In this document: one piece after another, positions 1 through 40,825 of the stretch
How positions within the stretch are numbered: position 1 is the stretch's first letter
How the letters are laid out: the number at the start of each line of letters is the position of its first letter
Virus record (IMG/VR): IMGVR_UViG_3300044712_000677
Location: 1-40,825 of that record
From: a virus
Length of the DNA: 40,825 nt
Strand: one strand, 5' to 3'
Translations under genes and position numbers: made by a program
Notes under the pieces: model-generated
Seen by the model: the letters and a program-made list of their open reading frames with translations, nothing else
What the model was told of the DNA's origin: nothing
Databases searched by the model: none

Positions 1-127
1 AGCACTAAACATAGACGTAACACCAGGAGGAAGTGCAACAGTGACCTTCCCTTCTTCTACGTCAACGCTTGCAACACTTGCACTCTCCGAGGCCTTGTCT
101 AATAAGACTTTAACTTTATCTTCAGGA
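1..127. repeat. terminal direct repeat (left copy), circular contig overlap
   Basis: Identical base for base to the last 127 bases of the window (40699-40825). The reading frame of one gene continues across the join. This is the overlap an assembler leaves on a circular or circularly permuted molecule, so the unique genome is 40698 bp. 127 is also a common largest k-mer of short-read assemblers, which favours an assembly overlap over a true physical terminal repeat. Confidence 0.95.
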
Positions 128-754
128 ACGACAGCTATCGCTCCAGTTGTAATGACTTCGGGAACGAATTTAACTACCGCTACAGCAGGAGCGTTGGAAT
201 ATGATGGGAAAGTCTTTTATTCAACTCCAGTAGCTTCGGCTAGAGGAGTAGCTTTATCGACTCAATATTCAATCGTTACTTCGGGTAATTTCGCTCTTTC
301 TACTGCAACTGGAGTACAATCAGCTTTTCCAGCAGCAGGAGATGTGTGGACTTTAGCAGCCTCTACAACCTATTTATTTGAAGGGCAATACCAAATAACA
401 AGAACCGGAACTACAGCAGCTTCTCTATCACTTGCTTTTGCATTAGCAGGTGGAGCATCAGTGACGAAAATAAACTATCATGCTCTAGGTGAAATAGTTG
501 TTAAAAATACAACTGGTACAGCGCAAAGTTCAGCGTATGTAGACCAAGTATCTTCAACAGTTATATTAGCAAGTTCAAGTGCTGGTTATTTTGTTGATTT
601 TAATGGAATAATCAGAATGAACGCAGGTGGAACGGTAACTCCTCAAATTAATTTTAGTGCTAATCCAACAGGAGCTACAATGATTGCAGGGTCATATATA
701 GCGTTTACGGCTATTGGAAGTAATACCCAAGACCAACAAGGGAACGTTGCATAG
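1..754 (+). CDS. fibre-type virion protein, 3' part (gene begins at 40685)
   Basis: Carboxy-terminal part of a 255-aa protein whose start codon lies at 40685; reading frame 2 is open from the first base. The GTG at 41 is internal, not the true start. The product is rich in Ser, Thr, Ala and Gly, has no membrane segment, and its NKTLTL and GALEYDGKVFYS motifs recur in phage tail-fibre tips and resemble the NKTLSV stretch of the fibre protein at 10443. It closes the run of fibre genes from 35.5 kb and precedes a glycosyltransferase. Probably a structural receptor-binding or fibre protein; exact role unknown. Confidence 0.8.
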   Translation, partial: ALNIDVTPGGSATVTFPSSTSTLATLALSEALSNKTLTLSSGTTAIAPVVMTSGTNLTTATAGALEYDGKVFYSTPVASARGVALSTQYSIVTSGNFALSTATGVQSAFPAAGDVWTLAASTTYLFEGQYQITRTGTTAASLSLAFALAGGASVTKINYHALGEIVVKNTTGTAQSSAYVDQVSSTVILASSSAGYFVDFNGIIRMNAGGTVTPQINFSANPTGATMIAGSYIAFTAIGSNTQDQQGNVA

Positions 755-757
755 TTT

Positions 758-766
758 TGGTATAAT
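758..766 (+). promoter_or_regulatory. extended -10 promoter, leaderless start of the 772 gene
   Basis: TGGTATAAT, with the -10 hexamer ending 5 bases before the ATG at 772. Transcription would start at or next to the start codon. Member of the leaderless promoter family. Confidence 0.7.
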
Positions 767-771
767 GAGGT

Positions 772-1740
772 ATGGCAGTCCCCATAAGTTGCTGTATAAA
801 CGTATTTAACGAGGAGGATAAACTTCCAGCACTCTTCAAATCCCTAAAAGGAATAGATGATATTGTTATCTTTGACCATTGTTCAACTGATAAGACTGTA
901 GAAATCTGTAAAAAATATGGAGCCAGAGTATTCACCCATCCCCTTCCTCATGTAGTAGCTACACAAGAAGATGTAGATGAGTTTAAAAATAGATTCTCTT
1001 TTTTACCGAAGTTCAAAGCAGGAGATAAAATAGACCGATGGATAACTGAATTAAATGGAATACTTAAAGAGGCTAAAAATGATTGGATATTTCAAGTTGA
1101 TGCAGATGAAATCGTCACGTGGGATTTAAAAGAGATTAAAAAACTCATGAAAGAGTGTGATGCAATAGGATATACCTTTATTCACGAACGAGATGGGAAT
1201 GGAAATCCTACGATGGTCCTCCCTCAGAATAAACTATTTAAAAAGAGTAAATTCCACTGGACTTCACAAGTTCACGCAGTATTAGTATCAGATGGAGCAA
1301 CTATTAAAATGTGTCCAACGATGATAGTCAATCATTATCAAAAAGCTAAATTAGATAGAGGAAAATATGTAGATAGAATGGAATATTCTGAACTCAAGGA
1401 TGGAGATATGAGAAATACCTTCTATCTGGCCCGTGAATATGGATATTATGGTGAATATGAAAAAGGAGTTCAATTTTGTCTACTATATTTTTCTAAGAAT
1501 CCTACATGGAGACCTGAAATATGTGAAATGTGGCTTATCTTATCTAAATGCTACTGGAGGTTAGGTAAGGGTGAGATGGCTAGGCGGTCATGTATGGAAG
1601 CTATTATGCGAAATCCCAACTTTCGGGAGGCTTTAATGGTTATGAGTGAAATAACATGGCCTGAAGATGGAAAAGCATGGAGACGATTTGCTGACTGTGC
1701 AAATAACGACGATGTGCTTTTCGTGAACAAAGCAATTTAG
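772..1740 (+). CDS. GT2 family glycosyltransferase with TPR-like C-terminus
   Basis: 322-aa homologue of the two glycosyltransferases at 31037 and 31948. The N-terminal GT-A fold shows the nucleotide-sugar site: hydrophobic strand and NEE near residues 9-15, then IVIFDHCSTDKT (about 31-42), and the DAD metal-binding motif in FQVDADEIV (about 109-117). The C-terminal third is helical with Trp, Tyr and Leu spacing of tetratricopeptide repeats (WLILSKCYWRLGKGEMA). Such enzymes move a sugar from an NDP donor to a protein or glycan. Lying between fibre and neck genes, it probably decorates virion fibres (inference). It starts from its own leaderless promoter. Confidence 0.85.
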   Translation: MAVPISCCINVFNEEDKLPALFKSLKGIDDIVIFDHCSTDKTVEICKKYGARVFTHPLPHVVATQEDVDEFKNRFSFLPKFKAGDKIDRWITELNGILKEAKNDWIFQVDADEIVTWDLKEIKKLMKECDAIGYTFIHERDGNGNPTMVLPQNKLFKKSKFHWTSQVHAVLVSDGATIKMCPTMIVNHYQKAKLDRGKYVDRMEYSELKDGDMRNTFYLAREYGYYGEYEKGVQFCLLYFSKNPTWRPEICEMWLILSKCYWRLGKGEMARRSCMEAIMRNPNFREALMVMSEITWPEDGKAWRRFADCANNDDVLFVNKAI

Positions 1741-1741
1741 A

Positions 1742-1791
1742 TGATATAATTAGACTATATACAAGCATTTTAGCCCAGAGGGGCTTTTTTT
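1742..1791 (+). promoter_or_regulatory. promoter plus ATTTTA-hairpin leader (copy a)
   Basis: Extended -10 TGATATAAT at 1742-1750, then a leader with GC-ATTTTA-GC (1765-1773) and a terminator-like hairpin AGCCC-AGAG-GGGCT (1772-1785) followed by seven T. The ATG at 1794 lies 2 bases beyond the T run with no Shine-Dalgarno. One of five elements of the same design. It could be a 5' mRNA hairpin, an attenuator, or simply a terminator of the upstream gene. Confidence 0.65.
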
Positions 1792-1793
1792 AT

Positions 1794-2747
1794 ATGATGA
1801 CCTACAGTCAAATCAAACAATCCTTCCTTAGAAACATAGGAGCAGATGCTTCAACAAACTCAGCGATATTGGCTGATTTTAATGCTAATCTAGCCCAGAG
1901 ATATTCAATGATTCTGGCTCGTATGAAGGACTACATGACCCAAAAAACAGTCACCACAACGACTGTAGCAGCCCAACAGTACTACCACTACCCACAAGGT
2001 GTGAGGAATGTGGAGAGTGTGGTTGTTCGCATAGGAACAGTAAATTACCCAACTACCGTCGTAAACGCCCAATGGATGTGGGACTGGTTAAATGCTATCC
2101 AAGTCCAACCAACCTCAATTCCACAATTTATCTTCCCTAGAAGGGATGACTTTGGACTCTACCCTATTCCTCAAGATGCTTATACGATGACATTTAACTA
2201 CCATTACCGAGATAGAGCGCTTTCAGTAGAAGACTACACAACGGGTTCAGTAACTGTAACCAGTGGAAGTACCACAGTCACAGGATTGGGAACAACCTTT
2301 ACTGCGGCGATGGCTGGAAGGTTCTTTTCAGTAACGAGTGATTCTAAAGGTGAGGGATATTTCTATAGAATAACCGCCGTCCCTTCGGCAACAGAACTTA
2401 CTCTGGAAAATGGATTTGAAGGAACATCAGCAGGAACACTTTCTTATTTAGTCGGAGAGATGCCTGAAATCCCAGATGAAGGACATATACTTTTAGTAGA
2501 TGGAGTGACGGCTGATTTCTACTCAGGCCCGAGACATGATATAGCGACCTCTACATGGTTTAATAACAAATTCTGGACTGGTGATGGTCAGAATAGCTCC
2601 CGAAAGATGGGTGAATCAACTATTACTGGTGGACTCATAGGACTTTGTAATCAATATACCGATAGGAATAATGAGAGGATTATTGATAGGAATAAGAAGA
2701 TATATCCATTCCTTGACCAAAACTTCGGTATGCAGGTCAATCCGTAA
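1794..2747 (+). CDS. head-to-tail adaptor (neck) protein
   Basis: 317 aa, soluble. The N-terminal helical part (IKQSFLRNIGADAS, LAQRYSMILARMKDYM) and a central beta insert with TGSVTVTSGSTTVTGLGTTF, followed by FYRITAV and EIPDEGH, are features I recognise from adaptor proteins of podovirus-like uncultured phages, which sit below the portal ring. Two ATG codons are adjacent (1794 and 1797) and either could start. The gene lies directly upstream of the very large tail protein with a 3-base gap, as expected for neck followed by tail. The role comes from family resemblance and order, not from a catalytic motif. Confidence 0.65.
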   Translation: MMTYSQIKQSFLRNIGADASTNSAILADFNANLAQRYSMILARMKDYMTQKTVTTTTVAAQQYYHYPQGVRNVESVVVRIGTVNYPTTVVNAQWMWDWLNAIQVQPTSIPQFIFPRRDDFGLYPIPQDAYTMTFNYHYRDRALSVEDYTTGSVTVTSGSTTVTGLGTTFTAAMAGRFFSVTSDSKGEGYFYRITAVPSATELTLENGFEGTSAGTLSYLVGEMPEIPDEGHILLVDGVTADFYSGPRHDIATSTWFNNKFWTGDGQNSSRKMGESTITGGLIGLCNQYTDRNNERIIDRNKKIYPFLDQNFGMQVNP

Positions 2748-2750
2748 CCT

Positions 2751-5700
2751 ATGAAAAAAGTACAAGAAAATACAGCCTTTTTTGAAGGTATCGCTGATTT
2801 TGCTAAAACAGGAGGTCCTGCTGCTTATCAACTTGGTAGGTCCATTGACCACCGTACCGATACACGTTCTATCACTCTTCTACCTAGAACTGTTAAGGAA
2901 TCTGGTACTGTTGTCACTGGACTCGTCAAGTGGATAGTCACTCCCCCGAATGGGAATGGAGATTCCTACCTCTATGATGATGTAGGGAATATTTATAAGA
3001 GAACATCAGCAGGAGTATATTCACTCATTCATACCGTCCCAAATAGTCATGGAAATGGAATGGAGTATTTTGCTGAAGATGATTTCCTCTACTACACCTC
3101 AGATTCATTAGTTGGAAGATACGGTCCTTTAAATGGAACTCCTAATTTTGTAGATGATTTCTTCGGAAGTCAGGGTGGAGCAAGAACCAATACCAACGCT
3201 CTGCAACTCCTTGCAGCATCGTCTCAATATGGGTCAAAAACATCCACCTCATCTTTACAGGTCGCTGGAGACCTTACAATAGAAGCATATATTAATCCTC
3301 TAAGTCTCCCTACAACGGGTAATTCAATGGTTATAGCGTCTAAATGGGATACTAATGGAAATAAGCGGGGATATAAATTTGATATCACAACGACAAGTAA
3401 TTATTTTGGTGATGGGTCAGATGGAGCGCTTACTATTTCCGCAGACACTACAGAGGCTCCTATTGACTCAGCTTGTACTGGAACGTCAGGAGCATTAACT
3501 CTATCAGCGACCAATGCTTCTTTCGCAGCGAATCAAATTATCTTAATTCATCAAAGCAGAGGGACGGGAGCTGGGACATGGCAGAGGAATAAAATAATCA
3601 GTTACACCGCAGGAACAATAACACTAGACTCCCCTCTTAATGCTACCTATATTACAGGAGCTCAAGTACGGGTATTAAAACAATACACCAATGTCACTAT
3701 TAATAGTGGAAAGACCTACACAGCGAAAGCATGGAATGGAACAGTTGGAGGAATTTTAGTCTTCCTAGCCAGTGGAACGGTCACAGTCACAGGGTCAATC
3801 AATGCAAATGGAAATGCAGCATCAGGAGCCGTGGGTGGAACTGGAATAGGATTTGAAGGTGGAGACTATGGATTCCCAAATAATCCAGGTGTCCAAGGAG
3901 AAGGAACTGATGGTCCAGCAGGAACTCAAACAATCAATGCTAATGGCAATGGTGGTGGTGGAGGTGCTGGTAATTCAGGAGCAGGTGGTGGAGGAAATGG
4001 AACTGCTGGCTCTGATGGTGAATTTAGAAGTGATACTGGTGATGTTGTTTTACAAAGCCCTGGATACGGTGGAAGTGCTTCTGGAGCCACTGATTTAACT
4101 TCAATGACCTTTGGTGGTGGTGGTGGAGGGTCATGGCAAGGAAATGGTGGAGCTGGTGGAGCTGGTGGTGGAATAATCTTCATATCAGCAGCAACCCTAA
4201 CAGTATCAGGCTCAATAACAGCAAATGGTGGAGCTGGAAGCGGGCTTATGGTCCGTGGTGGAGGCGGTGGGGGAGCGGGTGGGTCTATCCTATTAAAGTC
4301 ACAAACAGCAACCCTTGGAAGTGGAATTATTACCGCAAATGGAGGAGCTGGTGGTGCGGGAAATTATGTCTATTTAACAGGTCGTGGAGGAGCGGGTGGA
4401 GCTGGTAGAGTTCATTTAGACTACTACTCATCATACACAGGGACAACCTCTCCAACGATAGATGCACTTGTTGACCAGAATCTAGGAGTTTCCGATGGGT
4501 ATGTGTTAAGACTTCAACTTTCATCTAATGGAACAAATTCAGAAACCTATTCAAGAGTATTCACTCCTGTATTAAATACATGGCAACAGGTAGTAGTTTC
4601 ATGGGTATCTACGACCTCAACAGCCACATTCTATAAAAATGCCGTATCTCTAGGAACGTCAACTGCAGCCTTTACCTCTATAAGCGCTAACACTGCTGCA
4701 TTTGCTGTAGGGTGTTCATTTGGAGCCGCTAGCGCTGCGGAGAACTTTTATAACGGCTATATAGATGAAGTGAGACTCTTTAGTAAGGCCCGTTCACAGA
4801 ATGAAATCCTCTTAGGCATGGGAGACCAGATTCTCTCAACTACAGCTTATCTAAAAGCCTATTATCAATTTAATAACGCAGCAACTGATTCAACGTCAAA
4901 TGCAAATGACCTTACATTAAGTGGCTCACCAACCTATGTCACTGATACACCATTTAACGGAGCGACAACAAGACTCGATATTGACCTTTCAGCAACAACA
5001 GCTGGAAATACATATACCCTTGGCACTACTATCGTAGAGAGTGCTACGACCAAGAAAGTCTTCGCTCCGACAAAAGACCCACAGAAATCTATTGCTGTAT
5101 TAGTCGCAGCAATTGGAACTGGTGATTGGACGCTCACGGTTCATGACTCTTTTGATAACACAATAACATCAAAAACCATAACCAACGCAAACATGGCTGT
5201 AGGGTATATGGAGTTTGTCTTTTCAACCCCATGGAGACCACTTTTAAATCAAAACTATCACTTCCATCTAACTTCAACAGTCGCAGATGGAACCGTTACC
5301 ACAACGACGGCCTCTGACCTCGCCACAGTGTCTTTTAGGACGTATTTTCAGTTCCTGGTAACCGACACTTCCTTTCATCCGATAACGACCATGTTACAGT
5401 TCTTAGTATTCGGAAATGAAAGGTATCTGGCAACGTACGAAGCCACTCTATACGAACCAAACGCAATTACCATGCCAGCGGGACTGAAAACAAGATGTTT
5501 CGGATTTTGGAATGAATATTTGTCTATAGGAATCTGGAAGGGGTCAACGATTAAAGAATACGATATGGGACGACTCTACTTCTGGGATGGAACAGCACTT
5601 ACTTATAATTTCTTCGTAGATGTTCCAGAGGGAGCGGTTAATGCGATGAAAGGAACAAGAGGAAAACTCTATTTCATCGCTGGATATAGAGCAAAACTCA

Positions 5701-6389
5701 TGGTTTATGAAGGCGCAGCACAAGCCCGTAAGATTAAGAATTTAATAAACACGGAAAATGACACAACAATAGAAGTCTTCCCTGGAGCGATGAATATGTG
5801 GAGAACGCTTCTTCGGATAGGGGTAGCGGGTAATGCAGATGACGCTACGGTCCAACGAGGGGTTTATACTTGGGGGTCAGTGAATGATAAATACCCAGAC
5901 TCACTCTCATTTGATTACGTTATCTCAACAGGAAACTATATTGGAAACACTATAACCATCGGATGTATAGCCACAGTAAATGCTAAACTACTCATTTCTT
6001 ATAAAGATAACACCTCATATGGAGTGGATTATGTCGATATAACCAACGCTCCCTACCCAACGGGGAGAATTGAATTCTTAATAGAAGATGATGGAGCGAT
6101 GTATCATCAAAAAGAAACAGTGACCATTGGAGCACAATTTAAAGCTCTAAATTCTGGAGAGAGTGTCTCTCTTCAATATAGATTGGACCGAAACGCTAAC
6201 TGGACGACAGCGATAACCGATTCTACCGCAGGAGATATCACTTTGAGAGCACCACTGGTTTCCAACGGGATTAGGTATCGGGAGTATGAAGTGGCCGTAG
6301 ATTTATCCACCTCTACCACAACCTCACCTACCTTACTTGCAGTTTCAACGGAGAACGAACAACTGGAGAGTGAAAAGAGGGTATCATGA
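2751..6389 (+). CDS. large tail protein with LamG halves split by a Gly-rich insert
   Basis: 1212 aa, the largest gene. Residues 1-140 look like the start of a podoviral tail nozzle/stabiliser (PAAYQLGRSIDHRTDTRS). Residues about 148-212 are the first half of a LamG/concanavalin-like fold (LTIEAYINPLSLP, IASKWDTNGNKRGYKFDI), and residues about 581-715 the second half (TWQQVVVSW, FYNGYIDEVRLFSKARS, AYYQFNNAATDS). Between them is an insert of about 370 aa whose later part is extremely Gly-rich. The C-terminal 350 residues are beta-rich and propeller-like. LamG folds usually bind glycans, so surface attachment is a reasonable inference. The TGA stop overlaps the next ATG (ATGA). Confidence 0.75.
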   Translation: MKKVQENTAFFEGIADFAKTGGPAAYQLGRSIDHRTDTRSITLLPRTVKESGTVVTGLVKWIVTPPNGNGDSYLYDDVGNIYKRTSAGVYSLIHTVPNSHGNGMEYFAEDDFLYYTSDSLVGRYGPLNGTPNFVDDFFGSQGGARTNTNALQLLAASSQYGSKTSTSSLQVAGDLTIEAYINPLSLPTTGNSMVIASKWDTNGNKRGYKFDITTTSNYFGDGSDGALTISADTTEAPIDSACTGTSGALTLSATNASFAANQIILIHQSRGTGAGTWQRNKIISYTAGTITLDSPLNATYITGAQVRVLKQYTNVTINSGKTYTAKAWNGTVGGILVFLASGTVTVTGSINANGNAASGAVGGTGIGFEGGDYGFPNNPGVQGEGTDGPAGTQTINANGNGGGGGAGNSGAGGGGNGTAGSDGEFRSDTGDVVLQSPGYGGSASGATDLTSMTFGGGGGGSWQGNGGAGGAGGGIIFISAATLTVSGSITANGGAGSGLMVRGGGGGGAGGSILLKSQTATLGSGIITANGGAGGAGNYVYLTGRGGAGGAGRVHLDYYSSYTGTTSPTIDALVDQNLGVSDGYVLRLQLSSNGTNSETYSRVFTPVLNTWQQVVVSWVSTTSTATFYKNAVSLGTSTAAFTSISANTAAFAVGCSFGAASAAENFYNGYIDEVRLFSKARSQNEILLGMGDQILSTTAYLKAYYQFNNAATDSTSNANDLTLSGSPTYVTDTPFNGATTRLDIDLSATTAGNTYTLGTTIVESATTKKVFAPTKDPQKSIAVLVAAIGTGDWTLTVHDSFDNTITSKTITNANMAVGYMEFVFSTPWRPLLNQNYHFHLTSTVADGTVTTTTASDLATVSFRTYFQFLVTDTSFHPITTMLQFLVFGNERYLATYEATLYEPNAITMPAGLKTRCFGFWNEYLSIGIWKGSTIKEYDMGRLYFWDGTALTYNFFVDVPEGAVNAMKGTRGKLYFIAGYRAKLMVYEGAAQARKIKNLINTENDTTIEVFPGAMNMWRTLLRIGVAGNADDATVQRGVYTWGSVNDKYPDSLSFDYVISTGNYIGNTITIGCIATVNAKLLISYKDNTSYGVDYVDITNAPYPTGRIEFLIEDDGAMYHQKETVTIGAQFKALNSGESVSLQYRLDRNANWTTAITDSTAGDITLRAPLVSNGIRYREYEVAVDLSTSTTTSPTLLAVSTENEQLESEKRVS

Positions 6390-6655
6390 CGGATGATTTG
6401 GAGAGTAAGGTTGCGAAACTTGAAAAACAGGTTACTTTTCTTCTGGAGAAGAGAATCCTTCAAACTGACATCACCCCATCGGTAGTGAAAACCCGCCACA
6501 TGGGAGAGGCAAATAGATATATTTTGACTGGGTTAGAAGCAGACCTTCCTAGTGGAGAATCCTTTGGAAGTTCCTGTAGTGCATATTTCGCCTCTGATAC
6601 GAATAAGCTATGGATTTGGAATGGAAGTGCGTATAAATCAACAACATTAACTTAG
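6386..6655 (+). CDS. small virion-associated protein with N-terminal coiled coil
   Basis: 89 aa, translationally coupled to the large tail protein by an ATGA overlap. Residues 3-25 form a heptad-like coiled coil (LESKVAKLEKQVTFLLEK). The rest is a short beta module, ending ASDTNKLWIWNGSAYKS, a motif found at the ends of many phage fibre or head-fibre proteins. Probably a trimeric fibre or tail accessory. Exact function not recognised. Confidence 0.7.
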   Translation: MTDDLESKVAKLEKQVTFLLEKRILQTDITPSVVKTRHMGEANRYILTGLEADLPSGESFGSSCSAYFASDTNKLWIWNGSAYKSTTLT

Positions 6656-6707
6656 TGATATAATTAAGTATAAGGCATTTTAGCCACTCCAACCGAGTGG
6701 CCTTTTT
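6656..6707 (+). promoter_or_regulatory. promoter plus ATTTTA-hairpin leader (copy b)
   Basis: TGATATAAT at 6656-6664, then GGC-ATTTTA-GCC (6674-6685). The GCC strand also opens the stem GCCACTC-CAACC-GAGTGGC (6683-6701), followed by a T-rich run. A Shine-Dalgarno (AGGAG) follows before the ATG at 6719. Strands 1:2 and 2:3 are mutually exclusive, as in an attenuator. Confidence 0.65.
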
Positions 6708-6718
6708 ATAGGAGAACT

Positions 6719-7708
6719 ATGGCAACTGCATTTAATCCAATAGACGCTTACAAACCACCAACAACCGCTTCTAAAAACTGGTGGGATATGCCGACAAGTA
6801 ACCAATTAGGAGCTTCTACACAGAGTGGATTTAACCTTCCCGATTTCGGTTCAGTTGTCGGAAGTCAAAGACAAGCCAGTGGAAATATGATGGCAAATCA
6901 GGGGGCTCAGACAGGTCAATTTCTTCAGAATTATGGGAACGCTATAAATGACCAGGAAAAGATGAGAGCGATGTACTCACGGTTGGGTGATGAGTTGAAC
7001 CTTCCCGCCCTCCAAAACCAAGCACAGACCCTTACATCGACCCTAGAAGCCATTCCTCAGACCTATGGAAGTGCTACACGGGGATTTGATGTCAATGCAA
7101 ATCAATTAGGTAGAATAGTCGGAACGAAACAAGCCCAACTCGCTCCTCTACAACAGAAAGCCGTCGGACAACTCCAAACCGCCCAGAATCAAATTGGGAC
7201 TCAGATGGGTCTGGAACAAGCACAGCAACAGAAGGAACTCCAACCATATGATATGGAGAGGCAGTTCTTAACCGATAGAATGGCACGTGAGACCTCATTA
7301 TTCACTCAAGACGCTGAGAGAGAATACAACGCTCTGGTGACGAAGATGCAAGCTGGTATTCAACTGAGTGAAGCAGAGAAGAATAGAGCACAAGAATTAG
7401 AAATGCAAAAAAGAAGTTTTGAAAATGCAAAATCATTGGCAATGATAAAAGAACCATCTGCTGAAAATATATTGAAAGTAGGTAAGGGTGATAGTCTTTA
7501 TGACCCAAATACGGGCAAATGGATAACTGCTCCAGGTGGCACAAGTGGAACTGGTGGCGGGGGTAGTGGAAATTATTATGGAACACAAAATAATGGCGGA
7601 TATTATAGAGGAAGCTCTAACCAATCAGATTTAGATTATATTATGAGTCAACCAGGTGGAGAACAATTCCTTATAAGTAAAGGTCTTATTGGTTCAAGAG
7701 GATATTGA
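6719..7708 (+). CDS. putative internal virion protein
   Basis: 329 aa, rich in Gln and Ala, with a long helical middle (about residues 90-240: LQNQAQTLTSTLEAI, LQTAQNQIGTQMGLEQ) and a flexible Gly/Ser/Tyr tail (GGTSGTGGGGSGNYYG). Placement after the adaptor and tail genes and before a 701-aa helical protein matches the internal or ejection proteins of podoviruses, which leave the capsid with the DNA. No catalytic motif seen. Start chosen for its AGGAG site just after leader b. Confidence 0.55.
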   Translation: MATAFNPIDAYKPPTTASKNWWDMPTSNQLGASTQSGFNLPDFGSVVGSQRQASGNMMANQGAQTGQFLQNYGNAINDQEKMRAMYSRLGDELNLPALQNQAQTLTSTLEAIPQTYGSATRGFDVNANQLGRIVGTKQAQLAPLQQKAVGQLQTAQNQIGTQMGLEQAQQQKELQPYDMERQFLTDRMARETSLFTQDAEREYNALVTKMQAGIQLSEAEKNRAQELEMQKRSFENAKSLAMIKEPSAENILKVGKGDSLYDPNTGKWITAPGGTSGTGGGGSGNYYGTQNNGGYYRGSSNQSDLDYIMSQPGGEQFLISKGLIGSRGY

Positions 7709-7709
7709 T

Positions 7710-9815
7710 ATGGGACAACTCCTAAGTGAATTTCAAAACTTTTCATCTGGAAAGATGGGTAATACAGGAGTTACTTCTACGCCTAGTGATGTTACTTCAG
7801 TTCCTAAACAAAAATATATAACAGGACATTCATTAGAAGAACACGCTGCTGCTTTAAATAAAGCAAAGGCAGTAAGAGATACAGCAGCTATTAAATCTAT
7901 CACCGATGACTACGATAGAGAATTACAATATCAAAAAGATTTTGGAATAGAGAAGCCAAAAACAGCCACGGAGTTAAAAACGCAAGAAGGGATTAAATTA
8001 AAATCTGACACTCTTGAAATGGCTAAAAATCTTCGTGATATTATAAGTGGAAAAATTCAGTTTGGAGATAAAAGTACCAGAGAAACTGCTATAAATGGAT
8101 TGGTAGGTAAATTAACATTAAAACAAAAAGAAGCTGAAAATCTCGGAGCTGTTTTGTCAGCAAACGAACAAGCTCTTCTTCAATCATATATTCCCAGAAC
8201 TGAAGAAGTTGGACCATCTGTATATAGTTTGGCAAATCAATATTTAGTTCCTCAATTTATGGGTGGAGGAATAAAACCATTACAAACATCACGAATGGCA
8301 GATGATGAGAAAAAAGCTAAGGAGAAGTTAGACTTACTTATATCAGGATTTGAAGGAAAACCTATTACAGCAGATACATTTTCTGGACAGGGACCTAAAC
8401 CTGGATATATTGAGAGTAAAGTAATTCCAGATATAAAAGAAAATATTAATAAAGTCCTTGGTATTCCAGCGCAAATGATTGAACAAGAGAAACAATTAGA
8501 AAAACTACCAGTAAAACAACAGGTAATAGAACGGGCAAAAATAGCAATGGGACAAGCTATTGGTTCACAGCCACCAGTTCAATATGCTCAGACAGCTAAC
8601 CAAGTATTAGGTGAACCATTAAAAGGCGGAGATATTGTTGGTCGTATAGAAGAGAGAGCGTATAATAAGCCAGTCACCACAGCACTTGATGTGGGAGTTT
8701 TAGCTTCTCCATTTTTACCAGGACTAACAAAACGTGGATTATCAGAAAAACCAGGAATGGTTCCAGGAGAAGTTCCTCCAGCTAGCACTCTTCCAGAAAA
8801 ACCAGGATTTATTCAGGGCACATTATCCCGTTCAGTAGCAAATATCTATCCAGAAGATATTATTAATAGTGAAAAAGCTGGAAAGATTACTTTACAGGCT
8901 ACTCCAGGAAAAATGACTCCGAGAAGTATTGCATATGATTTAAAACAGAATGTTCTTCCAAAAACAGGAGAATATGTTGATTATGTTGTAAATGAATCTA
9001 GTAAAAAATTAGGAGTACAACCTGGAAGCCAATTGCTTGATGCAGTTATGGAACCTGTAAAACAAAATTCAATTCTTCAGGGAATGGAAGCAAGTCCACA
9101 GGAAGTCAAATTAAGAAATCTATTGGAAAGCAAAATGTCTACTGGAAACGCCCCTCCTGAGATGGCAGCACAGGGTCAGACATGGGCTACAAATCAACAA
9201 AAATTGAATGAAACACGTAAATTCTTAAATCAAGGATTAGAGCAGTGGTTTAATGCAGGTAAACCAACAAATACACCAGCAAATGAATTTAATGCTTTAA
9301 AATGGGATGCGTCTCAGGCTATAAAAGATATTCTTGCTAAATCCGACACAACTCCAGAGGGTAAGTTTAGAAAAGCACTTGAAATACAACACTATGCAAT
9401 AGCTGGATATCCAGAATATTCTAAAGCAGCAAATATGAACGCATTAAGCCAGGGTGGATATCTGAATAAGATATTAGGCTTAATAGGAGAAGTAACTTCG
9501 CCTATTAGAACTGGTGTAGCTAGAATGGCTCAGGGAACAGACCCAGTGTTAAATCAAATTTTACAGGGAAGTAAAGGACTTCCCATAGCTCCAGAACCAG
9601 TCCCAGTAGCTCCCTCGGCTCAAATGAGATATCTACCTTCTCAACCAGATTTAGGCCCTGGAATACCAGCAAAATCAAATACACTTTATAATTTAAATGG
9701 TGAATTTGTTCCTAAGGAAAAACTTCCAAAAGGCTATAAACCTCCAGAAGTACCTGCTAAGCCTGGAAGAAAACCTACTACCTATGTAAAGGGTACAAAA
9801 AATTTATACGTTTAA
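7710..9815 (+). CDS. putative large internal virion / ejection protein
   Basis: 701 aa from the ATG at 7710, one base after the upstream stop; a longer frame from 7689 would overlap the previous gene. Mostly helical, Lys/Glu/Gln-rich, with Pro-rich linkers (about residues 345-370 and from about 625 on). It shows a segment around TAINGLVGKLTLKQKEAENLGAVLS and ends in a basic tail. No enzyme motif or transmembrane helix is evident. Position and size fit an internal core or ejection protein; the assignment is by context only. Confidence 0.55.
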   Translation: MGQLLSEFQNFSSGKMGNTGVTSTPSDVTSVPKQKYITGHSLEEHAAALNKAKAVRDTAAIKSITDDYDRELQYQKDFGIEKPKTATELKTQEGIKLKSDTLEMAKNLRDIISGKIQFGDKSTRETAINGLVGKLTLKQKEAENLGAVLSANEQALLQSYIPRTEEVGPSVYSLANQYLVPQFMGGGIKPLQTSRMADDEKKAKEKLDLLISGFEGKPITADTFSGQGPKPGYIESKVIPDIKENINKVLGIPAQMIEQEKQLEKLPVKQQVIERAKIAMGQAIGSQPPVQYAQTANQVLGEPLKGGDIVGRIEERAYNKPVTTALDVGVLASPFLPGLTKRGLSEKPGMVPGEVPPASTLPEKPGFIQGTLSRSVANIYPEDIINSEKAGKITLQATPGKMTPRSIAYDLKQNVLPKTGEYVDYVVNESSKKLGVQPGSQLLDAVMEPVKQNSILQGMEASPQEVKLRNLLESKMSTGNAPPEMAAQGQTWATNQQKLNETRKFLNQGLEQWFNAGKPTNTPANEFNALKWDASQAIKDILAKSDTTPEGKFRKALEIQHYAIAGYPEYSKAANMNALSQGGYLNKILGLIGEVTSPIRTGVARMAQGTDPVLNQILQGSKGLPIAPEPVPVAPSAQMRYLPSQPDLGPGIPAKSNTLYNLNGEFVPKEKLPKGYKPPEVPAKPGRKPTTYVKGTKNLYV

Positions 9816-9817
9816 TA

Positions 9818-9916
9818 CTATAATAGTGAGCCAAGTATAAGAAGAATAATTACTCCCCACCAGCCGAAAAGGGAATATACAGCTACAAAGAGTAAAATCT
9901 CCAATAAACATCCCAT
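9818..9916 (-). CDS. 32-aa membrane microprotein, antisense in the late block
   Basis: ATG at 9916 on the minus strand, stop TAG at 9818. Almost the whole product is one hydrophobic helix (MGCLLEILLFVAVYSLFGWW and onward VIILLILG). A -10 box TATACT lies exactly 6 bases before the ATG (9928-9923), the same geometry as the phage's other leaderless genes. It sits in the only sizeable gap of the tail block and points against its neighbours. Candidate holin-antagonist or superinfection-type membrane peptide, but function is unknown. Confidence 0.5.
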   Translation of the reverse strand: MGCLLEILLFVAVYSLFGWWGVIILLILGSLL

Positions 9917-9922
9917 ACATAT

Positions 9923-9928
9923 AGTATA
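9923..9928 (-). promoter_or_regulatory. -10 box for the 32-aa membrane protein
   Basis: TATACT on the minus strand with 6 bases to the ATG at 9916; leaderless geometry. Confidence 0.5.
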
Positions 9929-9948
9929 CTCTTCCGTTGCAAATGAGA

Positions 9949-9997
9949 TGTTATAATAAGGTATAGACGAATTTACGCCTCCATAGGGAGGCTTTTT
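9949..9997 (+). promoter_or_regulatory. promoter plus ATTTTA-type hairpin leader (copy c)
   Basis: TGTTATAAT at 9949-9957, CG-AATTTA-CG (9968-9977), then GCCTCC-ATAG-GGAGGC (9977-9992) with five T. An AAGGAG site follows before the ATG at 10011. Same layout as copies a, b, d and e. Confidence 0.65.
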
Positions 9998-10010
9998 AGT
10001 AAGGAGAAAT

Positions 10011-10241
10011 ATGGACCCACAAATTATGGCTCAATTACAACAAGGCGCAGGACAACCTCCACAGCCGATGCCTCCACAGGCACCACAAGGCCAACAGTTA
10101 CCAAAAGACCAGTCTATGATTATCGTAGAAGCCCTTATAAAACAACTTGAGCGATTGGATGCACAAAAAAGAGTGGAGATGGGTGAACCGCCGAAAGGTA
10201 TGGAGCCACAAGTTCCACAAGGACCGATGGGAGGAATGTGA
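10011..10241 (+). CDS. Pro/Gln-rich small protein
   Basis: 76 aa. The first 30 residues and the C-terminus are Pro/Gln/Gly/Met-rich and disordered (PPQPMPPQAPQGQQLP); the centre is one helix (SMIIVEALIKQLERLDAQKRVEMG). First gene after leader c, with a strong AAGGAG site. Such proteins occur beside phage fibre genes, but I do not recognise a function. Confidence 0.65.
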   Translation: MDPQIMAQLQQGAGQPPQPMPPQAPQGQQLPKDQSMIIVEALIKQLERLDAQKRVEMGEPPKGMEPQVPQGPMGGM

Positions 10242-10441
10242 CCAATTGGAGTCCAGTAGCAACCAATTCAACTGATTACCAGAATCAGCAAACGACGAAA
10301 ACATGGGATTCTGGCACTTGGGATGGAGTTGGATATACGACAAGTGATGCGAACTATTATTGGGATGGGCTTTTCCCAAACCAATTCACCGTATCACCCA
10401 CCTGGACGGCACAGAGTATAAATAGTACAGTTTGGAGTTAA
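10238..10441 (+). CDS. small beta-rich virion protein, GTG start
   Basis: 67 aa, starting with GTG inside the ATGTGA that ends the previous gene, so translation is coupled to it. Rich in Trp, Thr, Asn and Tyr (TWDSGTWDGVGYTTSDANYY); no membrane segment. Composition and position between fibre genes suggest a structural accessory of the tail. Function not recognised. Confidence 0.6.
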   Translation: MTNWSPVATNSTDYQNQQTTKTWDSGTWDGVGYTTSDANYYWDGLFPNQFTVSPTWTAQSINSTVWS

Positions 10442-10442
10442 T

Positions 10443-11357
10443 ATGGCATATCCGACAACAATAGATTCATTCTCAACCCCAACAGCAGGTTCTCCAGCTA
10501 ACTCTCCTTCAATAAGCGGAATGATGAATGGAGCCAACACCTCTATTGTCGCCCTAGAAACAAAAGTAGGAGTTGATTCAAGTGCCGTAGCAACGTCTTT
10601 AGATTATAAACTAACCAACGCCTCTTCTAGTAATCCAGGACACAAACACACACTGGCTCAGGGAGCGACTGATGTAACATCCAGCGCAGCTGAATTAAAC
10701 GTCCTAGATGGAATCCCAGGAACTCTGACGGCCACTGAATTGGGGTATGTGGATGGAGTGACTTCAGCTATTCAAACACAATTAGATGCAAAAGCGCCAC
10801 TGGTTTCTCCTTCATTTACGACTCCATCTTTAGGCGTCGCAACAGCAACCTCAATAAACAAAGTCACAATAACTCAGCCTGCTACAGCAGCCACTCTTAC
10901 CTTAACGAATAACAAAACACTTTCAGTAAGTAATACATTAACTTTAGCTGGTACTGACTCAACAACAATAACCTTTCAAGCTACTGATACATATGTCGGA
11001 AGAGCAACGACAGATACATTAACAAATAAACGTATAACCAGAAGAGTGTTATCAACAAACGCCCCAGGCGCTACCCCAACTCTTAACACAGATAATTATG
11101 ATGCTGCTCATTTCACAGGACTTAGCACCGCAATAACCTCAATGACGACCAACCTCTCTGGAACACCTGTACAGGGTGATGTTCTGAGAATTGATTTCAC
11201 CGACGATGGAACGGCACGGGCAATAACATGGGGAACTTCTTTTGAAGCCTCTGGAGCTGTAGCACTTCCTACTACTACTGTTTTAAGTGTAAGACTGGAT
11301 ACGATATTTGTATGGAATACTGTCACGTCAAAGTGGCGGATTGTTGGGAGTGCCTAA
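10443..11357 (+). CDS. tail-fibre-like protein
   Basis: 304 aa. It carries the repeated fibre motif SSAAELNVLDGIPGTLTATE and LGYVDGVTSAIQTQLDAK near residues 80-120, found in many phage and microbial fibre shafts, and then a beta-helix-like Ser/Thr/Ala region (TNNKTLSVSNTLTLAG, TDTLTNKRITRR). The C-terminal domain (about 200-304) is a compact beta module resembling head or tail-spike tips. It begins one base after the upstream stop. Likely a receptor-contact or fibre component. Confidence 0.7.
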   Translation: MAYPTTIDSFSTPTAGSPANSPSISGMMNGANTSIVALETKVGVDSSAVATSLDYKLTNASSSNPGHKHTLAQGATDVTSSAAELNVLDGIPGTLTATELGYVDGVTSAIQTQLDAKAPLVSPSFTTPSLGVATATSINKVTITQPATAATLTLTNNKTLSVSNTLTLAGTDSTTITFQATDTYVGRATTDTLTNKRITRRVLSTNAPGATPTLNTDNYDAAHFTGLSTAITSMTTNLSGTPVQGDVLRIDFTDDGTARAITWGTSFEASGAVALPTTTVLSVRLDTIFVWNTVTSKWRIVGSA

Positions 11358-11358
11358 C

Positions 11359-11838
11359 ATGAGTGGAATTGACCGTACAGCTGACATGACATCTAACACG
11401 GCTCCTTCGCCAAACGTAGCAAGTGCTTCTAGTGAAGACGTTGGAACTGAAGCATGGCTAGCATTTGATAAAGTTTCTGGAGTAGGAACATGGAAAGTAA
11501 CTTCTGGAACAACAGGCTGGTTGAAATATTATTTTGGTAGTGGAAATGCTTGGGCTTCAAATGAATATAGAATAACCGCTAAAGCTGGTGAGTTAGACCG
11601 CCTTCCAAAAGACTTTACCTTTCAAGGGTCTAATAACGATTCAACGTGGACAACACTTGATACTCGTACAGGAATAACATTTTCCGCATCGGAAACAAAA
11701 ACATTCACTTTCACAAATATCACTGGATACACGTATTATAAAATAGATGTAACAGCTATTAACGCAGGAGTAGTATTAGAGATACCAGAATTAGGTATTT
11801 ATGCTCCTTCTTCTGGAGGATTTTTTGCTTATCTATGA
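11359..11838 (+). CDS. F5/8 type C (discoidin-like) carbohydrate-binding protein
   Basis: 159 aa from the ATG at 11359, just after the upstream stop; a longer frame from 11308 overlaps the fibre gene. The fold signature is clear: ASASSEDVGTEAWLAFDK near the N-terminus, WLKYYFGSG, YRITAKAG, LPKDFTFQGSNNDSTWTTLD (about 81-100) and YYKIDVTAINAG. Discoidin domains usually bind sugars or lipids. It overlaps the next gene by ATGA. Probably a fibre-tip or surface-adhesion module. Confidence 0.75.
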   Translation: MSGIDRTADMTSNTAPSPNVASASSEDVGTEAWLAFDKVSGVGTWKVTSGTTGWLKYYFGSGNAWASNEYRITAKAGELDRLPKDFTFQGSNNDSTWTTLDTRTGITFSASETKTFTFTNITGYTYYKIDVTAINAGVVLEIPELGIYAPSSGGFFAYL

Positions 11839-12104
11839 CAAAAGAACAACAAGAATCAATGCCAACGTGGAGATTTGATAATACCTATGCGTTTTTAGGC
11901 TCGTTATTTGTTTTGTTAATAACAGTAGGGTCTTTTGTTGTGTATTTAAATAGGTTAAGTATTGTTGAAACAAAACTCGATATGAGTACAAAAATAGAAA
12001 ATGAAATCCTCACTGAGATGAAAACGTGGAGAGTCCAATACGAAGCACGATTAGGTAAAGTTGAAACAGAAGTAGCGATTCTAAAGAACCAATATCCGAA
12101 GTAG
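11835..12104 (+). CDS. single-pass membrane protein with coiled coil (spanin- or holin-like)
   Basis: 89 aa, coupled to the discoidin protein by ATGA. One membrane helix near residues 20-40 (FLGSLFVLLITVGSFVVYL) is followed by a helical, charged coiled coil (VETKLDMSTKIENEILTEMK). Directly upstream of the endolysin, this matches an i-spanin or a holin accessory. The true holin candidate is at 13155, so a spanin or lysis regulator role is preferred but unproved. Confidence 0.6.
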   Translation: MTKEQQESMPTWRFDNTYAFLGSLFVLLITVGSFVVYLNRLSIVETKLDMSTKIENEILTEMKTWRVQYEARLGKVETEVAILKNQYPK

Positions 12105-12110
12105 TATAAT
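12105..12110 (+). promoter_or_regulatory. -10 box of the lysis cassette
   Basis: TATAAT, 6 bases before the ATG at 12117. It gives the endolysin operon its own leaderless promoter. Confidence 0.6.
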
Positions 12111-12116
12111 AAATAT

Positions 12117-12164
12117 ATGACAGTAAACGATTTTGTAAGTCGTTGGAATGGAAAGTATATATGA
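12117..12164 (+). CDS. 15-residue leaderless peptide overlapping the endolysin start
   Basis: MTVNDFVSRWNGKYI, starting 6 bases after TATAAT and ending in a TGA that overlaps the endolysin ATG (ATGA). The peptide resembles the extreme N-terminus of CHAP-type phage lysins (FVxxWNGKYI). Either a translation-coupling leader for the endolysin, or the remnant of a different lysin whose body was replaced. Too short to be sure. Confidence 0.45.
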   Translation: MTVNDFVSRWNGKYI

Positions 12165-12997
12165 GAAAGCCATTTGATGGTGAGTACATACAGACACAGG
12201 GATTCAACGACCCTTGCTGTCAAGCCTCTTATAAGCAGTTTGGAATGAAAGGACATAATGGTTTAGACTTCGCTACCCCCTCAGGAACTAAGATACTTGC
12301 ACCCCACGATGGAAAAGTAATTGAATCAACACTAGACCCCGCAGGATATGGTATTTACGTTAAAATTGAGAACTCTGTAGAAGGTTCAGTTTTAGCTCAT
12401 CTACGGGAGGCAAGAGTGGGAGTAGGTGATGGAGTAAAAGAGGGAGATTTAATAGGATATTCAGATAACTCAGGCAACTCAACAGGCCCACATCTTCACT
12501 GGGGATACTACCGTTTCCCACGGGATAGAGCTAATGGATTTGCAGGATTTATAGACCAAACCCCATATATAGGAACTGGAACTCCAAACCTTGACCAACA
12601 GAAGCAATTAGATGAGTGTCGTATAGACCGTGATGGAAACCACAACGATAGAATGGCTCTTTATGAAGAATTAGGCTTTACGGGAGTATTTAATCGAACA
12701 GTAGCTGTAGAGAAGATTAAACAGTTACTTGCGCTGGAAAAGTCATTCGTCCTAAAAGATGAACAATTAAAAAAGACACAAGATGAATTGACAGCAGTAA
12801 GAGGACAACTCCAGATAGTGACAGACTCCCATGATGCCCTCCAGACCTCGTACAATGACCTACAGAAGGAGTTTACTACCGAGAAGGCAACTATAGACAC
12901 CTTGAATACAAAACTCATTGATTTGGAGGCTATGATAAAAGCCCCCGTTCGGTTGGGATGGAAGGCAAGATTGGTAGCTTTTATAGACAGAATATAA
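12161..12997 (+). CDS. endolysin, M23 family metallopeptidase
   Basis: 278 aa. The M23 zinc site is complete: H32 and D36 in GHNGLD, H80 in LAHL, and H111/H113 in GPHLHW. This family cuts peptide cross-links of peptidoglycan. After the catalytic domain (about 1-130) comes a linker and a long coiled coil (about 190-255, rich in Leu, Glu and Lys), then a basic end (LGWKARLVAFIDRI). No signal peptide, so release needs the holin. The start at 12161 is set by ATGA coupling to the 15-aa leader; an in-frame ATG at 12143 is possible. Confidence 0.85.
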   Translation: MRKPFDGEYIQTQGFNDPCCQASYKQFGMKGHNGLDFATPSGTKILAPHDGKVIESTLDPAGYGIYVKIENSVEGSVLAHLREARVGVGDGVKEGDLIGYSDNSGNSTGPHLHWGYYRFPRDRANGFAGFIDQTPYIGTGTPNLDQQKQLDECRIDRDGNHNDRMALYEELGFTGVFNRTVAVEKIKQLLALEKSFVLKDEQLKKTQDELTAVRGQLQIVTDSHDALQTSYNDLQKEFTTEKATIDTLNTKLIDLEAMIKAPVRLGWKARLVAFIDRI

Positions 12998-13170
12998 ATG
13001 AAAGAATTTTACCTACAAGCATTACGGAGGAAGGTAAGCAATTATTTTTTGAACTATTTGGCGTCACGTTCGAACAAGCGAAAGAACTTGCAACGTGGGA
13101 AGGCGAAGTAGGAAAATATTGGAAAGGGTATATTTATTTATCTCAAGGAGGGATATGTCAAAAGCACTGA
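12958..13170 (+). CDS. uncertain small ORF between endolysin and holin
   Basis: 70 aa, overlapping the endolysin end by 40 bases and the holin start by 16. The middle looks protein-like (QLFFELFGVTFEQAKELATW, VGKYWKGYIYL), but no ribosome site precedes the ATG at 12958. A competing frame (12998-13111, 37 aa, very basic) starts right after the endolysin stop (TAAATG). I favour the longer frame on composition. Function unknown. Confidence 0.4.
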   Translation: MEGKIGSFYRQNINERILPTSITEEGKQLFFELFGVTFEQAKELATWEGEVGKYWKGYIYLSQGGICQKH

Positions 13171-13364
13171 TAGAGGGGTTGAAGGAAATCGGACGGACAG
13201 CACTGATGGCGGTGATTCCGCTCATCGTCATTGACCTTGGACAGAATAAATTTAATTACCAAGCATGGGGAATAGCCTTGCTCATTGCAGTCTTATCGGG
13301 TGTTGATAAATGGCTCCATAAACTTGATGAGGGCGTCAATGGTAACGGCCTTACGGGATTTTAA
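13155..13364 (+). CDS. putative holin
   Basis: 69 aa from the ATG at 13155, preceded by AAGGAGGG. Two hydrophobic segments (TALMAVIPLIVIDLG and YQAWGIALLIAVLSGVDKWL) are separated by a short polar turn, with a charged C-terminus. This fits a small phage holin that opens the membrane for the endolysin. It is the last rightward gene and converges with the leftward early operon, overlapping its final gene by 14 bases. Confidence 0.75.
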   Translation: MSKALIEGLKEIGRTALMAVIPLIVIDLGQNKFNYQAWGIALLIAVLSGVDKWLHKLDEGVNGNGLTGF

Positions 13365-13452
13365 TTCCCAAATACCCATACAAAGCACAATAGGTGAGCC
13401 ATGATCCACAGATATATCCCAGTATAAATCTCACGCTTGGTCGGTTAAACAT
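13351..13452 (-). CDS. 33-aa membrane microprotein, end of early operon
   Basis: ATG at 13452, 3 bases after the stop of the upstream gene, stop TAA at 13351. One hydrophobic helix (FILGYICGSWLTYCALYGYL) with a basic N-terminus, suggesting a single-pass peptide. It overlaps the holin 3' end in the convergent orientation. Translation probably depends on coupling, since no clear ribosome site is seen. Function unknown. Confidence 0.5.
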   Translation of the reverse strand: MFNRPSVRFILGYICGSWLTYCALYGYLGIKIP

Positions 13453-13455
13453 AGT

Positions 13456-13689
13456 TCAGGAAATTACAGGGTTATTTTTTCTTTCTACTGCTCGTTTATA
13501 CGAATCATACAATCTAAACTTATACAATACATTTCCCTTCCAAAGGATAAATAATGAGATATATTGATACGTCATAGACTCCATAGATTCAGACATCAAA
13601 TTCGTTTCTATAGTCAATTTCCATATACGCATGTGAAAATCAAGCAATGGATAGCGTGTTGGAAATACTCCTTCTGTATACATTGCCAT
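13456..13689 (-). CDS. hypothetical early protein
   Basis: 77 aa. The ATG at 13689 lies one base after the previous stop, with an AAGGAGG site inside the upstream gene's end. Aromatic and Met-rich (YPLLDFHMRIWKLTIETN; YQYISLFILWKGNVLYKFRL) with a basic C-terminus; one weakly hydrophobic stretch. No family recognised. Its place as penultimate gene of the leftward operon suggests a host-takeover protein. Confidence 0.55.
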   Translation of the reverse strand: MAMYTEGVFPTRYPLLDFHMRIWKLTIETNLMSESMESMTYQYISLFILWKGNVLYKFRLYDSYKRAVERKNNPVIS

Positions 13690-13690
13690 A

Positions 13691-14194
13691 CTATTTTTCC
13701 TCCTTCATCTGGTCAAGAGCTAGGCGTACAGTTTCTAATGCTTTTTTATGTCCTGTATTTCTTGCAGAGCAAGAACATTCTTCCCATGCTTGTTCACATG
13801 TAGCGCAATAATCATTTCCATTTCTATTTTGTGCTGGTTGTGCATAATATGGCAACTCTTTTATTGATTTCACTTCCTTCTCAACTCTCTCAATCGTTTC
13901 TTTTCTCGCCTCAGCTAAGGTGGTGATGAGCCAAGATTCAAGTTCATTCAAAATTTCTCTATGATTTTGTCTATCACATGAATCTCCACCACAACACAAA
14001 TCATCAATACCAAACTTCTCCCTAAACTCAGCGATTCGTTGTGAGTCTAGTTTCATAGTAGGTGGAGTAGGCTCAATCCATCCTGTATTCGGAAATGCCT
14101 TAGCGCCACATTCACATAAATACCATCCGCTATCATCCATAACTCGTTTCCCATTTTTATCCTTCTGTATGTCATGAACGTGTATCTTTTTCAT
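13691..14194 (-). CDS. Cys-rich early protein
   Basis: 167 aa with several Cys clusters: CECG near residue 28, CCGGDSC near 67-73, and CATCEQAWEECSC near 129-141, plausibly two or more zinc sites. The centre is helical (ITTLAEARKETIERVEKEVK). It may bind nucleic acid or protein. It ends with a Shine-Dalgarno-like AAGGAGG that serves the next gene. Family not recognised. Confidence 0.65.
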   Translation of the reverse strand: MKKIHVHDIQKDKNGKRVMDDSGWYLCECGAKAFPNTGWIEPTPPTMKLDSQRIAEFREKFGIDDLCCGGDSCDRQNHREILNELESWLITTLAEARKETIERVEKEVKSIKELPYYAQPAQNRNGNDYCATCEQAWEECSCSARNTGHKKALETVRLALDQMKEEK

Positions 14195-14219
14195 ATTTCT
14201 ATCGGGTGTGGTTTGGATG

Positions 14220-14318
14220 TTATCTATATCTATCTTCCAATATTTTATTCATGATATAGTTCATGACAATCATTCCTAACATAAAGCCTATCATTCCAAA
14301 TGCTACTTTTTCATCCAT
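14220..14318 (-). CDS. 32-aa membrane microprotein
   Basis: ATG at 14318 behind a good GGAGGA site, stop TAA at 14220. Met/Gly/Ile-rich single helix (VAFGMIGFMLGMIVMNYIM) with a charged tail (KILEDRYR). No homologue recognised. One of several tiny membrane peptides of this operon. Confidence 0.6.
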   Translation of the reverse strand: MDEKVAFGMIGFMLGMIVMNYIMNKILEDRYR

Positions 14319-14347
14319 ATTCCTCCACCCTAATAGGGGTTATTTGT

Positions 14348-14743
14348 TTATAGTGTTTTATATAATGCAATCTGTTCTACTAATTCATCATCGGTTAACT
14401 TCTTGATTATCATCTTCTCTTTATTTAACCATTTCATCCTGTCAGGAAATTTCTTTTCAAACCATTTCCCTGCTTCTGTAGGATTCTTGTGCCACCAGTT
14501 CAAATGATGGTGATAACAGAGCACTTTCATATTCAATGGCTCAAACCGTAGATGCTGTCCATGACTGACTGGAATGACGTGTGAAGCATGACAATTACTA
14601 CCTTCACAATATATCCCGCAATACTGACAGATATGCTCATCTCTGCGTTTTACAAAATCCTTTACTAACTTATCCAACTGTAAAATCAGTCTTCTTCTAT
14701 TTAACTTTAGCTTTTTCTTCTTAACTGGTTTTTGAATAATCAT
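14348..14743 (-). CDS. ninG: NinG/HNH-type recombination endonuclease
   Basis: 131 aa. A very basic N-terminus (residues 1-20) is followed by CQYCG (39-43), CHASHVIPVSHG (51-62) and CYHHHLNWWHKNP (76-88), the Cys/His pattern of lambda NinG (Rap), a structure-specific endonuclease that cuts branched recombination intermediates. The length is shorter than lambda NinG but covers the metal core. Expressed in the early operon, overlapping the upstream gene by ATGA. A generic HNH nuclease remains possible. Confidence 0.7.
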   Translation of the reverse strand: MIIQKPVKKKKLKLNRRRLILQLDKLVKDFVKRRDEHICQYCGIYCEGSNCHASHVIPVSHGQHLRFEPLNMKVLCYHHHLNWWHKNPTEAGKWFEKKFPDRMKWLNKEKMIIKKLTDDELVEQIALYKTL

Positions 14744-15135
14744 AGTGAATTTAATCGGTCAATTATTTCGTTGATTTTATCCGTAAGTGCATATCCCCAT
14801 TTAACGTATTCTATTCGTGGGAGTTTCTCTATCTTTTTATAAAGTTTATAGTCTGGTTTAAATCCATATTCATTTGCCTGTTCTTTTAGTCTTTTGTTAA
14901 TAAAATCCATTGAGACTTCATGTACTTTTTGTCCAGTTGATATAAACTGACCCTTTTTATTCCGATACTTCCCTGTACGTGATGGGGTGTATTTTTTGAG
15001 TTTTATTTCCTCAATCCAAGCTGCGCATTCTTTCATCCAATAAATATTCTCGTTTAGTATCGTACCTGCACGTTCTATTGTATAAATTCTTTTCGTTCGT
15101 ATATGCCTTACTGTATCTCCAACTTTGAATTTCAT
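14740..15135 (-). CDS. hypothetical early protein with SH3-like N-terminus
   Basis: 131 aa from the ATG at 15135, chosen because an AGGAGGGACGGGG site precedes it. Residues 1-25 (MKFKVGDTVRHIRTKRIYTI) have the pattern of small SH3-like beta barrels (KVGDxVR). The rest is basic and helical (YGFKPDYKLYKKIEKLPR). It overlaps the NinG-like gene by ATGA. Possibly a nucleic-acid-binding or host-interacting protein; not identified further. Confidence 0.6.
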   Translation of the reverse strand: MKFKVGDTVRHIRTKRIYTIERAGTILNENIYWMKECAAWIEEIKLKKYTPSRTGKYRNKKGQFISTGQKVHEVSMDFINKRLKEQANEYGFKPDYKLYKKIEKLPRIEYVKWGYALTDKINEIIDRLNSL

Positions 15136-15209
15136 ATCCCCGTCCCTCCTATAAGAGCAGCCCAATAGAGAATGAGTAAATCTAAAAGGGCGTAAAGTAT
15201 AGTTTTCAT
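15132..15209 (-). CDS. 25-aa membrane microprotein
   Basis: ATG at 15209, one base after the preceding stop; TGA at 15132 overlaps the next ATG. Nearly all hydrophobic (MKTILYALLDLLILYWAALI). Its coding region also contains the AGGAGGG site used by the next gene. Short, but tightly fitted between two overlapping genes. Confidence 0.5.
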   Translation of the reverse strand: MKTILYALLDLLILYWAALIGGTGI

Positions 15210-15210
15210 A

Positions 15211-15327
15211 TTAATACTCCTGTAATCCCATTGTGTCTTTTACCTCACAATGACAAATACTTCCTGCTATTTTTAATTTCTTACAGAAAGGACAAATAAC
15301 TTTTTTAATTATTATTTTCTTTTTCAT
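15211..15327 (-). CDS. 38-aa zinc-ribbon microprotein
   Basis: ATG at 15327 overlapping the upstream TGA (ATGA). Basic N-terminus (MKKKIIIKK), then CPFCKKLK and ICHCEV, giving a CxxC-x8-CxC metal knuckle. Likely a small nucleic-acid- or protein-binding zinc domain. No further family assignment. Confidence 0.6.
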   Translation of the reverse strand: MKKKIIIKKVICPFCKKLKIAGSICHCEVKDTMGLQEY

Positions 15328-15497
15328 ATAATCCACAAGAACACCAACACTTCTATAAATAAAATACCTACTAAACACGATAATCTCTGGTCTTGAGTCA
15401 TATATCTTTGGAAGCGTCCATTCTTCCCCCGTTTAATAAGTTGTACACGTGCACTTACTACGTTGTCTTTAAAGCGATATATTCTTATTTTTTCCAT
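15324..15497 (-). CDS. 57-aa basic protein with C-terminal membrane anchor
   Basis: Start chosen at 15497 because GAGGAA lies 4 bases upstream; an in-frame ATG at 15509 sits before that site. Residues 1-38 are basic (RVQLIKRGKNGRFQRY); residues about 40-57 are hydrophobic (LVGILFIEVLVFLWII), so it is probably tail-anchored. Its ribosome site is buried in the long stem of the RNA leader at 15500-15669, which implies translation control. Function unknown. Confidence 0.6.
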   Translation of the reverse strand: MEKIRIYRFKDNVVSARVQLIKRGKNGRFQRYMTQDQRLSCLVGILFIEVLVFLWII

Positions 15498-15499
15498 AT

Positions 15500-15669
15500 G
15501 ATTCCTCATAGTCGGGTATAGTCTGCCTCACAGCCTGCCGATTGTGAACATCTCCATACCCGCCTATCAAGAATCCAGGTAAGAGAGGACAGCTCATAGG
15601 GCTTAGTTACTTACCATCCTCTTTTATCTGGAGCGAAGGCCCAATTGCCCGAACCTTTTCCTTCGCCCC
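15500..15669 (-). ncRNA. structured 5' leader RNA (putative cis-regulator)
   Basis: About 170 nt with no gene in it, transcribed leftward from the -10 box at 15679-15674. Elements in order: a 10-bp hairpin at the predicted 5' end (15669-15660 with 15639-15630, one G.U); competing stems AGAGGA/UCCUCU and GGUAAG/CUUACC in the middle; then a long arm made of a 12-position outer stem (15575-15564 with 15511-15500, one mismatch), CGGGUAU/AUACCCG (15562-15556 with 15519-15513) and UUCACA/UGUGAG (15548-15543 with 15532-15527). The outer stem traps the GAGGAA ribosome site of the next gene. Candidate riboswitch, thermosensor or protein-binding leader. Confidence 0.6.
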
Positions 15670-15673
15670 ACAC

Positions 15674-15679
15674 ATTATA
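15674..15679 (-). promoter_or_regulatory. -10 box of the structured leader
   Basis: TATAAT on the minus strand, overlapping the stop codon of the upstream membrane-protein gene. Applying the +7 spacing of the other promoters puts +1 at about 15667-15669, the first base of the 10-bp hairpin. Confidence 0.55.
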
Positions 15680-15938
15680 TCCAAGCAAACAAAATCAATA
15701 ACCACACAATAACATCAATCCATGAAGGTATTCCTGACATATTTATTATCGTCATAATAATAGACAATACCATGATTGCGACTGATAAATGACGGTCTAA
15801 TTTCACATCAAAATATCCCAGTGCTACAAATCCAAATAGAGGAATTAATTGAAGACCAGTTCCTCCATATATTGCTGACAACGTAGCTAATATTCCTACT
15901 ATCCAAATCATTACCCATTTAAAGTTTGTTTTTTTCAT
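15675..15938 (-). CDS. polytopic membrane protein
   Basis: 87 aa with about three to four hydrophobic helices (VMIWIVGILATLSAIYGG; LIPLFGFVALGYF; SVAIMVLSIIMTIINM; IDVIVWLLILFAW) separated by short loops. ATG overlaps the upstream TGA. Lys-rich N-terminus suggests the N-inside orientation. Its place in the early operon, away from the lysis genes, suggests superinfection exclusion or host-membrane modification rather than a holin. The TAA lies inside the -10 box of the next transcript. Confidence 0.65.
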   Translation of the reverse strand: MKKTNFKWVMIWIVGILATLSAIYGGTGLQLIPLFGFVALGYFDVKLDRHLSVAIMVLSIIMTIINMSGIPSWIDVIVWLLILFAWI

Positions 15939-16105
15939 GTTTCACCTCCTTTACCATACATCTTCTTAATATCTTCTACCGTATGCTCCCGACAGTTCCA
16001 ACATAATCTCAAATTTTCTGGGAGTTTTAGTGCCCAATCTCCCATATGCGCTTTGCATTTAAAACAGTGCGCTTGATATCTGATATCGTTAGTTGATAGT
16101 GCCAT
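15935..16105 (-). CDS. 56-aa zinc-ribbon protein
   Basis: Start chosen at 16105 (MALSTNDIRYQAHCFKCK), overlapping the end of the previous gene; the upstream extension in this frame is the shadow of that gene. CFKC and CWNC are separated by about 18 residues, a classical four-Cys zinc ribbon. Ends KKMYGKGGET. Likely nucleic-acid or protein binding. ATGA coupling to the next gene. Confidence 0.6.
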   Translation of the reverse strand: MALSTNDIRYQAHCFKCKAHMGDWALKLPENLRLCWNCREHTVEDIKKMYGKGGET

Positions 16106-16277
16106 AGGTTTCGTGTAAAACCAGTTGTGAATATTCTTCTCCATACTCAATCCACTCATCGGGTGATAACCCGTCAAGCCATTCCTCATACGCATTCGGA
16201 AGGTCATCATCCAGAATGGTCGGATTCTCCGCCTGATGCTTGAATTGTAGAAAATCTATAAAGTCTCTATATTTCAT
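16089..16277 (-). CDS. 62-aa acidic early protein
   Basis: Start chosen at 16277, one base after the upstream TAA, with a purine-rich GGAAAAAG before it. Strongly acidic (LDDDLPNAYEEWLDGLSPDE; EWIEYGEEYSQ), with Trp and Tyr. The composition recalls small DNA-mimic or anti-host proteins, but no family is recognised. Confidence 0.6.
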   Translation of the reverse strand: MKYRDFIDFLQFKHQAENPTILDDDLPNAYEEWLDGLSPDEWIEYGEEYSQLVLHETYGTIN

Positions 16278-16278
16278 A

Positions 16279-16671
16279 TTACTTTTTCCAACAAAGGTCT
16301 CCACAATACGGTTTGTTTTTTACAGCCGACCATTTATTATCTGCTCCACAGTGGGAACACTTACCCCAGCTGCCTTTTGAGGTCGTAGGTTGACTTACAA
16401 CGGCTTTTTGACCCTGGGGTGGTGTAGTTGACCCTTCAGTCTTCCAGTCGGGCTTCCACCCGTCTCTTTTAAACTTGGCTACTATGGCTTGTACACGGAC
16501 ATAAAGATTGGTTGCGTTTGTATCCCTTATGGTAAACATACATCCGTAGTTATCTTTATCCCATACGTGTAAGGTTGCTGAAGCGGGTGCTTCTGCTCCT
16601 GGTGACAACAACTCACTCGGTACAGGTTGGGCTTGGTCTAATACCATATCGACATCATTTGGTTCAAACAT
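16279..16671 (-). CDS. early protein with C-terminal zinc knuckle
   Basis: 130 aa; the ATG at 16671 is preceded by GAGGAGGA. An N-terminal Pro/Ala/Ser-rich stretch precedes a compact beta region (ATLHVWDKDNYGCMFTIRDT) and a helix (VQAIVAKFKRDGWKPDW), then a linker, then CSHCGADNKWSAVKNKPYCG with a further Cys (CxxC-x14-CxxxC). Zinc knuckle plus a beta core could suit single-stranded DNA or RNA binding; this is a guess. Confidence 0.6.
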   Translation of the reverse strand: MFEPNDVDMVLDQAQPVPSELLSPGAEAPASATLHVWDKDNYGCMFTIRDTNATNLYVRVQAIVAKFKRDGWKPDWKTEGSTTPPQGQKAVVSQPTTSKGSWGKCSHCGADNKWSAVKNKPYCGDLCWKK

Positions 16672-16831
16672 GTTCCTCCTCAAATATAAATTTTACTGTT
16701 TTACTTCCGCACTTTTTACACTGCAAGTCTTGCACTTTGGAATCGTTTATTCTTCCAAGGCAATCCATGTGTCTAATATCTCTAACTTCTTTCACCTCAT
16801 ACTCACAATTGCAAACGTTATCTTTACTCAT
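16664..16831 (-). CDS. 55-aa zinc-ribbon protein
   Basis: ATG at 16831 overlaps the upstream TGA (ATGA). CNCEYEV near the N-terminus and CKKCGSK near residue 38 provide four to five Cys for one zinc. Its end contains the GAGGAGGA site and overlaps the next ATG. The coding DNA also includes a TGCAAG-T-CTTGCA palindrome at 16722-16734. Confidence 0.6.
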   Translation of the reverse strand: MSKDNVCNCEYEVKEVRDIRHMDCLGRINDSKVQDLQCKKCGSKTVKFIFEEEHV

Positions 16832-17010
16832 ATAACCTCACTTTCGTGTGTTGGCTCCATTTGGGCGACAAATTTATATACATCCTTTTTACTCTTCTCG
16901 ATTCGTTGTAATACCTCTTCCCATGTGATTTGGTCACGGGCGTATAACAATGTGTTGGTTGCGGTGGCAATAAGTGCCAACTCAATCTTTGCTTCTAAAA
17001 GTTTATTCAT
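16828..17010 (-). CDS. 60-aa helical early protein
   Basis: Starts inside the end of the excisionase-like gene (ATGAATAA) and ends with an ATGA overlap. All-helical prediction (LLEAKIELALIATATNTLLY; WEEVLQRIEKSKKDVYKFVA), soluble and slightly acidic. No family recognised. Confidence 0.65.
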   Translation of the reverse strand: MNKLLEAKIELALIATATNTLLYARDQITWEEVLQRIEKSKKDVYKFVAQMEPTHESEVI

Positions 17011-17179
17011 GTTCCTTCTTTCCCCCCCACAAATAATCTATGAGGGCATCTTCTGATATCCGAACCAAATTCCCGATTTTAAACACTTTCAACTTCCCGC
17101 TCTTGATGAGCTTGTCAACGGTTCGGATGTTGACTTGAAGTTTGAGTGCTGTTGTTTGTCGTGTCATTAGGTTTTCCAT
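17003..17179 (-). CDS. excisionase/MerR-like helix-turn-helix DNA-binding protein
   Basis: 58 aa with the HTH_17 (excisionase family) signature: TALKLQVNIRTVDKLIKSGK for the helix-turn-helix, then the wing LKVFKIGNLVRISEDALIDYL. These proteins bend DNA at recombination sites or regulate transcription. No integrase was found, so a regulator is more likely. It has the best promoter of the window (TTGACA, 16 bases, TACACT) 6 bases before its ATG. Confidence 0.8.
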   Translation of the reverse strand: MENLMTRQTTALKLQVNIRTVDKLIKSGKLKVFKIGNLVRISEDALIDYLWGGKKEHE

Positions 17180-17185
17180 ACTCTT

Positions 17186-17213
17186 AGTGTAACAGAATGT
17201 ACAGTAGTGTCAA
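17186..17213 (-). promoter_or_regulatory. consensus -35/-10 promoter of the excisionase-like gene
   Basis: Minus-strand TTGACA (17213-17208), 16-base spacer, TACACT (17191-17186), then 6 bases to the ATG at 17179: a leaderless sigma70-type promoter. Confidence 0.75.
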
Positions 17214-17224
17214 TAGGCAGTATT

Positions 17225-17683
17225 TCACGTACTGACGCCCCGTTTAAAAAATGAACAATATGGGGAATTTCTAACAATGTCTTTTTTTATTAATCTGTAG
17301 GTCATTGTTGTTCCATCGGTTCCTTTTAATCCCCGAAGGTTGCAGTAGTTGCTTTTAAGCAAATGAAGAAGGGCTTCCCGTGTTATAAAGTAATACCCCT
17401 CCTCATCAACGATAATCCACCATTCAGCTGTAGAAGCAATAATTCCACTGTCCTTTTCGTTCATGGAGTGTTCAATGAAAAAGTTGTCGGTTTTTGAACT
17501 CTTGATATCGTGTTTGACTTCTATGGTGGTAATTTGGGGGACTTCTATGTCAAAGGCACTGTGGTTGCCTACAATCTTTCTAGCGGTGGGGTATTTCCTT
17601 TGGATGATACGGAGAACCTCATACTCTACTTTCAAGGCATCATCTCTGTCTTCTGTAAAATCAGATATATTTACGCTGTTCAT
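17225..17683 (-). CDS. PD-(D/E)XK superfamily nuclease
   Basis: 152 aa. Core pattern: E20 in the first helix (KVEYEVLRIIQRKY), D45 in SAFDIEVP, then E55-V-K57 in TTIEVKHD, and F-I-E71, followed by a strand with SGIIASTAEWWIIVDEEGYY. This arrangement is typical of the restriction-endonuclease-like fold used in Holliday-junction resolvases, repair and packaging nucleases. Its partner in DNA metabolism may be the NinG-like enzyme. It starts within the end of the 41-aa gene. Confidence 0.7.
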   Translation of the reverse strand: MNSVNISDFTEDRDDALKVEYEVLRIIQRKYPTARKIVGNHSAFDIEVPQITTIEVKHDIKSSKTDNFFIEHSMNEKDSGIIASTAEWWIIVDEEGYYFITREALLHLLKSNYCNLRGLKGTDGTTMTYRLIKKDIVRNSPYCSFFKRGVST

Positions 17684-17786
17684 ACTTCAAATATTCTTTG
17701 AGTATAATCTTTTTTCCCTTACCATTTGCCTGTTTATAGAGTTTTTTCAACTTCTCTTTACAGACTAAATAGTCTACTAGTTTCAT
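17661..17786 (-). CDS. 41-aa basic early protein
   Basis: ATG at 17786 with TATAAT exactly 6 bases upstream; stop TGA at 17661 lies inside the nuclease gene. Lys/Tyr/Leu-rich (KEKLKKLYKQANGKGKKIIL), probably one or two helices. First gene of a leaderless sub-operon with the nuclease. Function unknown. Confidence 0.6.
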   Translation of the reverse strand: MKLVDYLVCKEKLKKLYKQANGKGKKIILKEYLKYEQRKYI

Positions 17787-17792
17787 AAGACT

Positions 17793-17798
17793 ATTATA
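17793..17798 (-). promoter_or_regulatory. -10 box, leaderless start of the 41-aa gene
   Basis: TATAAT on the minus strand, 6 bases before the ATG at 17786. Confidence 0.65.
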
Positions 17799-17932
17799 CT
17801 CTGGCTATATTTTAATATTGTGCGACATCCCCTTTATATCCCCTAGTCCCTTTAACTATATATACTTACTCGTAGAAGGACTGTCTTCGCCTAGGAATCA
17901 GAGTATTTTATAAACGGCGATTGGACTTGAAA

Positions 17933-18016
17933 TTATCTCACCATACGTTTCGTTTTACTCCTGTATCTGGTCAAGGTGGGATGTGCTTTCGCCTCCAGAT
18001 ACTCCCGCACGGCCAT
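17933..18016 (-). CDS. 27-aa basic peptide
   Basis: Coupled to the upstream gene by a TAATG overlap. Basic throughout (EYLEAKAHPTLTRYRSKTKR). Very short, but the overlap is typical of this operon. About 130 bases without an obvious gene follow (17799-17932), carrying only AT-rich sequence and the next promoter. Confidence 0.4.
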   Translation of the reverse strand: MAVREYLEAKAHPTLTRYRSKTKRMVR

Positions 18017-18240
18017 TACGATGGCTGTTTATCCCGTTTTTGTGCTAAATAATCTATTATTCCCTGATAATGTTTTTTAGAATGACGACGACCTGATACC
18101 CGTTGTTCAGGATGTTTTTTATGATTTCTCATATTTGGTCTGGATAGGTTTCTAACACAATACTGGATAATATCCATTGGTTCAGTAATACCAATATCTT
18201 TGAGGTGTTTAAGAGATAATTTTTGACGTTCAGTGAGCAT
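18016..18240 (-). CDS. 74-aa basic early protein
   Basis: Starts directly after a terminator-like U tract, with no Shine-Dalgarno. The N-terminal half is helical (LTERQKLSLKHLKDIGITEP), resembling a small HTH-like module; the C-terminal half is Lys/Arg/His-rich (NHKKHPEQRVSGRRHSKKHY). Probably binds nucleic acid. Not identified. Confidence 0.6.
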   Translation of the reverse strand: MLTERQKLSLKHLKDIGITEPMDIIQYCVRNLSRPNMRNHKKHPEQRVSGRRHSKKHYQGIIDYLAQKRDKQPS

Positions 18241-18305
18241 AAAAAAACCGCTTGTTCCTCTGGCCTGGGCGCTTGTCTAGAGCGGACCAGAGAAAAAAAC
18301 GGTTT
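18241..18305 (-). promoter_or_regulatory. nested-hairpin attenuator-like leader
   Basis: Read leftward: outer arms AAACCG/CGGTTT (18305-18300 with 18250-18245), inner CTCTGG/CCAGAG (18292-18287 with 18263-18258) and core CGCT/AGCG, ending in a run of seven T that touches the ATG at 18240. An intact terminator here would shut off the rest of the operon, so an attenuation or RNA-stability role is likely. Confidence 0.55.
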
Positions 18306-18345
18306 AGACAGTATTTCCACATATAACTGTACACCCTGCTATGGA

Positions 18346-18585
18346 TTATCTGTCAAGATACCAATTTTTAGGCTCTACAATCTTGAGTAAATATGTACAG
18401 CCTCTAATCTTAACGTGATACATTTTCCATCCACAATAATCTATTGTCGTATATCCGTAGAATAACCAAACAACCCACAGAAACGGCATTTTCCATAAAG
18501 GAATTTCATATATTGGGTATTTATCATCGTAAACTTTTACCTTTTTATATAACTTATCCATCTGTTTAAGCGTAAGTTTTTTCAT
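18346..18585 (-). CDS. 79-aa membrane-associated early protein
   Basis: ATG overlaps the upstream stop (ATGA). Basic N-terminus (KKLTLKQMDKLYKKVKVY), then one hydrophobic aromatic segment (PFLWVVWLFYGYTTIDY) and a small C-terminal domain (WKMYHVKIRGCTYLLKI). Single-pass or peripheral membrane protein. No family recognised. Confidence 0.6.
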   Translation of the reverse strand: MKKLTLKQMDKLYKKVKVYDDKYPIYEIPLWKMPFLWVVWLFYGYTTIDYCGWKMYHVKIRGCTYLLKIVEPKNWYLDR

Positions 18586-18956
18586 AGTTTTTGTTTACAC
18601 ATGCTACAGATAGTTATGGGTGTGTGTTCATGCTCTTCTTGGACTTTCTTTTCTGTAATGTATTTGGTTATGATTTTATTCCACGTGATATTCTTACCCT
18701 CTGGAAGCGATTGAATATCTGGATAGGTTAAATACATCTTACGGGCGTAGTAAAGGGTGCGTTCACTCATCTGGGTATCATTTGCAAGACCTTGCAAGGC
18801 TTCCAGCGACCCCAAAGGAGAGTCTACAATCAACTTCCCAATCTTCCAATATCCTTCTACAAGTATCCATCTACTCTGGAATACATGTTCTGTATTTATC
18901 GCCCTAATCTCATCAACTAACTCGGAATACACAGCGGAAGAGAGTTGCATTTCCAT
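18582..18956 (-). CDS. first leftward early protein, HTH-like with C-terminal Cys pair
   Basis: 124 aa. Residues about 30-90 (LVEGYWKIGKLIVD, then LQGLANDTQMSERTLYYARK) resemble the DNA-binding N-terminal region of DUF1016-type proteins and can form a helix-turn-helix. The end is Glu/His-rich, then CSMCKQKL. As first gene behind the main leftward promoter it is well placed to be an early regulator. The coding DNA holds a TTGCAAG-AC-CTTGCAA palindrome (18782-18797). Confidence 0.55.
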   Translation of the reverse strand: MEMQLSSAVYSELVDEIRAINTEHVFQSRWILVEGYWKIGKLIVDSPLGSLEALQGLANDTQMSERTLYYARKMYLTYPDIQSLPEGKNITWNKIITKYITEKKVQEEHEHTPITICSMCKQKL

Positions 18957-18962
18957 ACTCTG

Positions 18963-18968
18963 ATTATA
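18963..18968 (-). promoter_or_regulatory. -10 box of the leftward early operon
   Basis: TATAAT, 6 bases before the ATG at 18956. The 70 bases up to the rightward promoter form the divergent early control region. Confidence 0.7.
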
Positions 18969-19024
18969 CTAAATTGAAGAATGGATTGATAGAATACGAT
19001 GTGCGGGAAATACTTGCACGCCCG

Positions 19025-19033
19025 TGTTATAAT
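19025..19033 (+). promoter_or_regulatory. extended -10 promoter of the rightward early operon
   Basis: TGTTATAAT, 7 bases before a GTG start at 19041. Just upstream lies a CTTGCAC half-site and the palindrome CACGCCCGTG (19017-19026), possible operator sequences. Confidence 0.65.
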
Positions 19034-19040
19034 ACAAATC

Positions 19041-19094
19041 GTGAAAGAACTATGCATGTTGAATATGAAAGAATCATGTAGTAAGATGGTTTAA
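19041..19094 (+). CDS. 17-aa GTG-initiated peptide, possible displaced 5' end
   Basis: Starts at GTG with leaderless geometry and ends TAATG, coupled to the HNH gene. Its first seven residues (MKELCML) match the start of the 107-aa protein at 19521 (MRELCVL). Likely the original 5' end of that gene, separated by the endonuclease gene, or a coupling leader. Confidence 0.45.
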   Translation: MKELCMLNMKESCSKMV

Positions 19095-19528
19095 TGATAT
19101 GTCCAATATGTTCAAAAGTTTGCTCAGATAAAGTAGTTTCTTTTTCAAATCATTATAGATGGTGTTCGGGGATGCTTACGGAAAGACCACCTGTAACAAA
19201 AGAGACAAGAATTAAAATAGGTTTAGGAAATAAAGGGAAAAAAATAAGTGAACAACAGAGGATGAGTTTGAGTATAACCAGAATGGGAGAAAATAACCCT
19301 TTTTGGAAAGGCGATAACGTAGGATTAACAGGATTACATAGATGGATAAAAAGACATAAACCGAAAACAGATTACTGTGAACAATGTCATGTTAAAAAAC
19401 CTTTTGATTTAGCAAATATAAGTCAAAAATATTTAAGAGATATAAATGATTTTGAGTGGCTATGTAGAAAATGTCACATGAGCAAAGACGGAAGATTAAT
19501 GAAGTTTGTCAAAACTAAATATGCGTGA
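19094..19528 (+). CDS. HNH homing endonuclease with NUMOD3-like motif
   Basis: 144 aa. N-terminal zinc motif CPICSKVC with H and C further on; a NUMOD3-type DNA-binding repeat (KISEQQRMSLSITRMGENNP); and an HNH-like core with CEQC, ANISQKYLRDINDFEWLC and CRKCHMSKDG. Free-standing homing enzymes of this type cut related phage genomes and copy themselves in. AT-rich and slightly unlike the flanking genes. It overlaps the next start by eight bases. Confidence 0.75.
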   Translation: MICPICSKVCSDKVVSFSNHYRWCSGMLTERPPVTKETRIKIGLGNKGKKISEQQRMSLSITRMGENNPFWKGDNVGLTGLHRWIKRHKPKTDYCEQCHVKKPFDLANISQKYLRDINDFEWLCRKCHMSKDGRLMKFVKTKYA

Positions 19529-19844
19529 GTTATGCGTTCTCTGTCATAAGGTTCACGAAGCCCACAACTGGAAATACACAGAGTATGAAACAGTAGACGG
19601 CGTTAAGTACGGATACTTCTGCGAGAAGTGGTTCAAGCCCTCCCATCCCGAATGGGTTCCCCAACGAATTAAAGACGAGAGAAACGCTATGGCCAAGAGT
19701 ATGATTCAGCCCTACCGAGAAGGTGTCTTATCAAAAGAATTTGTTGATACCTATGGAACGAAACATGTAGACCCCAAGGAAGTGAAGAAAGCAAAAAACG
19801 TCTGGAAGGACACACTGCCAAGTAATTGGCAAAGTACAAAATAA
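19521..19844 (+). CDS. early protein with N-terminal Cys pair
   Basis: 107 aa from the ATG at 19521, which overlaps the HNH stop. CVLCHKVH near the N-terminus and YFCEKWF may form a zinc site; the rest is helical and basic (WVPQRIKDERNAMAKSMI; VDPKEVKKAKNVWKDTLP). Family not recognised. Probably the original first gene of this operon before the homing endonuclease arrived. Confidence 0.65.
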   Translation: MRELCVLCHKVHEAHNWKYTEYETVDGVKYGYFCEKWFKPSHPEWVPQRIKDERNAMAKSMIQPYREGVLSKEFVDTYGTKHVDPKEVKKAKNVWKDTLPSNWQSTK

Positions 19845-19854
19845 TATGGTACAT

Positions 19855-19873
19855 CGGGTTAAGGTGAAACCCG
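19855..19873 (+). promoter_or_regulatory. hairpin before the 19906 gene
   Basis: CGGGTT-AAGGTGA-AACCCG, no T run, upstream of a GAGGAGG site. A leader hairpin or mRNA stabiliser. Confidence 0.4.
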
Positions 19874-19905
19874 TTATATCTGAATTTACAGAGGAGGTTT
19901 TACCT

Positions 19906-20145
19906 ATGTGGACACCAAACAAGTTAATACGAAACAAAAACACAGGCCGACCCTATAAGGTTATACATGTGTACTCTTCTGGCCTCACCCTCGTCATTAC
20001 CCTGGATTCAAAAGATGAGTTTGTCACCCCTATAGGAATACCAGAAAGAGAGTATTATAAATATACTTTGGATACCAACGAAGAAAATACCGACCCTGTA
20101 AACTATGAAGGAACGTGGTTTGAACATACGGTGAAGATAATATGA
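19906..20145 (+). CDS. 79-aa hypothetical early protein
   Basis: Start chosen at 19906 for the strong GAGGAGG site 8 bases upstream; an in-frame ATG at 19846 would read through the leader hairpin. The fold appears to be a small beta barrel (KLIRNKNTGRPYKVIHVYSS, LTLVITLDSKDEFVTP), followed by an acidic end. No family recognised. ATGA overlap with the next gene. Confidence 0.6.
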   Translation: MWTPNKLIRNKNTGRPYKVIHVYSSGLTLVITLDSKDEFVTPIGIPEREYYKYTLDTNEENTDPVNYEGTWFEHTVKII

Positions 20146-20423
20146 ACGGGTTTGATATATTAGCATTGGGTTTGACATCAATAGGGTGTTTTCTGGTGGG
20201 ATATTACACAGGAGTTGGGAAGAGTCCAAAAGAATTGATAAAAGAAATACAAATTGAATTGAAGAAAAGAAACACCCCCGTTGGACCAGTCAACCGCCCC
20301 TCCCCAGAAAAGGTGATACAATTTGGCAATAAACAGCAACAAGAAGAAGATGAAGCCTTTAAAGAATCATTCCTAAAAGAACACCCTGAAGTGAAGGAGT
20401 TATATGAACGGCAAAACGGCTAA
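20142..20423 (+). CDS. single-pass membrane protein with charged tail
   Basis: 93 aa. One N-terminal membrane helix (FDILALGLTSIGCFLVGYYT), then a Lys/Glu/Gln-rich helical domain (PKELIKEIQIELKKR; QQQEEDEAFKESFLKEHPEV). Topology like an inner-membrane spanin, but it lies in the early region far from the lysis genes, so a membrane-tethered early function is more likely. Confidence 0.65.
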   Translation: MNGFDILALGLTSIGCFLVGYYTGVGKSPKELIKEIQIELKKRNTPVGPVNRPSPEKVIQFGNKQQQEEDEAFKESFLKEHPEVKELYERQNG

Positions 20424-20577
20424 GAAACTACGAAGGTACTGTACTACCCAATCCAAGGACTATAAAGCCTACAAGGTGGCCTACAGTGCCTTAGACTGGG
20501 TAAACAGAACCATCATCAATAAAACCCTAGATATAGCCAATGGGAAAACCTTACAGGACACCCCCAATATGGCATAA
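20404..20577 (+). CDS. 57-aa basic protein, last rightward early gene
   Basis: ATG at 20404, 20 bases inside the previous gene in another frame; stop TAA at 20577. Basic and Tyr-rich (KTAKKLRRYCTTQSKDYKAY), then DWVNRTIINKTLDIANGKTL. Internally coherent composition supports a real gene. Converges with the leftward gene at 20581. Confidence 0.55.
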   Translation: MNGKTAKKLRRYCTTQSKDYKAYKVAYSALDWVNRTIINKTLDIANGKTLQDTPNMA

Positions 20578-20580
20578 AAA

Positions 20581-20736
20581 TTATACAGAATTGTCACGCT
20601 TACTCCACCGCACCTTCGCTCCATAACTCCCGATTTTTTTATAATAATCGGCGGGCTTGCTTTTCTTTAGCTTATTCCCTCCAATCTTACCCATTAATGA
20701 TGCCATTTCACTTATCTGCTTTTTTGTCACTTCCAT
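20581..20736 (-). CDS. 51-aa basic protein with near-perfect ribosome site
   Basis: ATG at 20736 behind AAAGGAGGTGAT, a full anti-16S match. Lys/Gly-rich (MGKIGGNKLKKSKPADYYKK), ending YGAKVRWSKRDNSV, like small phage proteins that bind DNA or RNA. Its promoter carries a TGCAAG-type palindrome, so it may be the repressed target of, or itself, a phage regulator. Confidence 0.6.
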   Translation of the reverse strand: MEVTKKQISEMASLMGKIGGNKLKKSKPADYYKKIGSYGAKVRWSKRDNSV

Positions 20737-20848
20737 ACATATCACCTCCTTTGATGAATCCGACTATCCAAATATAGAATTTCGATATTGCGACTTTTGG
20801 TTTTCCAATTTCCGAACTTTTTACCTATGTTCTGAAACGTTGTAATTA

Positions 20849-20871
20849 ATTATACGGTGCAAGGCTTGCAC
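20849..20871 (-). promoter_or_regulatory. -10 box with palindromic operator
   Basis: Minus strand: the palindrome GTGCAAG-C-CTTGCAC (20871-20857) ends two bases before TATAAT (20854-20849), so a bound protein would block the -35 region. It drives the 20736 gene after a leader of about 110 nt. Confidence 0.6.
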
Positions 20872-20887
20872 TAGCACCTTCTGAGCA

Positions 20888-20914
20888 CAAAAAAAGCCAC
20901 GATTGCTCGTGGCT
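20888..20914 (-). terminator. intrinsic terminator, leftward
   Basis: Minus strand stem AGCCACGA-GCAA-TCGTGGCT (8 bp) followed by seven T. Ends the leftward 21574 transcript just before the next promoter. Two more hairpins lie between it and the gene: TTCACGG/CCGTGAA at 20927-20952 and AGGCAAG/CTTGCCT at 20976-20995. Confidence 0.85.
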
Positions 20915-21001
20915 CTGATTGTAGCTTCACGGGCTATATAGAATCCGTGAAACTCTAAAATCTTACACACTCACAAGGCAAGCGATACCTTGCCTATAGC
21001 A

Positions 21002-21574
21002 TTAGCTATTCTTCATTGTCCCATTATCAAGAAACGTGTATTCGTTTGATTTTATTGTCTCTATAACCTCTTCGTCACTTGTCAAAGCATCATACTGTTT
21101 GCTAAGTATCTTATATATTTTTCTTGCTTCGTCTCTTGCCTCTTCAAGTACGTACGTTTCAAGCTTTGCAAGCTCGTTTTGTACCGCTTCGCTCATACCG
21201 TATGATTCGCTCTCCGTATACATATACATCTCGTGCTGATATGGTCCACGGTGTTTTATTACAAGCGTACAGTTTTCAGCCTCTTTATATACTTTGCGAT
21301 ACTTGGATACGAGCTTATGAGACTTGAGAAACTTTGCAATATCTACCGTTGCGGTAAAGTGTGCGCCATCTCCCTGAGACCAGAAACCACTATATCCAAT
21401 TTTTGCATCAGTATATCCAATCTCTTCAAGCTCTGATTGCATATAATCGATATCAGGGTTATGCCAATCGTCATATACATTAATATCCCGATTGTTTTCT
21501 ATTGCCTTGGCTTGTGATTCTTTTGACAATTCGTCAAATTCATACACGTTGTATACTTCTGATATAACTTTCAT
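21002..21574 (-). CDS. phage early protein with SGFWSQGDG motif (antirestriction neighbourhood)
   Basis: 190 aa from the ATG at 21574, behind GGGGATAT; the frame is open further upstream, but that part is the shadow of the 56-aa gene. N-terminal VYEFDELSKESQAKAIEN and central YSGFWSQGDGAHFTATVDI mark a widespread phage and plasmid family with no proven activity, sometimes labelled antitoxin-like. Acidic and helical at the C-terminus. Grouped with the ArdA-like gene, so a defence-countering role is plausible. Confidence 0.65.
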   Translation of the reverse strand: MKVISEVYNVYEFDELSKESQAKAIENNRDINVYDDWHNPDIDYMQSELEEIGYTDAKIGYSGFWSQGDGAHFTATVDIAKFLKSHKLVSKYRKVYKEAENCTLVIKHRGPYQHEMYMYTESESYGMSEAVQNELAKLETYVLEEARDEARKIYKILSKQYDALTSDEEVIETIKSNEYTFLDNGTMKNS

Positions 21575-21656
21575 ATATCCCCTATTCTGTAAGCGTCTTT
21601 TATCGCCTACCTTGTGAGTGTGTTTGTCTATAGAGCAAGCAAGCGTGTAGGCTTGC

Positions 21657-21827
21657 TTATTCTTGTGCTTTTTCCGTTTGTAAATACATACATAACCCTT
21701 CTTCATTTCTGTATTCATTCCCATTATCGTCAATAATCCTACCGTATTCATCAGTAGAAAAATTTCTTTCTTTCATTTCTTCTTCAGTCATAACTTGACT
21801 GTTCTGAATAACATATATTCGTGCCAT
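21657..21827 (-). CDS. 56-aa acidic protein
   Basis: ATG at 21827, stop TAA at 21657. Very Glu/Asp/Asn-rich (MTEEEMKERNFSTDEYGRII, DDNGNEYRNEEG). Its leader and that of the 21574 gene share a TTACAGAATAGG- or CTACAGAATAGG-type ribosome-site block, so they are probably co-regulated. A small acidic protein beside ArdA could be a DNA mimic; unproved. Confidence 0.6.
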   Translation of the reverse strand: MARIYVIQNSQVMTEEEMKERNFSTDEYGRIIDDNGNEYRNEEGLCMYLQTEKAQE

Positions 21828-21882
21828 TTTTTCCTATTCTGTAGGTATAATCATTACACACCTACTTGCTCTATAGACTTTT

Positions 21883-21906
21883 GTCGTTATATCGTCGGCA
21901 CAAGGT
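21883..21906 (+). repeat. inverted repeat flanking the ArdA-like gene, left copy
   Basis: 24 bases containing CGTTATATCGTCGG, 21 of 24 identical to the reverse complement of 22327-22350. Overlaps the palindrome CGGCACA-AGG-TGTGCCG (21896-21912). Confidence 0.6.
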
Positions 21907-21916
21907 GTGCCGTATC

Positions 21917-22216
21917 TTATAAGTTACGGAAGTAATATCCGTCAACTTCAAAATAATCATACATTAACTCTTTTGCCGCGAATTCCCAGTCTATACAGGT
22001 ATATGGCCATTGTGCATCATCTTTTATACTTCCAAGTTGTTCAGCCATATCGCGGGCAAAGTCTTCATCGCTTGAAAATTCACCTTGATATGCTTCTTGG
22101 GCATCGTCGGCTGTAGCGTATTCTTCACCTACATTATCGATGTATGCTTGATTTATAGCTTCATCGAGCTGGTTTTCTTCTTTCATGTCTTTTGCTTTTT
22201 GTGATATTGTTTTCAT
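21917..22216 (-). CDS. ardA: ArdA-like antirestriction protein
   Basis: 99 aa from the ATG at 22216 (AAAGGGGA upstream). Acidic throughout; the last 70 residues carry the ArdA pattern: AYQGEFSSDEDFARDMAEQL, then WPYTCIDWEFAAKELMYDYF and a terminal DGYYFRNL. ArdA proteins mimic the bend and charge of B-form DNA and block type I restriction enzymes. It is shorter than typical ArdA (about 165 aa), so it is a C-terminal-domain version. Start at 22279 is possible but lacks a site. Confidence 0.8.
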   Translation of the reverse strand: MKTISQKAKDMKEENQLDEAINQAYIDNVGEEYATADDAQEAYQGEFSSDEDFARDMAEQLGSIKDDAQWPYTCIDWEFAAKELMYDYFEVDGYYFRNL

Positions 22217-22326
22217 GGTATCCCCTTTATAAATGTTGTTTATAATTTTATATATTGGCTGTAGTGTTTGATGTGTCATTACTTAGCTTGTCACATATAT
22301 ATTACAAGCACCAATATAACGGTAAT

Positions 22327-22350
22327 ACCTTGCACCGATGATATAACGAC
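22327..22350 (-). repeat. inverted repeat, right copy, with a second partial copy
   Basis: Minus strand CGTTATATCATCGGTGCAAG, with another CGTTATATTGGTGC (22320-22307) in the same direction. Together with 21883-21906 there are three CGTTATAT-TCGG type sites around the ArdA-like gene: operators or iterons. Confidence 0.55.
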
Positions 22351-22456
22351 TATTAAATTGTTAACGTGCAACCTCTTTATCTAAATAGACTATAGCAGAC
22401 GTTTACCATTATTGTCAACAAGCAATTTGTCACGTACTAACAAGCTATTTAAAAAG

Positions 22457-22486
22457 TGATAAAATAGTAGTATGCAAGACCTTGCA
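22457..22486 (+). promoter_or_regulatory. leaderless promoter and palindrome at the terminase start
   Basis: TGATAAAAT (22457-22465), 6 bases, ATG at 22472; TGCAAG-AC-CTTGCA occupies 22473-22486, i.e. the first transcribed bases. A repressor bound here would block the start of the late block. The 250 bases upstream hold only repeats and AT-rich sequence. Confidence 0.65.
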
Positions 22487-22990
22487 CAAAAACCAGAGAA
22501 AAAAGCCCCTTTAATGCGCATAGACGGTAGAACTCAGCGCTCATTATTCAAAAAAGACCTAAAAGTTACTCTAAAAATGCGCTTATGGATGAAGAAATAC
22601 ATAGAAACAGGTAATGCGGCAGAAGCCGCTCGTCAAGTATATAGGTGTTCTGAAGCTAACGCCTCAAGAATAGGATATGAGAATGTTACCAAGATGAACT
22701 ATCAAGAATTCTTGGAGATTGCGGGGCTTACTGATGCGCTAATTACAAAAAAGTTAATTGAAGGCATGGAATCAGTGAAAATCCACTCATCACATACTGA
22801 GCCTGATAAAGTGATACCTGACATGGCTACACGACATAAGTATTTAGAAACAACAGCGAAGCTAAAGAAACGACTTACTGAGCGTGATATCACTATCGTA
22901 TCTGATAAAACTCTTATTCTCGACGCACTCGATTCAGGCACGAAACAAGAGGATACAACACCCATCCCCATAGAATCAAAGCCAGCCTAA
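22472..22990 (+). CDS. terS: terminase small subunit
   Basis: 172 aa. The central HTH-like region MKKYIETGNAAEAARQVYRC followed by NASRIGYENVTKMNYQEFLE and LTDALITKKLIEGMESVK is typical of small terminase subunits that recognise packaging DNA and recruit the large subunit. Acidic C-terminal tail. First gene of the rightward late block, 500 bases upstream of the large subunit, with a small regulator gene between. Confidence 0.8.
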   Translation: MQDLAQKPEKKAPLMRIDGRTQRSLFKKDLKVTLKMRLWMKKYIETGNAAEAARQVYRCSEANASRIGYENVTKMNYQEFLEIAGLTDALITKKLIEGMESVKIHSSHTEPDKVIPDMATRHKYLETTAKLKKRLTERDITIVSDKTLILDALDSGTKQEDTTPIPIESKPA

Positions 22991-23006
22991 GTCACTACAG
23001 GGGCTC

Positions 23007-23039
23007 ATGTAACTACATCATGCTATAATGTAACTACAT
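23007..23039 (+). promoter_or_regulatory. double palindromic operator around a TATAAT box
   Basis: ATGTAACTACAT at 23007-23018 and again at 23028-23039, flanking TGCTATAAT (23021-23029). The second copy runs into the ATG at 23038. The outer five bases of each half pair perfectly (ATGTA/TACAT), as expected for a dimeric DNA-binding protein. Confidence 0.75.
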
Positions 23040-23346
23040 GAGAACAATAACGATAAGACAATTTCAGCAACATATGTATGAGGAGCTAGCCACGCTACCC
23101 GTAGCTGTTAGCCGTAAAGGTAAGCCCGCATTCATTGTAACTACATCAGACAATGTAACTACATCAAATACTAAGGATAATGTAACTACAAGTAGTAATG
23201 TAACTACACCCGTTACAATGCCCGTAAAAGAGCACGTCATCATGAAGACTAAGCAAGACGCAGTAAGGGTAGCAAGGACACTACACAACGTAACAGGCGA
23301 GCTATGCGTACACAACCTGATGTACCATCCAGGGTGCAACGTATGA
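23038..23346 (+). CDS. Phd/YefM-like antitoxin or autorepressor with operator-encoding linker
   Basis: 102 aa. Residues 1-36 match the Phd/YefM DNA-binding fold (TITIRQFQQHMYEELATL, VAVSRKGKPAFIV). Residues about 35-57 are a Thr/Ser/Asn linker with repeated NVTT units, then a C-terminal region with LHNVTGELC. Antitoxins of this family repress their own promoter as dimers. No toxin gene is adjacent: terminase subunits flank it. It may act alone as a regulator or counter a host toxin. Confidence 0.75.
   Translation: MRTITIRQFQQHMYEELATLPVAVSRKGKPAFIVTTSDNVTTSNTKDNVTTSSNVTTPVTMPVKEHVIMKTKQDAVRVARTLHNVTGELCVHNLMYHPGCNV
23136..23208 (+). repeat. four intragenic copies of the operator core
   Basis: TGTAACTACA at 23136, 23154, 23181 and 23199, same orientation, matching the two promoter operators. 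They encode the NVTT linker of the Phd-like protein. Confidence 0.85.
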
Positions 23347-23405
23347 AGTGGTGTTTCGTTTGCGAAAGAAATATTTGTATGGTACCTATCCCCCCGTATT
23401 TTTAA
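23343..23405 (+). CDS. possible 20-aa Cys-containing peptide
   Basis: ATGA overlap with the Phd-like gene; MKWCFVCERNICMVPIPPYF has a CxxC pair. The coupling is suggestive, the length is not. About 85 bases with only AT-rich sequence and the next promoter follow. Confidence 0.3.
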   Translation: MKWCFVCERNICMVPIPPYF

Positions 23406-23480
23406 CTCCCTACAACTCGTATACTACTATCGGTCTACCCCCGTACGTCATTTCTTTTTTAAGTACCTAATGCGATTTAG

Positions 23481-23486
23481 TATAAT
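23481..23486 (+). promoter_or_regulatory. -10 box of the large terminase gene
   Basis: TATAAT, 6 bases before the ATG at 23493. Confidence 0.65.
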
Positions 23487-23492
23487 GAGTGT

Positions 23493-24956
23493 ATGGAACA
23501 AGTCTCCCTTCGTGAGTTGATGAACTTTCAACCCAAACAAACCTCAGCGTTAAAAGCCCTTCTGGACCCCAAATGTAAGTATTTGTTATATGGTGGGGCT
23601 ATGGCTGGAGGGAAAAGTTACGTCCTGAGGTGGTCAGCCTTTTACTACTCACTGTGGCTTTCTCAAAAGTATGGGTTAAAAGGAATCCCAGTCGGGTTGT
23701 TCTCAGAGGACTATCCTACCCTTAAAGACAGACAGATAAGTAAGATGGCCCGTGAGTTCCCCAGTTATCTGGGAGATTTAAAAGAAAGCAAAGAAGAAGG
23801 CTTCGCTTTTTTTATCAAAGATATCTACGGGGGAGGACGTATCTTACTTCGGAATCTCGATGACCCTTCTAAGTATATGAGTAGTGAGTTTGCTGGAATC
23901 TTCGTTGAAGAATTGACGAAGAATAACGAACAAACCTTTCAAGACCTTCGTATTCGGTTGAGATTCCCAGGTATCGACCAGGTGAAATTCATGGGAGCTT
24001 CCAATCCAGGTGGAGTTGGACATGGGTGGGTAAGAAAGTACTTCGTTGATAAAGCAGCCTTTGACGACCCTGAGAAAGACAGGTTTAGTTACGTCCACGC
24101 TACGGCGTATGATAACAAGTATATAAACCAGGACTATTTGAGGCAACTTGAATCCCTTCCGTTAAAGAAGAGGAAAGCGTTCTTAGAAGGAAATTGGGAC
24201 ATCTTTGAAGGACAGGTCTTTGTTGAGTGGGACCGTGAGAAACATGTGATTCCGCCGTTAGTTCCAAAGGATGCCTATGCCTTCGTCGCTGGGTTAGATT
24301 GGGGATACTCCGCACCAACTGTTTTGTTATGTGGGTGTCTCTACCCCCAAGATGTAGATGGGAAGAAGTTCCACCGTTTGATTATTTACAAGGAAATAGA
24401 CGGAATGGAAATCACTCCTGAGAATTGGGCCAAAAAGTGGAAAGAAACCATCACTGAGTTTATGCGACTGAAGATTTACGGTGACCCTGCAATGTTTAAT
24501 AAACTTCAAGACAGTTCCTTTAGTATAGCCGACCAACTAAGAAGAGAGGGTGTCTATGTCCATAAATCAACAAATAACCGTTTAAATGGCATTACAACGA
24601 TTCACAACTGGCTTTCCCAAGCCCCTGATGGACTTCCCTTTATGCAGATAACGGATAATTGTCGGAATCTTATACGAACCTTACCAGAGGCGATGTATGA
24701 TGAAAACGTCCAAGAAGATACGGATAGGAATTGGGCGGAGGACCATTGGTATGATTCACTTCGGTATTTGGTTTCTATGCTTAAATGGGCGCCTGGACAG
24801 GTTGGTGGGGTAATGAGGCCCAACGGACAGAGAGTAGGGATTCCTAAATATCAACTGATGGATAAACAAGGGAGGTTGGTTTCTCTTGACCCTAGTAGGT
24901 TTGGAGAGGTTCAAAACAAAGTCGGAGTCTATTATCCAGATAGTACAAATCGTTGA
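23493..24956 (+). CDS. terL: terminase large subunit (ATPase and nuclease)
   Basis: 487 aa. ATPase domain: Walker A GGAMAGGKS (34-42), Walker B GIFVEEL (135-141), coupling motif GASNPGG (168-174). Nuclease domain (RNase H fold): D269 in GLDWGYSAP, D331 in YGDPA, and D417/D421 in EDHWYDSLRY. The motor pumps DNA into the prohead and cuts the concatemer. Full length, all key residues present. Expressed from its own leaderless promoter. Confidence 0.95.
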   Translation: MEQVSLRELMNFQPKQTSALKALLDPKCKYLLYGGAMAGGKSYVLRWSAFYYSLWLSQKYGLKGIPVGLFSEDYPTLKDRQISKMAREFPSYLGDLKESKEEGFAFFIKDIYGGGRILLRNLDDPSKYMSSEFAGIFVEELTKNNEQTFQDLRIRLRFPGIDQVKFMGASNPGGVGHGWVRKYFVDKAAFDDPEKDRFSYVHATAYDNKYINQDYLRQLESLPLKKRKAFLEGNWDIFEGQVFVEWDREKHVIPPLVPKDAYAFVAGLDWGYSAPTVLLCGCLYPQDVDGKKFHRLIIYKEIDGMEITPENWAKKWKETITEFMRLKIYGDPAMFNKLQDSSFSIADQLRREGVYVHKSTNNRLNGITTIHNWLSQAPDGLPFMQITDNCRNLIRTLPEAMYDENVQEDTDRNWAEDHWYDSLRYLVSMLKWAPGQVGGVMRPNGQRVGIPKYQLMDKQGRLVSLDPSRFGEVQNKVGVYYPDSTNR

Positions 24957-24958
24957 TT

Positions 24959-24967
24959 TGATAGAAT
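24959..24967 (+). promoter_or_regulatory. extended -10 promoter after terL
   Basis: TGATAGAAT, 6 bases before the ATG at 24974; begins within 3 bases of the terL stop. Confidence 0.55.
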
Positions 24968-24973
24968 AAGAGT

Positions 24974-25096
24974 ATGAGAAGAGTTTTACGATTTATTGTC
25001 AGTCTTATCTGTTTACCTTTTATGATTATTTGGGATTTTGCTGATTCAGATGTCATCCCAACCTGGAAAGATATTAAATGGTGGTTATTTACCTAA
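24974..25096 (+). CDS. 40-aa membrane microprotein
   Basis: ATG at 24974 with leaderless geometry, stop TAA at 25096. Basic N-terminus, one hydrophobic helix (LRFIVSLICLPFMIIWDFAD), aromatic tail (WKDIKWWLFT). Single-pass peptide between terminase and portal. Function unknown. Confidence 0.6.
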   Translation: MRRVLRFIVSLICLPFMIIWDFADSDVIPTWKDIKWWLFT

Positions 25097-25097
25097 T

Positions 25098-25340
25098 ATG
25101 GACGTTTTAATTCTCGACAAACGGAAAAATATTCAAGTCACTTCGGTGATTATCGCTTCCGACCCACTAGACAAGGTGGGAGAAAAACTACATATGTTTT
25201 TTTGTTATAACTGTCAAAACCCCATCGCCCAATACATAGGTCGGGTGATTCGGATAACCCCTGGCTCAACTCCTCTTTCGTTACCAGTTCTTTTGAAATG
25301 CCGATGTGGAAAGGTGTATCAAATCGAAGACATACTCTAG
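25098..25340 (+). CDS. 80-aa zinc-ribbon protein
   Basis: Start chosen at 25098, one base after the upstream TAA; the longer frame from 25038 is the shadow of the membrane peptide. A beta-rich body (VLILDKRKNIQVTSVIIASD) precedes CYNC near residue 36 and CRC near 69, a split zinc ribbon. Perhaps a packaging or transcription accessory. Not recognised. Confidence 0.65.
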   Translation: MDVLILDKRKNIQVTSVIIASDPLDKVGEKLHMFFCYNCQNPIAQYIGRVIRITPGSTPLSLPVLLKCRCGKVYQIEDIL

Positions 25341-25390
25341 TGATATAATAAAGTATAAGCGATTTTACGCCACCGACGAGGTGGCATTTC
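25341..25390 (+). promoter_or_regulatory. promoter plus ATTTTA-hairpin leader (copy d)
   Basis: TGATATAAT at 25341-25349, GCG-ATTTTA-CGC (25359-25370), then GCCACC-GACGA-GGTGGC (25369-25385). The ATG at 25392 follows the hairpin by 6 bases with no separate Shine-Dalgarno. The weak T tract (ATTTCT) argues against a simple terminator. Confidence 0.65.
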
Positions 25391-25391
25391 T

Positions 25392-27392
25392 ATGTTACAA
25401 AACCCATCCCAACTGATTAAAGACGTAGGACAAGACTATCCTTTACAAGCAAAAGACGGCATCGTTGAAGAGATGGACCCCTTATCTTTGGATATTGAGG
25501 ATAAAGAGTTAGCTAAGGTCCTAGAAGACAGAATTCAAAAAAGTAAGAAGTTTTTTGAAGACATATATCAATTAAGTATTCGTCGCCAGAAGAATGAAAC
25601 CTATTACTTGGGGCGACAGATAGGAAAAAATGAAAAAGCAAACCGTTTACGCCCATACGAAGGCCGCTACCAAGACAACGCACTCTATGAGATTGAAGCG
25701 TCTATTAAGCCTGTTGCGCTTTCTAAGATGCCTGACCTTCTGGTCACGCCAGGAAACCCAACAAAAGAAGCCAAAGAAACAGCCAAAAACATCACGACGA
25801 TAATTGACGACGATATTAAAACGAGAGAGAGAAGGAAAGTCCTCGCCATGGCGTTTAAACATCTTCCAATTTACTTTACTGGAATTATTAAAGTTCGTTG
25901 GGACCCTGAAAAGGGTGAATTTGGGGATTATACGTTTGAAAATGTCCATCCTGAGAATGTTGTTGTAGACGAACAAACTCCCATTAACGATGCCAATGCG
26001 ATGAAATTCATCGCCCAGGCGGTAAAGATGTCCGTCCAGGAAGTGGTGATGAGATTCCCTCAAAAAGAAGAGGAATTTCTAACCGAGATTAAAAAACAAG
26101 GTATCCAAGTCAAACAGGGTGAGGATTGGAAGCAGATGGCCACCCAAGTCAAAATCTGGGAAGTCTGGTTTACCTGGTATAAGAAGAAAAGTGAAACCGA
26201 ATACGAGAGAATTGAAGGAGTGTTGTGGAAGTTTGGTGACTGTATCTTAAAAAAGATGAAGAATCCGAACTTTGACTACGAAGGATATAAGACCTTCTAC
26301 ACGTATGACCAGGAGATTAAGAAGGAATCTACCCAAGAAGAATTGATGGCAGCGACCATAGGGCCTCAACTGGGCCTTCCAACACCAAATATTCAGCAGG
26401 AAACCACCTATAGGAACTACTTCCAAGACCCAGAGAAACCCTATTACTTCATGGGATTTGACCAGTTAGGGAAAATAGCTTATGACGAGACCTCCCGTAT
26501 TGAGCAAAACATCTACAACCAGGAAAATATAGACAATATCGGTAAAAGAATTATTGAAAAGCTACGAGATAGAGGAAAGCATATCTTTTCTAAAGAATCT
26601 GGCCTTACAGGAAAAGATTTAGAGCGAATGGATATGAACAACCCCGACCAAGATATTTTGGCTGAGGGAGATGTGAACAAAGTCCACGCCTATATCCAGC
26701 CTCCACAACCGACTCAACAGGAGTTTGCTGAGATTAAAATGGCCAGAGACCGTATGTTTACCCTTGCAGGAGCGACAAATCTCAATGGAACCCTCCAAAG
26801 TGATGTTGCAACCTCAAATCAAATTGCAAGAGAAGCGAATTTCTCACGTGTTGATGACTTAACAGAGGAAACGATTAACACCGCAGCCGAATGGATGGCC
26901 CGCTGGTCACTTCAAATGATTAAACTCCGTTACACACAGGAACATATGAGGAAAATTCTCGGTTCTAAGGGTGATGTAGCCTTCATGAAGTTAAAAAGTG
27001 ACATGATTGACGATGGAATGGAGATAAAGATTAAAGCCAGTGGCACTGATAAGCAAAAACGCAAGAATATGGCAATGGAAATGGCAAAATTGAAGATGAT
27101 TGACCCACTTTCCTTCTATGAGGACCTGGATTTGAACGACCCAGTAGGAAGAACGGAGAAAATGCTCCTTTCTCAGACAGACCCAGCCACGTATATGATG
27201 AAATTTGTCATGAATATGGATATGCAGCAGGGAATTGATGCCTTAAATCAACAACCGATGCCAGGACAACCAGGTCCACAACCATATGTGAATCCTGTTT
27301 CAACCAATCAACAGCAACCAGTACCAGGAAACACCTCCCAGGTGGCAACTGAGCCTCCAACTGGGGTAACTTCTTCACCACAAGGACAGTAA
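25392..27392 (+). CDS. portal protein
   Basis: 666 aa, the usual size for large P22-like portals. Helical wing and stem regions with NETYYLGRQIGKNEKANRLR, a clip/stem part with KAVLPIYFTG-like hydrophobic strands (AFKHLPIYFTGIIKVRWDPE), and a C-terminal crown with Gln/Pro-rich tail (QQPMPGQPGPQPY). Portals form the dodecamer through which DNA enters and leaves. Located directly after terminase and before scaffold and coat genes, as expected. Confidence 0.85.
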   Translation: MLQNPSQLIKDVGQDYPLQAKDGIVEEMDPLSLDIEDKELAKVLEDRIQKSKKFFEDIYQLSIRRQKNETYYLGRQIGKNEKANRLRPYEGRYQDNALYEIEASIKPVALSKMPDLLVTPGNPTKEAKETAKNITTIIDDDIKTRERRKVLAMAFKHLPIYFTGIIKVRWDPEKGEFGDYTFENVHPENVVVDEQTPINDANAMKFIAQAVKMSVQEVVMRFPQKEEEFLTEIKKQGIQVKQGEDWKQMATQVKIWEVWFTWYKKKSETEYERIEGVLWKFGDCILKKMKNPNFDYEGYKTFYTYDQEIKKESTQEELMAATIGPQLGLPTPNIQQETTYRNYFQDPEKPYYFMGFDQLGKIAYDETSRIEQNIYNQENIDNIGKRIIEKLRDRGKHIFSKESGLTGKDLERMDMNNPDQDILAEGDVNKVHAYIQPPQPTQQEFAEIKMARDRMFTLAGATNLNGTLQSDVATSNQIAREANFSRVDDLTEETINTAAEWMARWSLQMIKLRYTQEHMRKILGSKGDVAFMKLKSDMIDDGMEIKIKASGTDKQKRKNMAMEMAKLKMIDPLSFYEDLDLNDPVGRTEKMLLSQTDPATYMMKFVMNMDMQQGIDALNQQPMPGQPGPQPYVNPVSTNQQQPVPGNTSQVATEPPTGVTSSPQGQ

Positions 27393-27393
27393 T

Positions 27394-28128
27394 ATGAACT
27401 TTCTTGACTGGATAAGTGAAAAAATAAATGGACCAAAGGTTATTTCTCCTGTTCCTGACCCAAGTCCAACTCCTACGCCATATGAGAAGACTACAACCCT
27501 ACCAGATGGGTCTATACGTACTATGTTTGTCTCTCCGACACCAACTGCGAGTCCAACGCCAACTAAAAAGCCAATTATTCCTGAGGTTTTAGGAGCATCG
27601 AACGATAGAGTTGAACCATATCCAGTTGGACCAGGAACTCCACCAAGAAGTGAACTCTATCCCAGATTACAAACAGAAAATCAAAATATAACCCCAGAAC
27701 TTTATGATGCAACGATGAAGAATATTTCAGATGACTATAAGAGAAGATTAGCATTGGCTTTATTCTCTCAGGAATCATCTGGTGGTAAAAGTTTATATGG
27801 TGATTTTGATGAGAATAATAATCCAAGAGCGTTTGGACCAGCCCATATTCAACCAGGAAATGCACCACCAGTTCCAGGATATTTCCAACCAACAAAGGAA
27901 CAAGCCATGGACCCAAATTGGGTAACAAAATATTTAAATGATTATATGAATTACAATGAATTACAAACTCCGAAAGAAGGACTTATGAGGAGATGGAATT
28001 ATAATTCAGGATATCAGGGAGATTTAAAATTAGTAGATAAAAAAGGAAATAAGTTAGTAAATTCTGGCCCAAGATATGACGTTGATATTCCAAGAGCAGC
28101 GACAATGAGTGCTTTTATTAAAAAGTAG
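27394..28128 (+). CDS. virion lytic transglycosylase / lysozyme-like protein
   Basis: 244 aa. Residues 18-65 are a Pro/Thr-rich spacer (PSPTPTPYEK, PTPTASPTPTKKPIIPEVLG). The C-terminal domain has the SLT-type pattern: catalytic Glu in LALALFSQESSGGKS (E127), FGPAHIQP (148-155) and RRWNYNSGYQGD. Such enzymes open peptidoglycan during DNA entry. It starts one base after the portal stop. The spacer ending EVLGAS resembles cell-envelope proteins of Microgenomates-type bacteria. Confidence 0.7.
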   Translation: MNFLDWISEKINGPKVISPVPDPSPTPTPYEKTTTLPDGSIRTMFVSPTPTASPTPTKKPIIPEVLGASNDRVEPYPVGPGTPPRSELYPRLQTENQNITPELYDATMKNISDDYKRRLALALFSQESSGGKSLYGDFDENNNPRAFGPAHIQPGNAPPVPGYFQPTKEQAMDPNWVTKYLNDYMNYNELQTPKEGLMRRWNYNSGYQGDLKLVDKKGNKLVNSGPRYDVDIPRAATMSAFIKK

Positions 28129-28139
28129 ATTCTTCAAAA

Positions 28140-28148
28140 TGCTATAAT
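28140..28148 (+). promoter_or_regulatory. extended -10 promoter of the scaffold gene
   Basis: TGCTATAAT inside a block of about 40 bases that recurs at 33709 (AAAATGCTATAATAC, then AGGAGATTTA before the ATG). Confidence 0.65.
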
Positions 28149-28172
28149 ACCTATATAGAGGAGATTTATCTT

Positions 28173-28946
28173 ATGGCAAAAAAGAAAGTTGAGTTCGTCG
28201 CAGAAGTTCCTGAAAAGGAAGAAGCCCCAGAAATTGATTACAAGGAAACCCATGAAGCCAAATTGGAGGACATCGTTGGTGCTCCCCCAGAAGAGCCGAA
28301 AATTGAAGAACCAGTTATCCCTGAAGTAAAAGAAGAAAAACCTCCATTTGACGCTGAAAAGTTAAAAGAGGAAATCTCCGAAGCCACAGCTAAGAAAATC
28401 ATAGAAGCCACAACCCAACAAAAAGAACCGAAAAAAGAAGTGGATGAAGAACTCATCTCTCCTTGGGCGAAAGAAGGTCGTGCTCCGAAAGATTACGAAG
28501 AAGTAGCGGATTGGGGAGTAGAAAAGAAATCTATTCTTGACCGAAGAGAAAGAGAAGCAGAACTTCTTAAACAACAGGAAACCGCCAAACAAACAGAGGA
28601 ATACAACAAGCAACAAGTAGCGGATTTTAACAAATATACCGATGACCAACTTGGTGATTTGAAAGCTGCGGGAAAGATTAAAACTCCAGAAGAACAGCGG
28701 GCACTCTTTCAGTCTATGCTAGATGTAAACATCGCCAGACAGAAAGAAGGGAAAGCACCTATCTATTCCATAAAAGAAATATTTTACGAACACTATAAAG
28801 CTCCGACTGCTCAGCCAGCAGGTGCAGACGCTCCAATCTCCCCAGGTACAGGAGCATTGGCAAGCGAAGGGAAGGAAATGGACTACAAAGACCTCCAGCC
28901 AGGTGTCCCATTTGCCCAATGGTTAGCCAACAGCTTCAGAAAGTAA
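28173..28946 (+). CDS. capsid scaffolding protein
   Basis: 257 aa, highly charged (Glu/Lys), helical, with a disordered acidic N-terminus (VAEVPEKEEAPEIDYKE) and coiled-coil centre (LDRREREAELLKQQETAKQ). Positioned immediately before the major capsid gene, as scaffolds of podoviruses are. Ends with a small hydrophobic/basic tip (PFAQWLANSFRK) that could dock on coat protein. Assigned from composition and order. Confidence 0.75.
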   Translation: MAKKKVEFVAEVPEKEEAPEIDYKETHEAKLEDIVGAPPEEPKIEEPVIPEVKEEKPPFDAEKLKEEISEATAKKIIEATTQQKEPKKEVDEELISPWAKEGRAPKDYEEVADWGVEKKSILDRREREAELLKQQETAKQTEEYNKQQVADFNKYTDDQLGDLKAAGKIKTPEEQRALFQSMLDVNIARQKEGKAPIYSIKEIFYEHYKAPTAQPAGADAPISPGTGALASEGKEMDYKDLQPGVPFAQWLANSFRK

Positions 28947-28950
28947 GTCA

Positions 28951-29005
28951 TGCTATAATTATAAGTAATAGGATGATTTAATCCACTCGCAAGGGTGGAT
29001 TTTTT
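28951..29005 (+). promoter_or_regulatory. promoter plus ATTTTA-type hairpin leader (copy e)
   Basis: TGCTATAAT (28951-28959), GGAT-GATTTA-ATCC (28971-28984), then ATCCACTC-GCAA-GGGTGGAT (28981-29000) with six T. A second TATAAT lies at 29036-29041, downstream of the hairpin. Confidence 0.65.
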
Positions 29006-29035
29006 ATAGAAATCTATCTAGTAATCTTCTTAGAA

Positions 29036-29041
29036 TATAAT
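29036..29041 (+). promoter_or_regulatory. second -10 box of the capsid gene
   Basis: TATAAT after the hairpin and before TAGGAGG; gives the coat gene a promoter that bypasses the leader hairpin. Confidence 0.5.
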
Positions 29042-29059
29042 TTACATAGGAGGCTTAAT

Positions 29060-30157
29060 ATGGCATATGATGGAGCATCCTTTGGAGCGAGAGTTGATAA
29101 TTTTACATATCAGAAAATCGCAGCCAAAGTAGTCGACAACATCTTAAATTCTCCGACTATGGTTTCCCGCTTTCTTGGAAAAGCAAAACCATTTGTTGGA
29201 AAAACAATGGATTTCGTGGTTGATATAACCAGCGATTCACAAGGACAATGGTTCAATGGTCTTGAGACCTTGGACGCATCAGCAGTAAGTACAACCATTC
29301 CACTTTCTTATGCTCAGACAAATTTTGAGCAACCAGTAGTGAAAATCATGGTTGAATCTTTTGCTAACAGTGGTTCACAGCAAGCAATCCCACTTGATAC
29401 ATTCAAGTATGAGAAGGCTATCGCTGAAACCTTGCAAAGACTTGGAACTGCGTTCTACGCAACGACCACGACCAATGTTATGAACGGTCTTACATCTATC
29501 GTTCTTGATTCAGGAACAATCGGTGGACAGGCACGCTCAACCTACTCAGCTTTGAACGCATACGTTCTAGCTTCGGGTGGAACTATGACTCTGGCGAAAA
29601 TCGCCCAGGTTGTAGATAACGTAAGTGCATCAGGATTAGCAAGTGAAGAACCAACAGTGTTGGCTTCCAACAAAACAGTCTGGTCACTCTACGAACAGCT
29701 TTTGGCACCGACGGTGCGACATGAATATACCTCAGGCGGATATAACGCTATGAGTATTCGTGGAACAAGAGTTGAGAAATCCAACGATACCCTCGCAATG
29801 GGTCAGGGCTTCAACGCTCTTACCTTCCGTGGTATCCCATGGATTAAGGATGATTTCGCCACAGCGCAAACGATGTTTGCTCTGAACGAGAACTACCTAT
29901 TCTTCGCAGGTCGGACAGCCGTCCCAGAAGATTGGAAAGGTTTCTTGGAGAAAGTCAACCTTGGTACGATGAAAGCCTATGAAGGAACTGGTGCATCCGC
30001 TTTGGATTTGCCAAGTGAATACAATGGCTTCTTCTACCAGAAGGAACTGGTCATCCCAACACAAGCGGGTATGATTTCACGGTTCTACGTCATCGGAAAC
30101 ATGATTGCGACTCAACCTCGCCGTCTTGGTAAGTTGACTGGAATCACAGGTGTCTAA
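29060..30157 (+). CDS. major capsid protein
   Basis: 365 aa. Beta-rich and Ala/Thr-rich, with an N-terminal arm (MAYDGASFGARVDNFTYQKI), an E-loop-like stretch (FVVDITSDSQGQWFNGLE), a long helix (AIAETLQRLGTAFY) and a GxP-type loop (FRGIPWIKDDF), consistent with the HK97 fold of phage coats. Position after scaffold and before decoration genes, and a strong TAGGAGG site, support it. Two promoters precede it. Confidence 0.85.
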   Translation: MAYDGASFGARVDNFTYQKIAAKVVDNILNSPTMVSRFLGKAKPFVGKTMDFVVDITSDSQGQWFNGLETLDASAVSTTIPLSYAQTNFEQPVVKIMVESFANSGSQQAIPLDTFKYEKAIAETLQRLGTAFYATTTTNVMNGLTSIVLDSGTIGGQARSTYSALNAYVLASGGTMTLAKIAQVVDNVSASGLASEEPTVLASNKTVWSLYEQLLAPTVRHEYTSGGYNAMSIRGTRVEKSNDTLAMGQGFNALTFRGIPWIKDDFATAQTMFALNENYLFFAGRTAVPEDWKGFLEKVNLGTMKAYEGTGASALDLPSEYNGFFYQKELVIPTQAGMISRFYVIGNMIATQPRRLGKLTGITGV

Positions 30158-30191
30158 GATAGAATATTAAAAATTTTAAAGGAGATTACAT

Positions 30192-30635
30192 ATGGCAATG
30201 GCAATAGCATATGAGAAGCTAACATCTACCTCTACGACCAAGGATTTCGCTCTTGGGACAAGAGTTGATGTAGCAGGTAATACCTACATTTATCTTGAAG
30301 GTGTTGCTTCAACGGCCCAATATGATTGGGTGACGTACAACGAGAGCTATGCAACAGCTCGATTGGTTCCAAATGCAGTTGGACCAGTAGCAATCGCTCA
30401 GGCAGCGATTGTAGCAAGCAACTATGGCTGGTACCTGATTTCAGGTGTCGGTACAGGTAGTACCCAAACAGTAGCAGCCGACAAAGCTGTCTATGCGGTA
30501 ACTGCTGGAAAAGTTGATGATGCAGCAGTAACAGGTGATTTGGTGCTTGGCGCAGCGTCACAGACGACTGATGCAGGTGGAACTACAGCGACATTCAGTA
30601 TCGCTTACCCATTTGTAACAGATGTTCTTGGTTAA
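30192..30635 (+). CDS. capsid decoration-type protein
   Basis: 147 aa, beta-rich, Ala/Thr/Val-rich and without charge clusters. The pattern YIYLEGVASTAQYDWVTYNE, AIAQAAIVASNYGWYLISGV and KAVYAVTAGKVDDAAVTGDL recalls decoration or stabilisation proteins that follow coat genes (DUF2190-like). AAGGAGA site upstream. Likely fixed to the capsid surface. Confidence 0.65.
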   Translation: MAMAIAYEKLTSTSTTKDFALGTRVDVAGNTYIYLEGVASTAQYDWVTYNESYATARLVPNAVGPVAIAQAAIVASNYGWYLISGVGTGSTQTVAADKAVYAVTAGKVDDAAVTGDLVLGAASQTTDAGGTTATFSIAYPFVTDVLG

Positions 30636-30643
30636 TAGTTCAT

Positions 30644-30665
30644 CTAGCTCTCTGCGGAGGGCTAG
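30644..30665 (+). promoter_or_regulatory. hairpin before the 30727 gene
   Basis: CTAGCTCTC-TGCG-GAGGGCTAG, 9 bp with one T.G, no T run directly after it. Further AGCTCT/AGAGC repeats follow. A leader or RNA-processing hairpin. Confidence 0.5.
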
Positions 30666-30726
30666 AATGAGCCATTAAGCTCTAAAGAGCCAACAAGCTC
30701 TATAAAAAAACATTAAAGGAGGTATT

Positions 30727-30969
30727 ATGTCTGACTTAAAAGGATTCATACCCGCTATAAATACTGACATCACATCAGGTGGAGCGGTTTTCACAACTCT
30801 TGGAGCAGGTTCAACTTGCCCACAAATTTGTTTTGGTTCTGGGGTACCATCAATGACAGCACCACAAGGTTCTCTTTATTTGAGAACCGATGGCGCAGCA
30901 ACAACGACTCGTGCATACATAAATACAACTGGTGGAACAGTTTGGACAGGAATAACGACATCTGCTTAA
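30727..30969 (+). CDS. head-fibre-like small virion protein
   Basis: 80 aa with AAAGGAGGT upstream. Residues about 35-76 (GSGVPSMTAPQGSLYLRTDG; AYINTTGGTVWTGIT) form the beta motif seen in many short head-fibre or tail proteins of environmental phages. Structural accessory; precise place unknown. Confidence 0.7.
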   Translation: MSDLKGFIPAINTDITSGGAVFTTLGAGSTCPQICFGSGVPSMTAPQGSLYLRTDGAATTTRAYINTTGGTVWTGITTSA

Positions 30970-30993
30970 TCTAGGTGTTACTTTCAAGCAATT

Positions 30994-31015
30994 AAGAGGC
31001 GAAAGCCTCTTTTTT
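30994..31015 (+). terminator. intrinsic terminator after the capsid operon
   Basis: AAGAGGC-GAAA-GCCTCTT followed by T residues; directly before the glycosyltransferase promoter. Confidence 0.85.
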
Positions 31016-31021
31016 GCGTTT

Positions 31022-31030
31022 TGATATACT
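31022..31030 (+). promoter_or_regulatory. extended -10 promoter of the glycosyltransferase pair
   Basis: TGATATACT, 6 bases before the ATG at 31037. Confidence 0.65.
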
Positions 31031-31036
31031 TAGTGT

Positions 31037-31951
31037 ATGGAAAAAATAACTGCAATCGTATTTGCCCTTAATGAAGAGAAGAATATTCCCTCTTTAGTGG
31101 AAAATCTGAAAGATTTGGATGAAATTATCGTCGTAGACCATGAATCGACAGACAACACAGCAAAGATTGCCAAAAAATTAGGCTGTAAGGTCGTGAAACG
31201 CCCTGTACCGACTAGAACACCTACTCAGGAGGATGTTGATACCTTTACCCAGCGATATGGATTTGCACCTCACTTTAAAGCCAATGTTCCTATATTTGCC
31301 TGGGATAAAGAAGCAAATTCATCCTTAAAACTCGGAAAGAATGATTGGCACCTCTATATAGACTGTGATGAGAGAGTTTTATGGAATTTTAAAGACGTAC
31401 AATCTTCTCTTCCGTTTTTTGATGCTATTACCTGTCCTTTAGATAATGGAAGGATGGTAATTTCAACTATCAAACTATTTAGAAGGTCTAAAATGTGGTT
31501 TATGGGAATGACTCATTGTGCAGCTATGGGATTTGATATCAGAGTAAGGGAACCAAAAGGAATGGTAATTAAACATTCACAGGAATTTAAAGACTATAGA
31601 AATAATAATATAGAAATCATTGAATATGCCTATTATTTAGAACAGACAACCCATATGCTCTATTATTTAGCCAGAGAGTATGCAACGATAGGAGAATGGG
31701 AGAAATGTTTGAAATTCTCAAAACTATACGTAGGAGCACCGTATAAGAAATCAGATATTCCTTTAGTATATATAAATATGGCCTGGGCGAGCTGGGAGTT
31801 AGGACGAGAAGAAGAGGCGATGAATTATGCTCTTTTAGCTCAAAAAGCTGACCCAACCAGTAAACGAGTCTTTGATACTTTATTGGTTTTTTCTCCACCT
31901 TCTCAGAAAGATATGTATAGAAAGTTTAGAGAATTGGCTCCAAATCAATGA
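31037..31951 (+). CDS. GT2 family glycosyltransferase
   Basis: 304 aa. ITAIVFALNEEKNIPSLVEN, IIVVDHESTDNT (nucleotide-sugar site) and YIDCDER (metal-binding DxD-like) define a GT-A fold. The C-terminus is TPR-like (INMAWASWELGREEEAMNYA). About equally similar along its whole length to the next gene, so the pair arose by duplication. Overlaps it by ATGA. Substrate unknown; Thr-rich collagen-like fibres of this phage are candidates. Confidence 0.85.
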   Translation: MEKITAIVFALNEEKNIPSLVENLKDLDEIIVVDHESTDNTAKIAKKLGCKVVKRPVPTRTPTQEDVDTFTQRYGFAPHFKANVPIFAWDKEANSSLKLGKNDWHLYIDCDERVLWNFKDVQSSLPFFDAITCPLDNGRMVISTIKLFRRSKMWFMGMTHCAAMGFDIRVREPKGMVIKHSQEFKDYRNNNIEIIEYAYYLEQTTHMLYYLAREYATIGEWEKCLKFSKLYVGAPYKKSDIPLVYINMAWASWELGREEEAMNYALLAQKADPTSKRVFDTLLVFSPPSQKDMYRKFRELAPNQ

Positions 31952-32865
31952 AACAAAATATTACAGCCATCATATTTGCTTATAACGAAGAGAAAAACAT
32001 CCCCTCTTTAATGGAAAATCTCAAAGAAATGGATGAAGTTATTATCGTTGACCATGAATCAACCGATGGAACTGCCAAAGTGGCAAAGAAACTAGGCGCT
32101 ACGGTCATTACACGACCCGTAATCATGCAAACTCCGACAGAGAGAGATGTTAAATGGTTCAAAGAGCGGTATGGATATGAGCCAGAGTTTAAAGCAGGTG
32201 TTCCAGAGTGGTCATGGGAAGAAGAATGTAATACGTGTAAAGAGTTTGGAAGGAATGATTGGCAACTACATTTAGACTGTGATGAGAGAGTCATGTGGGA
32301 TTTTGATGAAATACAGTCTGCACTTCCATTTTTTCAGGCTATACGGTGTCCATTGGATAATGGAAGGATAGTTATTCCCACAATAAAACTATTTCGTAGA
32401 AGTAAGATGTGGTTTATTGGTATGACACACACAGCTCCAATGGGATATGGAGTTCTTCTGTATGAGCCAACTAAAATGCAGATTAAACACATCCAGGAAG
32501 TGAAAGAATATCGTAAGAAATATCTCGGACTTATAGAATTTGCCTATTTTCTTCATCAGGATACGAAAATGTGCTATTACTTAGCCCGTGAATATACCAA
32601 TAATGAACAATACGAAAAAGCGATTAAGTTTTTCATCATCTATCACAAAACAGCTTATAAAAAGGATGAAATAGCCTTGGCATATATGCACATGGCATGG
32701 TGTTACTGGAGATTGGGAAATGAAGAAGAATCCCTTAGGGTTGGTTTTCAAGCTATGAGATATAATCCACGGTCTAAGATGATATTTGATACCCTAACGA
32801 CTATAGTTAATCCATCAGATAGGGAAATGTATTTGAAATTTAAAGAATTAGCACCAAATCAATAA
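31948..32865 (+). CDS. GT2 family glycosyltransferase (paralogue)
   Basis: 305 aa, tandem duplicate of 31037: same ITAIIFAYNEEKNIPSLMEN start, VDHESTDGT, LDCDERVMWDF, and FRRSKMWFIGMTHTAPMG central block, and the same ending (FKELAPNQ). Catalytic residues conserved in both, suggesting two sugars or two acceptors. Coupled to the first by ATGA. Confidence 0.85.
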   Translation: MKQNITAIIFAYNEEKNIPSLMENLKEMDEVIIVDHESTDGTAKVAKKLGATVITRPVIMQTPTERDVKWFKERYGYEPEFKAGVPEWSWEEECNTCKEFGRNDWQLHLDCDERVMWDFDEIQSALPFFQAIRCPLDNGRIVIPTIKLFRRSKMWFIGMTHTAPMGYGVLLYEPTKMQIKHIQEVKEYRKKYLGLIEFAYFLHQDTKMCYYLAREYTNNEQYEKAIKFFIIYHKTAYKKDEIALAYMHMAWCYWRLGNEEESLRVGFQAMRYNPRSKMIFDTLTTIVNPSDREMYLKFKELAPNQ

Positions 32866-32869
32866 CGGG

Positions 32870-32878
32870 TGATATAAT
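32870..32878 (+). promoter_or_regulatory. extended -10 promoter before the 32895 gene
   Basis: TGATATAAT followed by AAGGAG and the ATG at 32895; a short leader with a ribosome site. Confidence 0.6.
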
Positions 32879-32894
32879 GAATTAAGGAGAAAAT

Positions 32895-33146
32895 ATGGCA
32901 TACGTTCACATCACCACAACAACACCAGTAAATATTACCGAAGGTAAAGTCCAAAGAGGAATTATTCAGGTAAATGCAGCCCTTACAGGAACTATCTCAG
33001 TATATGATTCAACAACAACTACAACCCCAGTTGTCGCAGTCATTACAAATCCAACAGTAGGCTCAGTATATGAATACTGGGATTTTGCAAATGGGATGAG
33101 AGTTGCAGCTTCTGGTACCTGCGACATAACCTGTTCAGCCCGCTAA
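32895..33146 (+). CDS. small beta-rich virion protein
   Basis: 83 aa, Thr/Val-rich (HITTTTPVNITEGKVQRGII; VYDSTTTTTPVVAVITNPTV). The pattern matches small beta-sandwich accessory proteins beside head genes. Many Thr residues could be sugar acceptors for the adjacent glycosyltransferases (inference). Confidence 0.65.
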   Translation: MAYVHITTTTPVNITEGKVQRGIIQVNAALTGTISVYDSTTTTTPVVAVITNPTVGSVYEYWDFANGMRVAASGTCDITCSAR

Positions 33147-33177
33147 TCTTTGATTTGATTAAAATAATCAATTATAG

Positions 33178-33183
33178 TATAAT
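33178..33183 (+). promoter_or_regulatory. -10 box of the HNH/AP2 gene
   Basis: TATAAT, 8 bases before the ATG at 33192; no ribosome site. Confidence 0.55.
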
Positions 33184-33191
33184 ACTTCTAT

Positions 33192-33698
33192 ATGAAGTAT
33201 ATTCCATTAACTAAAGAAAAGTTTTCAATAATTGATGATGAAGACTATGAGCGAGTAAATCAATATAAATGGTGTTTTTTACCTCAGAGAACTGGTTACG
33301 CAATTACATCAGAAAAATTGAATAATAAGAAAAAAATATATCTTCATAGATTTATATTAAATTATATCGGGAAAAAGACGATAGACCACATAAATCATGA
33401 TACCTTAGACAACAGAAAAGAAAATCTACGGATTGTAACTAATTCAATAAATCATAAAAATATAATTAGAAAGAAGATGCCTAAATCTGGATTTAGAGGA
33501 GTAAGAGAGCAAAAAAAATATAGTATTCATAATTCAAAAAAGGGATTTAGAGCTTGGTATGCTTCTTTAAGATTTAATAATAAAAGAATATATTTAGGAT
33601 GTTATTTTACTAAAGAAGAAGCAGCTTTAGCTTATAATAAAGGCGCTATTAAGTATTTTGGTAAAAATACTCAGTTAAATATGGTTAAATCATCCTAA
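33192..33698 (+). CDS. HNH homing endonuclease with AP2 DNA-binding domain
   Basis: 168 aa. HNH_3 core: IYLHRFILNYIGKKTIDHIN, HDTLDNRKENLRIVTNSINH; then an AP2-like domain: GFRGVREQKKY, FRAWYASLRFNNKRIYLGCY, FTKEEAALAYNKGAIKYFG. This architecture is a free-standing homing endonuclease. AT-richer than its neighbours and with its own promoter: an insertion between structural genes. Confidence 0.9.
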   Translation: MKYIPLTKEKFSIIDDEDYERVNQYKWCFLPQRTGYAITSEKLNNKKKIYLHRFILNYIGKKTIDHINHDTLDNRKENLRIVTNSINHKNIIRKKMPKSGFRGVREQKKYSIHNSKKGFRAWYASLRFNNKRIYLGCYFTKEEAALAYNKGAIKYFGKNTQLNMVKSS

Positions 33699-33708
33699 TT
33701 CTCTAAAA

Positions 33709-33717
33709 TGCTATAAT
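33709..33717 (+). promoter_or_regulatory. extended -10 promoter, copy of the scaffold promoter
   Basis: TGCTATAAT in AAAATGCTATAATAC context, then AAGGAGATTTA before the ATG at 33741, closely matching 28140-28172. Confidence 0.65.
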
Positions 33718-33740
33718 ACTTCTATAAGGAGATTTACCCT

Positions 33741-33917
33741 ATGGTATTATCACAAGACGATTGTTCAGTAATCATAAAGATTCTGGACCAACTCAATTAC
33801 AAATTAGATGAAGCGAAGAAAGTTCTCGCCATCAGAGAAATTCTACAATCCTCAATAGATGGAAAAGAAGATATTTCCATTGCCAATAAAGAAGGCAAAG
33901 TTAAGGAGGCAAAATGA
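33741..33917 (+). CDS. 58-aa helical protein
   Basis: ATG at 33741 with AAGGAG; TGA overlaps the next ATG. Helical and charged (SVIIKILDQLNYKLDEAKKV; LAIREILQSSIDGKEDISI). First gene of a coupled set of five (33741-35460). Unknown function, possibly virion assembly. Confidence 0.65.
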   Translation: MVLSQDDCSVIIKILDQLNYKLDEAKKVLAIREILQSSIDGKEDISIANKEGKVKEAK

Positions 33918-34504
33918 GCGCACTATCTGGAGAAGCATGGCATAAAGAGCAACGCCGACGGTCACAGGACCTAATTCGGGTTCAAAATCCCACAGACTCA
34001 GACTATGTTTTGGTCTGGGATGACCAGAAATTCATCATTCCAAGTCAATCAACTGATAAAGGGTGGGGAAAAGGTATGAGAGTCATGCCTCGTTACCTAG
34101 CTCAGAAGTTCACAAAAGATATTGTGGATAAAATGTTGATAGATAAGTTTGATAAGACTCTTGAGGAGAGAAAAGCCAAACTCCAAAACAGAGGAGATGT
34201 AGACCCAACGTATAATGCGAACATTCAGCTTCAGTATCAGGGTCGGACAGACGATACAAAGACCCGTGAACCATTAGAAGATATGGTGTGGATGGGTGTA
34301 GAAGAGGAATTTGGAGTGGATTCAGACTTTGTAGAGATTAAACCAGATGCTCCAATGGCTATTGTAGACCCATTTGAGAGATTAAAGGATAAAAAATACA
34401 AACCTGAAGGATTGGTGACTCCTGAGATGTTAAAAGAAGAAGTAAAAGAGGAGCCGAAGGTTGAAACTAAACCTAAATACATTCCGAAGGAGAAGAGAGT
34501 ATGA
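33914..34504 (+). CDS. hypothetical late protein
   Basis: 196 aa. N-terminal basic helix (WHKEQRRRSQDLIRVQNP), a compact centre (DSDYVLVWDDQKFIIPS; KGMRVMPRYLAQKFTKDIVD) and an acidic/basic disordered tail (EVKEEPKVETKPKYIPKEKR). Family resembles uncharacterised proteins of head-region gene clusters in environmental phages. ATGA overlaps at both ends. Confidence 0.65.
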   Translation: MSALSGEAWHKEQRRRSQDLIRVQNPTDSDYVLVWDDQKFIIPSQSTDKGWGKGMRVMPRYLAQKFTKDIVDKMLIDKFDKTLEERKAKLQNRGDVDPTYNANIQLQYQGRTDDTKTREPLEDMVWMGVEEEFGVDSDFVEIKPDAPMAIVDPFERLKDKKYKPEGLVTPEMLKEEVKEEPKVETKPKYIPKEKRV

Positions 34505-34713
34505 CCCTAAAAGAATACATCTCAAGCATATTTGATTACCGTATTAAAGATGGTGACGGTGGGTGGGATGAAGCAGTGCAAATGCTTGCAAAAACAGGTC
34601 TTTGGTCAATATCAGGTTCTCCAAGAAAATTTGAAAAGATTATTCTTGAATTATGTAAACGGATAGAAAGGCTGGAACATGAAAGAGGAACCGACGGAAC
34701 GAAGACTGTATAA
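34501..34713 (+). CDS. 70-aa helical late protein
   Basis: ATGA-coupled to the previous gene. Helical throughout (LKEYISSIFDYRIKDGDGGW; FEKIILELCKRIERLEHERG), with a C-terminal coiled-coil-like segment. Unknown. Confidence 0.6.
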   Translation: MTLKEYISSIFDYRIKDGDGGWDEAVQMLAKTGLWSISGSPRKFEKIILELCKRIERLEHERGTDGTKTV

Positions 34714-34924
34714 CCCATCTCTTAAAGATTTTTCCTATGAATGGCTGGATGAATCAGATACTCCTCATATGCTTACTTTACGCTCTATGGAGATTACGAC
34801 CCTTCCGATAAATCAGGCTGATTTCATGCTCAAACACCTCATAGACTACCTCATTGTAACTGAAGGAGTAAAAGAGAACTGGGATGCTGACAGAGAAGTG
34901 TGGAAAGGAAAGATACTAGTATGA
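34679..34924 (+). CDS. 81-aa acidic late protein
   Basis: Overlaps the previous gene by 35 bases in a different frame and the next by ATGA. Acidic, mixed fold (SYEWLDESDTPHMLTLRSME; ADFMLKHLIDYLIVTEGVKE). Its size and role recall small tail-assembly or chaperone-like proteins, but nothing specific is recognised. Confidence 0.6.
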   Translation: MKEEPTERRLYNPSLKDFSYEWLDESDTPHMLTLRSMEITTLPINQADFMLKHLIDYLIVTEGVKENWDADREVWKGKILV

Positions 34925-35460
34925 TAAATCAAGGCACTGTAGAGGGTATAAAACGGTCTTTTGAGGACTCAGTGGCACAACTGATTATCTTACTGCGTGA
35001 ATCAGATGAAATAGAAGTAAGAATGAAGAATATTGATAGGACTTCCGAGATTATCCGACAGAAGGAAGACAATATTATCCAACGGGAAATAAAAATAAGT
35101 GATTCCCTAAAAGATATAGAGAGACAAAAATCCATCATTGGAGACTCAATTAATAGAAGTAACAAACGGATAGCAGAGTTAGCTGATATAGAGAAATCCA
35201 TGGAAGAGAAAAGACAAGCGTTGAGAGATGAAACCATGGAAGTAGATAAGAAGAAGTTTGAACTCAATAAACTGGAAGAAAAGAAGAAAGAACTTGATAT
35301 AAGAGAGTCAGAAGTCGAGACAAAACGGAAAGAACTCTTCCAAAAAGAATCCGACCTTCAAAAAGAAGTCCTTCTTATGAGGGAAAAGAAAGAACGGTTA
35401 GATGCTATGGAGATTGAACTGACCAAAGAGAAGGAACGGATTAAGAGTCTTCTTCGGTGA
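34921..35460 (+). CDS. long coiled-coil late protein
   Basis: 179 aa from the ATG at 34921 (ATGA coupling). Nearly one continuous coiled coil with Glu/Lys/Arg heptads (RQKEDNIIQREIKISDSLKD; EEKRQALRDETMEVDKKKFE). No globular domain. Possibly a rod-like structural or assembly protein. Confidence 0.7.
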   Translation: MINQGTVEGIKRSFEDSVAQLIILLRESDEIEVRMKNIDRTSEIIRQKEDNIIQREIKISDSLKDIERQKSIIGDSINRSNKRIAELADIEKSMEEKRQALRDETMEVDKKKFELNKLEEKKKELDIRESEVETKRKELFQKESDLQKEVLLMREKKERLDAMEIELTKEKERIKSLLR

Positions 35461-35466
35461 TATAAT
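35458..35466 (+). promoter_or_regulatory. extended -10 promoter of the fibre operon
   Basis: TGATATAAT, 6 bases before the ATG at 35473; begins in the stop codon of the preceding gene. Confidence 0.65.
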
Positions 35467-35472
35467 TAAAGG

Positions 35473-35766
35473 ATGACATCTTTCCCCCGTGAAGAAAATA
35501 GAGTTCCCGTAATAGGTGGAGTTTCCAGCCTCAATAAAACTACTCCCACCCCTATTGCTGTAGACCCTGTAACAAATGCTATTATCGCCGAAGTCTCCCA
35601 AGCTCTTCCAACGGCTACGTTAAATCCCTCAATGACCGTCTCATATAACGCAGCGGGTGATGTAGTTAAGATTGAAAAAGTAATCGGTGGAGTGACGTAT
35701 ACAAAAACATTAACACGAAGTGATAATACGGTAGCTTCAACGCTCCCGATTAGTGCTTGGTCATAA
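35473..35766 (+). CDS. small virion protein (fibre operon)
   Basis: 97 aa, leaderless. N-terminal basic/Pro region (FPREENRVPVIGGVSSLNKT), a PIAVDPVTNAIIAEV motif shared with the 103-aa protein at 38037 (RIPTLLGVDSISYVDPTTAA), and a beta tail ending LTRSDNTVASTLPISAWS. Probably the base or adaptor piece for the following fibre. Confidence 0.65.
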   Translation: MTSFPREENRVPVIGGVSSLNKTTPTPIAVDPVTNAIIAEVSQALPTATLNPSMTVSYNAAGDVVKIEKVIGGVTYTKTLTRSDNTVASTLPISAWS

Positions 35767-35767
35767 T

Positions 35768-36877
35768 ATGGCAGTAGTCGCAACAGGTGGTACAGAGACA
35801 ACTTCAGGGTTATATAAAATCCATACATTTACAGCAAGTGGAAGTTTTGTCGTCTCATCAGGTGGTGATGTTGACGCACTTATCGTCGGAGGTGGAGGAG
35901 CTGGTGGTGGAGGGAATGCAGGAGGTGGAGGCGCTGGTGAGTATAAATACATAACAGCTCACGCCGTAACAGCCCAAACCTATACTATAACCGTCGGCAC
36001 TGGTGGAACTGGTGTGTATATTAATAATGGAAATAATGGAAATGATTCAATCTTTGATTCGATAACTTCAGTTGGTGGCGGTGGTGGTGGGAGAGGAGAA
36101 ACATTTGGAAATGATAATGGAAAAGCTGGTGGGTCGGGTGGTGGTGCTGGAGGACTTTCTCCTTCAACAAATCCAGGAGGTGCTTCTACAGCCTCAGGTG
36201 GTGGATTAGGAAGCACTGGTGGAAGTCAAACATCGGGTGGTGGTGGAGGAGCAGGAGGTGCTGGAACTTCGACAGCATTTGCAACAACTGCTGGTAATGG
36301 TGGCCCTGGAGTACAAAATGACATATCAGGAACAAATCTTTATTACGCAGCAGGAGGTGGAGGAGCGTACACAACAGGTGGAACTGGTGGGTCTTCAATA
36401 GGTGGAAGAGGGGATGATTTTGGTTCAAATAATGGTACACAAGGAACTGATGGAACTGGTTCAGGTGGTGGTGGCGCTTCAGGTGGAACAAATATTGGAT
36501 ATGATGGTGGCGATGGTATTGTCATCATTCGTTATTTAATGGGTAGTCCTCCAAATACACCCACAAACTCAACACCTACAAACACTGCTACAAATATAAG
36601 CAGAAATCCAACATTAACCGCTTCAGCGTTTAGTGATGATGATTCAGGTGATACCCATGCCGCTTCCCAATGGCAGATATTTACAGATGCTGGACTTACA
36701 ACGAAAGTATGGGATAGTGGGGAAGATGCAACACATTTAACAAGTACTACCGTAAATACAACAAATGGAACGTTCTCAGGAGCTTTATCTGGAAAAACAA
36801 AACTCGGAGCATCAACAACATATTATTGGCATGTACGATATAAAGATAGTTCAGGTATGTGGTCGAATTATTCATGA
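35768..36877 (+). CDS. Gly-rich fibre protein with C-terminal Fn3-like domain
   Basis: 369 aa from the ATG at 35768; the 35753 ATG would overlap the previous gene. Residues about 20-240 are dominated by Gly (VDALIVGGGGAGGGGNAGGG; AGGAGTSTAFATTAGNGG), a class of phage adhesins whose Gly-rich motifs form a polyglycine sandwich. Residues about 260-369 (PPNTPTNSTPTNTATN; SQWQIFTDAGLTTKVWDSG; TTYYWHVRYKDSSGMWS) are an Fn3-like module. Likely receptor-binding. Confidence 0.75.
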   Translation: MAVVATGGTETTSGLYKIHTFTASGSFVVSSGGDVDALIVGGGGAGGGGNAGGGGAGEYKYITAHAVTAQTYTITVGTGGTGVYINNGNNGNDSIFDSITSVGGGGGGRGETFGNDNGKAGGSGGGAGGLSPSTNPGGASTASGGGLGSTGGSQTSGGGGGAGGAGTSTAFATTAGNGGPGVQNDISGTNLYYAAGGGGAYTTGGTGGSSIGGRGDDFGSNNGTQGTDGTGSGGGGASGGTNIGYDGGDGIVIIRYLMGSPPNTPTNSTPTNTATNISRNPTLTASAFSDDDSGDTHAASQWQIFTDAGLTTKVWDSGEDATHLTSTTVNTTNGTFSGALSGKTKLGASTTYYWHVRYKDSSGMWSNYS

Positions 36878-36914
36878 AATTTACAACAGTGTCACGATTT
36901 GAGGAGTTTATATT

Positions 36915-37391
36915 ATGGCTACGTCATTTACTACAATCCCTGCTTCAGTAATTAAAAACGCTGTTGATGTGCAGAGTCCATGGGATGTGGATTTACCAGA
37001 TGTCGCAGCAAAGCCTTCAACGATTGGAGTGATAGAAGAAGTTCCTACATTTAGTGCTATAGATGGCTCTATGTATGTAAATACATTGGATAATGATGTC
37101 TATTACCATTCTAATTCGACATGGTTTTCTACCAGAAAACAATCAATCGTAGTAGAAAGTACAGATTATACTCTTTTACCCTCTGACCAGATAGTTATAT
37201 TTACCGCTACAGCTACAGCAAATCTCCCTATTGCTACAGGGTCTGGTCAAACATATAGAATTATCTGTCGTGCAGGAACAACAACTATAGATGGAAACGT
37301 ATCTGAAACTATTAAAGGTGAAACGACACAAGTATTAACTGCGGGAGAAGATTTAATTATTACCGATACCGCATCGGGCATTTGGGAATAG
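36915..37391 (+). CDS. fibre-associated virion protein
   Basis: 158 aa behind GAGGAG. Beta-rich; SMYVNTLDNDVYYHSNSTWF near residues 50-70 and a C-terminal part (VVESTDYTLLPSDQIVIFTA; GNVSETIKGETTQVLTAGED) typical of small fibre-tip or head-fibre proteins. No enzymatic signature. Confidence 0.65.
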   Translation: MATSFTTIPASVIKNAVDVQSPWDVDLPDVAAKPSTIGVIEEVPTFSAIDGSMYVNTLDNDVYYHSNSTWFSTRKQSIVVESTDYTLLPSDQIVIFTATATANLPIATGSGQTYRIICRAGTTTIDGNVSETIKGETTQVLTAGEDLIITDTASGIWE

Positions 37392-37399
37392 GAGTATAT

Positions 37400-38014
37400 A
37401 TGAGCATTGTTAAATCAGTTTATGTTACAAACGCTGCTGACGCTGCTACGGCAACTGTAGAAGCACGTAAACAAACACCTACAGGGAATGCACTTAACGT
37501 TCAAATCGGATCTGGAGATATAATCTCAAACATCCCTGTAGTAATGGATTTTCTGAATCATCAAATACATGAGGGAGAAGTCCATCATGCTCTCTATAAC
37601 GGTGTGGGAATTGGAGCAGCGACAGTCAAATTCGGGATAACAGTATCTACCTATAATCCTACAGTATCATCTCCACACTTAACACTTGACGCAGAGGTAT
37701 ATAACGGTTCTGTTTTAGTGCTTCTCTATGAGACAGCAACATTTACAGGTGGTTCACTAATAACTAAATATAACAAGAATAGAAATAGTAATATTACTGA
37801 TGCAACAACAATCACCTCTGGAGTTACATCTACCGATGGGACGCTGATTGATGCGTTCTACGCAGGAGCAGGTAGTAAGAGTGGTGGTGGGGGTGGTATT
37901 CGTGATGAGTGGATACTTAAATCAAATACGATATACAGAGTTGATTTAATTGGTCAGGCTGCTGGAACAGACTGTTATCTTAACTTTGAATACTATGCTG
38001 ACTTAGGAGTATAA
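37400..38014 (+). CDS. conserved phage virion protein
   Basis: 204 aa from the ATG at 37400 (TAGGAG upstream). Motifs HEGEVHHALYNGVGIGAA, AGSKSGGGGGIRDEWILKSN and YRVDLIGQAAGTDCYLNFEY recur in an uncharacterised family beside tail-fibre genes of many environmental phages. Beta-sandwich-like, possibly a fibre-base or receptor-contact protein. Confidence 0.7.
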   Translation: MSIVKSVYVTNAADAATATVEARKQTPTGNALNVQIGSGDIISNIPVVMDFLNHQIHEGEVHHALYNGVGIGAATVKFGITVSTYNPTVSSPHLTLDAEVYNGSVLVLLYETATFTGGSLITKYNKNRNSNITDATTITSGVTSTDGTLIDAFYAGAGSKSGGGGGIRDEWILKSNTIYRVDLIGQAAGTDCYLNFEYYADLGV

Positions 38015-38021
38015 ATTCTGA

Positions 38022-38030
38022 TGTTATAAT
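38022..38030 (+). promoter_or_regulatory. extended -10 promoter before the 38037 gene
   Basis: TGTTATAAT, 6 bases before the ATG at 38037. Confidence 0.65.
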
Positions 38031-38036
38031 TAAACT

Positions 38037-38348
38037 ATGGCCGAACAAACAGCTAAACGAGACTCGAATAGAATACCAACTCTTCTTGGAGTAGACAGTA
38101 TTTCTTATGTGGACCCGACAACCGCAGCGGTTGACCCATCTACCCATAGAATATTTGTTGATTCTAAAGTAAGTATCAGTGGAATATCACTTCCTCAATT
38201 TGATTATGTTGCTATGGTCATCTCTCCAGCGACAACAGAGACCTACACCTTCAAAACTGGTGGCTCTGGTGGAACGACAGTAGCAACTATTGTTATCGTC
38301 TACACAGATTCTACACGGGCAGATATATCAACCGTTACAAAAACTTAA
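38037..38348 (+). CDS. small virion protein ahead of the collagen-like fibre
   Basis: 103 aa, leaderless. Its start (RDSNRIPTLLGVDSISYVDP) is similar to the 97-aa protein at 35473, so the two fibre operons look like duplicated sets of adaptor plus fibre. Beta-rich end (YTFKTGGSGGTTVATIVIVY). Likely a fibre adaptor. Confidence 0.65.
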   Translation: MAEQTAKRDSNRIPTLLGVDSISYVDPTTAAVDPSTHRIFVDSKVSISGISLPQFDYVAMVISPATTETYTFKTGGSGGTTVATIVIVYTDSTRADISTVTKT

Positions 38349-38351
38349 TCT

Positions 38352-39941
38352 ATGGGTGTAACTTTTAACCCCTTCAGCGGGACGTTTGACTTCAAGGGAA
38401 GTGGTAGTGGAGCAGCAGGTCCAACTGGTCCAACTGGTCCCACGGGACCCACAGGACCTACTGGTGCTACAGGAACCACAGGAGTGACTGGTGCTACTGG
38501 TTCAGCAGGAACGAATGGAAGCACGGGTCCAACTGGTCCAACTGGTCCTACGGGAACTACAGGAACTACAGGAACTACAGGGACGACAGGAGCAACTGGC
38601 TCCACAGGAGCTACTGGAGCTACAGGCTCAGCAGCAGGAATTAAATATACCTATTCAACAAGCACAGCATCCAGTGACCCTGGTAGTGGAGTGTTAAAGT
38701 TTGATTCAACAACACTTTCTTCTATTACTTCATTGAGAATTAGTGAGACAGATGGGGATGGGAATGGAATAGCTGCTCTTATTTCAACATGGGACGATTC
38801 CACAACAACTGCCAATAGGTCAATTCTTATCATGGAGAAAGAAAACTCTCCTGGTAATTCATTAAAATTCAAAGTAACCAGCGCAATCACTGATAATGGA
38901 ACGTGGGATAGCATGACTATCTCATTTATTGCTTCTTCAGGTTCATTTACAAATAACGACACAGTGAGAATATTCTTTGCTATAACAGGTGATATAGGCC
39001 CAACAGGACCCACAGGAACGACGGGGGCCACAGGAACAACAGGCACGACGGGAACAACTGGCACTACGGGCACTACAGGAGCAACTGGGACGACTGGAAC
39101 CACAGGTGCCACAGGAACTAACGGTGGGATTAAATATAGTTATTCAACCAGTACTGCAGCAACAGACCCAGGTTCAGGATTCTTAAAATTTGATACAACT
39201 ACGTTAGCGTCTATAACATCACTTCGTATCAGTGAGACAGATGGAGATTCTAACGGTATTGCTTCATTGATTAGTACATGGGATGACTCTACAACTACCG
39301 CCAGTCGTTCAATCATTACCATAGTAAAAGAAAATGCACCGAGTAACATTATCGTCTTTAAAATAGCTAGTGCATTTACTGATAATGGTACATGGGATAG
39401 CGCAACAATAACCTTTGTAGCAACAAGTGGTACTTTCGCAAATAATGACGTAGTACGGGTATTCTTTGCAAACACAGGAGATACTGGACCTACAGGGGCC
39501 ACGGGAACTACTGGAAGTACAGGTGCAACAGGCGCAACAGGGACAGGTCCTACGGGACCCACAGGCCCTACGGGTGCTACTGGTGCTACAGGAGCCACAG
39601 GCTCAGGCGGTGGAATATCTTTCTCTGAAATAACGGGAACTTCAACTGCTATGGCGATAAATAATGGATACATTTCAAATAACGCTGGACTTGTCACTCT
39701 CACTCTCCCATCAACCGCAGCAGTAGGAAGTATCGTGGCAGTTGTGGGAAGTGGTGCAGGTGGTTGGAAGATAGCCCAAAACGCTTCAGGATATATCCGT
39801 ATAGGGTCGGTGGTTTCAACAACTGGAGTAGGTGGATATATTGCTTCATTTAACCAATACGATGCAGTAGAGTTGATTTGTTTAGTCGCTAATAATGGAT
39901 GGTCAGTGAGAAGTAGTCAGGGAAATATAACCTATGCGTAG
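38352..39941 (+). CDS. collagen-like tail fibre with duplicated domain
   Basis: 529 aa. [10 protein letters not shown] near the N-terminus is a common phage-fibre tag. Three Gly-X-Thr collagen blocks (about 23-94, 215-258, 378-418) alternate with two near-copies of a domain of about 119 aa (96-214 and 259-377: [28 protein letters not shown]). The C-terminal domain (419-529) is a distinct tip. The last block has a phase break (GATGTGPTG). Collagen-like phage proteins are trimeric, often glycosylated on Thr. Confidence 0.9.
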
Positions 39942-39949
39942 GAGATAAT

Positions 39950-40675
39950 ATGGCAATAGTCGGCTCAAATTTAACTAGTGGAACTCAAGATGCAGGAAGC
40001 TTTTCATCTGTGAATACGGCTTCTATTACACCTACAAGTAATAATCTTGTTCTTGCAGCTGTAGCAATTCGTAATGGAAGTTCAACAGCACCAACAGTTT
40101 CATCTATCACTGGAAATGGATTAACGTGGGTTCAAGTTGCCACAATTCAATATGATACTTCAGGAGCATCATTACGCTCTATCACAGTATATAGAGCTCT
40201 TGGTGCGAGCCCTAGTTCTGGCGCAGTGACAATAAACTTTAGTGAAACAGAAACAGCATATGCTTATTGTATTGACCAATTCTCAGGAATAGATACTTCT
40301 GGAACAAATGGAAGTGGAGCGATAGTTCAATCAGTAACAAATAAAGATGAAACACCTCCAACTGGATTAACAGTTACATTAGCGGCATTTGCTAGTGTAA
40401 ATAACGCTACATATGGAGCTTTTGGTGAATCAAATGGATATACTCAAGCAGTAGGAAGTGGATTTACTGAATTAGCAAGTCCAGAAGCATCAACAGAAAT
40501 TGGTGCGTTAACAGAATGGAATTCAGCTAATGATACAAGTGTTGATTATTCAATATCTCCGAATACTTCACAATTAGGTGGAATTGGAATAGAAATAAAA
40601 GCATTTGTTGCAGCATCACCAACAACAATCACAGGTCTTTCATCAGTAACAGGTTTATCAAGTATGGTAGCATAG
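39950..40675 (+). CDS. virion fibre protein
   Basis: 241 aa, Ser/Thr/Ala-rich and beta-rich. SNNLVLAAVAIRNGSS, GNGLTWVQVATIQYDTSG, and GAVTINFSETETAYAYCIDQ, FSGIDTSG belong to a recognisable extracellular-type repeat found in phage and bacterial surface proteins. Ends in a Ser/Gly tail (TTITGLSSVTGLSSMVA). Probably surface exposed, near the fibre tip. Confidence 0.7.
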   Translation: MAIVGSNLTSGTQDAGSFSSVNTASITPTSNNLVLAAVAIRNGSSTAPTVSSITGNGLTWVQVATIQYDTSGASLRSITVYRALGASPSSGAVTINFSETETAYAYCIDQFSGIDTSGTNGSGAIVQSVTNKDETPPTGLTVTLAAFASVNNATYGAFGESNGYTQAVGSGFTELASPEASTEIGALTEWNSANDTSVDYSISPNTSQLGGIGIEIKAFVAASPTTITGLSSVTGLSSMVA

Positions 40676-40684
40676 GAGGATAAT

Positions 40685-40825
40685 ATGGCTAAAAATTCAG
40701 CACTAAACATAGACGTAACACCAGGAGGAAGTGCAACAGTGACCTTCCCTTCTTCTACGTCAACGCTTGCAACACTTGCACTCTCCGAGGCCTTGTCTAA
40801 TAAGACTTTAACTTTATCTTCAGGA
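40685..40825 (+). CDS. fibre-type virion protein, 5' part (continues at 1)
   Basis: ATG at 40685 with GGAGGA upstream, reading MAKNSALNIDVTPGGSATVT. It runs off the end and continues at base 128 of the left edge after the shared 127 bases; the whole protein is 255 aa and ends at 754. The last gene of the fibre operon in the circular map. Confidence 0.85.
   Translation, partial: MAKNSALNIDVTPGGSATVTFPSSTSTLATLALSEALSNKTLTLSSG
40699..40825. repeat. terminal direct repeat (right copy)
   Basis: Identical to 1-127; see the left copy. Confidence 0.95.

Follow-up and report, generated by a model that had tools for sequence, protein, structure and literature searches.

Candidate attenuation elements, each a promoter with two overlapping hairpins, repeated ahead of late genes in a phage family

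The ANTAR leader RNAs of the eut, nas, and ami operons carry a small hexaloop hairpin, with A as its first loop base, which overlaps a downstream intrinsic terminator (PMC3369931). The RAT antiterminator of the BglG/SacY/LicT systems excludes an adjacent, overlapping terminator (PMC3369931). In the lambda Q and P. aeruginosa AlpA systems, the promoter is closely trailed by an intrinsic terminator that needs to be bypassed (PMC6606751, PMC9371919). The promoter-near cis RNAs HK022 put and Tn916 canT carry their own polymerase past terminators, and Tn916 also has an insulating terminator, T1, between outside promoters and the genes of the element (PMC9378689, PMC11658703). canT is processive and is active as fragments of 341-452 nt.

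In the window (the whole 40,825-nt stretch of viral DNA analyzed here), we read five elements, at 1742, 6656, 9949, 25341, and 28951. Each begins with an extended -10 promoter (TGnTATAAT). A mini-hairpin of 2-4 bp with an AT loop of 6 nt then lies close to the RNA 5′ end and is followed by the hairpin and U-tract of an intrinsic terminator. The 3′ strand of the mini-hairpin is in each case also the 5′ base of the terminator. The layout is that of an attenuator: a promoter and then, before the gene, two mutually exclusive helices, one of them an intrinsic terminator with a U-tract.

1742..1750, + strand: element 1, extended -10 promoter TGATATAAT
1765..1774, + strand: element 1, mini-hairpin GC-ATTTTA-GC, 2 bp, weak
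1772..1791, + strand: element 1, terminator AGCCC-agag-GGGCT + TTTTTT; adaptor ATG at 1794
1794..2747, + strand: element 1 gene, head-tail adaptor (SU10_adaptor match)
6656..6664, + strand: element 2, extended -10 promoter TGATATAAT
6674..6685, + strand: element 2, mini-hairpin GGC-ATTTTA-GCC
6683..6707, + strand: element 2, terminator GCCACTC-caacc-GAGTGGC + CTTTTT
6719..7708, + strand: element 2 gene, conserved late protein, function not assigned (in 14/14 records)
9949..9957, + strand: element 3, extended -10 promoter TGTTATAAT
9968..9977, + strand: element 3, mini-hairpin CG-AATTTA-CG, 2 bp, weak
9977..9997, + strand: element 3, terminator GCCTCC-atag-GGAGGC + TTTTT
10011..10241, + strand: element 3 gene, small late protein, function not assigned (cluster cl3)
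25341..25349, + strand: element 4, extended -10 promoter TGATATAAT
25359..25370, + strand: element 4, mini-hairpin GCG-ATTTTA-CGC
25369..25391, + strand: element 4, terminator-like stem GCCACC-gacga-GGTGGC + weak U-tract ATTTCT
25392..27392, + strand: element 4 gene, portal protein (weak PHROG connector match; tblastn to annotated portal)
28951..28959, + strand: element 5, extended -10 promoter TGCTATAAT
28971..28984, + strand: element 5, mini-hairpin GGAT-GATTTA-ATCC
28980..29005, + strand: element 5, terminator AATCCACTC-gcaa-GGGTGGATT + TTTT
29060..30157, + strand: element 5 gene, major capsid protein (tblastn to Mx8 major head protein)

All five copies had been proposed as promoter-leader elements in a first-pass annotation, and they are present at these positions with exactly the mini-stems given there (GC/GC, GGC/GCC, CG/CG, GCG/CGC, and GGAT/ATCC, in order). 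The loop it reported, ATTTTA, holds in three copies; the other two have AATTTA and GATTTA. Its adaptor, portal, and capsid genes stand, but the genes at 6719 and 10011, which it placed in tail/internal blocks, have no assigned function; orthologs of the latter (cluster cl3) sit behind an element in other records too. It also described two genes as lacking a Shine-Dalgarno (SD) sequence, which is correct for 1794 but not for 25392, where an SD-like GAGGTG lies 8 nt ahead of the ATG. The capsid gene leader has an SD plus a second TATAAT at 29036. The TGn extension of all five promoters is absent from that annotation.

TGnTATAAT followed by a hairpin with a U-tract occurs five times in the window, compared with a mean of 0.027 and a maximum of two in 300 order-2 Markov sequences. 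When mini-stem stacking is added up over all five copies, two of 100,000 spacer shuffles reach the observed value with the loop fixed at 6 nt (41 of 100,000 with loops of 5-7 nt). The weakest copies, 1742 and 9949, have mini-stems of only 2 bp at near or above 0 kcal/mol; they count for little alone, and the argument rests on the relatives.

Among relatives found via the capsid gene there are ∼65 further elements; they sit at orthologous genes, and every one is on the late strand. Scans with the adaptor and terminase added no further relatives. We count 78 promoter-hairpin candidates in 34 records, ∼66 of them with the mini-hairpin, and many of these phages have four to 10 such late promoters. 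Failure of a covariance-model search to find homologs had been set beforehand as grounds for giving up the element; the search found homologs, including window copies outside the training set: element 1 (1742-1795, E = 0.014), element 3 (9949, E = 0.0013), and element 5 (28951, E = 0.00025). The promoter precedes the terminator in all elements. The stop codon of the upstream gene is mostly 3-7 nt ahead of TATAAT, so that the element fills the intergenic gap. At relatives' genes without the terminator there is often a plain leaderless promoter. In one exceptional case (G017:32358) the two hairpins are adjacent and do not overlap. Of the relatives that carry a name, one of the nearest is a phage that infects episymbiotic TM7 bacteria. 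A search of genome contigs for the host returned two anammox MAG contigs. They were rejected as a lead: they are probably phage sequence that was binned with the MAG, and the rest of the Brocadia MAG lacks the element.

The two helices covary, and the antiterminator/terminator architecture read from the window copies is strongly backed by these relatives. An initial mini-stem score based only on pair number was swamped by A-T pairs, and stacking energy was used instead. A stacking of -5 or better is reached by 30 mini-helices in the initial set of 42 elements, compared with 3.6 expected from shuffled spacers and with 13 (maximum 22) when arms are swapped between elements. Given only the window copies, MAFFT put 1742 out of place; in an alignment of 14 elements of similar build (A4), all 42 mini-stem cells are paired (100%), 15 of them changed on both sides, with a covariation of 1.08 against ≤0.05 when slid. 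RNAalifold unaided recovers the same mini-helix. The mini-hairpin is linked to the terminator: It is enriched at promoters with one (61 of 78, 18.5 expected) and not at promoters without (25 of 165, 19.2 expected). The 5′ strand of the mini-hairpin (strand 1) starts 8-11 nt past TATAAT in 52 of 66 elements. Where genes of these phages are leaderless, the ATG peaks sharply 6 nt past TATAAT (45 vs. ∼4); this spike locates the probable RNA 5′ end and gives indirect support to a transcription start at the TATAAT.

We read each element as a compact transcription start with an attenuation cassette, a reading to which we give a probability of about 0.55, and in which the terminator stems would terminate and the mini-hairpin would reduce that termination. 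RNA polymerase would initiate at the extended -10, ∼7 nt past TATAAT, so that strand 1 falls within several nucleotides of the transcript start. Strands 1 and 2 would pair once both emerge, forming the mini-hairpin as antiterminator, and strand 3, emerging next, would compete for strand 2 to finish the terminator. An intact mini-hairpin would keep the terminator from closing its lowest 2-5 bp, by the U-tract, and polymerase would enter the gene; if strand 3 wins, polymerase would halt ahead of the AUG. Polymerases from the upstream gene would be stopped while locally initiated ones pass often enough, and the purpose is probably to insulate each late gene against upstream read-through. For local starts the mini-hairpin would form reliably at the 5′ end, and the pass rate could determine how much of each late protein is made. 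The best explanation is, in our judgment, a minimal antiterminator/terminator switch at each late promoter, acting without protein or with a host factor.

In 64 of 65 elements, the mini-hairpin overlaps the terminator far enough to displace 2-6 of its base pairs. Predicted occupancy of the nascent mini-hairpin is 0.89 before strand 3 emerges and 0.03 in the full RNA, with the terminator favored at equilibrium by ∼5.5 kcal/mol on average; since the terminator wins at equilibrium, escape would need to be kinetic or helped. We also considered, and rejected, a specific masking of strand 1 by upstream RNA when transcripts read through: Mini-hairpin occupancy is then 0.53, compared with 0.51 with foreign upstream RNA, so nothing specific separates read-in from local transcripts. 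Also counted against the attenuation reading are the two window mini-stems of 2 bp, the nonoverlapping hairpins at G017:32358, and loops that resemble each other more within a phage than across phages, a likeness for which a device without protein would have no need.

More tentatively, the element may be a self-exempting terminator that stops upstream polymerases and spares those from its embedded promoter, a repeated insulator between late genes with no dedicated protein. Only an RNA with strand 1 as its 5′ end would then fold the blocking mini-hairpin reliably.

ANTAR, BglG-type, and lambda N proteins are RNA-binding factors that recognize such hairpins. A trans-acting phage or host factor that reads the loop, stabilizes the mini-hairpin, and switches late genes on is a somewhat doubtful alternative. 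Loop and 5′ overhang are phage-specific, with loop identity of 0.785 within and 0.548 between phages (z = 6.4), and the stems vary more; the first loop base is A in 54 of 66 elements, and only five of 388 loop nucleotides are G. The terminator is favored when unaided, and a hexaloop mini-hairpin overlapping a terminator is the ANTAR arrangement (PMC3369931). However, ANTAR (PF03861), CAT_RBD (PF03123), NusG-like (PF02357, LoaP/RfaH type), and Q/Antiterm (PF03589) domains were each found in none of seven element-rich phage records. In the phyletic profile no window ORF family tracks the element, none being common to element-rich records and missing from G001/G002. A phage-encoded factor was discarded on this profile: only families of the GroEL/GroES type and a handful of small ORFs differ, and the window has none of them. 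A host factor, or a protein that was not recognized as such, may act instead.

A role of the 5′ hairpin in mRNA stability or translation, with the terminator look incidental, is unlikely, whether it protects the 5′ end or exposes a G-rich strand 3 as a ribosome site by the AUG. The AUG does lie ≤17 nt past the hairpin in 48 of 66 elements, with an SD core in the gap in only one; the pre-AUG region pairs with the anti-SD at -5.1 (-2.4 shuffled); and the 3′ arm of the portal-element terminator belongs to the SD-like GAGGTG (25378-25383). Strand 3 was nevertheless rejected as a hidden SD, an SD-like core being present in only 10 of 48. U-tracts are kept directly behind the stem, promoters without a terminator show no mini-hairpin enrichment, and capsid elements, with long leaders and often an SD, yet retain the device. 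Finally, the mini-stem could be a coincidence and the larger hairpin an ordinary terminator that serves the upstream gene and happens to sit past the next promoter. This would suit the nearby upstream stop codon, the small gaps, and the two 2-bp window mini-stems but is very improbable, since covariation across many phages, narrow -10 spacing, and co-occurrence exclude coincidence, and promoter-before-terminator order is kept in all elements.

Attenuation as a kind of control is already known; this form is apparently specific to this phage family and looks like an on/off RNA switch reused at one late gene after another. The first-pass description of it as undescribed agrees with the searches: Rfam gave no window match at gathering score, focused searches gave only chance-level matches, and no description appears in the papers found. 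If the reading is true, its 3-4 bp at the extreme transcript 5′ end would make up an antiterminator smaller than any we know of, in phages related to one of TM7 bacteria, where hardly anything is known of gene control. With ∼65 natural variants to compare, one could readily test what minimum of base pairing at the terminator foot tips polymerase from reading on to stopping. The element might also serve as a module in insulated expression cassettes.

Like ANTAR leaders, the element recurs ahead of several genes and has an A-first hexaloop hairpin overlapping a terminator (PMC3369931). Unlike those leaders, which have tandem hairpins with A1 and G4, it has one hairpin, at the RNA 5′ end, with no conserved G4, and no ANTAR protein was found in the seven phage records. 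RAT hairpins are longer, are conserved in sequence, and are bound by CAT_RBD proteins. The candidate phage antiterminator shares with RAT its mutual exclusion with an overlapping terminator, but its stems vary freely and the seven records have no CAT_RBD. As in lambda Q and AlpA, a promoter has a close intrinsic terminator to bypass. In those systems a protein loads from promoter DNA; the phage element instead has an RNA helix that covaries with its terminator, and no Q protein was found in the seven records. Finally, put and canT are larger structures, whereas the phage hairpin, at 10-14 nt, would act, if at all, on one terminator by direct overlap.

All five copies of the promoter-leader element reported by the first-pass annotation are present in the window, and in each (5/5) TGn precedes TATAAT, giving an extended -10 promoter. 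A mini-hairpin (strands 1 and 2, the candidate antiterminator) follows and overlaps a predicted intrinsic terminator with a U-tract, strand 2 also pairing with strand 3 as the foot of the terminator stem:

1742, ahead of the adaptor gene at 1794
6656, ahead of the gene at 6719
9949, ahead of the gene at 10011
25341, ahead of the portal gene at 25392
28951, ahead of the capsid gene at 29060

Promoters were called on the extended -10 (TGnTATAAT) alone, the -35 hexamer forming no part of the criterion. A hairpin and U-tract follow 5 of the 13 such sites in the window, compared with a mean of 0.027 and a maximum of 2 in 300 simulated sequences. Shuffling reproduces the joint mini-stem pairing of the five copies in 2 of 100,000 trials if every loop must be 6 nt, and in 41 of 100,000 if loops may be 5-7 nt. 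The covariation claimed within the window holds in that the mini-stems stay paired, and it comes from three good copies; in two of the five the mini-stem has only 2 bp. Gene 25392, described as lacking a Shine-Dalgarno sequence, does have a similar motif: GAGGTG, 8 nt before its ATG and mostly inside the terminator stem. The U-tract of this element is weak (ATTTCT).

Scanning with the portal and capsid proteins, and then with an alignment of the capsid, turned up 27 viral loci plus two contigs belonging to anammox MAGs; full records were retrieved for 15 relatives. In a survey of 34 records there are 64 extended -10 promoters with a hairpin and U-tract within 32 nt; looser rules, including larger loops, gave 78 candidates. 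Every clear case is on the late-gene strand. Several elements are present in most of the complete records (up to 10 in the relative G004); two relatives have none (G001) or the capsid copy only (G002). The same genes recur behind them: portal, capsid, adaptor, the 6719 family, a 10011-type small protein and a tail-type family (38037/35473). The orthologous portal of the close relatives G001, G002 and L007, and the adaptor of G002, have a plain leaderless promoter in place of the element. Two DNA-pattern scans over 2.9 million viral contigs, using no protein information, found further true elements solely in the window's phage family; those that could be assigned to a gene again preceded portal, capsid or the 38037 family.

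The 40,825-base record has ends identical over 127 nt (1-127 = 40699-40825) and is therefore probably a complete genome, circular or circularly permuted. The nearest named relatives of portal, capsid and adaptor are TM7 phage DolZOral124_53_65 and Manatee Spring phage MW202566 (identity 25% for portal, 32-33% for capsid); since these include a TM7 phage, a patescibacterial host is likely. Two contigs of the family, L034 (PHFX01000165.1) and L035 (JANLHC010000032.1), were binned into MAGs labelled as Candidatus Brocadia and as Candidatus Scalindua. This is probably mis-binning; if not, it hints at an anammox host. The phage contig is the only part of the Brocadia MAG that carries the element. 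Many relatives (L011, L012, G003, G004, G006, G007, G009, G012, G013, G015, G017, G018) encode a GroEL-type chaperonin, some also GroES; BLAST found no homologue in the window, G001, G002 or G019. Two small cysteine-pair (zinc-ribbon-like) proteins (19524-19844 and 25098-25340) are kept in 13 of 14 relatives. Repeats of GTAACTACA(TCA) at 22991-23211, around and within a small ORF at 23038, resemble an operator array. Three glycosyltransferase 2-type genes (772-1740 and, in tandem, 31037-31951 and 31948-32865) adjoin structural genes and could glycosylate virion proteins.

Across the relatives, both helices covary. Observed mini-stems include GGC/GCC, GCG/CGC, GGAT/ATCC, GTC/GAC, GGA/TCC, GGTT/AACC, CGGT/ACCG, GAGT/ACTC, GGGT/ACCC, GGCT/AGCC, AGCG/CGCT, GAGC/GCTC and CGG/CCG. 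Mean mini-stem stacking in 42 elements is -5.5, against -2.1 for shuffled spacers and -3.4 for arms exchanged between elements; 30 of the 42 reach -5 or better (maxima of 10 and 22, respectively, in 2,000 trials each). In a 14-sequence alignment all 42 mini-stem cells are paired, 15 with both sides changed; the covariation score is 1.077, compared with at most 0.048 for slid partners, and RNAalifold predicts exactly the same helix. A covariance-model search of the kind proposed in the first-pass annotation recovers the three window copies outside the training set (E = 0.00025, 0.0013 and 0.014). Given the relatedness of the sequences and a training set made up of clear cases, these values are supporting rather than independent evidence. 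The model gave no match in the TM7 or Manatee phages.

Among 66 mini-hairpins the stem is mostly 3-4 bp and the loop 5-7 nt (mean energy -3.1 kcal/mol); the first loop base is A in 54, and loops are nearly devoid of G. Strand 1 begins 8-11 nt past TATAAT in 52. Leaderless genes with the same promoters have their ATG exactly 6 nt after TATAAT in 45 cases (about 4 expected, a roughly tenfold excess), from which we infer that RNA starts at about the seventh nucleotide and strand 1 begins somewhere around +3 to +6. Leaderless examples in the window (761, 12105, 23481, 35461 and 38025; ATG 5-6 nt after TATAAT) are matched by many sites in relatives. Since the upstream stop codon mostly lies 3-7 nt ahead of TATAAT and the AUG 5-17 nt past the terminator stem (48/66), the element makes up the whole intergenic gap. 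At capsid genes, by contrast, the leader is longer and often has a Shine-Dalgarno sequence.

The mini-hairpin goes with the terminator. Of the 78 promoters that have a terminator, 61 carry the mini-hairpin, where chance predicts 18.5; of the 165 that lack one, 25 carry it, where chance predicts 19.2, with the caveat that many of these 165 have coding sequence at that position. Intrinsic termination depends on the stem pairs adjoining the U-tract, and the overlap takes away 2-6 terminator-foot pairs in 64 of 65 elements (the exception is at 32358 in the relative G017). In partial-transcript folding, predicted mini-hairpin occupancy is 0.89 before strand 3 and 0.03 in the complete RNA, where the terminator is favored by about 5.5 kcal/mol; the mini-hairpin would therefore act only during transcription, as an obstacle of ~3 kcal/mol to closure of the terminator foot, or with help. 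Longer upstream RNA lowers the predicted occupancy to 0.53, any foreign RNA doing much the same (0.51), which fits weakly with a device favoring locally started polymerase.

We suggest that the element insulates each late gene, favoring locally started polymerase over read-in, because it lies between adjacent co-directional genes, each gene retains its own promoter, and no phage gene tracks the element when the window's ORF families are compared across relatives. The main rival is a factor reading the mini-hairpin loop, for which the likeness of loop sequences within phages speaks. The lack of a tracking gene counts against a phage-encoded factor of this kind, as does the failure to find known antitermination domains (ANTAR, CAT_RBD, NusG, Q) in seven element-rich phages.

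No Rfam family matches the element, and we found no published description of it in a literature that mostly excludes subscription journals. Among known systems, ANTAR leader RNA comes nearest in its arrangement: its mini-hairpin with a hexaloop likewise overlaps a terminator (PMC3369931). The phage element falls outside that class, as it lacks the second hairpin and the loop G4, and no ANTAR protein was found in the seven element-rich phages. Q, AlpA, put and canT perform the task proposed for the element, passing a promoter-proximal or insulating terminator, but by different means.

Follow-up and report, generated by a model that had tools for sequence, protein, structure and literature searches.

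RNase III-processed leaders include the lambda N leader and that of E. coli adhE. In the mRNAs of small membrane toxins, structure masks the ribosome site and processing or refolding releases it (PMC11228461). In translational riboswitches and thermosensors the leader is structured and its last stem pairs the Shine-Dalgarno (SD), and the phage leader considered here has the same predicted arrangement. The literature surveyed says little about how phages of Patescibacteria control their genes. The leader lies in a 40.8-kb virus record (IMG/VR IMGVR_UViG_3300044712_000677), which was analysed over its full length of 40,825 nucleotides (the window); all leader coordinates are on the minus strand. 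The best reading, tentative and at somewhat short of an even chance, is that it is an orphan cis-acting RNA that may restrain a putative membrane-protein gene until a hairpin arm opens.

What kind of virus carries this leader? Its portal is ~25% identical to the portals of TM7 phage DolZOral124_53_65 and MW202566, and 50% identical to one on a contig of a Patescibacteria MAG, the only MAG matched. From these similarities, the host probably belongs to the Patescibacteria, and the virus probably infects ultra-small cells of this group. The major capsid protein led to 66 related loci in IMG/VR, and a capsid search of genome contigs found nothing. No tRNA genes and no Rfam-recognised RNA were detected across the whole window.

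The leader sits within a minus-strand run of small phage genes spanning 18956 to 13456, with these features:

18345-18241, minus strand: operon gap of 105 nt, structured.
18015-17787, minus strand: operon gap of 228 nt, unstructured.
15675-15938, minus strand: gene for an 87-aa hydrophobic protein, upstream of the leader (ORF map, hydropathy).
15674-15679, minus strand: TATAAT overlapping the stop codon of the 87-aa gene; promoter function doubtful.
15498-15674, minus strand: gene-free structured leader, or intercistronic RNA (ORF map and folding).
15629-15670, minus strand: hairpin P1, with an 11-bp stem 15670-15660/15639-15629 (inverted repeat and fold).
15576-15630, minus strand: hairpin P2, an interrupted stem (pair probabilities 0.85-1.0).
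15500-15575, minus strand: hairpin P3, a three-part arm predicted to pair the SD (20-nt inverted repeat, 85% complementary).
15504-15507, minus strand: SD of the 57-aa gene, GAGG, within P3 (sequence and pairing probabilities).
15324-15497, minus strand: 57-aa gene whose product has a hydrophobic C-terminal stretch (ORF map, hydropathy).
14347-14195, minus strand: operon gap of 152 nt, which may contain a tiny ORF.

The gap that holds the leader runs from the TAA of the 87-aa gene to the ATG of the 57-aa gene in the ORF map. It measures 177 nt (15674-15498), in line with the gene-free segment of about 170 bases in the original prediction. It is not filled by any convincing ORF, although one of 42 aa (15597-15469) begins inside the gap without an SD. 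The operon had also been taken to be otherwise gapless, but this is wrong, as the further gaps of 228, 105 and 152 nt show. At 18241-18345 (minus strand) there is a terminator-like hairpin with A/U runs on both flanks, and this region is conserved, with ~78% identity over 90 nt to related record L088 (18446-18534).

Is the 57-aa gene real? Its ATGA overlap with the next gene, which encodes a 38-aa protein with a cysteine motif (15327-15211), speaks for this. Residues 39-57 of its product form a 19-residue stretch with a mean hydropathy of 2.74, and the product is a putative small membrane protein. Searches of PHROG and Pfam gave no family match for it. Homologue searches with the 57-aa and 87-aa proteins returned two weak matches only, and none was confirmed.

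On the minus-strand RNA the computed fold consists of three contiguous hairpins, P1, P2 and P3. Its minimum free energy (MFE) is -71.3 kcal/mol, where dinucleotide shuffles average -50.4 +/- 4.0 (z -5.2, 0 of 200 as good), and a 185-nt version with slightly different ends gives z -5.6. The leader thus folds far better than shuffled sequence, a comparison that the original prediction had suggested. Taken singly, P1, P2 and P3 have z scores of -2.8, -3.7 and -6.5. The plus-strand fold of the same region is weaker (MFE -53.0, z -3.5), and 9 of the 57 pairs in the leader are G-U pairs, which form only in minus-strand RNA. In a coarse, composition-corrected scan of its own genome the leader ranks third for structure (z -3.4), and it is therefore strong but not unique. 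At 20404-20577, a convergent gene junction, there is a 19-bp minus-strand hairpin (z -5.6) that lies within another putative 57-aa gene, on the plus strand.

Much of the architecture proposed earlier is recovered in this fold. The 10-bp hairpin expected at the start of the RNA corresponds to P1, with a stem of 11 bp. The long three-part terminal arm said to cover the SD corresponds to P3, which has an outer part of 7+4 bp, a middle part of 9 bp and an apical part of 8+2 bp, and which pairs SD bases 15506-15504. The P3 arm amounts to 20 bp with two mismatches, a long and nearly continuous duplex such as RNase III-processed leaders require. The proposal of mutually exclusive middle stems is not supported, however. 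The rival GGUAAG/CUUACC stem is negligible, being less stable by 5.1 kcal/mol and having a pair probability of ~1.6e-4.

How well hidden is the SD? The GAGG lies 6 nt ahead of the ATG in the 3' arm of P3, which stops 2 nt short of the start codon. The in silico unpaired probability of bases 15506-15504 is no more than 0.02 at 37 C and no more than 0.13 at 70 C. Opening the SD region is predicted to cost 11.4 kcal/mol, which ranks second among 44 gene starts. The highest cost, 12.5 kcal/mol, is that of another gene in the same operon (14740-15135, minus strand), even though the preceding gap shows no unusual degree of structure. When RNAs truncated from the 5' end so as to lose the 5' side of P3 are folded in silico, two SD bases become 73-97% free.

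Structured gaps also occur elsewhere in the group. Among intergenic gaps of 100-400 nt, the share below z -3 is 24%, below z -4 it is 12% and below z -5 it is 7% (n=145, strand-specific, from 31 records, with 25 shuffles per gap and simple ORF calls). Several structured gaps of related phages are strong hairpins immediately 5' of small genes, and those before the capsid genes of relatives resemble intrinsic terminators. In other words, the leader fold is real but not singular in this phage group. Some of the other structures deserve mention in their own right. In L099 (4190-4330, plus strand) interleaved stems CTGCCCCG/CGGGGCAG and CTAACTATCTTGTGG/CCACAAGATAGTTGG precede a gene and could possibly form a large H-type pseudoknot; this element has no Rfam match. 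L084 has two similar minus-strand hairpins (12220-12480 and 12820-13080), AACxGCUyUUGA...GGAGCGGUUAAAAGUUA, each shortly 5' of a gene start. A 57-nt near-palindrome of TM7 phage MG269973 (L012 10796-10852) is ~80% shared with L072 12014-12068 and is perhaps an operator.

Relatives of the leader were sought in several ways. By blastn there were none in phages or plasmids, and just two chance 12-mers in 47 related records. IMG/VR was scanned with three exact gapped hairpin patterns. Two gave nothing, and the third was discarded: it found seven contigs, and the three inspected were identical GC-rich stretches sharing only the pattern. A covariance model, R1, which was built from the leader alone and is as a single-sequence model a weak probe, had no accepted match over 64 related records or over 380 Patescibacteria genomes. 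Its single match was rejected as chance, falling inside a lepA gene with palindromic inserts. That gene, from a Patescibacteria genome (L127 185-2167), carries the inserts PHPNPLPQGERE and PSPQPSPIRGEGE in frame, and they resemble repeated palindromic elements within coding sequence. The same genome as the leader holds no second copy of it; the 10-mer GGAGCGAAGG at 20613, shared with the leader, looks like chance. The early region is poorly conserved among related records. Without a relative from these collections there is no covariation to read, and the fold is the only hint of selection.

Does the leader have its own promoter? A -10 box had been placed in the preceding stop codon, and a TATAAT does overlap it (15679-15674). 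The promoter part of this claim is doubtful, as the box is background-like and no -35 element paired with it was found. The window contains 54 TATAATs, against ~60 expected from composition. Ranked among background TATAATs, the context of this one scores at the 72nd percentile, and among inferred real promoters at the 12th; it is without the correctly placed TG of an extended -10. A transcript initiated from it would have its 5' end near 15667, at the P1 foot. A separate pattern emerged from the window and 30 related records. Across these 31 records, 73 ORF ATGs lie exactly 6 nt after a TATAAT, compared with roughly five at most other spacings. The consensus is GTGnTATAAT-N6-ATG with no -35, and examples in the window have TATAATs starting at 761, 18968, 23481 and 35461. 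It seems from these sequences that the probable Patescibacteria phages of this group use leaderless mRNAs from extended -10 promoters; among the papers searched there was no report of leaderless promoters in Patescibacteria.

What if the structure serves the transcript and has nothing to do with the 57-aa gene? The leader might be a constitutive element for mRNA processing or stability that divides the operon halves, with no dedicated control of that gene and an incidental overlap with the SD. Related phages have strong hairpins in operon gaps without SD masking, and most Patescibacteria encode RNase III. However, P3 abuts the start codon and the SD is among the two least accessible of the 44 starts in the window, so this explanation is unlikely, though it carries real weight. 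The leader might instead be a small RNA that acts in trans, or an RNA decoy, either transcribed from a promoter of its own or released from the operon mRNA by cleavage, with the 57-aa gene a mere neighbour. This would suit the compact, self-contained fold and the 5' end that the TATAAT would put at the P1 foot. It is improbable nonetheless, given the background-like promoter context, the lack of a -35 and of a 3' terminator, and the extension of P3 into the next gene's ribosome site. Perhaps the element acts as DNA. Three inverted repeats arranged head-to-tail could be tandem binding sites for a protein, serving as an operator or in replication or recombination, or they could be a small insertion, and the palindrome shared by MG269973 and another phage of the group indicates that DNA palindromes occur there. 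Against this, the transcribed strand folds much more strongly and uses G-U pairs, and no second copy exists in the window or in the relatives searched, which leaves a DNA-level role quite improbable.

The original prediction went further and proposed a riboswitch or RNA thermosensor of no known class. The last point is borne out: Rfam 15 gives no match at the gathering score, and a relaxed threshold gave only chance matches. The SD does lie in the final stem of a leader with several hairpins, as would be expected of either device. However, the inference itself is now highly unlikely. A thermosensor is rejected on the temperature series, in which the SD stem shows no melting in the physiological range and the SD stays mostly paired up to 70 C in silico. 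For a riboswitch, the rival middle stem is not of comparable stability, known Rfam families are not matched, and no relatives were found in which a conserved core could show. Transcription attenuation is also rejected, as the leader is without an intrinsic terminator, and no terminator-like site was found on the minus strand over 13600-19100. A broader idea is that the leader belongs to a new regulatory RNA class of Patescibacteria phages, a three-hairpin switch for a small membrane protein triggered by ligand, protein or cleavage, whose relatives are lacking through poor sampling. This is very improbable. Being a sequence orphan, the leader qualifies as a candidate for structure probing and does not amount to evidence for a new class of switch.

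This returns the argument to restraint in cis. That P3 exerts such a translational restraint on the 57-aa gene is possible, and on the modelled fold nearly as probable as its contrary. The idea is supported by the strength of the fold (z -5.2 to -5.6, against -3.5 for the opposite strand) and by the G-U pairs, and also by the position of P3 over the SD with an opening cost second of 44 starts. It is weakened because the searches gave no relative that might show covariation, because structured gaps are common in the group, because another gene of the same operon costs more to open, and because the SD is short (GAGG).

How might the restraint work? The proposal is that a structured cis-acting intercistronic leader lies on the transcript of the small-gene phage operon. 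In the intact transcript the 57-aa gene and the overlapping 38-aa gene would be poorly translated, and the dose of the 57-aa gene would thereby be uncoupled from that of the upstream genes. Opening of P3 would then make translation of the 57-aa gene possible. The likeliest opener would be host RNase III, or another endonuclease of that kind, cutting within the arm, because most of the SD is predicted to become free once such a cut takes away the 5' side of P3. Alternatively, the arm might be opened by a protein, by an antisense RNA or by a ribosome that comes in from the upstream side. P1 and P2 could act as a spacer, a 5' shield or additional processing sites. An RNase III gene is present in 53 of 59 sampled Patescibacteria genomes, and together with the predicted release of the SD this makes cleavage a plausible trigger, although as a specific proposal it has a rather low probability.

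How, then, does the leader compare with the described systems? It differs from riboswitches and thermosensors in that no conserved aptamer was found, no competing stem has weight and no Rfam family matches. With the RNase III-processed leaders it shares a long hairpin at or over the ribosome site that a nuclease could remove, the host in this case being inferred. Type I toxin mRNA leaders such as that of timP (PMC11228461) likewise use leader structure to cover the site where ribosomes bind to make a small, hydrophobic protein, and the combination of a small hydrophobic product and an SD paired in the predicted structure is found here too. However, no homology to timP-type leaders is apparent in sequence or structure, and the setting is a phage operon, not a stand-alone locus. 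A consensus scan, which is a weak test, found no plus-strand promoter-like site for an antisense RNA over 13600-15734. At most, the leader may work like the leaders of type I toxin mRNAs, by analogy and with no claim to membership. If it is functional, phages of Patescibacteria would share translational masking with other phages and with toxin genes.

Follow-up and report, generated by a model that had tools for sequence, protein, structure and literature searches.

A putative phage autorepressor gene with candidate operators at its promoter and inside its coding sequence

Between its two terminase genes, a phage has a small gene with six exact copies of the 10-bp sequence TGTAACTACA, two over its promoter and four inside its coding region. 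The best explanation, to which we assign a probability of roughly two in three, is that the 102-residue product is a small toxin-free autorepressor with a Phd/YefM-like domain, which would act on promoter operators and on an intragenic operator array serving as a roadblock and/or a decoy.

Results

The DNA analysed here (the window), 40,825 bases long, is an entire IMG/VR virus record. It contains exactly six exact copies of TGTAACTACA, starting at positions 23008, 23029, 23136, 23154, 23181 and 23199. All are on the plus strand within 201 bp (23008–23208), and the exact sequence is absent from the rest of the window. The pattern TGTANNTACA occurs eight times against 0.80 expected (maximum of three in 100 shuffles); its two additional matches, both TGTAAATACA (21679 and 37076), are no more than chance would give. 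In copies 1, 2 and 4 (23007, 23028 and 23153) both arms of the 12-base ATGTA-N2-TACAT palindrome are perfect, while one outer base is missing in copies 3, 5 and 6. Because its spacer, AC, makes the site asymmetric, the copies have an orientation, which is identical in all six.

Sites 1 and 2 (23007–23018 and 23028–23039, plus strand) both read ATGTAACTACAT. Site 1 lies upstream of the TATAAT in the −35/−10 spacer region, at offset −30 from the ATG; site 2, at offset −9, extends from the last two bases of the −10 box across the region where transcription should start and into the ATG. The intragenic copies of TGTAACTACA are in frame on the same strand and fall into the linker of the protein: site 3 (23136–23145, offset +98) encodes (I)VTT, and sites 4 (23154–23163, +116), 5 (23181–23190, +143) and 6 (23199–23208, +161) encode NVTT. 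Identity among the copies is 100% but stops at precisely 10 bp, the 10-bp flanks being 20–50% identical, which argues against a recent tandem duplication. Centre-to-centre spacings are 21, 107, 18, 27 and 18 bp and are not helically phased. Since the intragenic distances are multiples of three without helical phasing, independent binding would fit better than a rigid spiral. The first-pass annotation had described six sites in about 200 bases with none noticed elsewhere, four of the cores lying within the gene, and the exact count bears this out. It also had two perfect palindromes surrounding the TATAAT; both are indeed perfect, but only copy 1 stands clear of the box, upstream, and copy 2 overlaps its last two bases.

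The open reading frame (23038–23346, plus strand) encodes a protein with a DNA-binding-like N-terminal domain (residues 1–34), a linker of VTT/NVTT repeats (34–57) and a C-terminal part ending CVHNLMYHPGCNV. A −10 box, TATAAT with an extended TGC, is predicted at 23024–23029 on the plus strand. The ATG (23038) follows it by nine bases, so the mRNA is probably leaderless. The upstream neighbour is the terminase small subunit, TerS (22472–22990, plus strand; PF03592, E 4.5e-5; phrog_51, E 1.2e-6), and the downstream neighbour is the large subunit, TerL (23493–24956, plus strand; PF04466, E 2e-11; phrog_979, E 2e-18), which has its own TATAAT at −12. The location between the terminase subunits, as first annotated, is thus confirmed, and so is the lack of an adjacent toxin: no toxin-like reading frame lies beside the gene. 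An antisense reading frame (23064–23339) was rejected as a gene because the homology to the relative described below is in the sense frame.

Several window genes without a Shine-Dalgarno sequence, TerS and TerL included, have a TANNNT motif exactly 12 bases before the ATG. Such boxes were seen for the starts at 16683 and 18956 (minus strand), 19094, 22472, 23493 and 31037, and the large terminase of a related phage, L188, has one as well. This suggests individually promoted leaderless mRNAs in the window phage. The only annotated phages matched by the window portal (25392–27392) are a TM7 (Saccharibacteria) phage and Manatee Spring phage, at ~25% identity, which may point to a host among the Patescibacteria.

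Pattern scanning yielded one true relative, the viral contig L100 (IMGVR_UViG_3300032053_006856). Its Phd-like gene encodes 81 residues, 48% identical to the window protein over 62 residues. The pattern of a start-codon site combined with one intragenic site returned 15 viral and 21 genome hits, of which only L100 is a Phd-like gene. The remaining hits had no fitting reading frame, and none of the 21 hits from ~85,000 bacterial and archaeal genomes lay in a fitting gene. Pairs of TGTAACTACA across IMG/VR were mostly unrelated coding repeats (NVTTAKIAD, in tail-fibre-like proteins). The L100 gene directly precedes a large terminase (gap ~34 bases) that is only ~22% identical to the window TerL and next to which a TerS gene was not seen. 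L100 also has six sites, all reading TGTAGTTACA on the gene strand, which is the same double-stranded 10-mer inverted, against 0.07 matches to TGTANNTACA expected by chance in the contig. Their offsets from the ATG are −54, −28, −9, +98, +116 and +140; those at −9, +98 and +116 are identical in the two phages, and the last lies close to the offset of site 5 of the window. Spacings (26, 19, 107, 18 and 24 bp) are again not helically phased. The L100 gene is preceded by a TTGACA and, after a 17-bp spacer that includes one site, by a −10-like TAATGT; this box overlaps the site that extends to the ATG. As sites cover the promoter and the ATG in both phages, we infer that the protein regulates its own gene.

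The aligned intragenic sites differ in the peptide that they encode. At +98 the codons change from ATT-GTA-ACT-ACA in the window to AAT-GTA-GTT-ACA in L100, and at +116 from AAT-GTA-ACT-ACA to GAT-GTA-GTT-ACA. VTT thereby becomes VVT and the preceding residues I/N become N/D, while the palindrome arms are kept. Third codon positions are identical at 8/8 positions within these two sites versus 14/36 elsewhere in the alignment (Fisher p 0.002). When each protein was synonymously recoded with the codon usage of its own phage, the observed intragenic counts (four in the window, three in L100) were reached in 0 of 200,000 trials; the maxima were three and two, respectively. The site codons of L100 are not its commonest ones. 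Third-position identity and the failure of recoding together provide strong, though not final, evidence from one relative that the linker is constrained as DNA beyond the protein. The gene thus shows one trait of an intragenic self-operator: putative operators within the region that encodes its own product, with bases kept as DNA in that relative. An RNA-level motif was ruled out, as the L100 mRNA carries the reverse complement. The first-pass annotation had proposed a comparison of synonymous changes in relatives, and L100 answers it favourably, keeping arms and third positions while amino acids change; the accompanying idea that the linker may be there to carry DNA sites passes this comparison. 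The interpretation of that annotation as a whole is partly supported, its roadblock, titration and graded switch being candidate mechanisms.

The kinship of the protein is weak. Positions 1–39 of the PF02604 profile match it at 12 bits, and Phd_YefM is the only Pfam family common to the N-termini of both proteins, in register from position 1; at 12–13 bits, both are below the curated cut-off of 29.8. In hhalign, 34 columns aligned with YefM and Phd (two sequences that Pfam assigns to PF02604) with a probability of 56% and an E value of 1e-4. AlphaFold models with two sequences had low confidence (pLDDT 46 and 66), with a helix at residues 6–18/19 as the sole confident element. Given the sub-threshold match and these models, we call the protein Phd/YefM-like and not a family member; the original label has a weak, though in-register, match behind it. 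Protein searches found neither a homologue in phages nor a credible one on plasmids, and nothing useful came from sequence searches of NCBIfam and PDB. Two phyla, represented by 398 and 395 genomes, gave no match either, a result of little weight as it had no positive control. Both proteins have Cys/His-rich C-terminal tails (CVHNLMYHPGC at 23305–23346 in the window; CEHGRGVGLCEFGC at L100:5257–5304) that could bind metal.

Neither the gene nor the sites occur in 29 portal-related phage loci (up to 73% identity). The related L188 (TerL 68% identical) has a gap of ~300 bases between TerS and TerL without either. Because gene and sites are absent together, they appear to form one accessory module.

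Comparable arrays were seen next to other small genes. At L085:71–432, a toxin-less BrnA-like gene has two exact TGTAGTTACA sites and one near-match, the last exact one overlapping the ATG; a terminase small subunit and then a terminase-like gene lie directly downstream, a similar layout with an unrelated regulator. Arrays of three to eight TGTAGCTACA sites stand directly upstream of small genes in four further viral contigs (L180:871–1289, L182:8133–8491, L181:12189–12492 and L185:4162–4543), which, judged by eye, resemble ribbon-helix-helix (RHH) or BrnA-like regulators. Three TGTA(AC or GC)TACA sites precede a 157-residue phage gene at L040:5993–6057 and L138:3227–3291, the last overlapping the ATG.

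Discussion

The position of the array invites the idea of a pac/cos-type packaging site to which the small terminase would bind, its overlap with a small gene being incidental. Packaging signals are known to include repeated sites close to the gene for the small terminase. TerS and TerL flank the array, which in L100, too, comes immediately before TerL, and pairs or triplets of sites in L085 and L010 also come before terminase genes. We consider this improbable, since phages with detectable TerS homologues (L188, L196, L202 and L203) lack the sites, L100 combines a highly diverged large terminase with no visible TerS gene, and packaging does not require fixed offsets from the ATG and promoter of a Phd-like gene. 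The sites might instead arise at the level of the protein or by mutation, as a VTT peptide or tandemly duplicated DNA whose identical codons stem from recent duplication and whose intragenic copies have no regulatory role. The string can indeed come from coding repeats, as TGTAACTACA-containing NVTT repeats are common in phage tail-fibre-like proteins (NVTTAKIAD). This origin would leave unexplained the near-random flanks around an invariant 10-mer, the two non-coding copies that overlap the promoter, and the changed L100 peptide in which the site is kept through uncommon codons; we regard it as having a small chance of being right.

It is also unlikely that a different DNA-binding protein, a phage regulator or a host factor, uses the sites and that the Phd-like gene is only its target. 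Arrays of TGTANNTACA before RHH/BrnA-type genes in L085, L180 and L182 show the kind of regulator that might do so, and by eye the window contains a small HTH-like reading frame (17003–17179, minus strand). However, none of the scanned window reading frames matched an RHH or BrnA family, the window has no second target of the site, and the same 10-mer accompanies the gene into a distant phage, as would fit a self-contained regulator with its sites.

On the autorepressor reading, the 102-residue protein probably binds the 10-bp site. The two promoter copies, over the spacer and over the −10 box, transcription start and ATG, would block initiation of the leaderless mRNA, and their placement, resembling that of YefM/Axe operators, implies autorepression. 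The four coding-sequence copies would form an auxiliary operator array, on which bound protein may stall the elongating polymerase as a roadblock; they may also, or instead, be decoys whose number rises with the copies of the phage genome. The outcome would be self-limitation buffered against gene dosage, and the linker would largely be a by-product of carrying DNA sites. Against this reading stand the sub-threshold Phd_YefM match, the low-confidence models, the single relative, the uniform orientation of the sites and their lack of helical phasing.

The orientation of the sites is a puzzle. All copies are co-oriented within each phage, the non-coding ones included, and opposite between the window and L100; if orientation were free, this would arise by chance in about 1 in 1,000 cases. 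Uniform orientation does not follow from a symmetric dimer and suggests either head-to-tail cooperation or a copying process. A bolder version, tentative and in our judgement doubtful, is that the linker does nothing except carry the DNA sites and that the head-to-tail array is a self-titrating, copy-number-sensing module, moving between unrelated phages and seated at the terminase locus.

Parts of this arrangement have precedents. The PurR repressor of E. coli regulates its own gene through operators downstream of the promoter, one of them inside the gene; it differs in belonging to the LacI family, in having a single intragenic site and in being chromosomal. The stoperators of cluster A mycobacteriophages block elongation. 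They are multiple asymmetric repressor sites, mostly in one orientation relative to transcription (PMC6550527), and the sites described here resemble them in number, asymmetry and uniform orientation. Stoperators, however, are dispersed over the genome at transcription units, whereas the six sites of the window are confined to one gene and its promoter, and relative to that gene the sites of L100 point the other way. The controller protein C.Kpn2I has a binding site inside its own coding region, where the bound protein stalls elongating RNA polymerase (PMC6237814). The likeness is that of a putative autoregulator with a site in its own gene; C.Kpn2I is a C-protein of a restriction-modification system with one site, whereas the phage gene is Phd-like and combines two promoter sites with four in the part that encodes its repetitive linker. 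YefM and Axe repress their own genes through paired palindromes with a TGTACA core over the −35/−10 spacer, the −10 box or the start (PMC7730913). YefM-YoeB and Axe-Txe have a Phd/YefM-type N-terminal domain, to which the window protein has a weak match, and share with the window gene paired TGT/ACA palindromes over spacer, −10 box and start and, putatively, autorepression. They have 12 bp between centres and a toxin partner (PMC7730913), whereas the window has TGTAACTACA, a distance of 21 bp between its two sites at the promoter and further sites inside the gene, and lacks a toxin. An adjacent toxin gene marks type II toxin–antitoxin systems, and neither the window gene nor that of L100 has a toxin neighbour.

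Single intragenic self-operators, as in C.Kpn2I, and multi-site phage repressor arrays are therefore already known. In the literature searched, no paper described this site, and papers containing the string TGTAACTACA were unrelated by title; nor did we find a Phd-like gene lacking a toxin in which three or four arrayed sites shape the linker of the protein. The gene is a small natural example in which the protein sequence appears to follow from regulatory DNA and not the reverse, with a built-in comparison of the same sites in flipped orientation encoding a different peptide. It provides a clean test system for roadblock, decoy and initiation control, as the site classes are separable by synonymous or non-coding changes, and it suggests that a regulator of this kind, antitoxin-like but without a toxin, can pass from phage to phage along with its operators.
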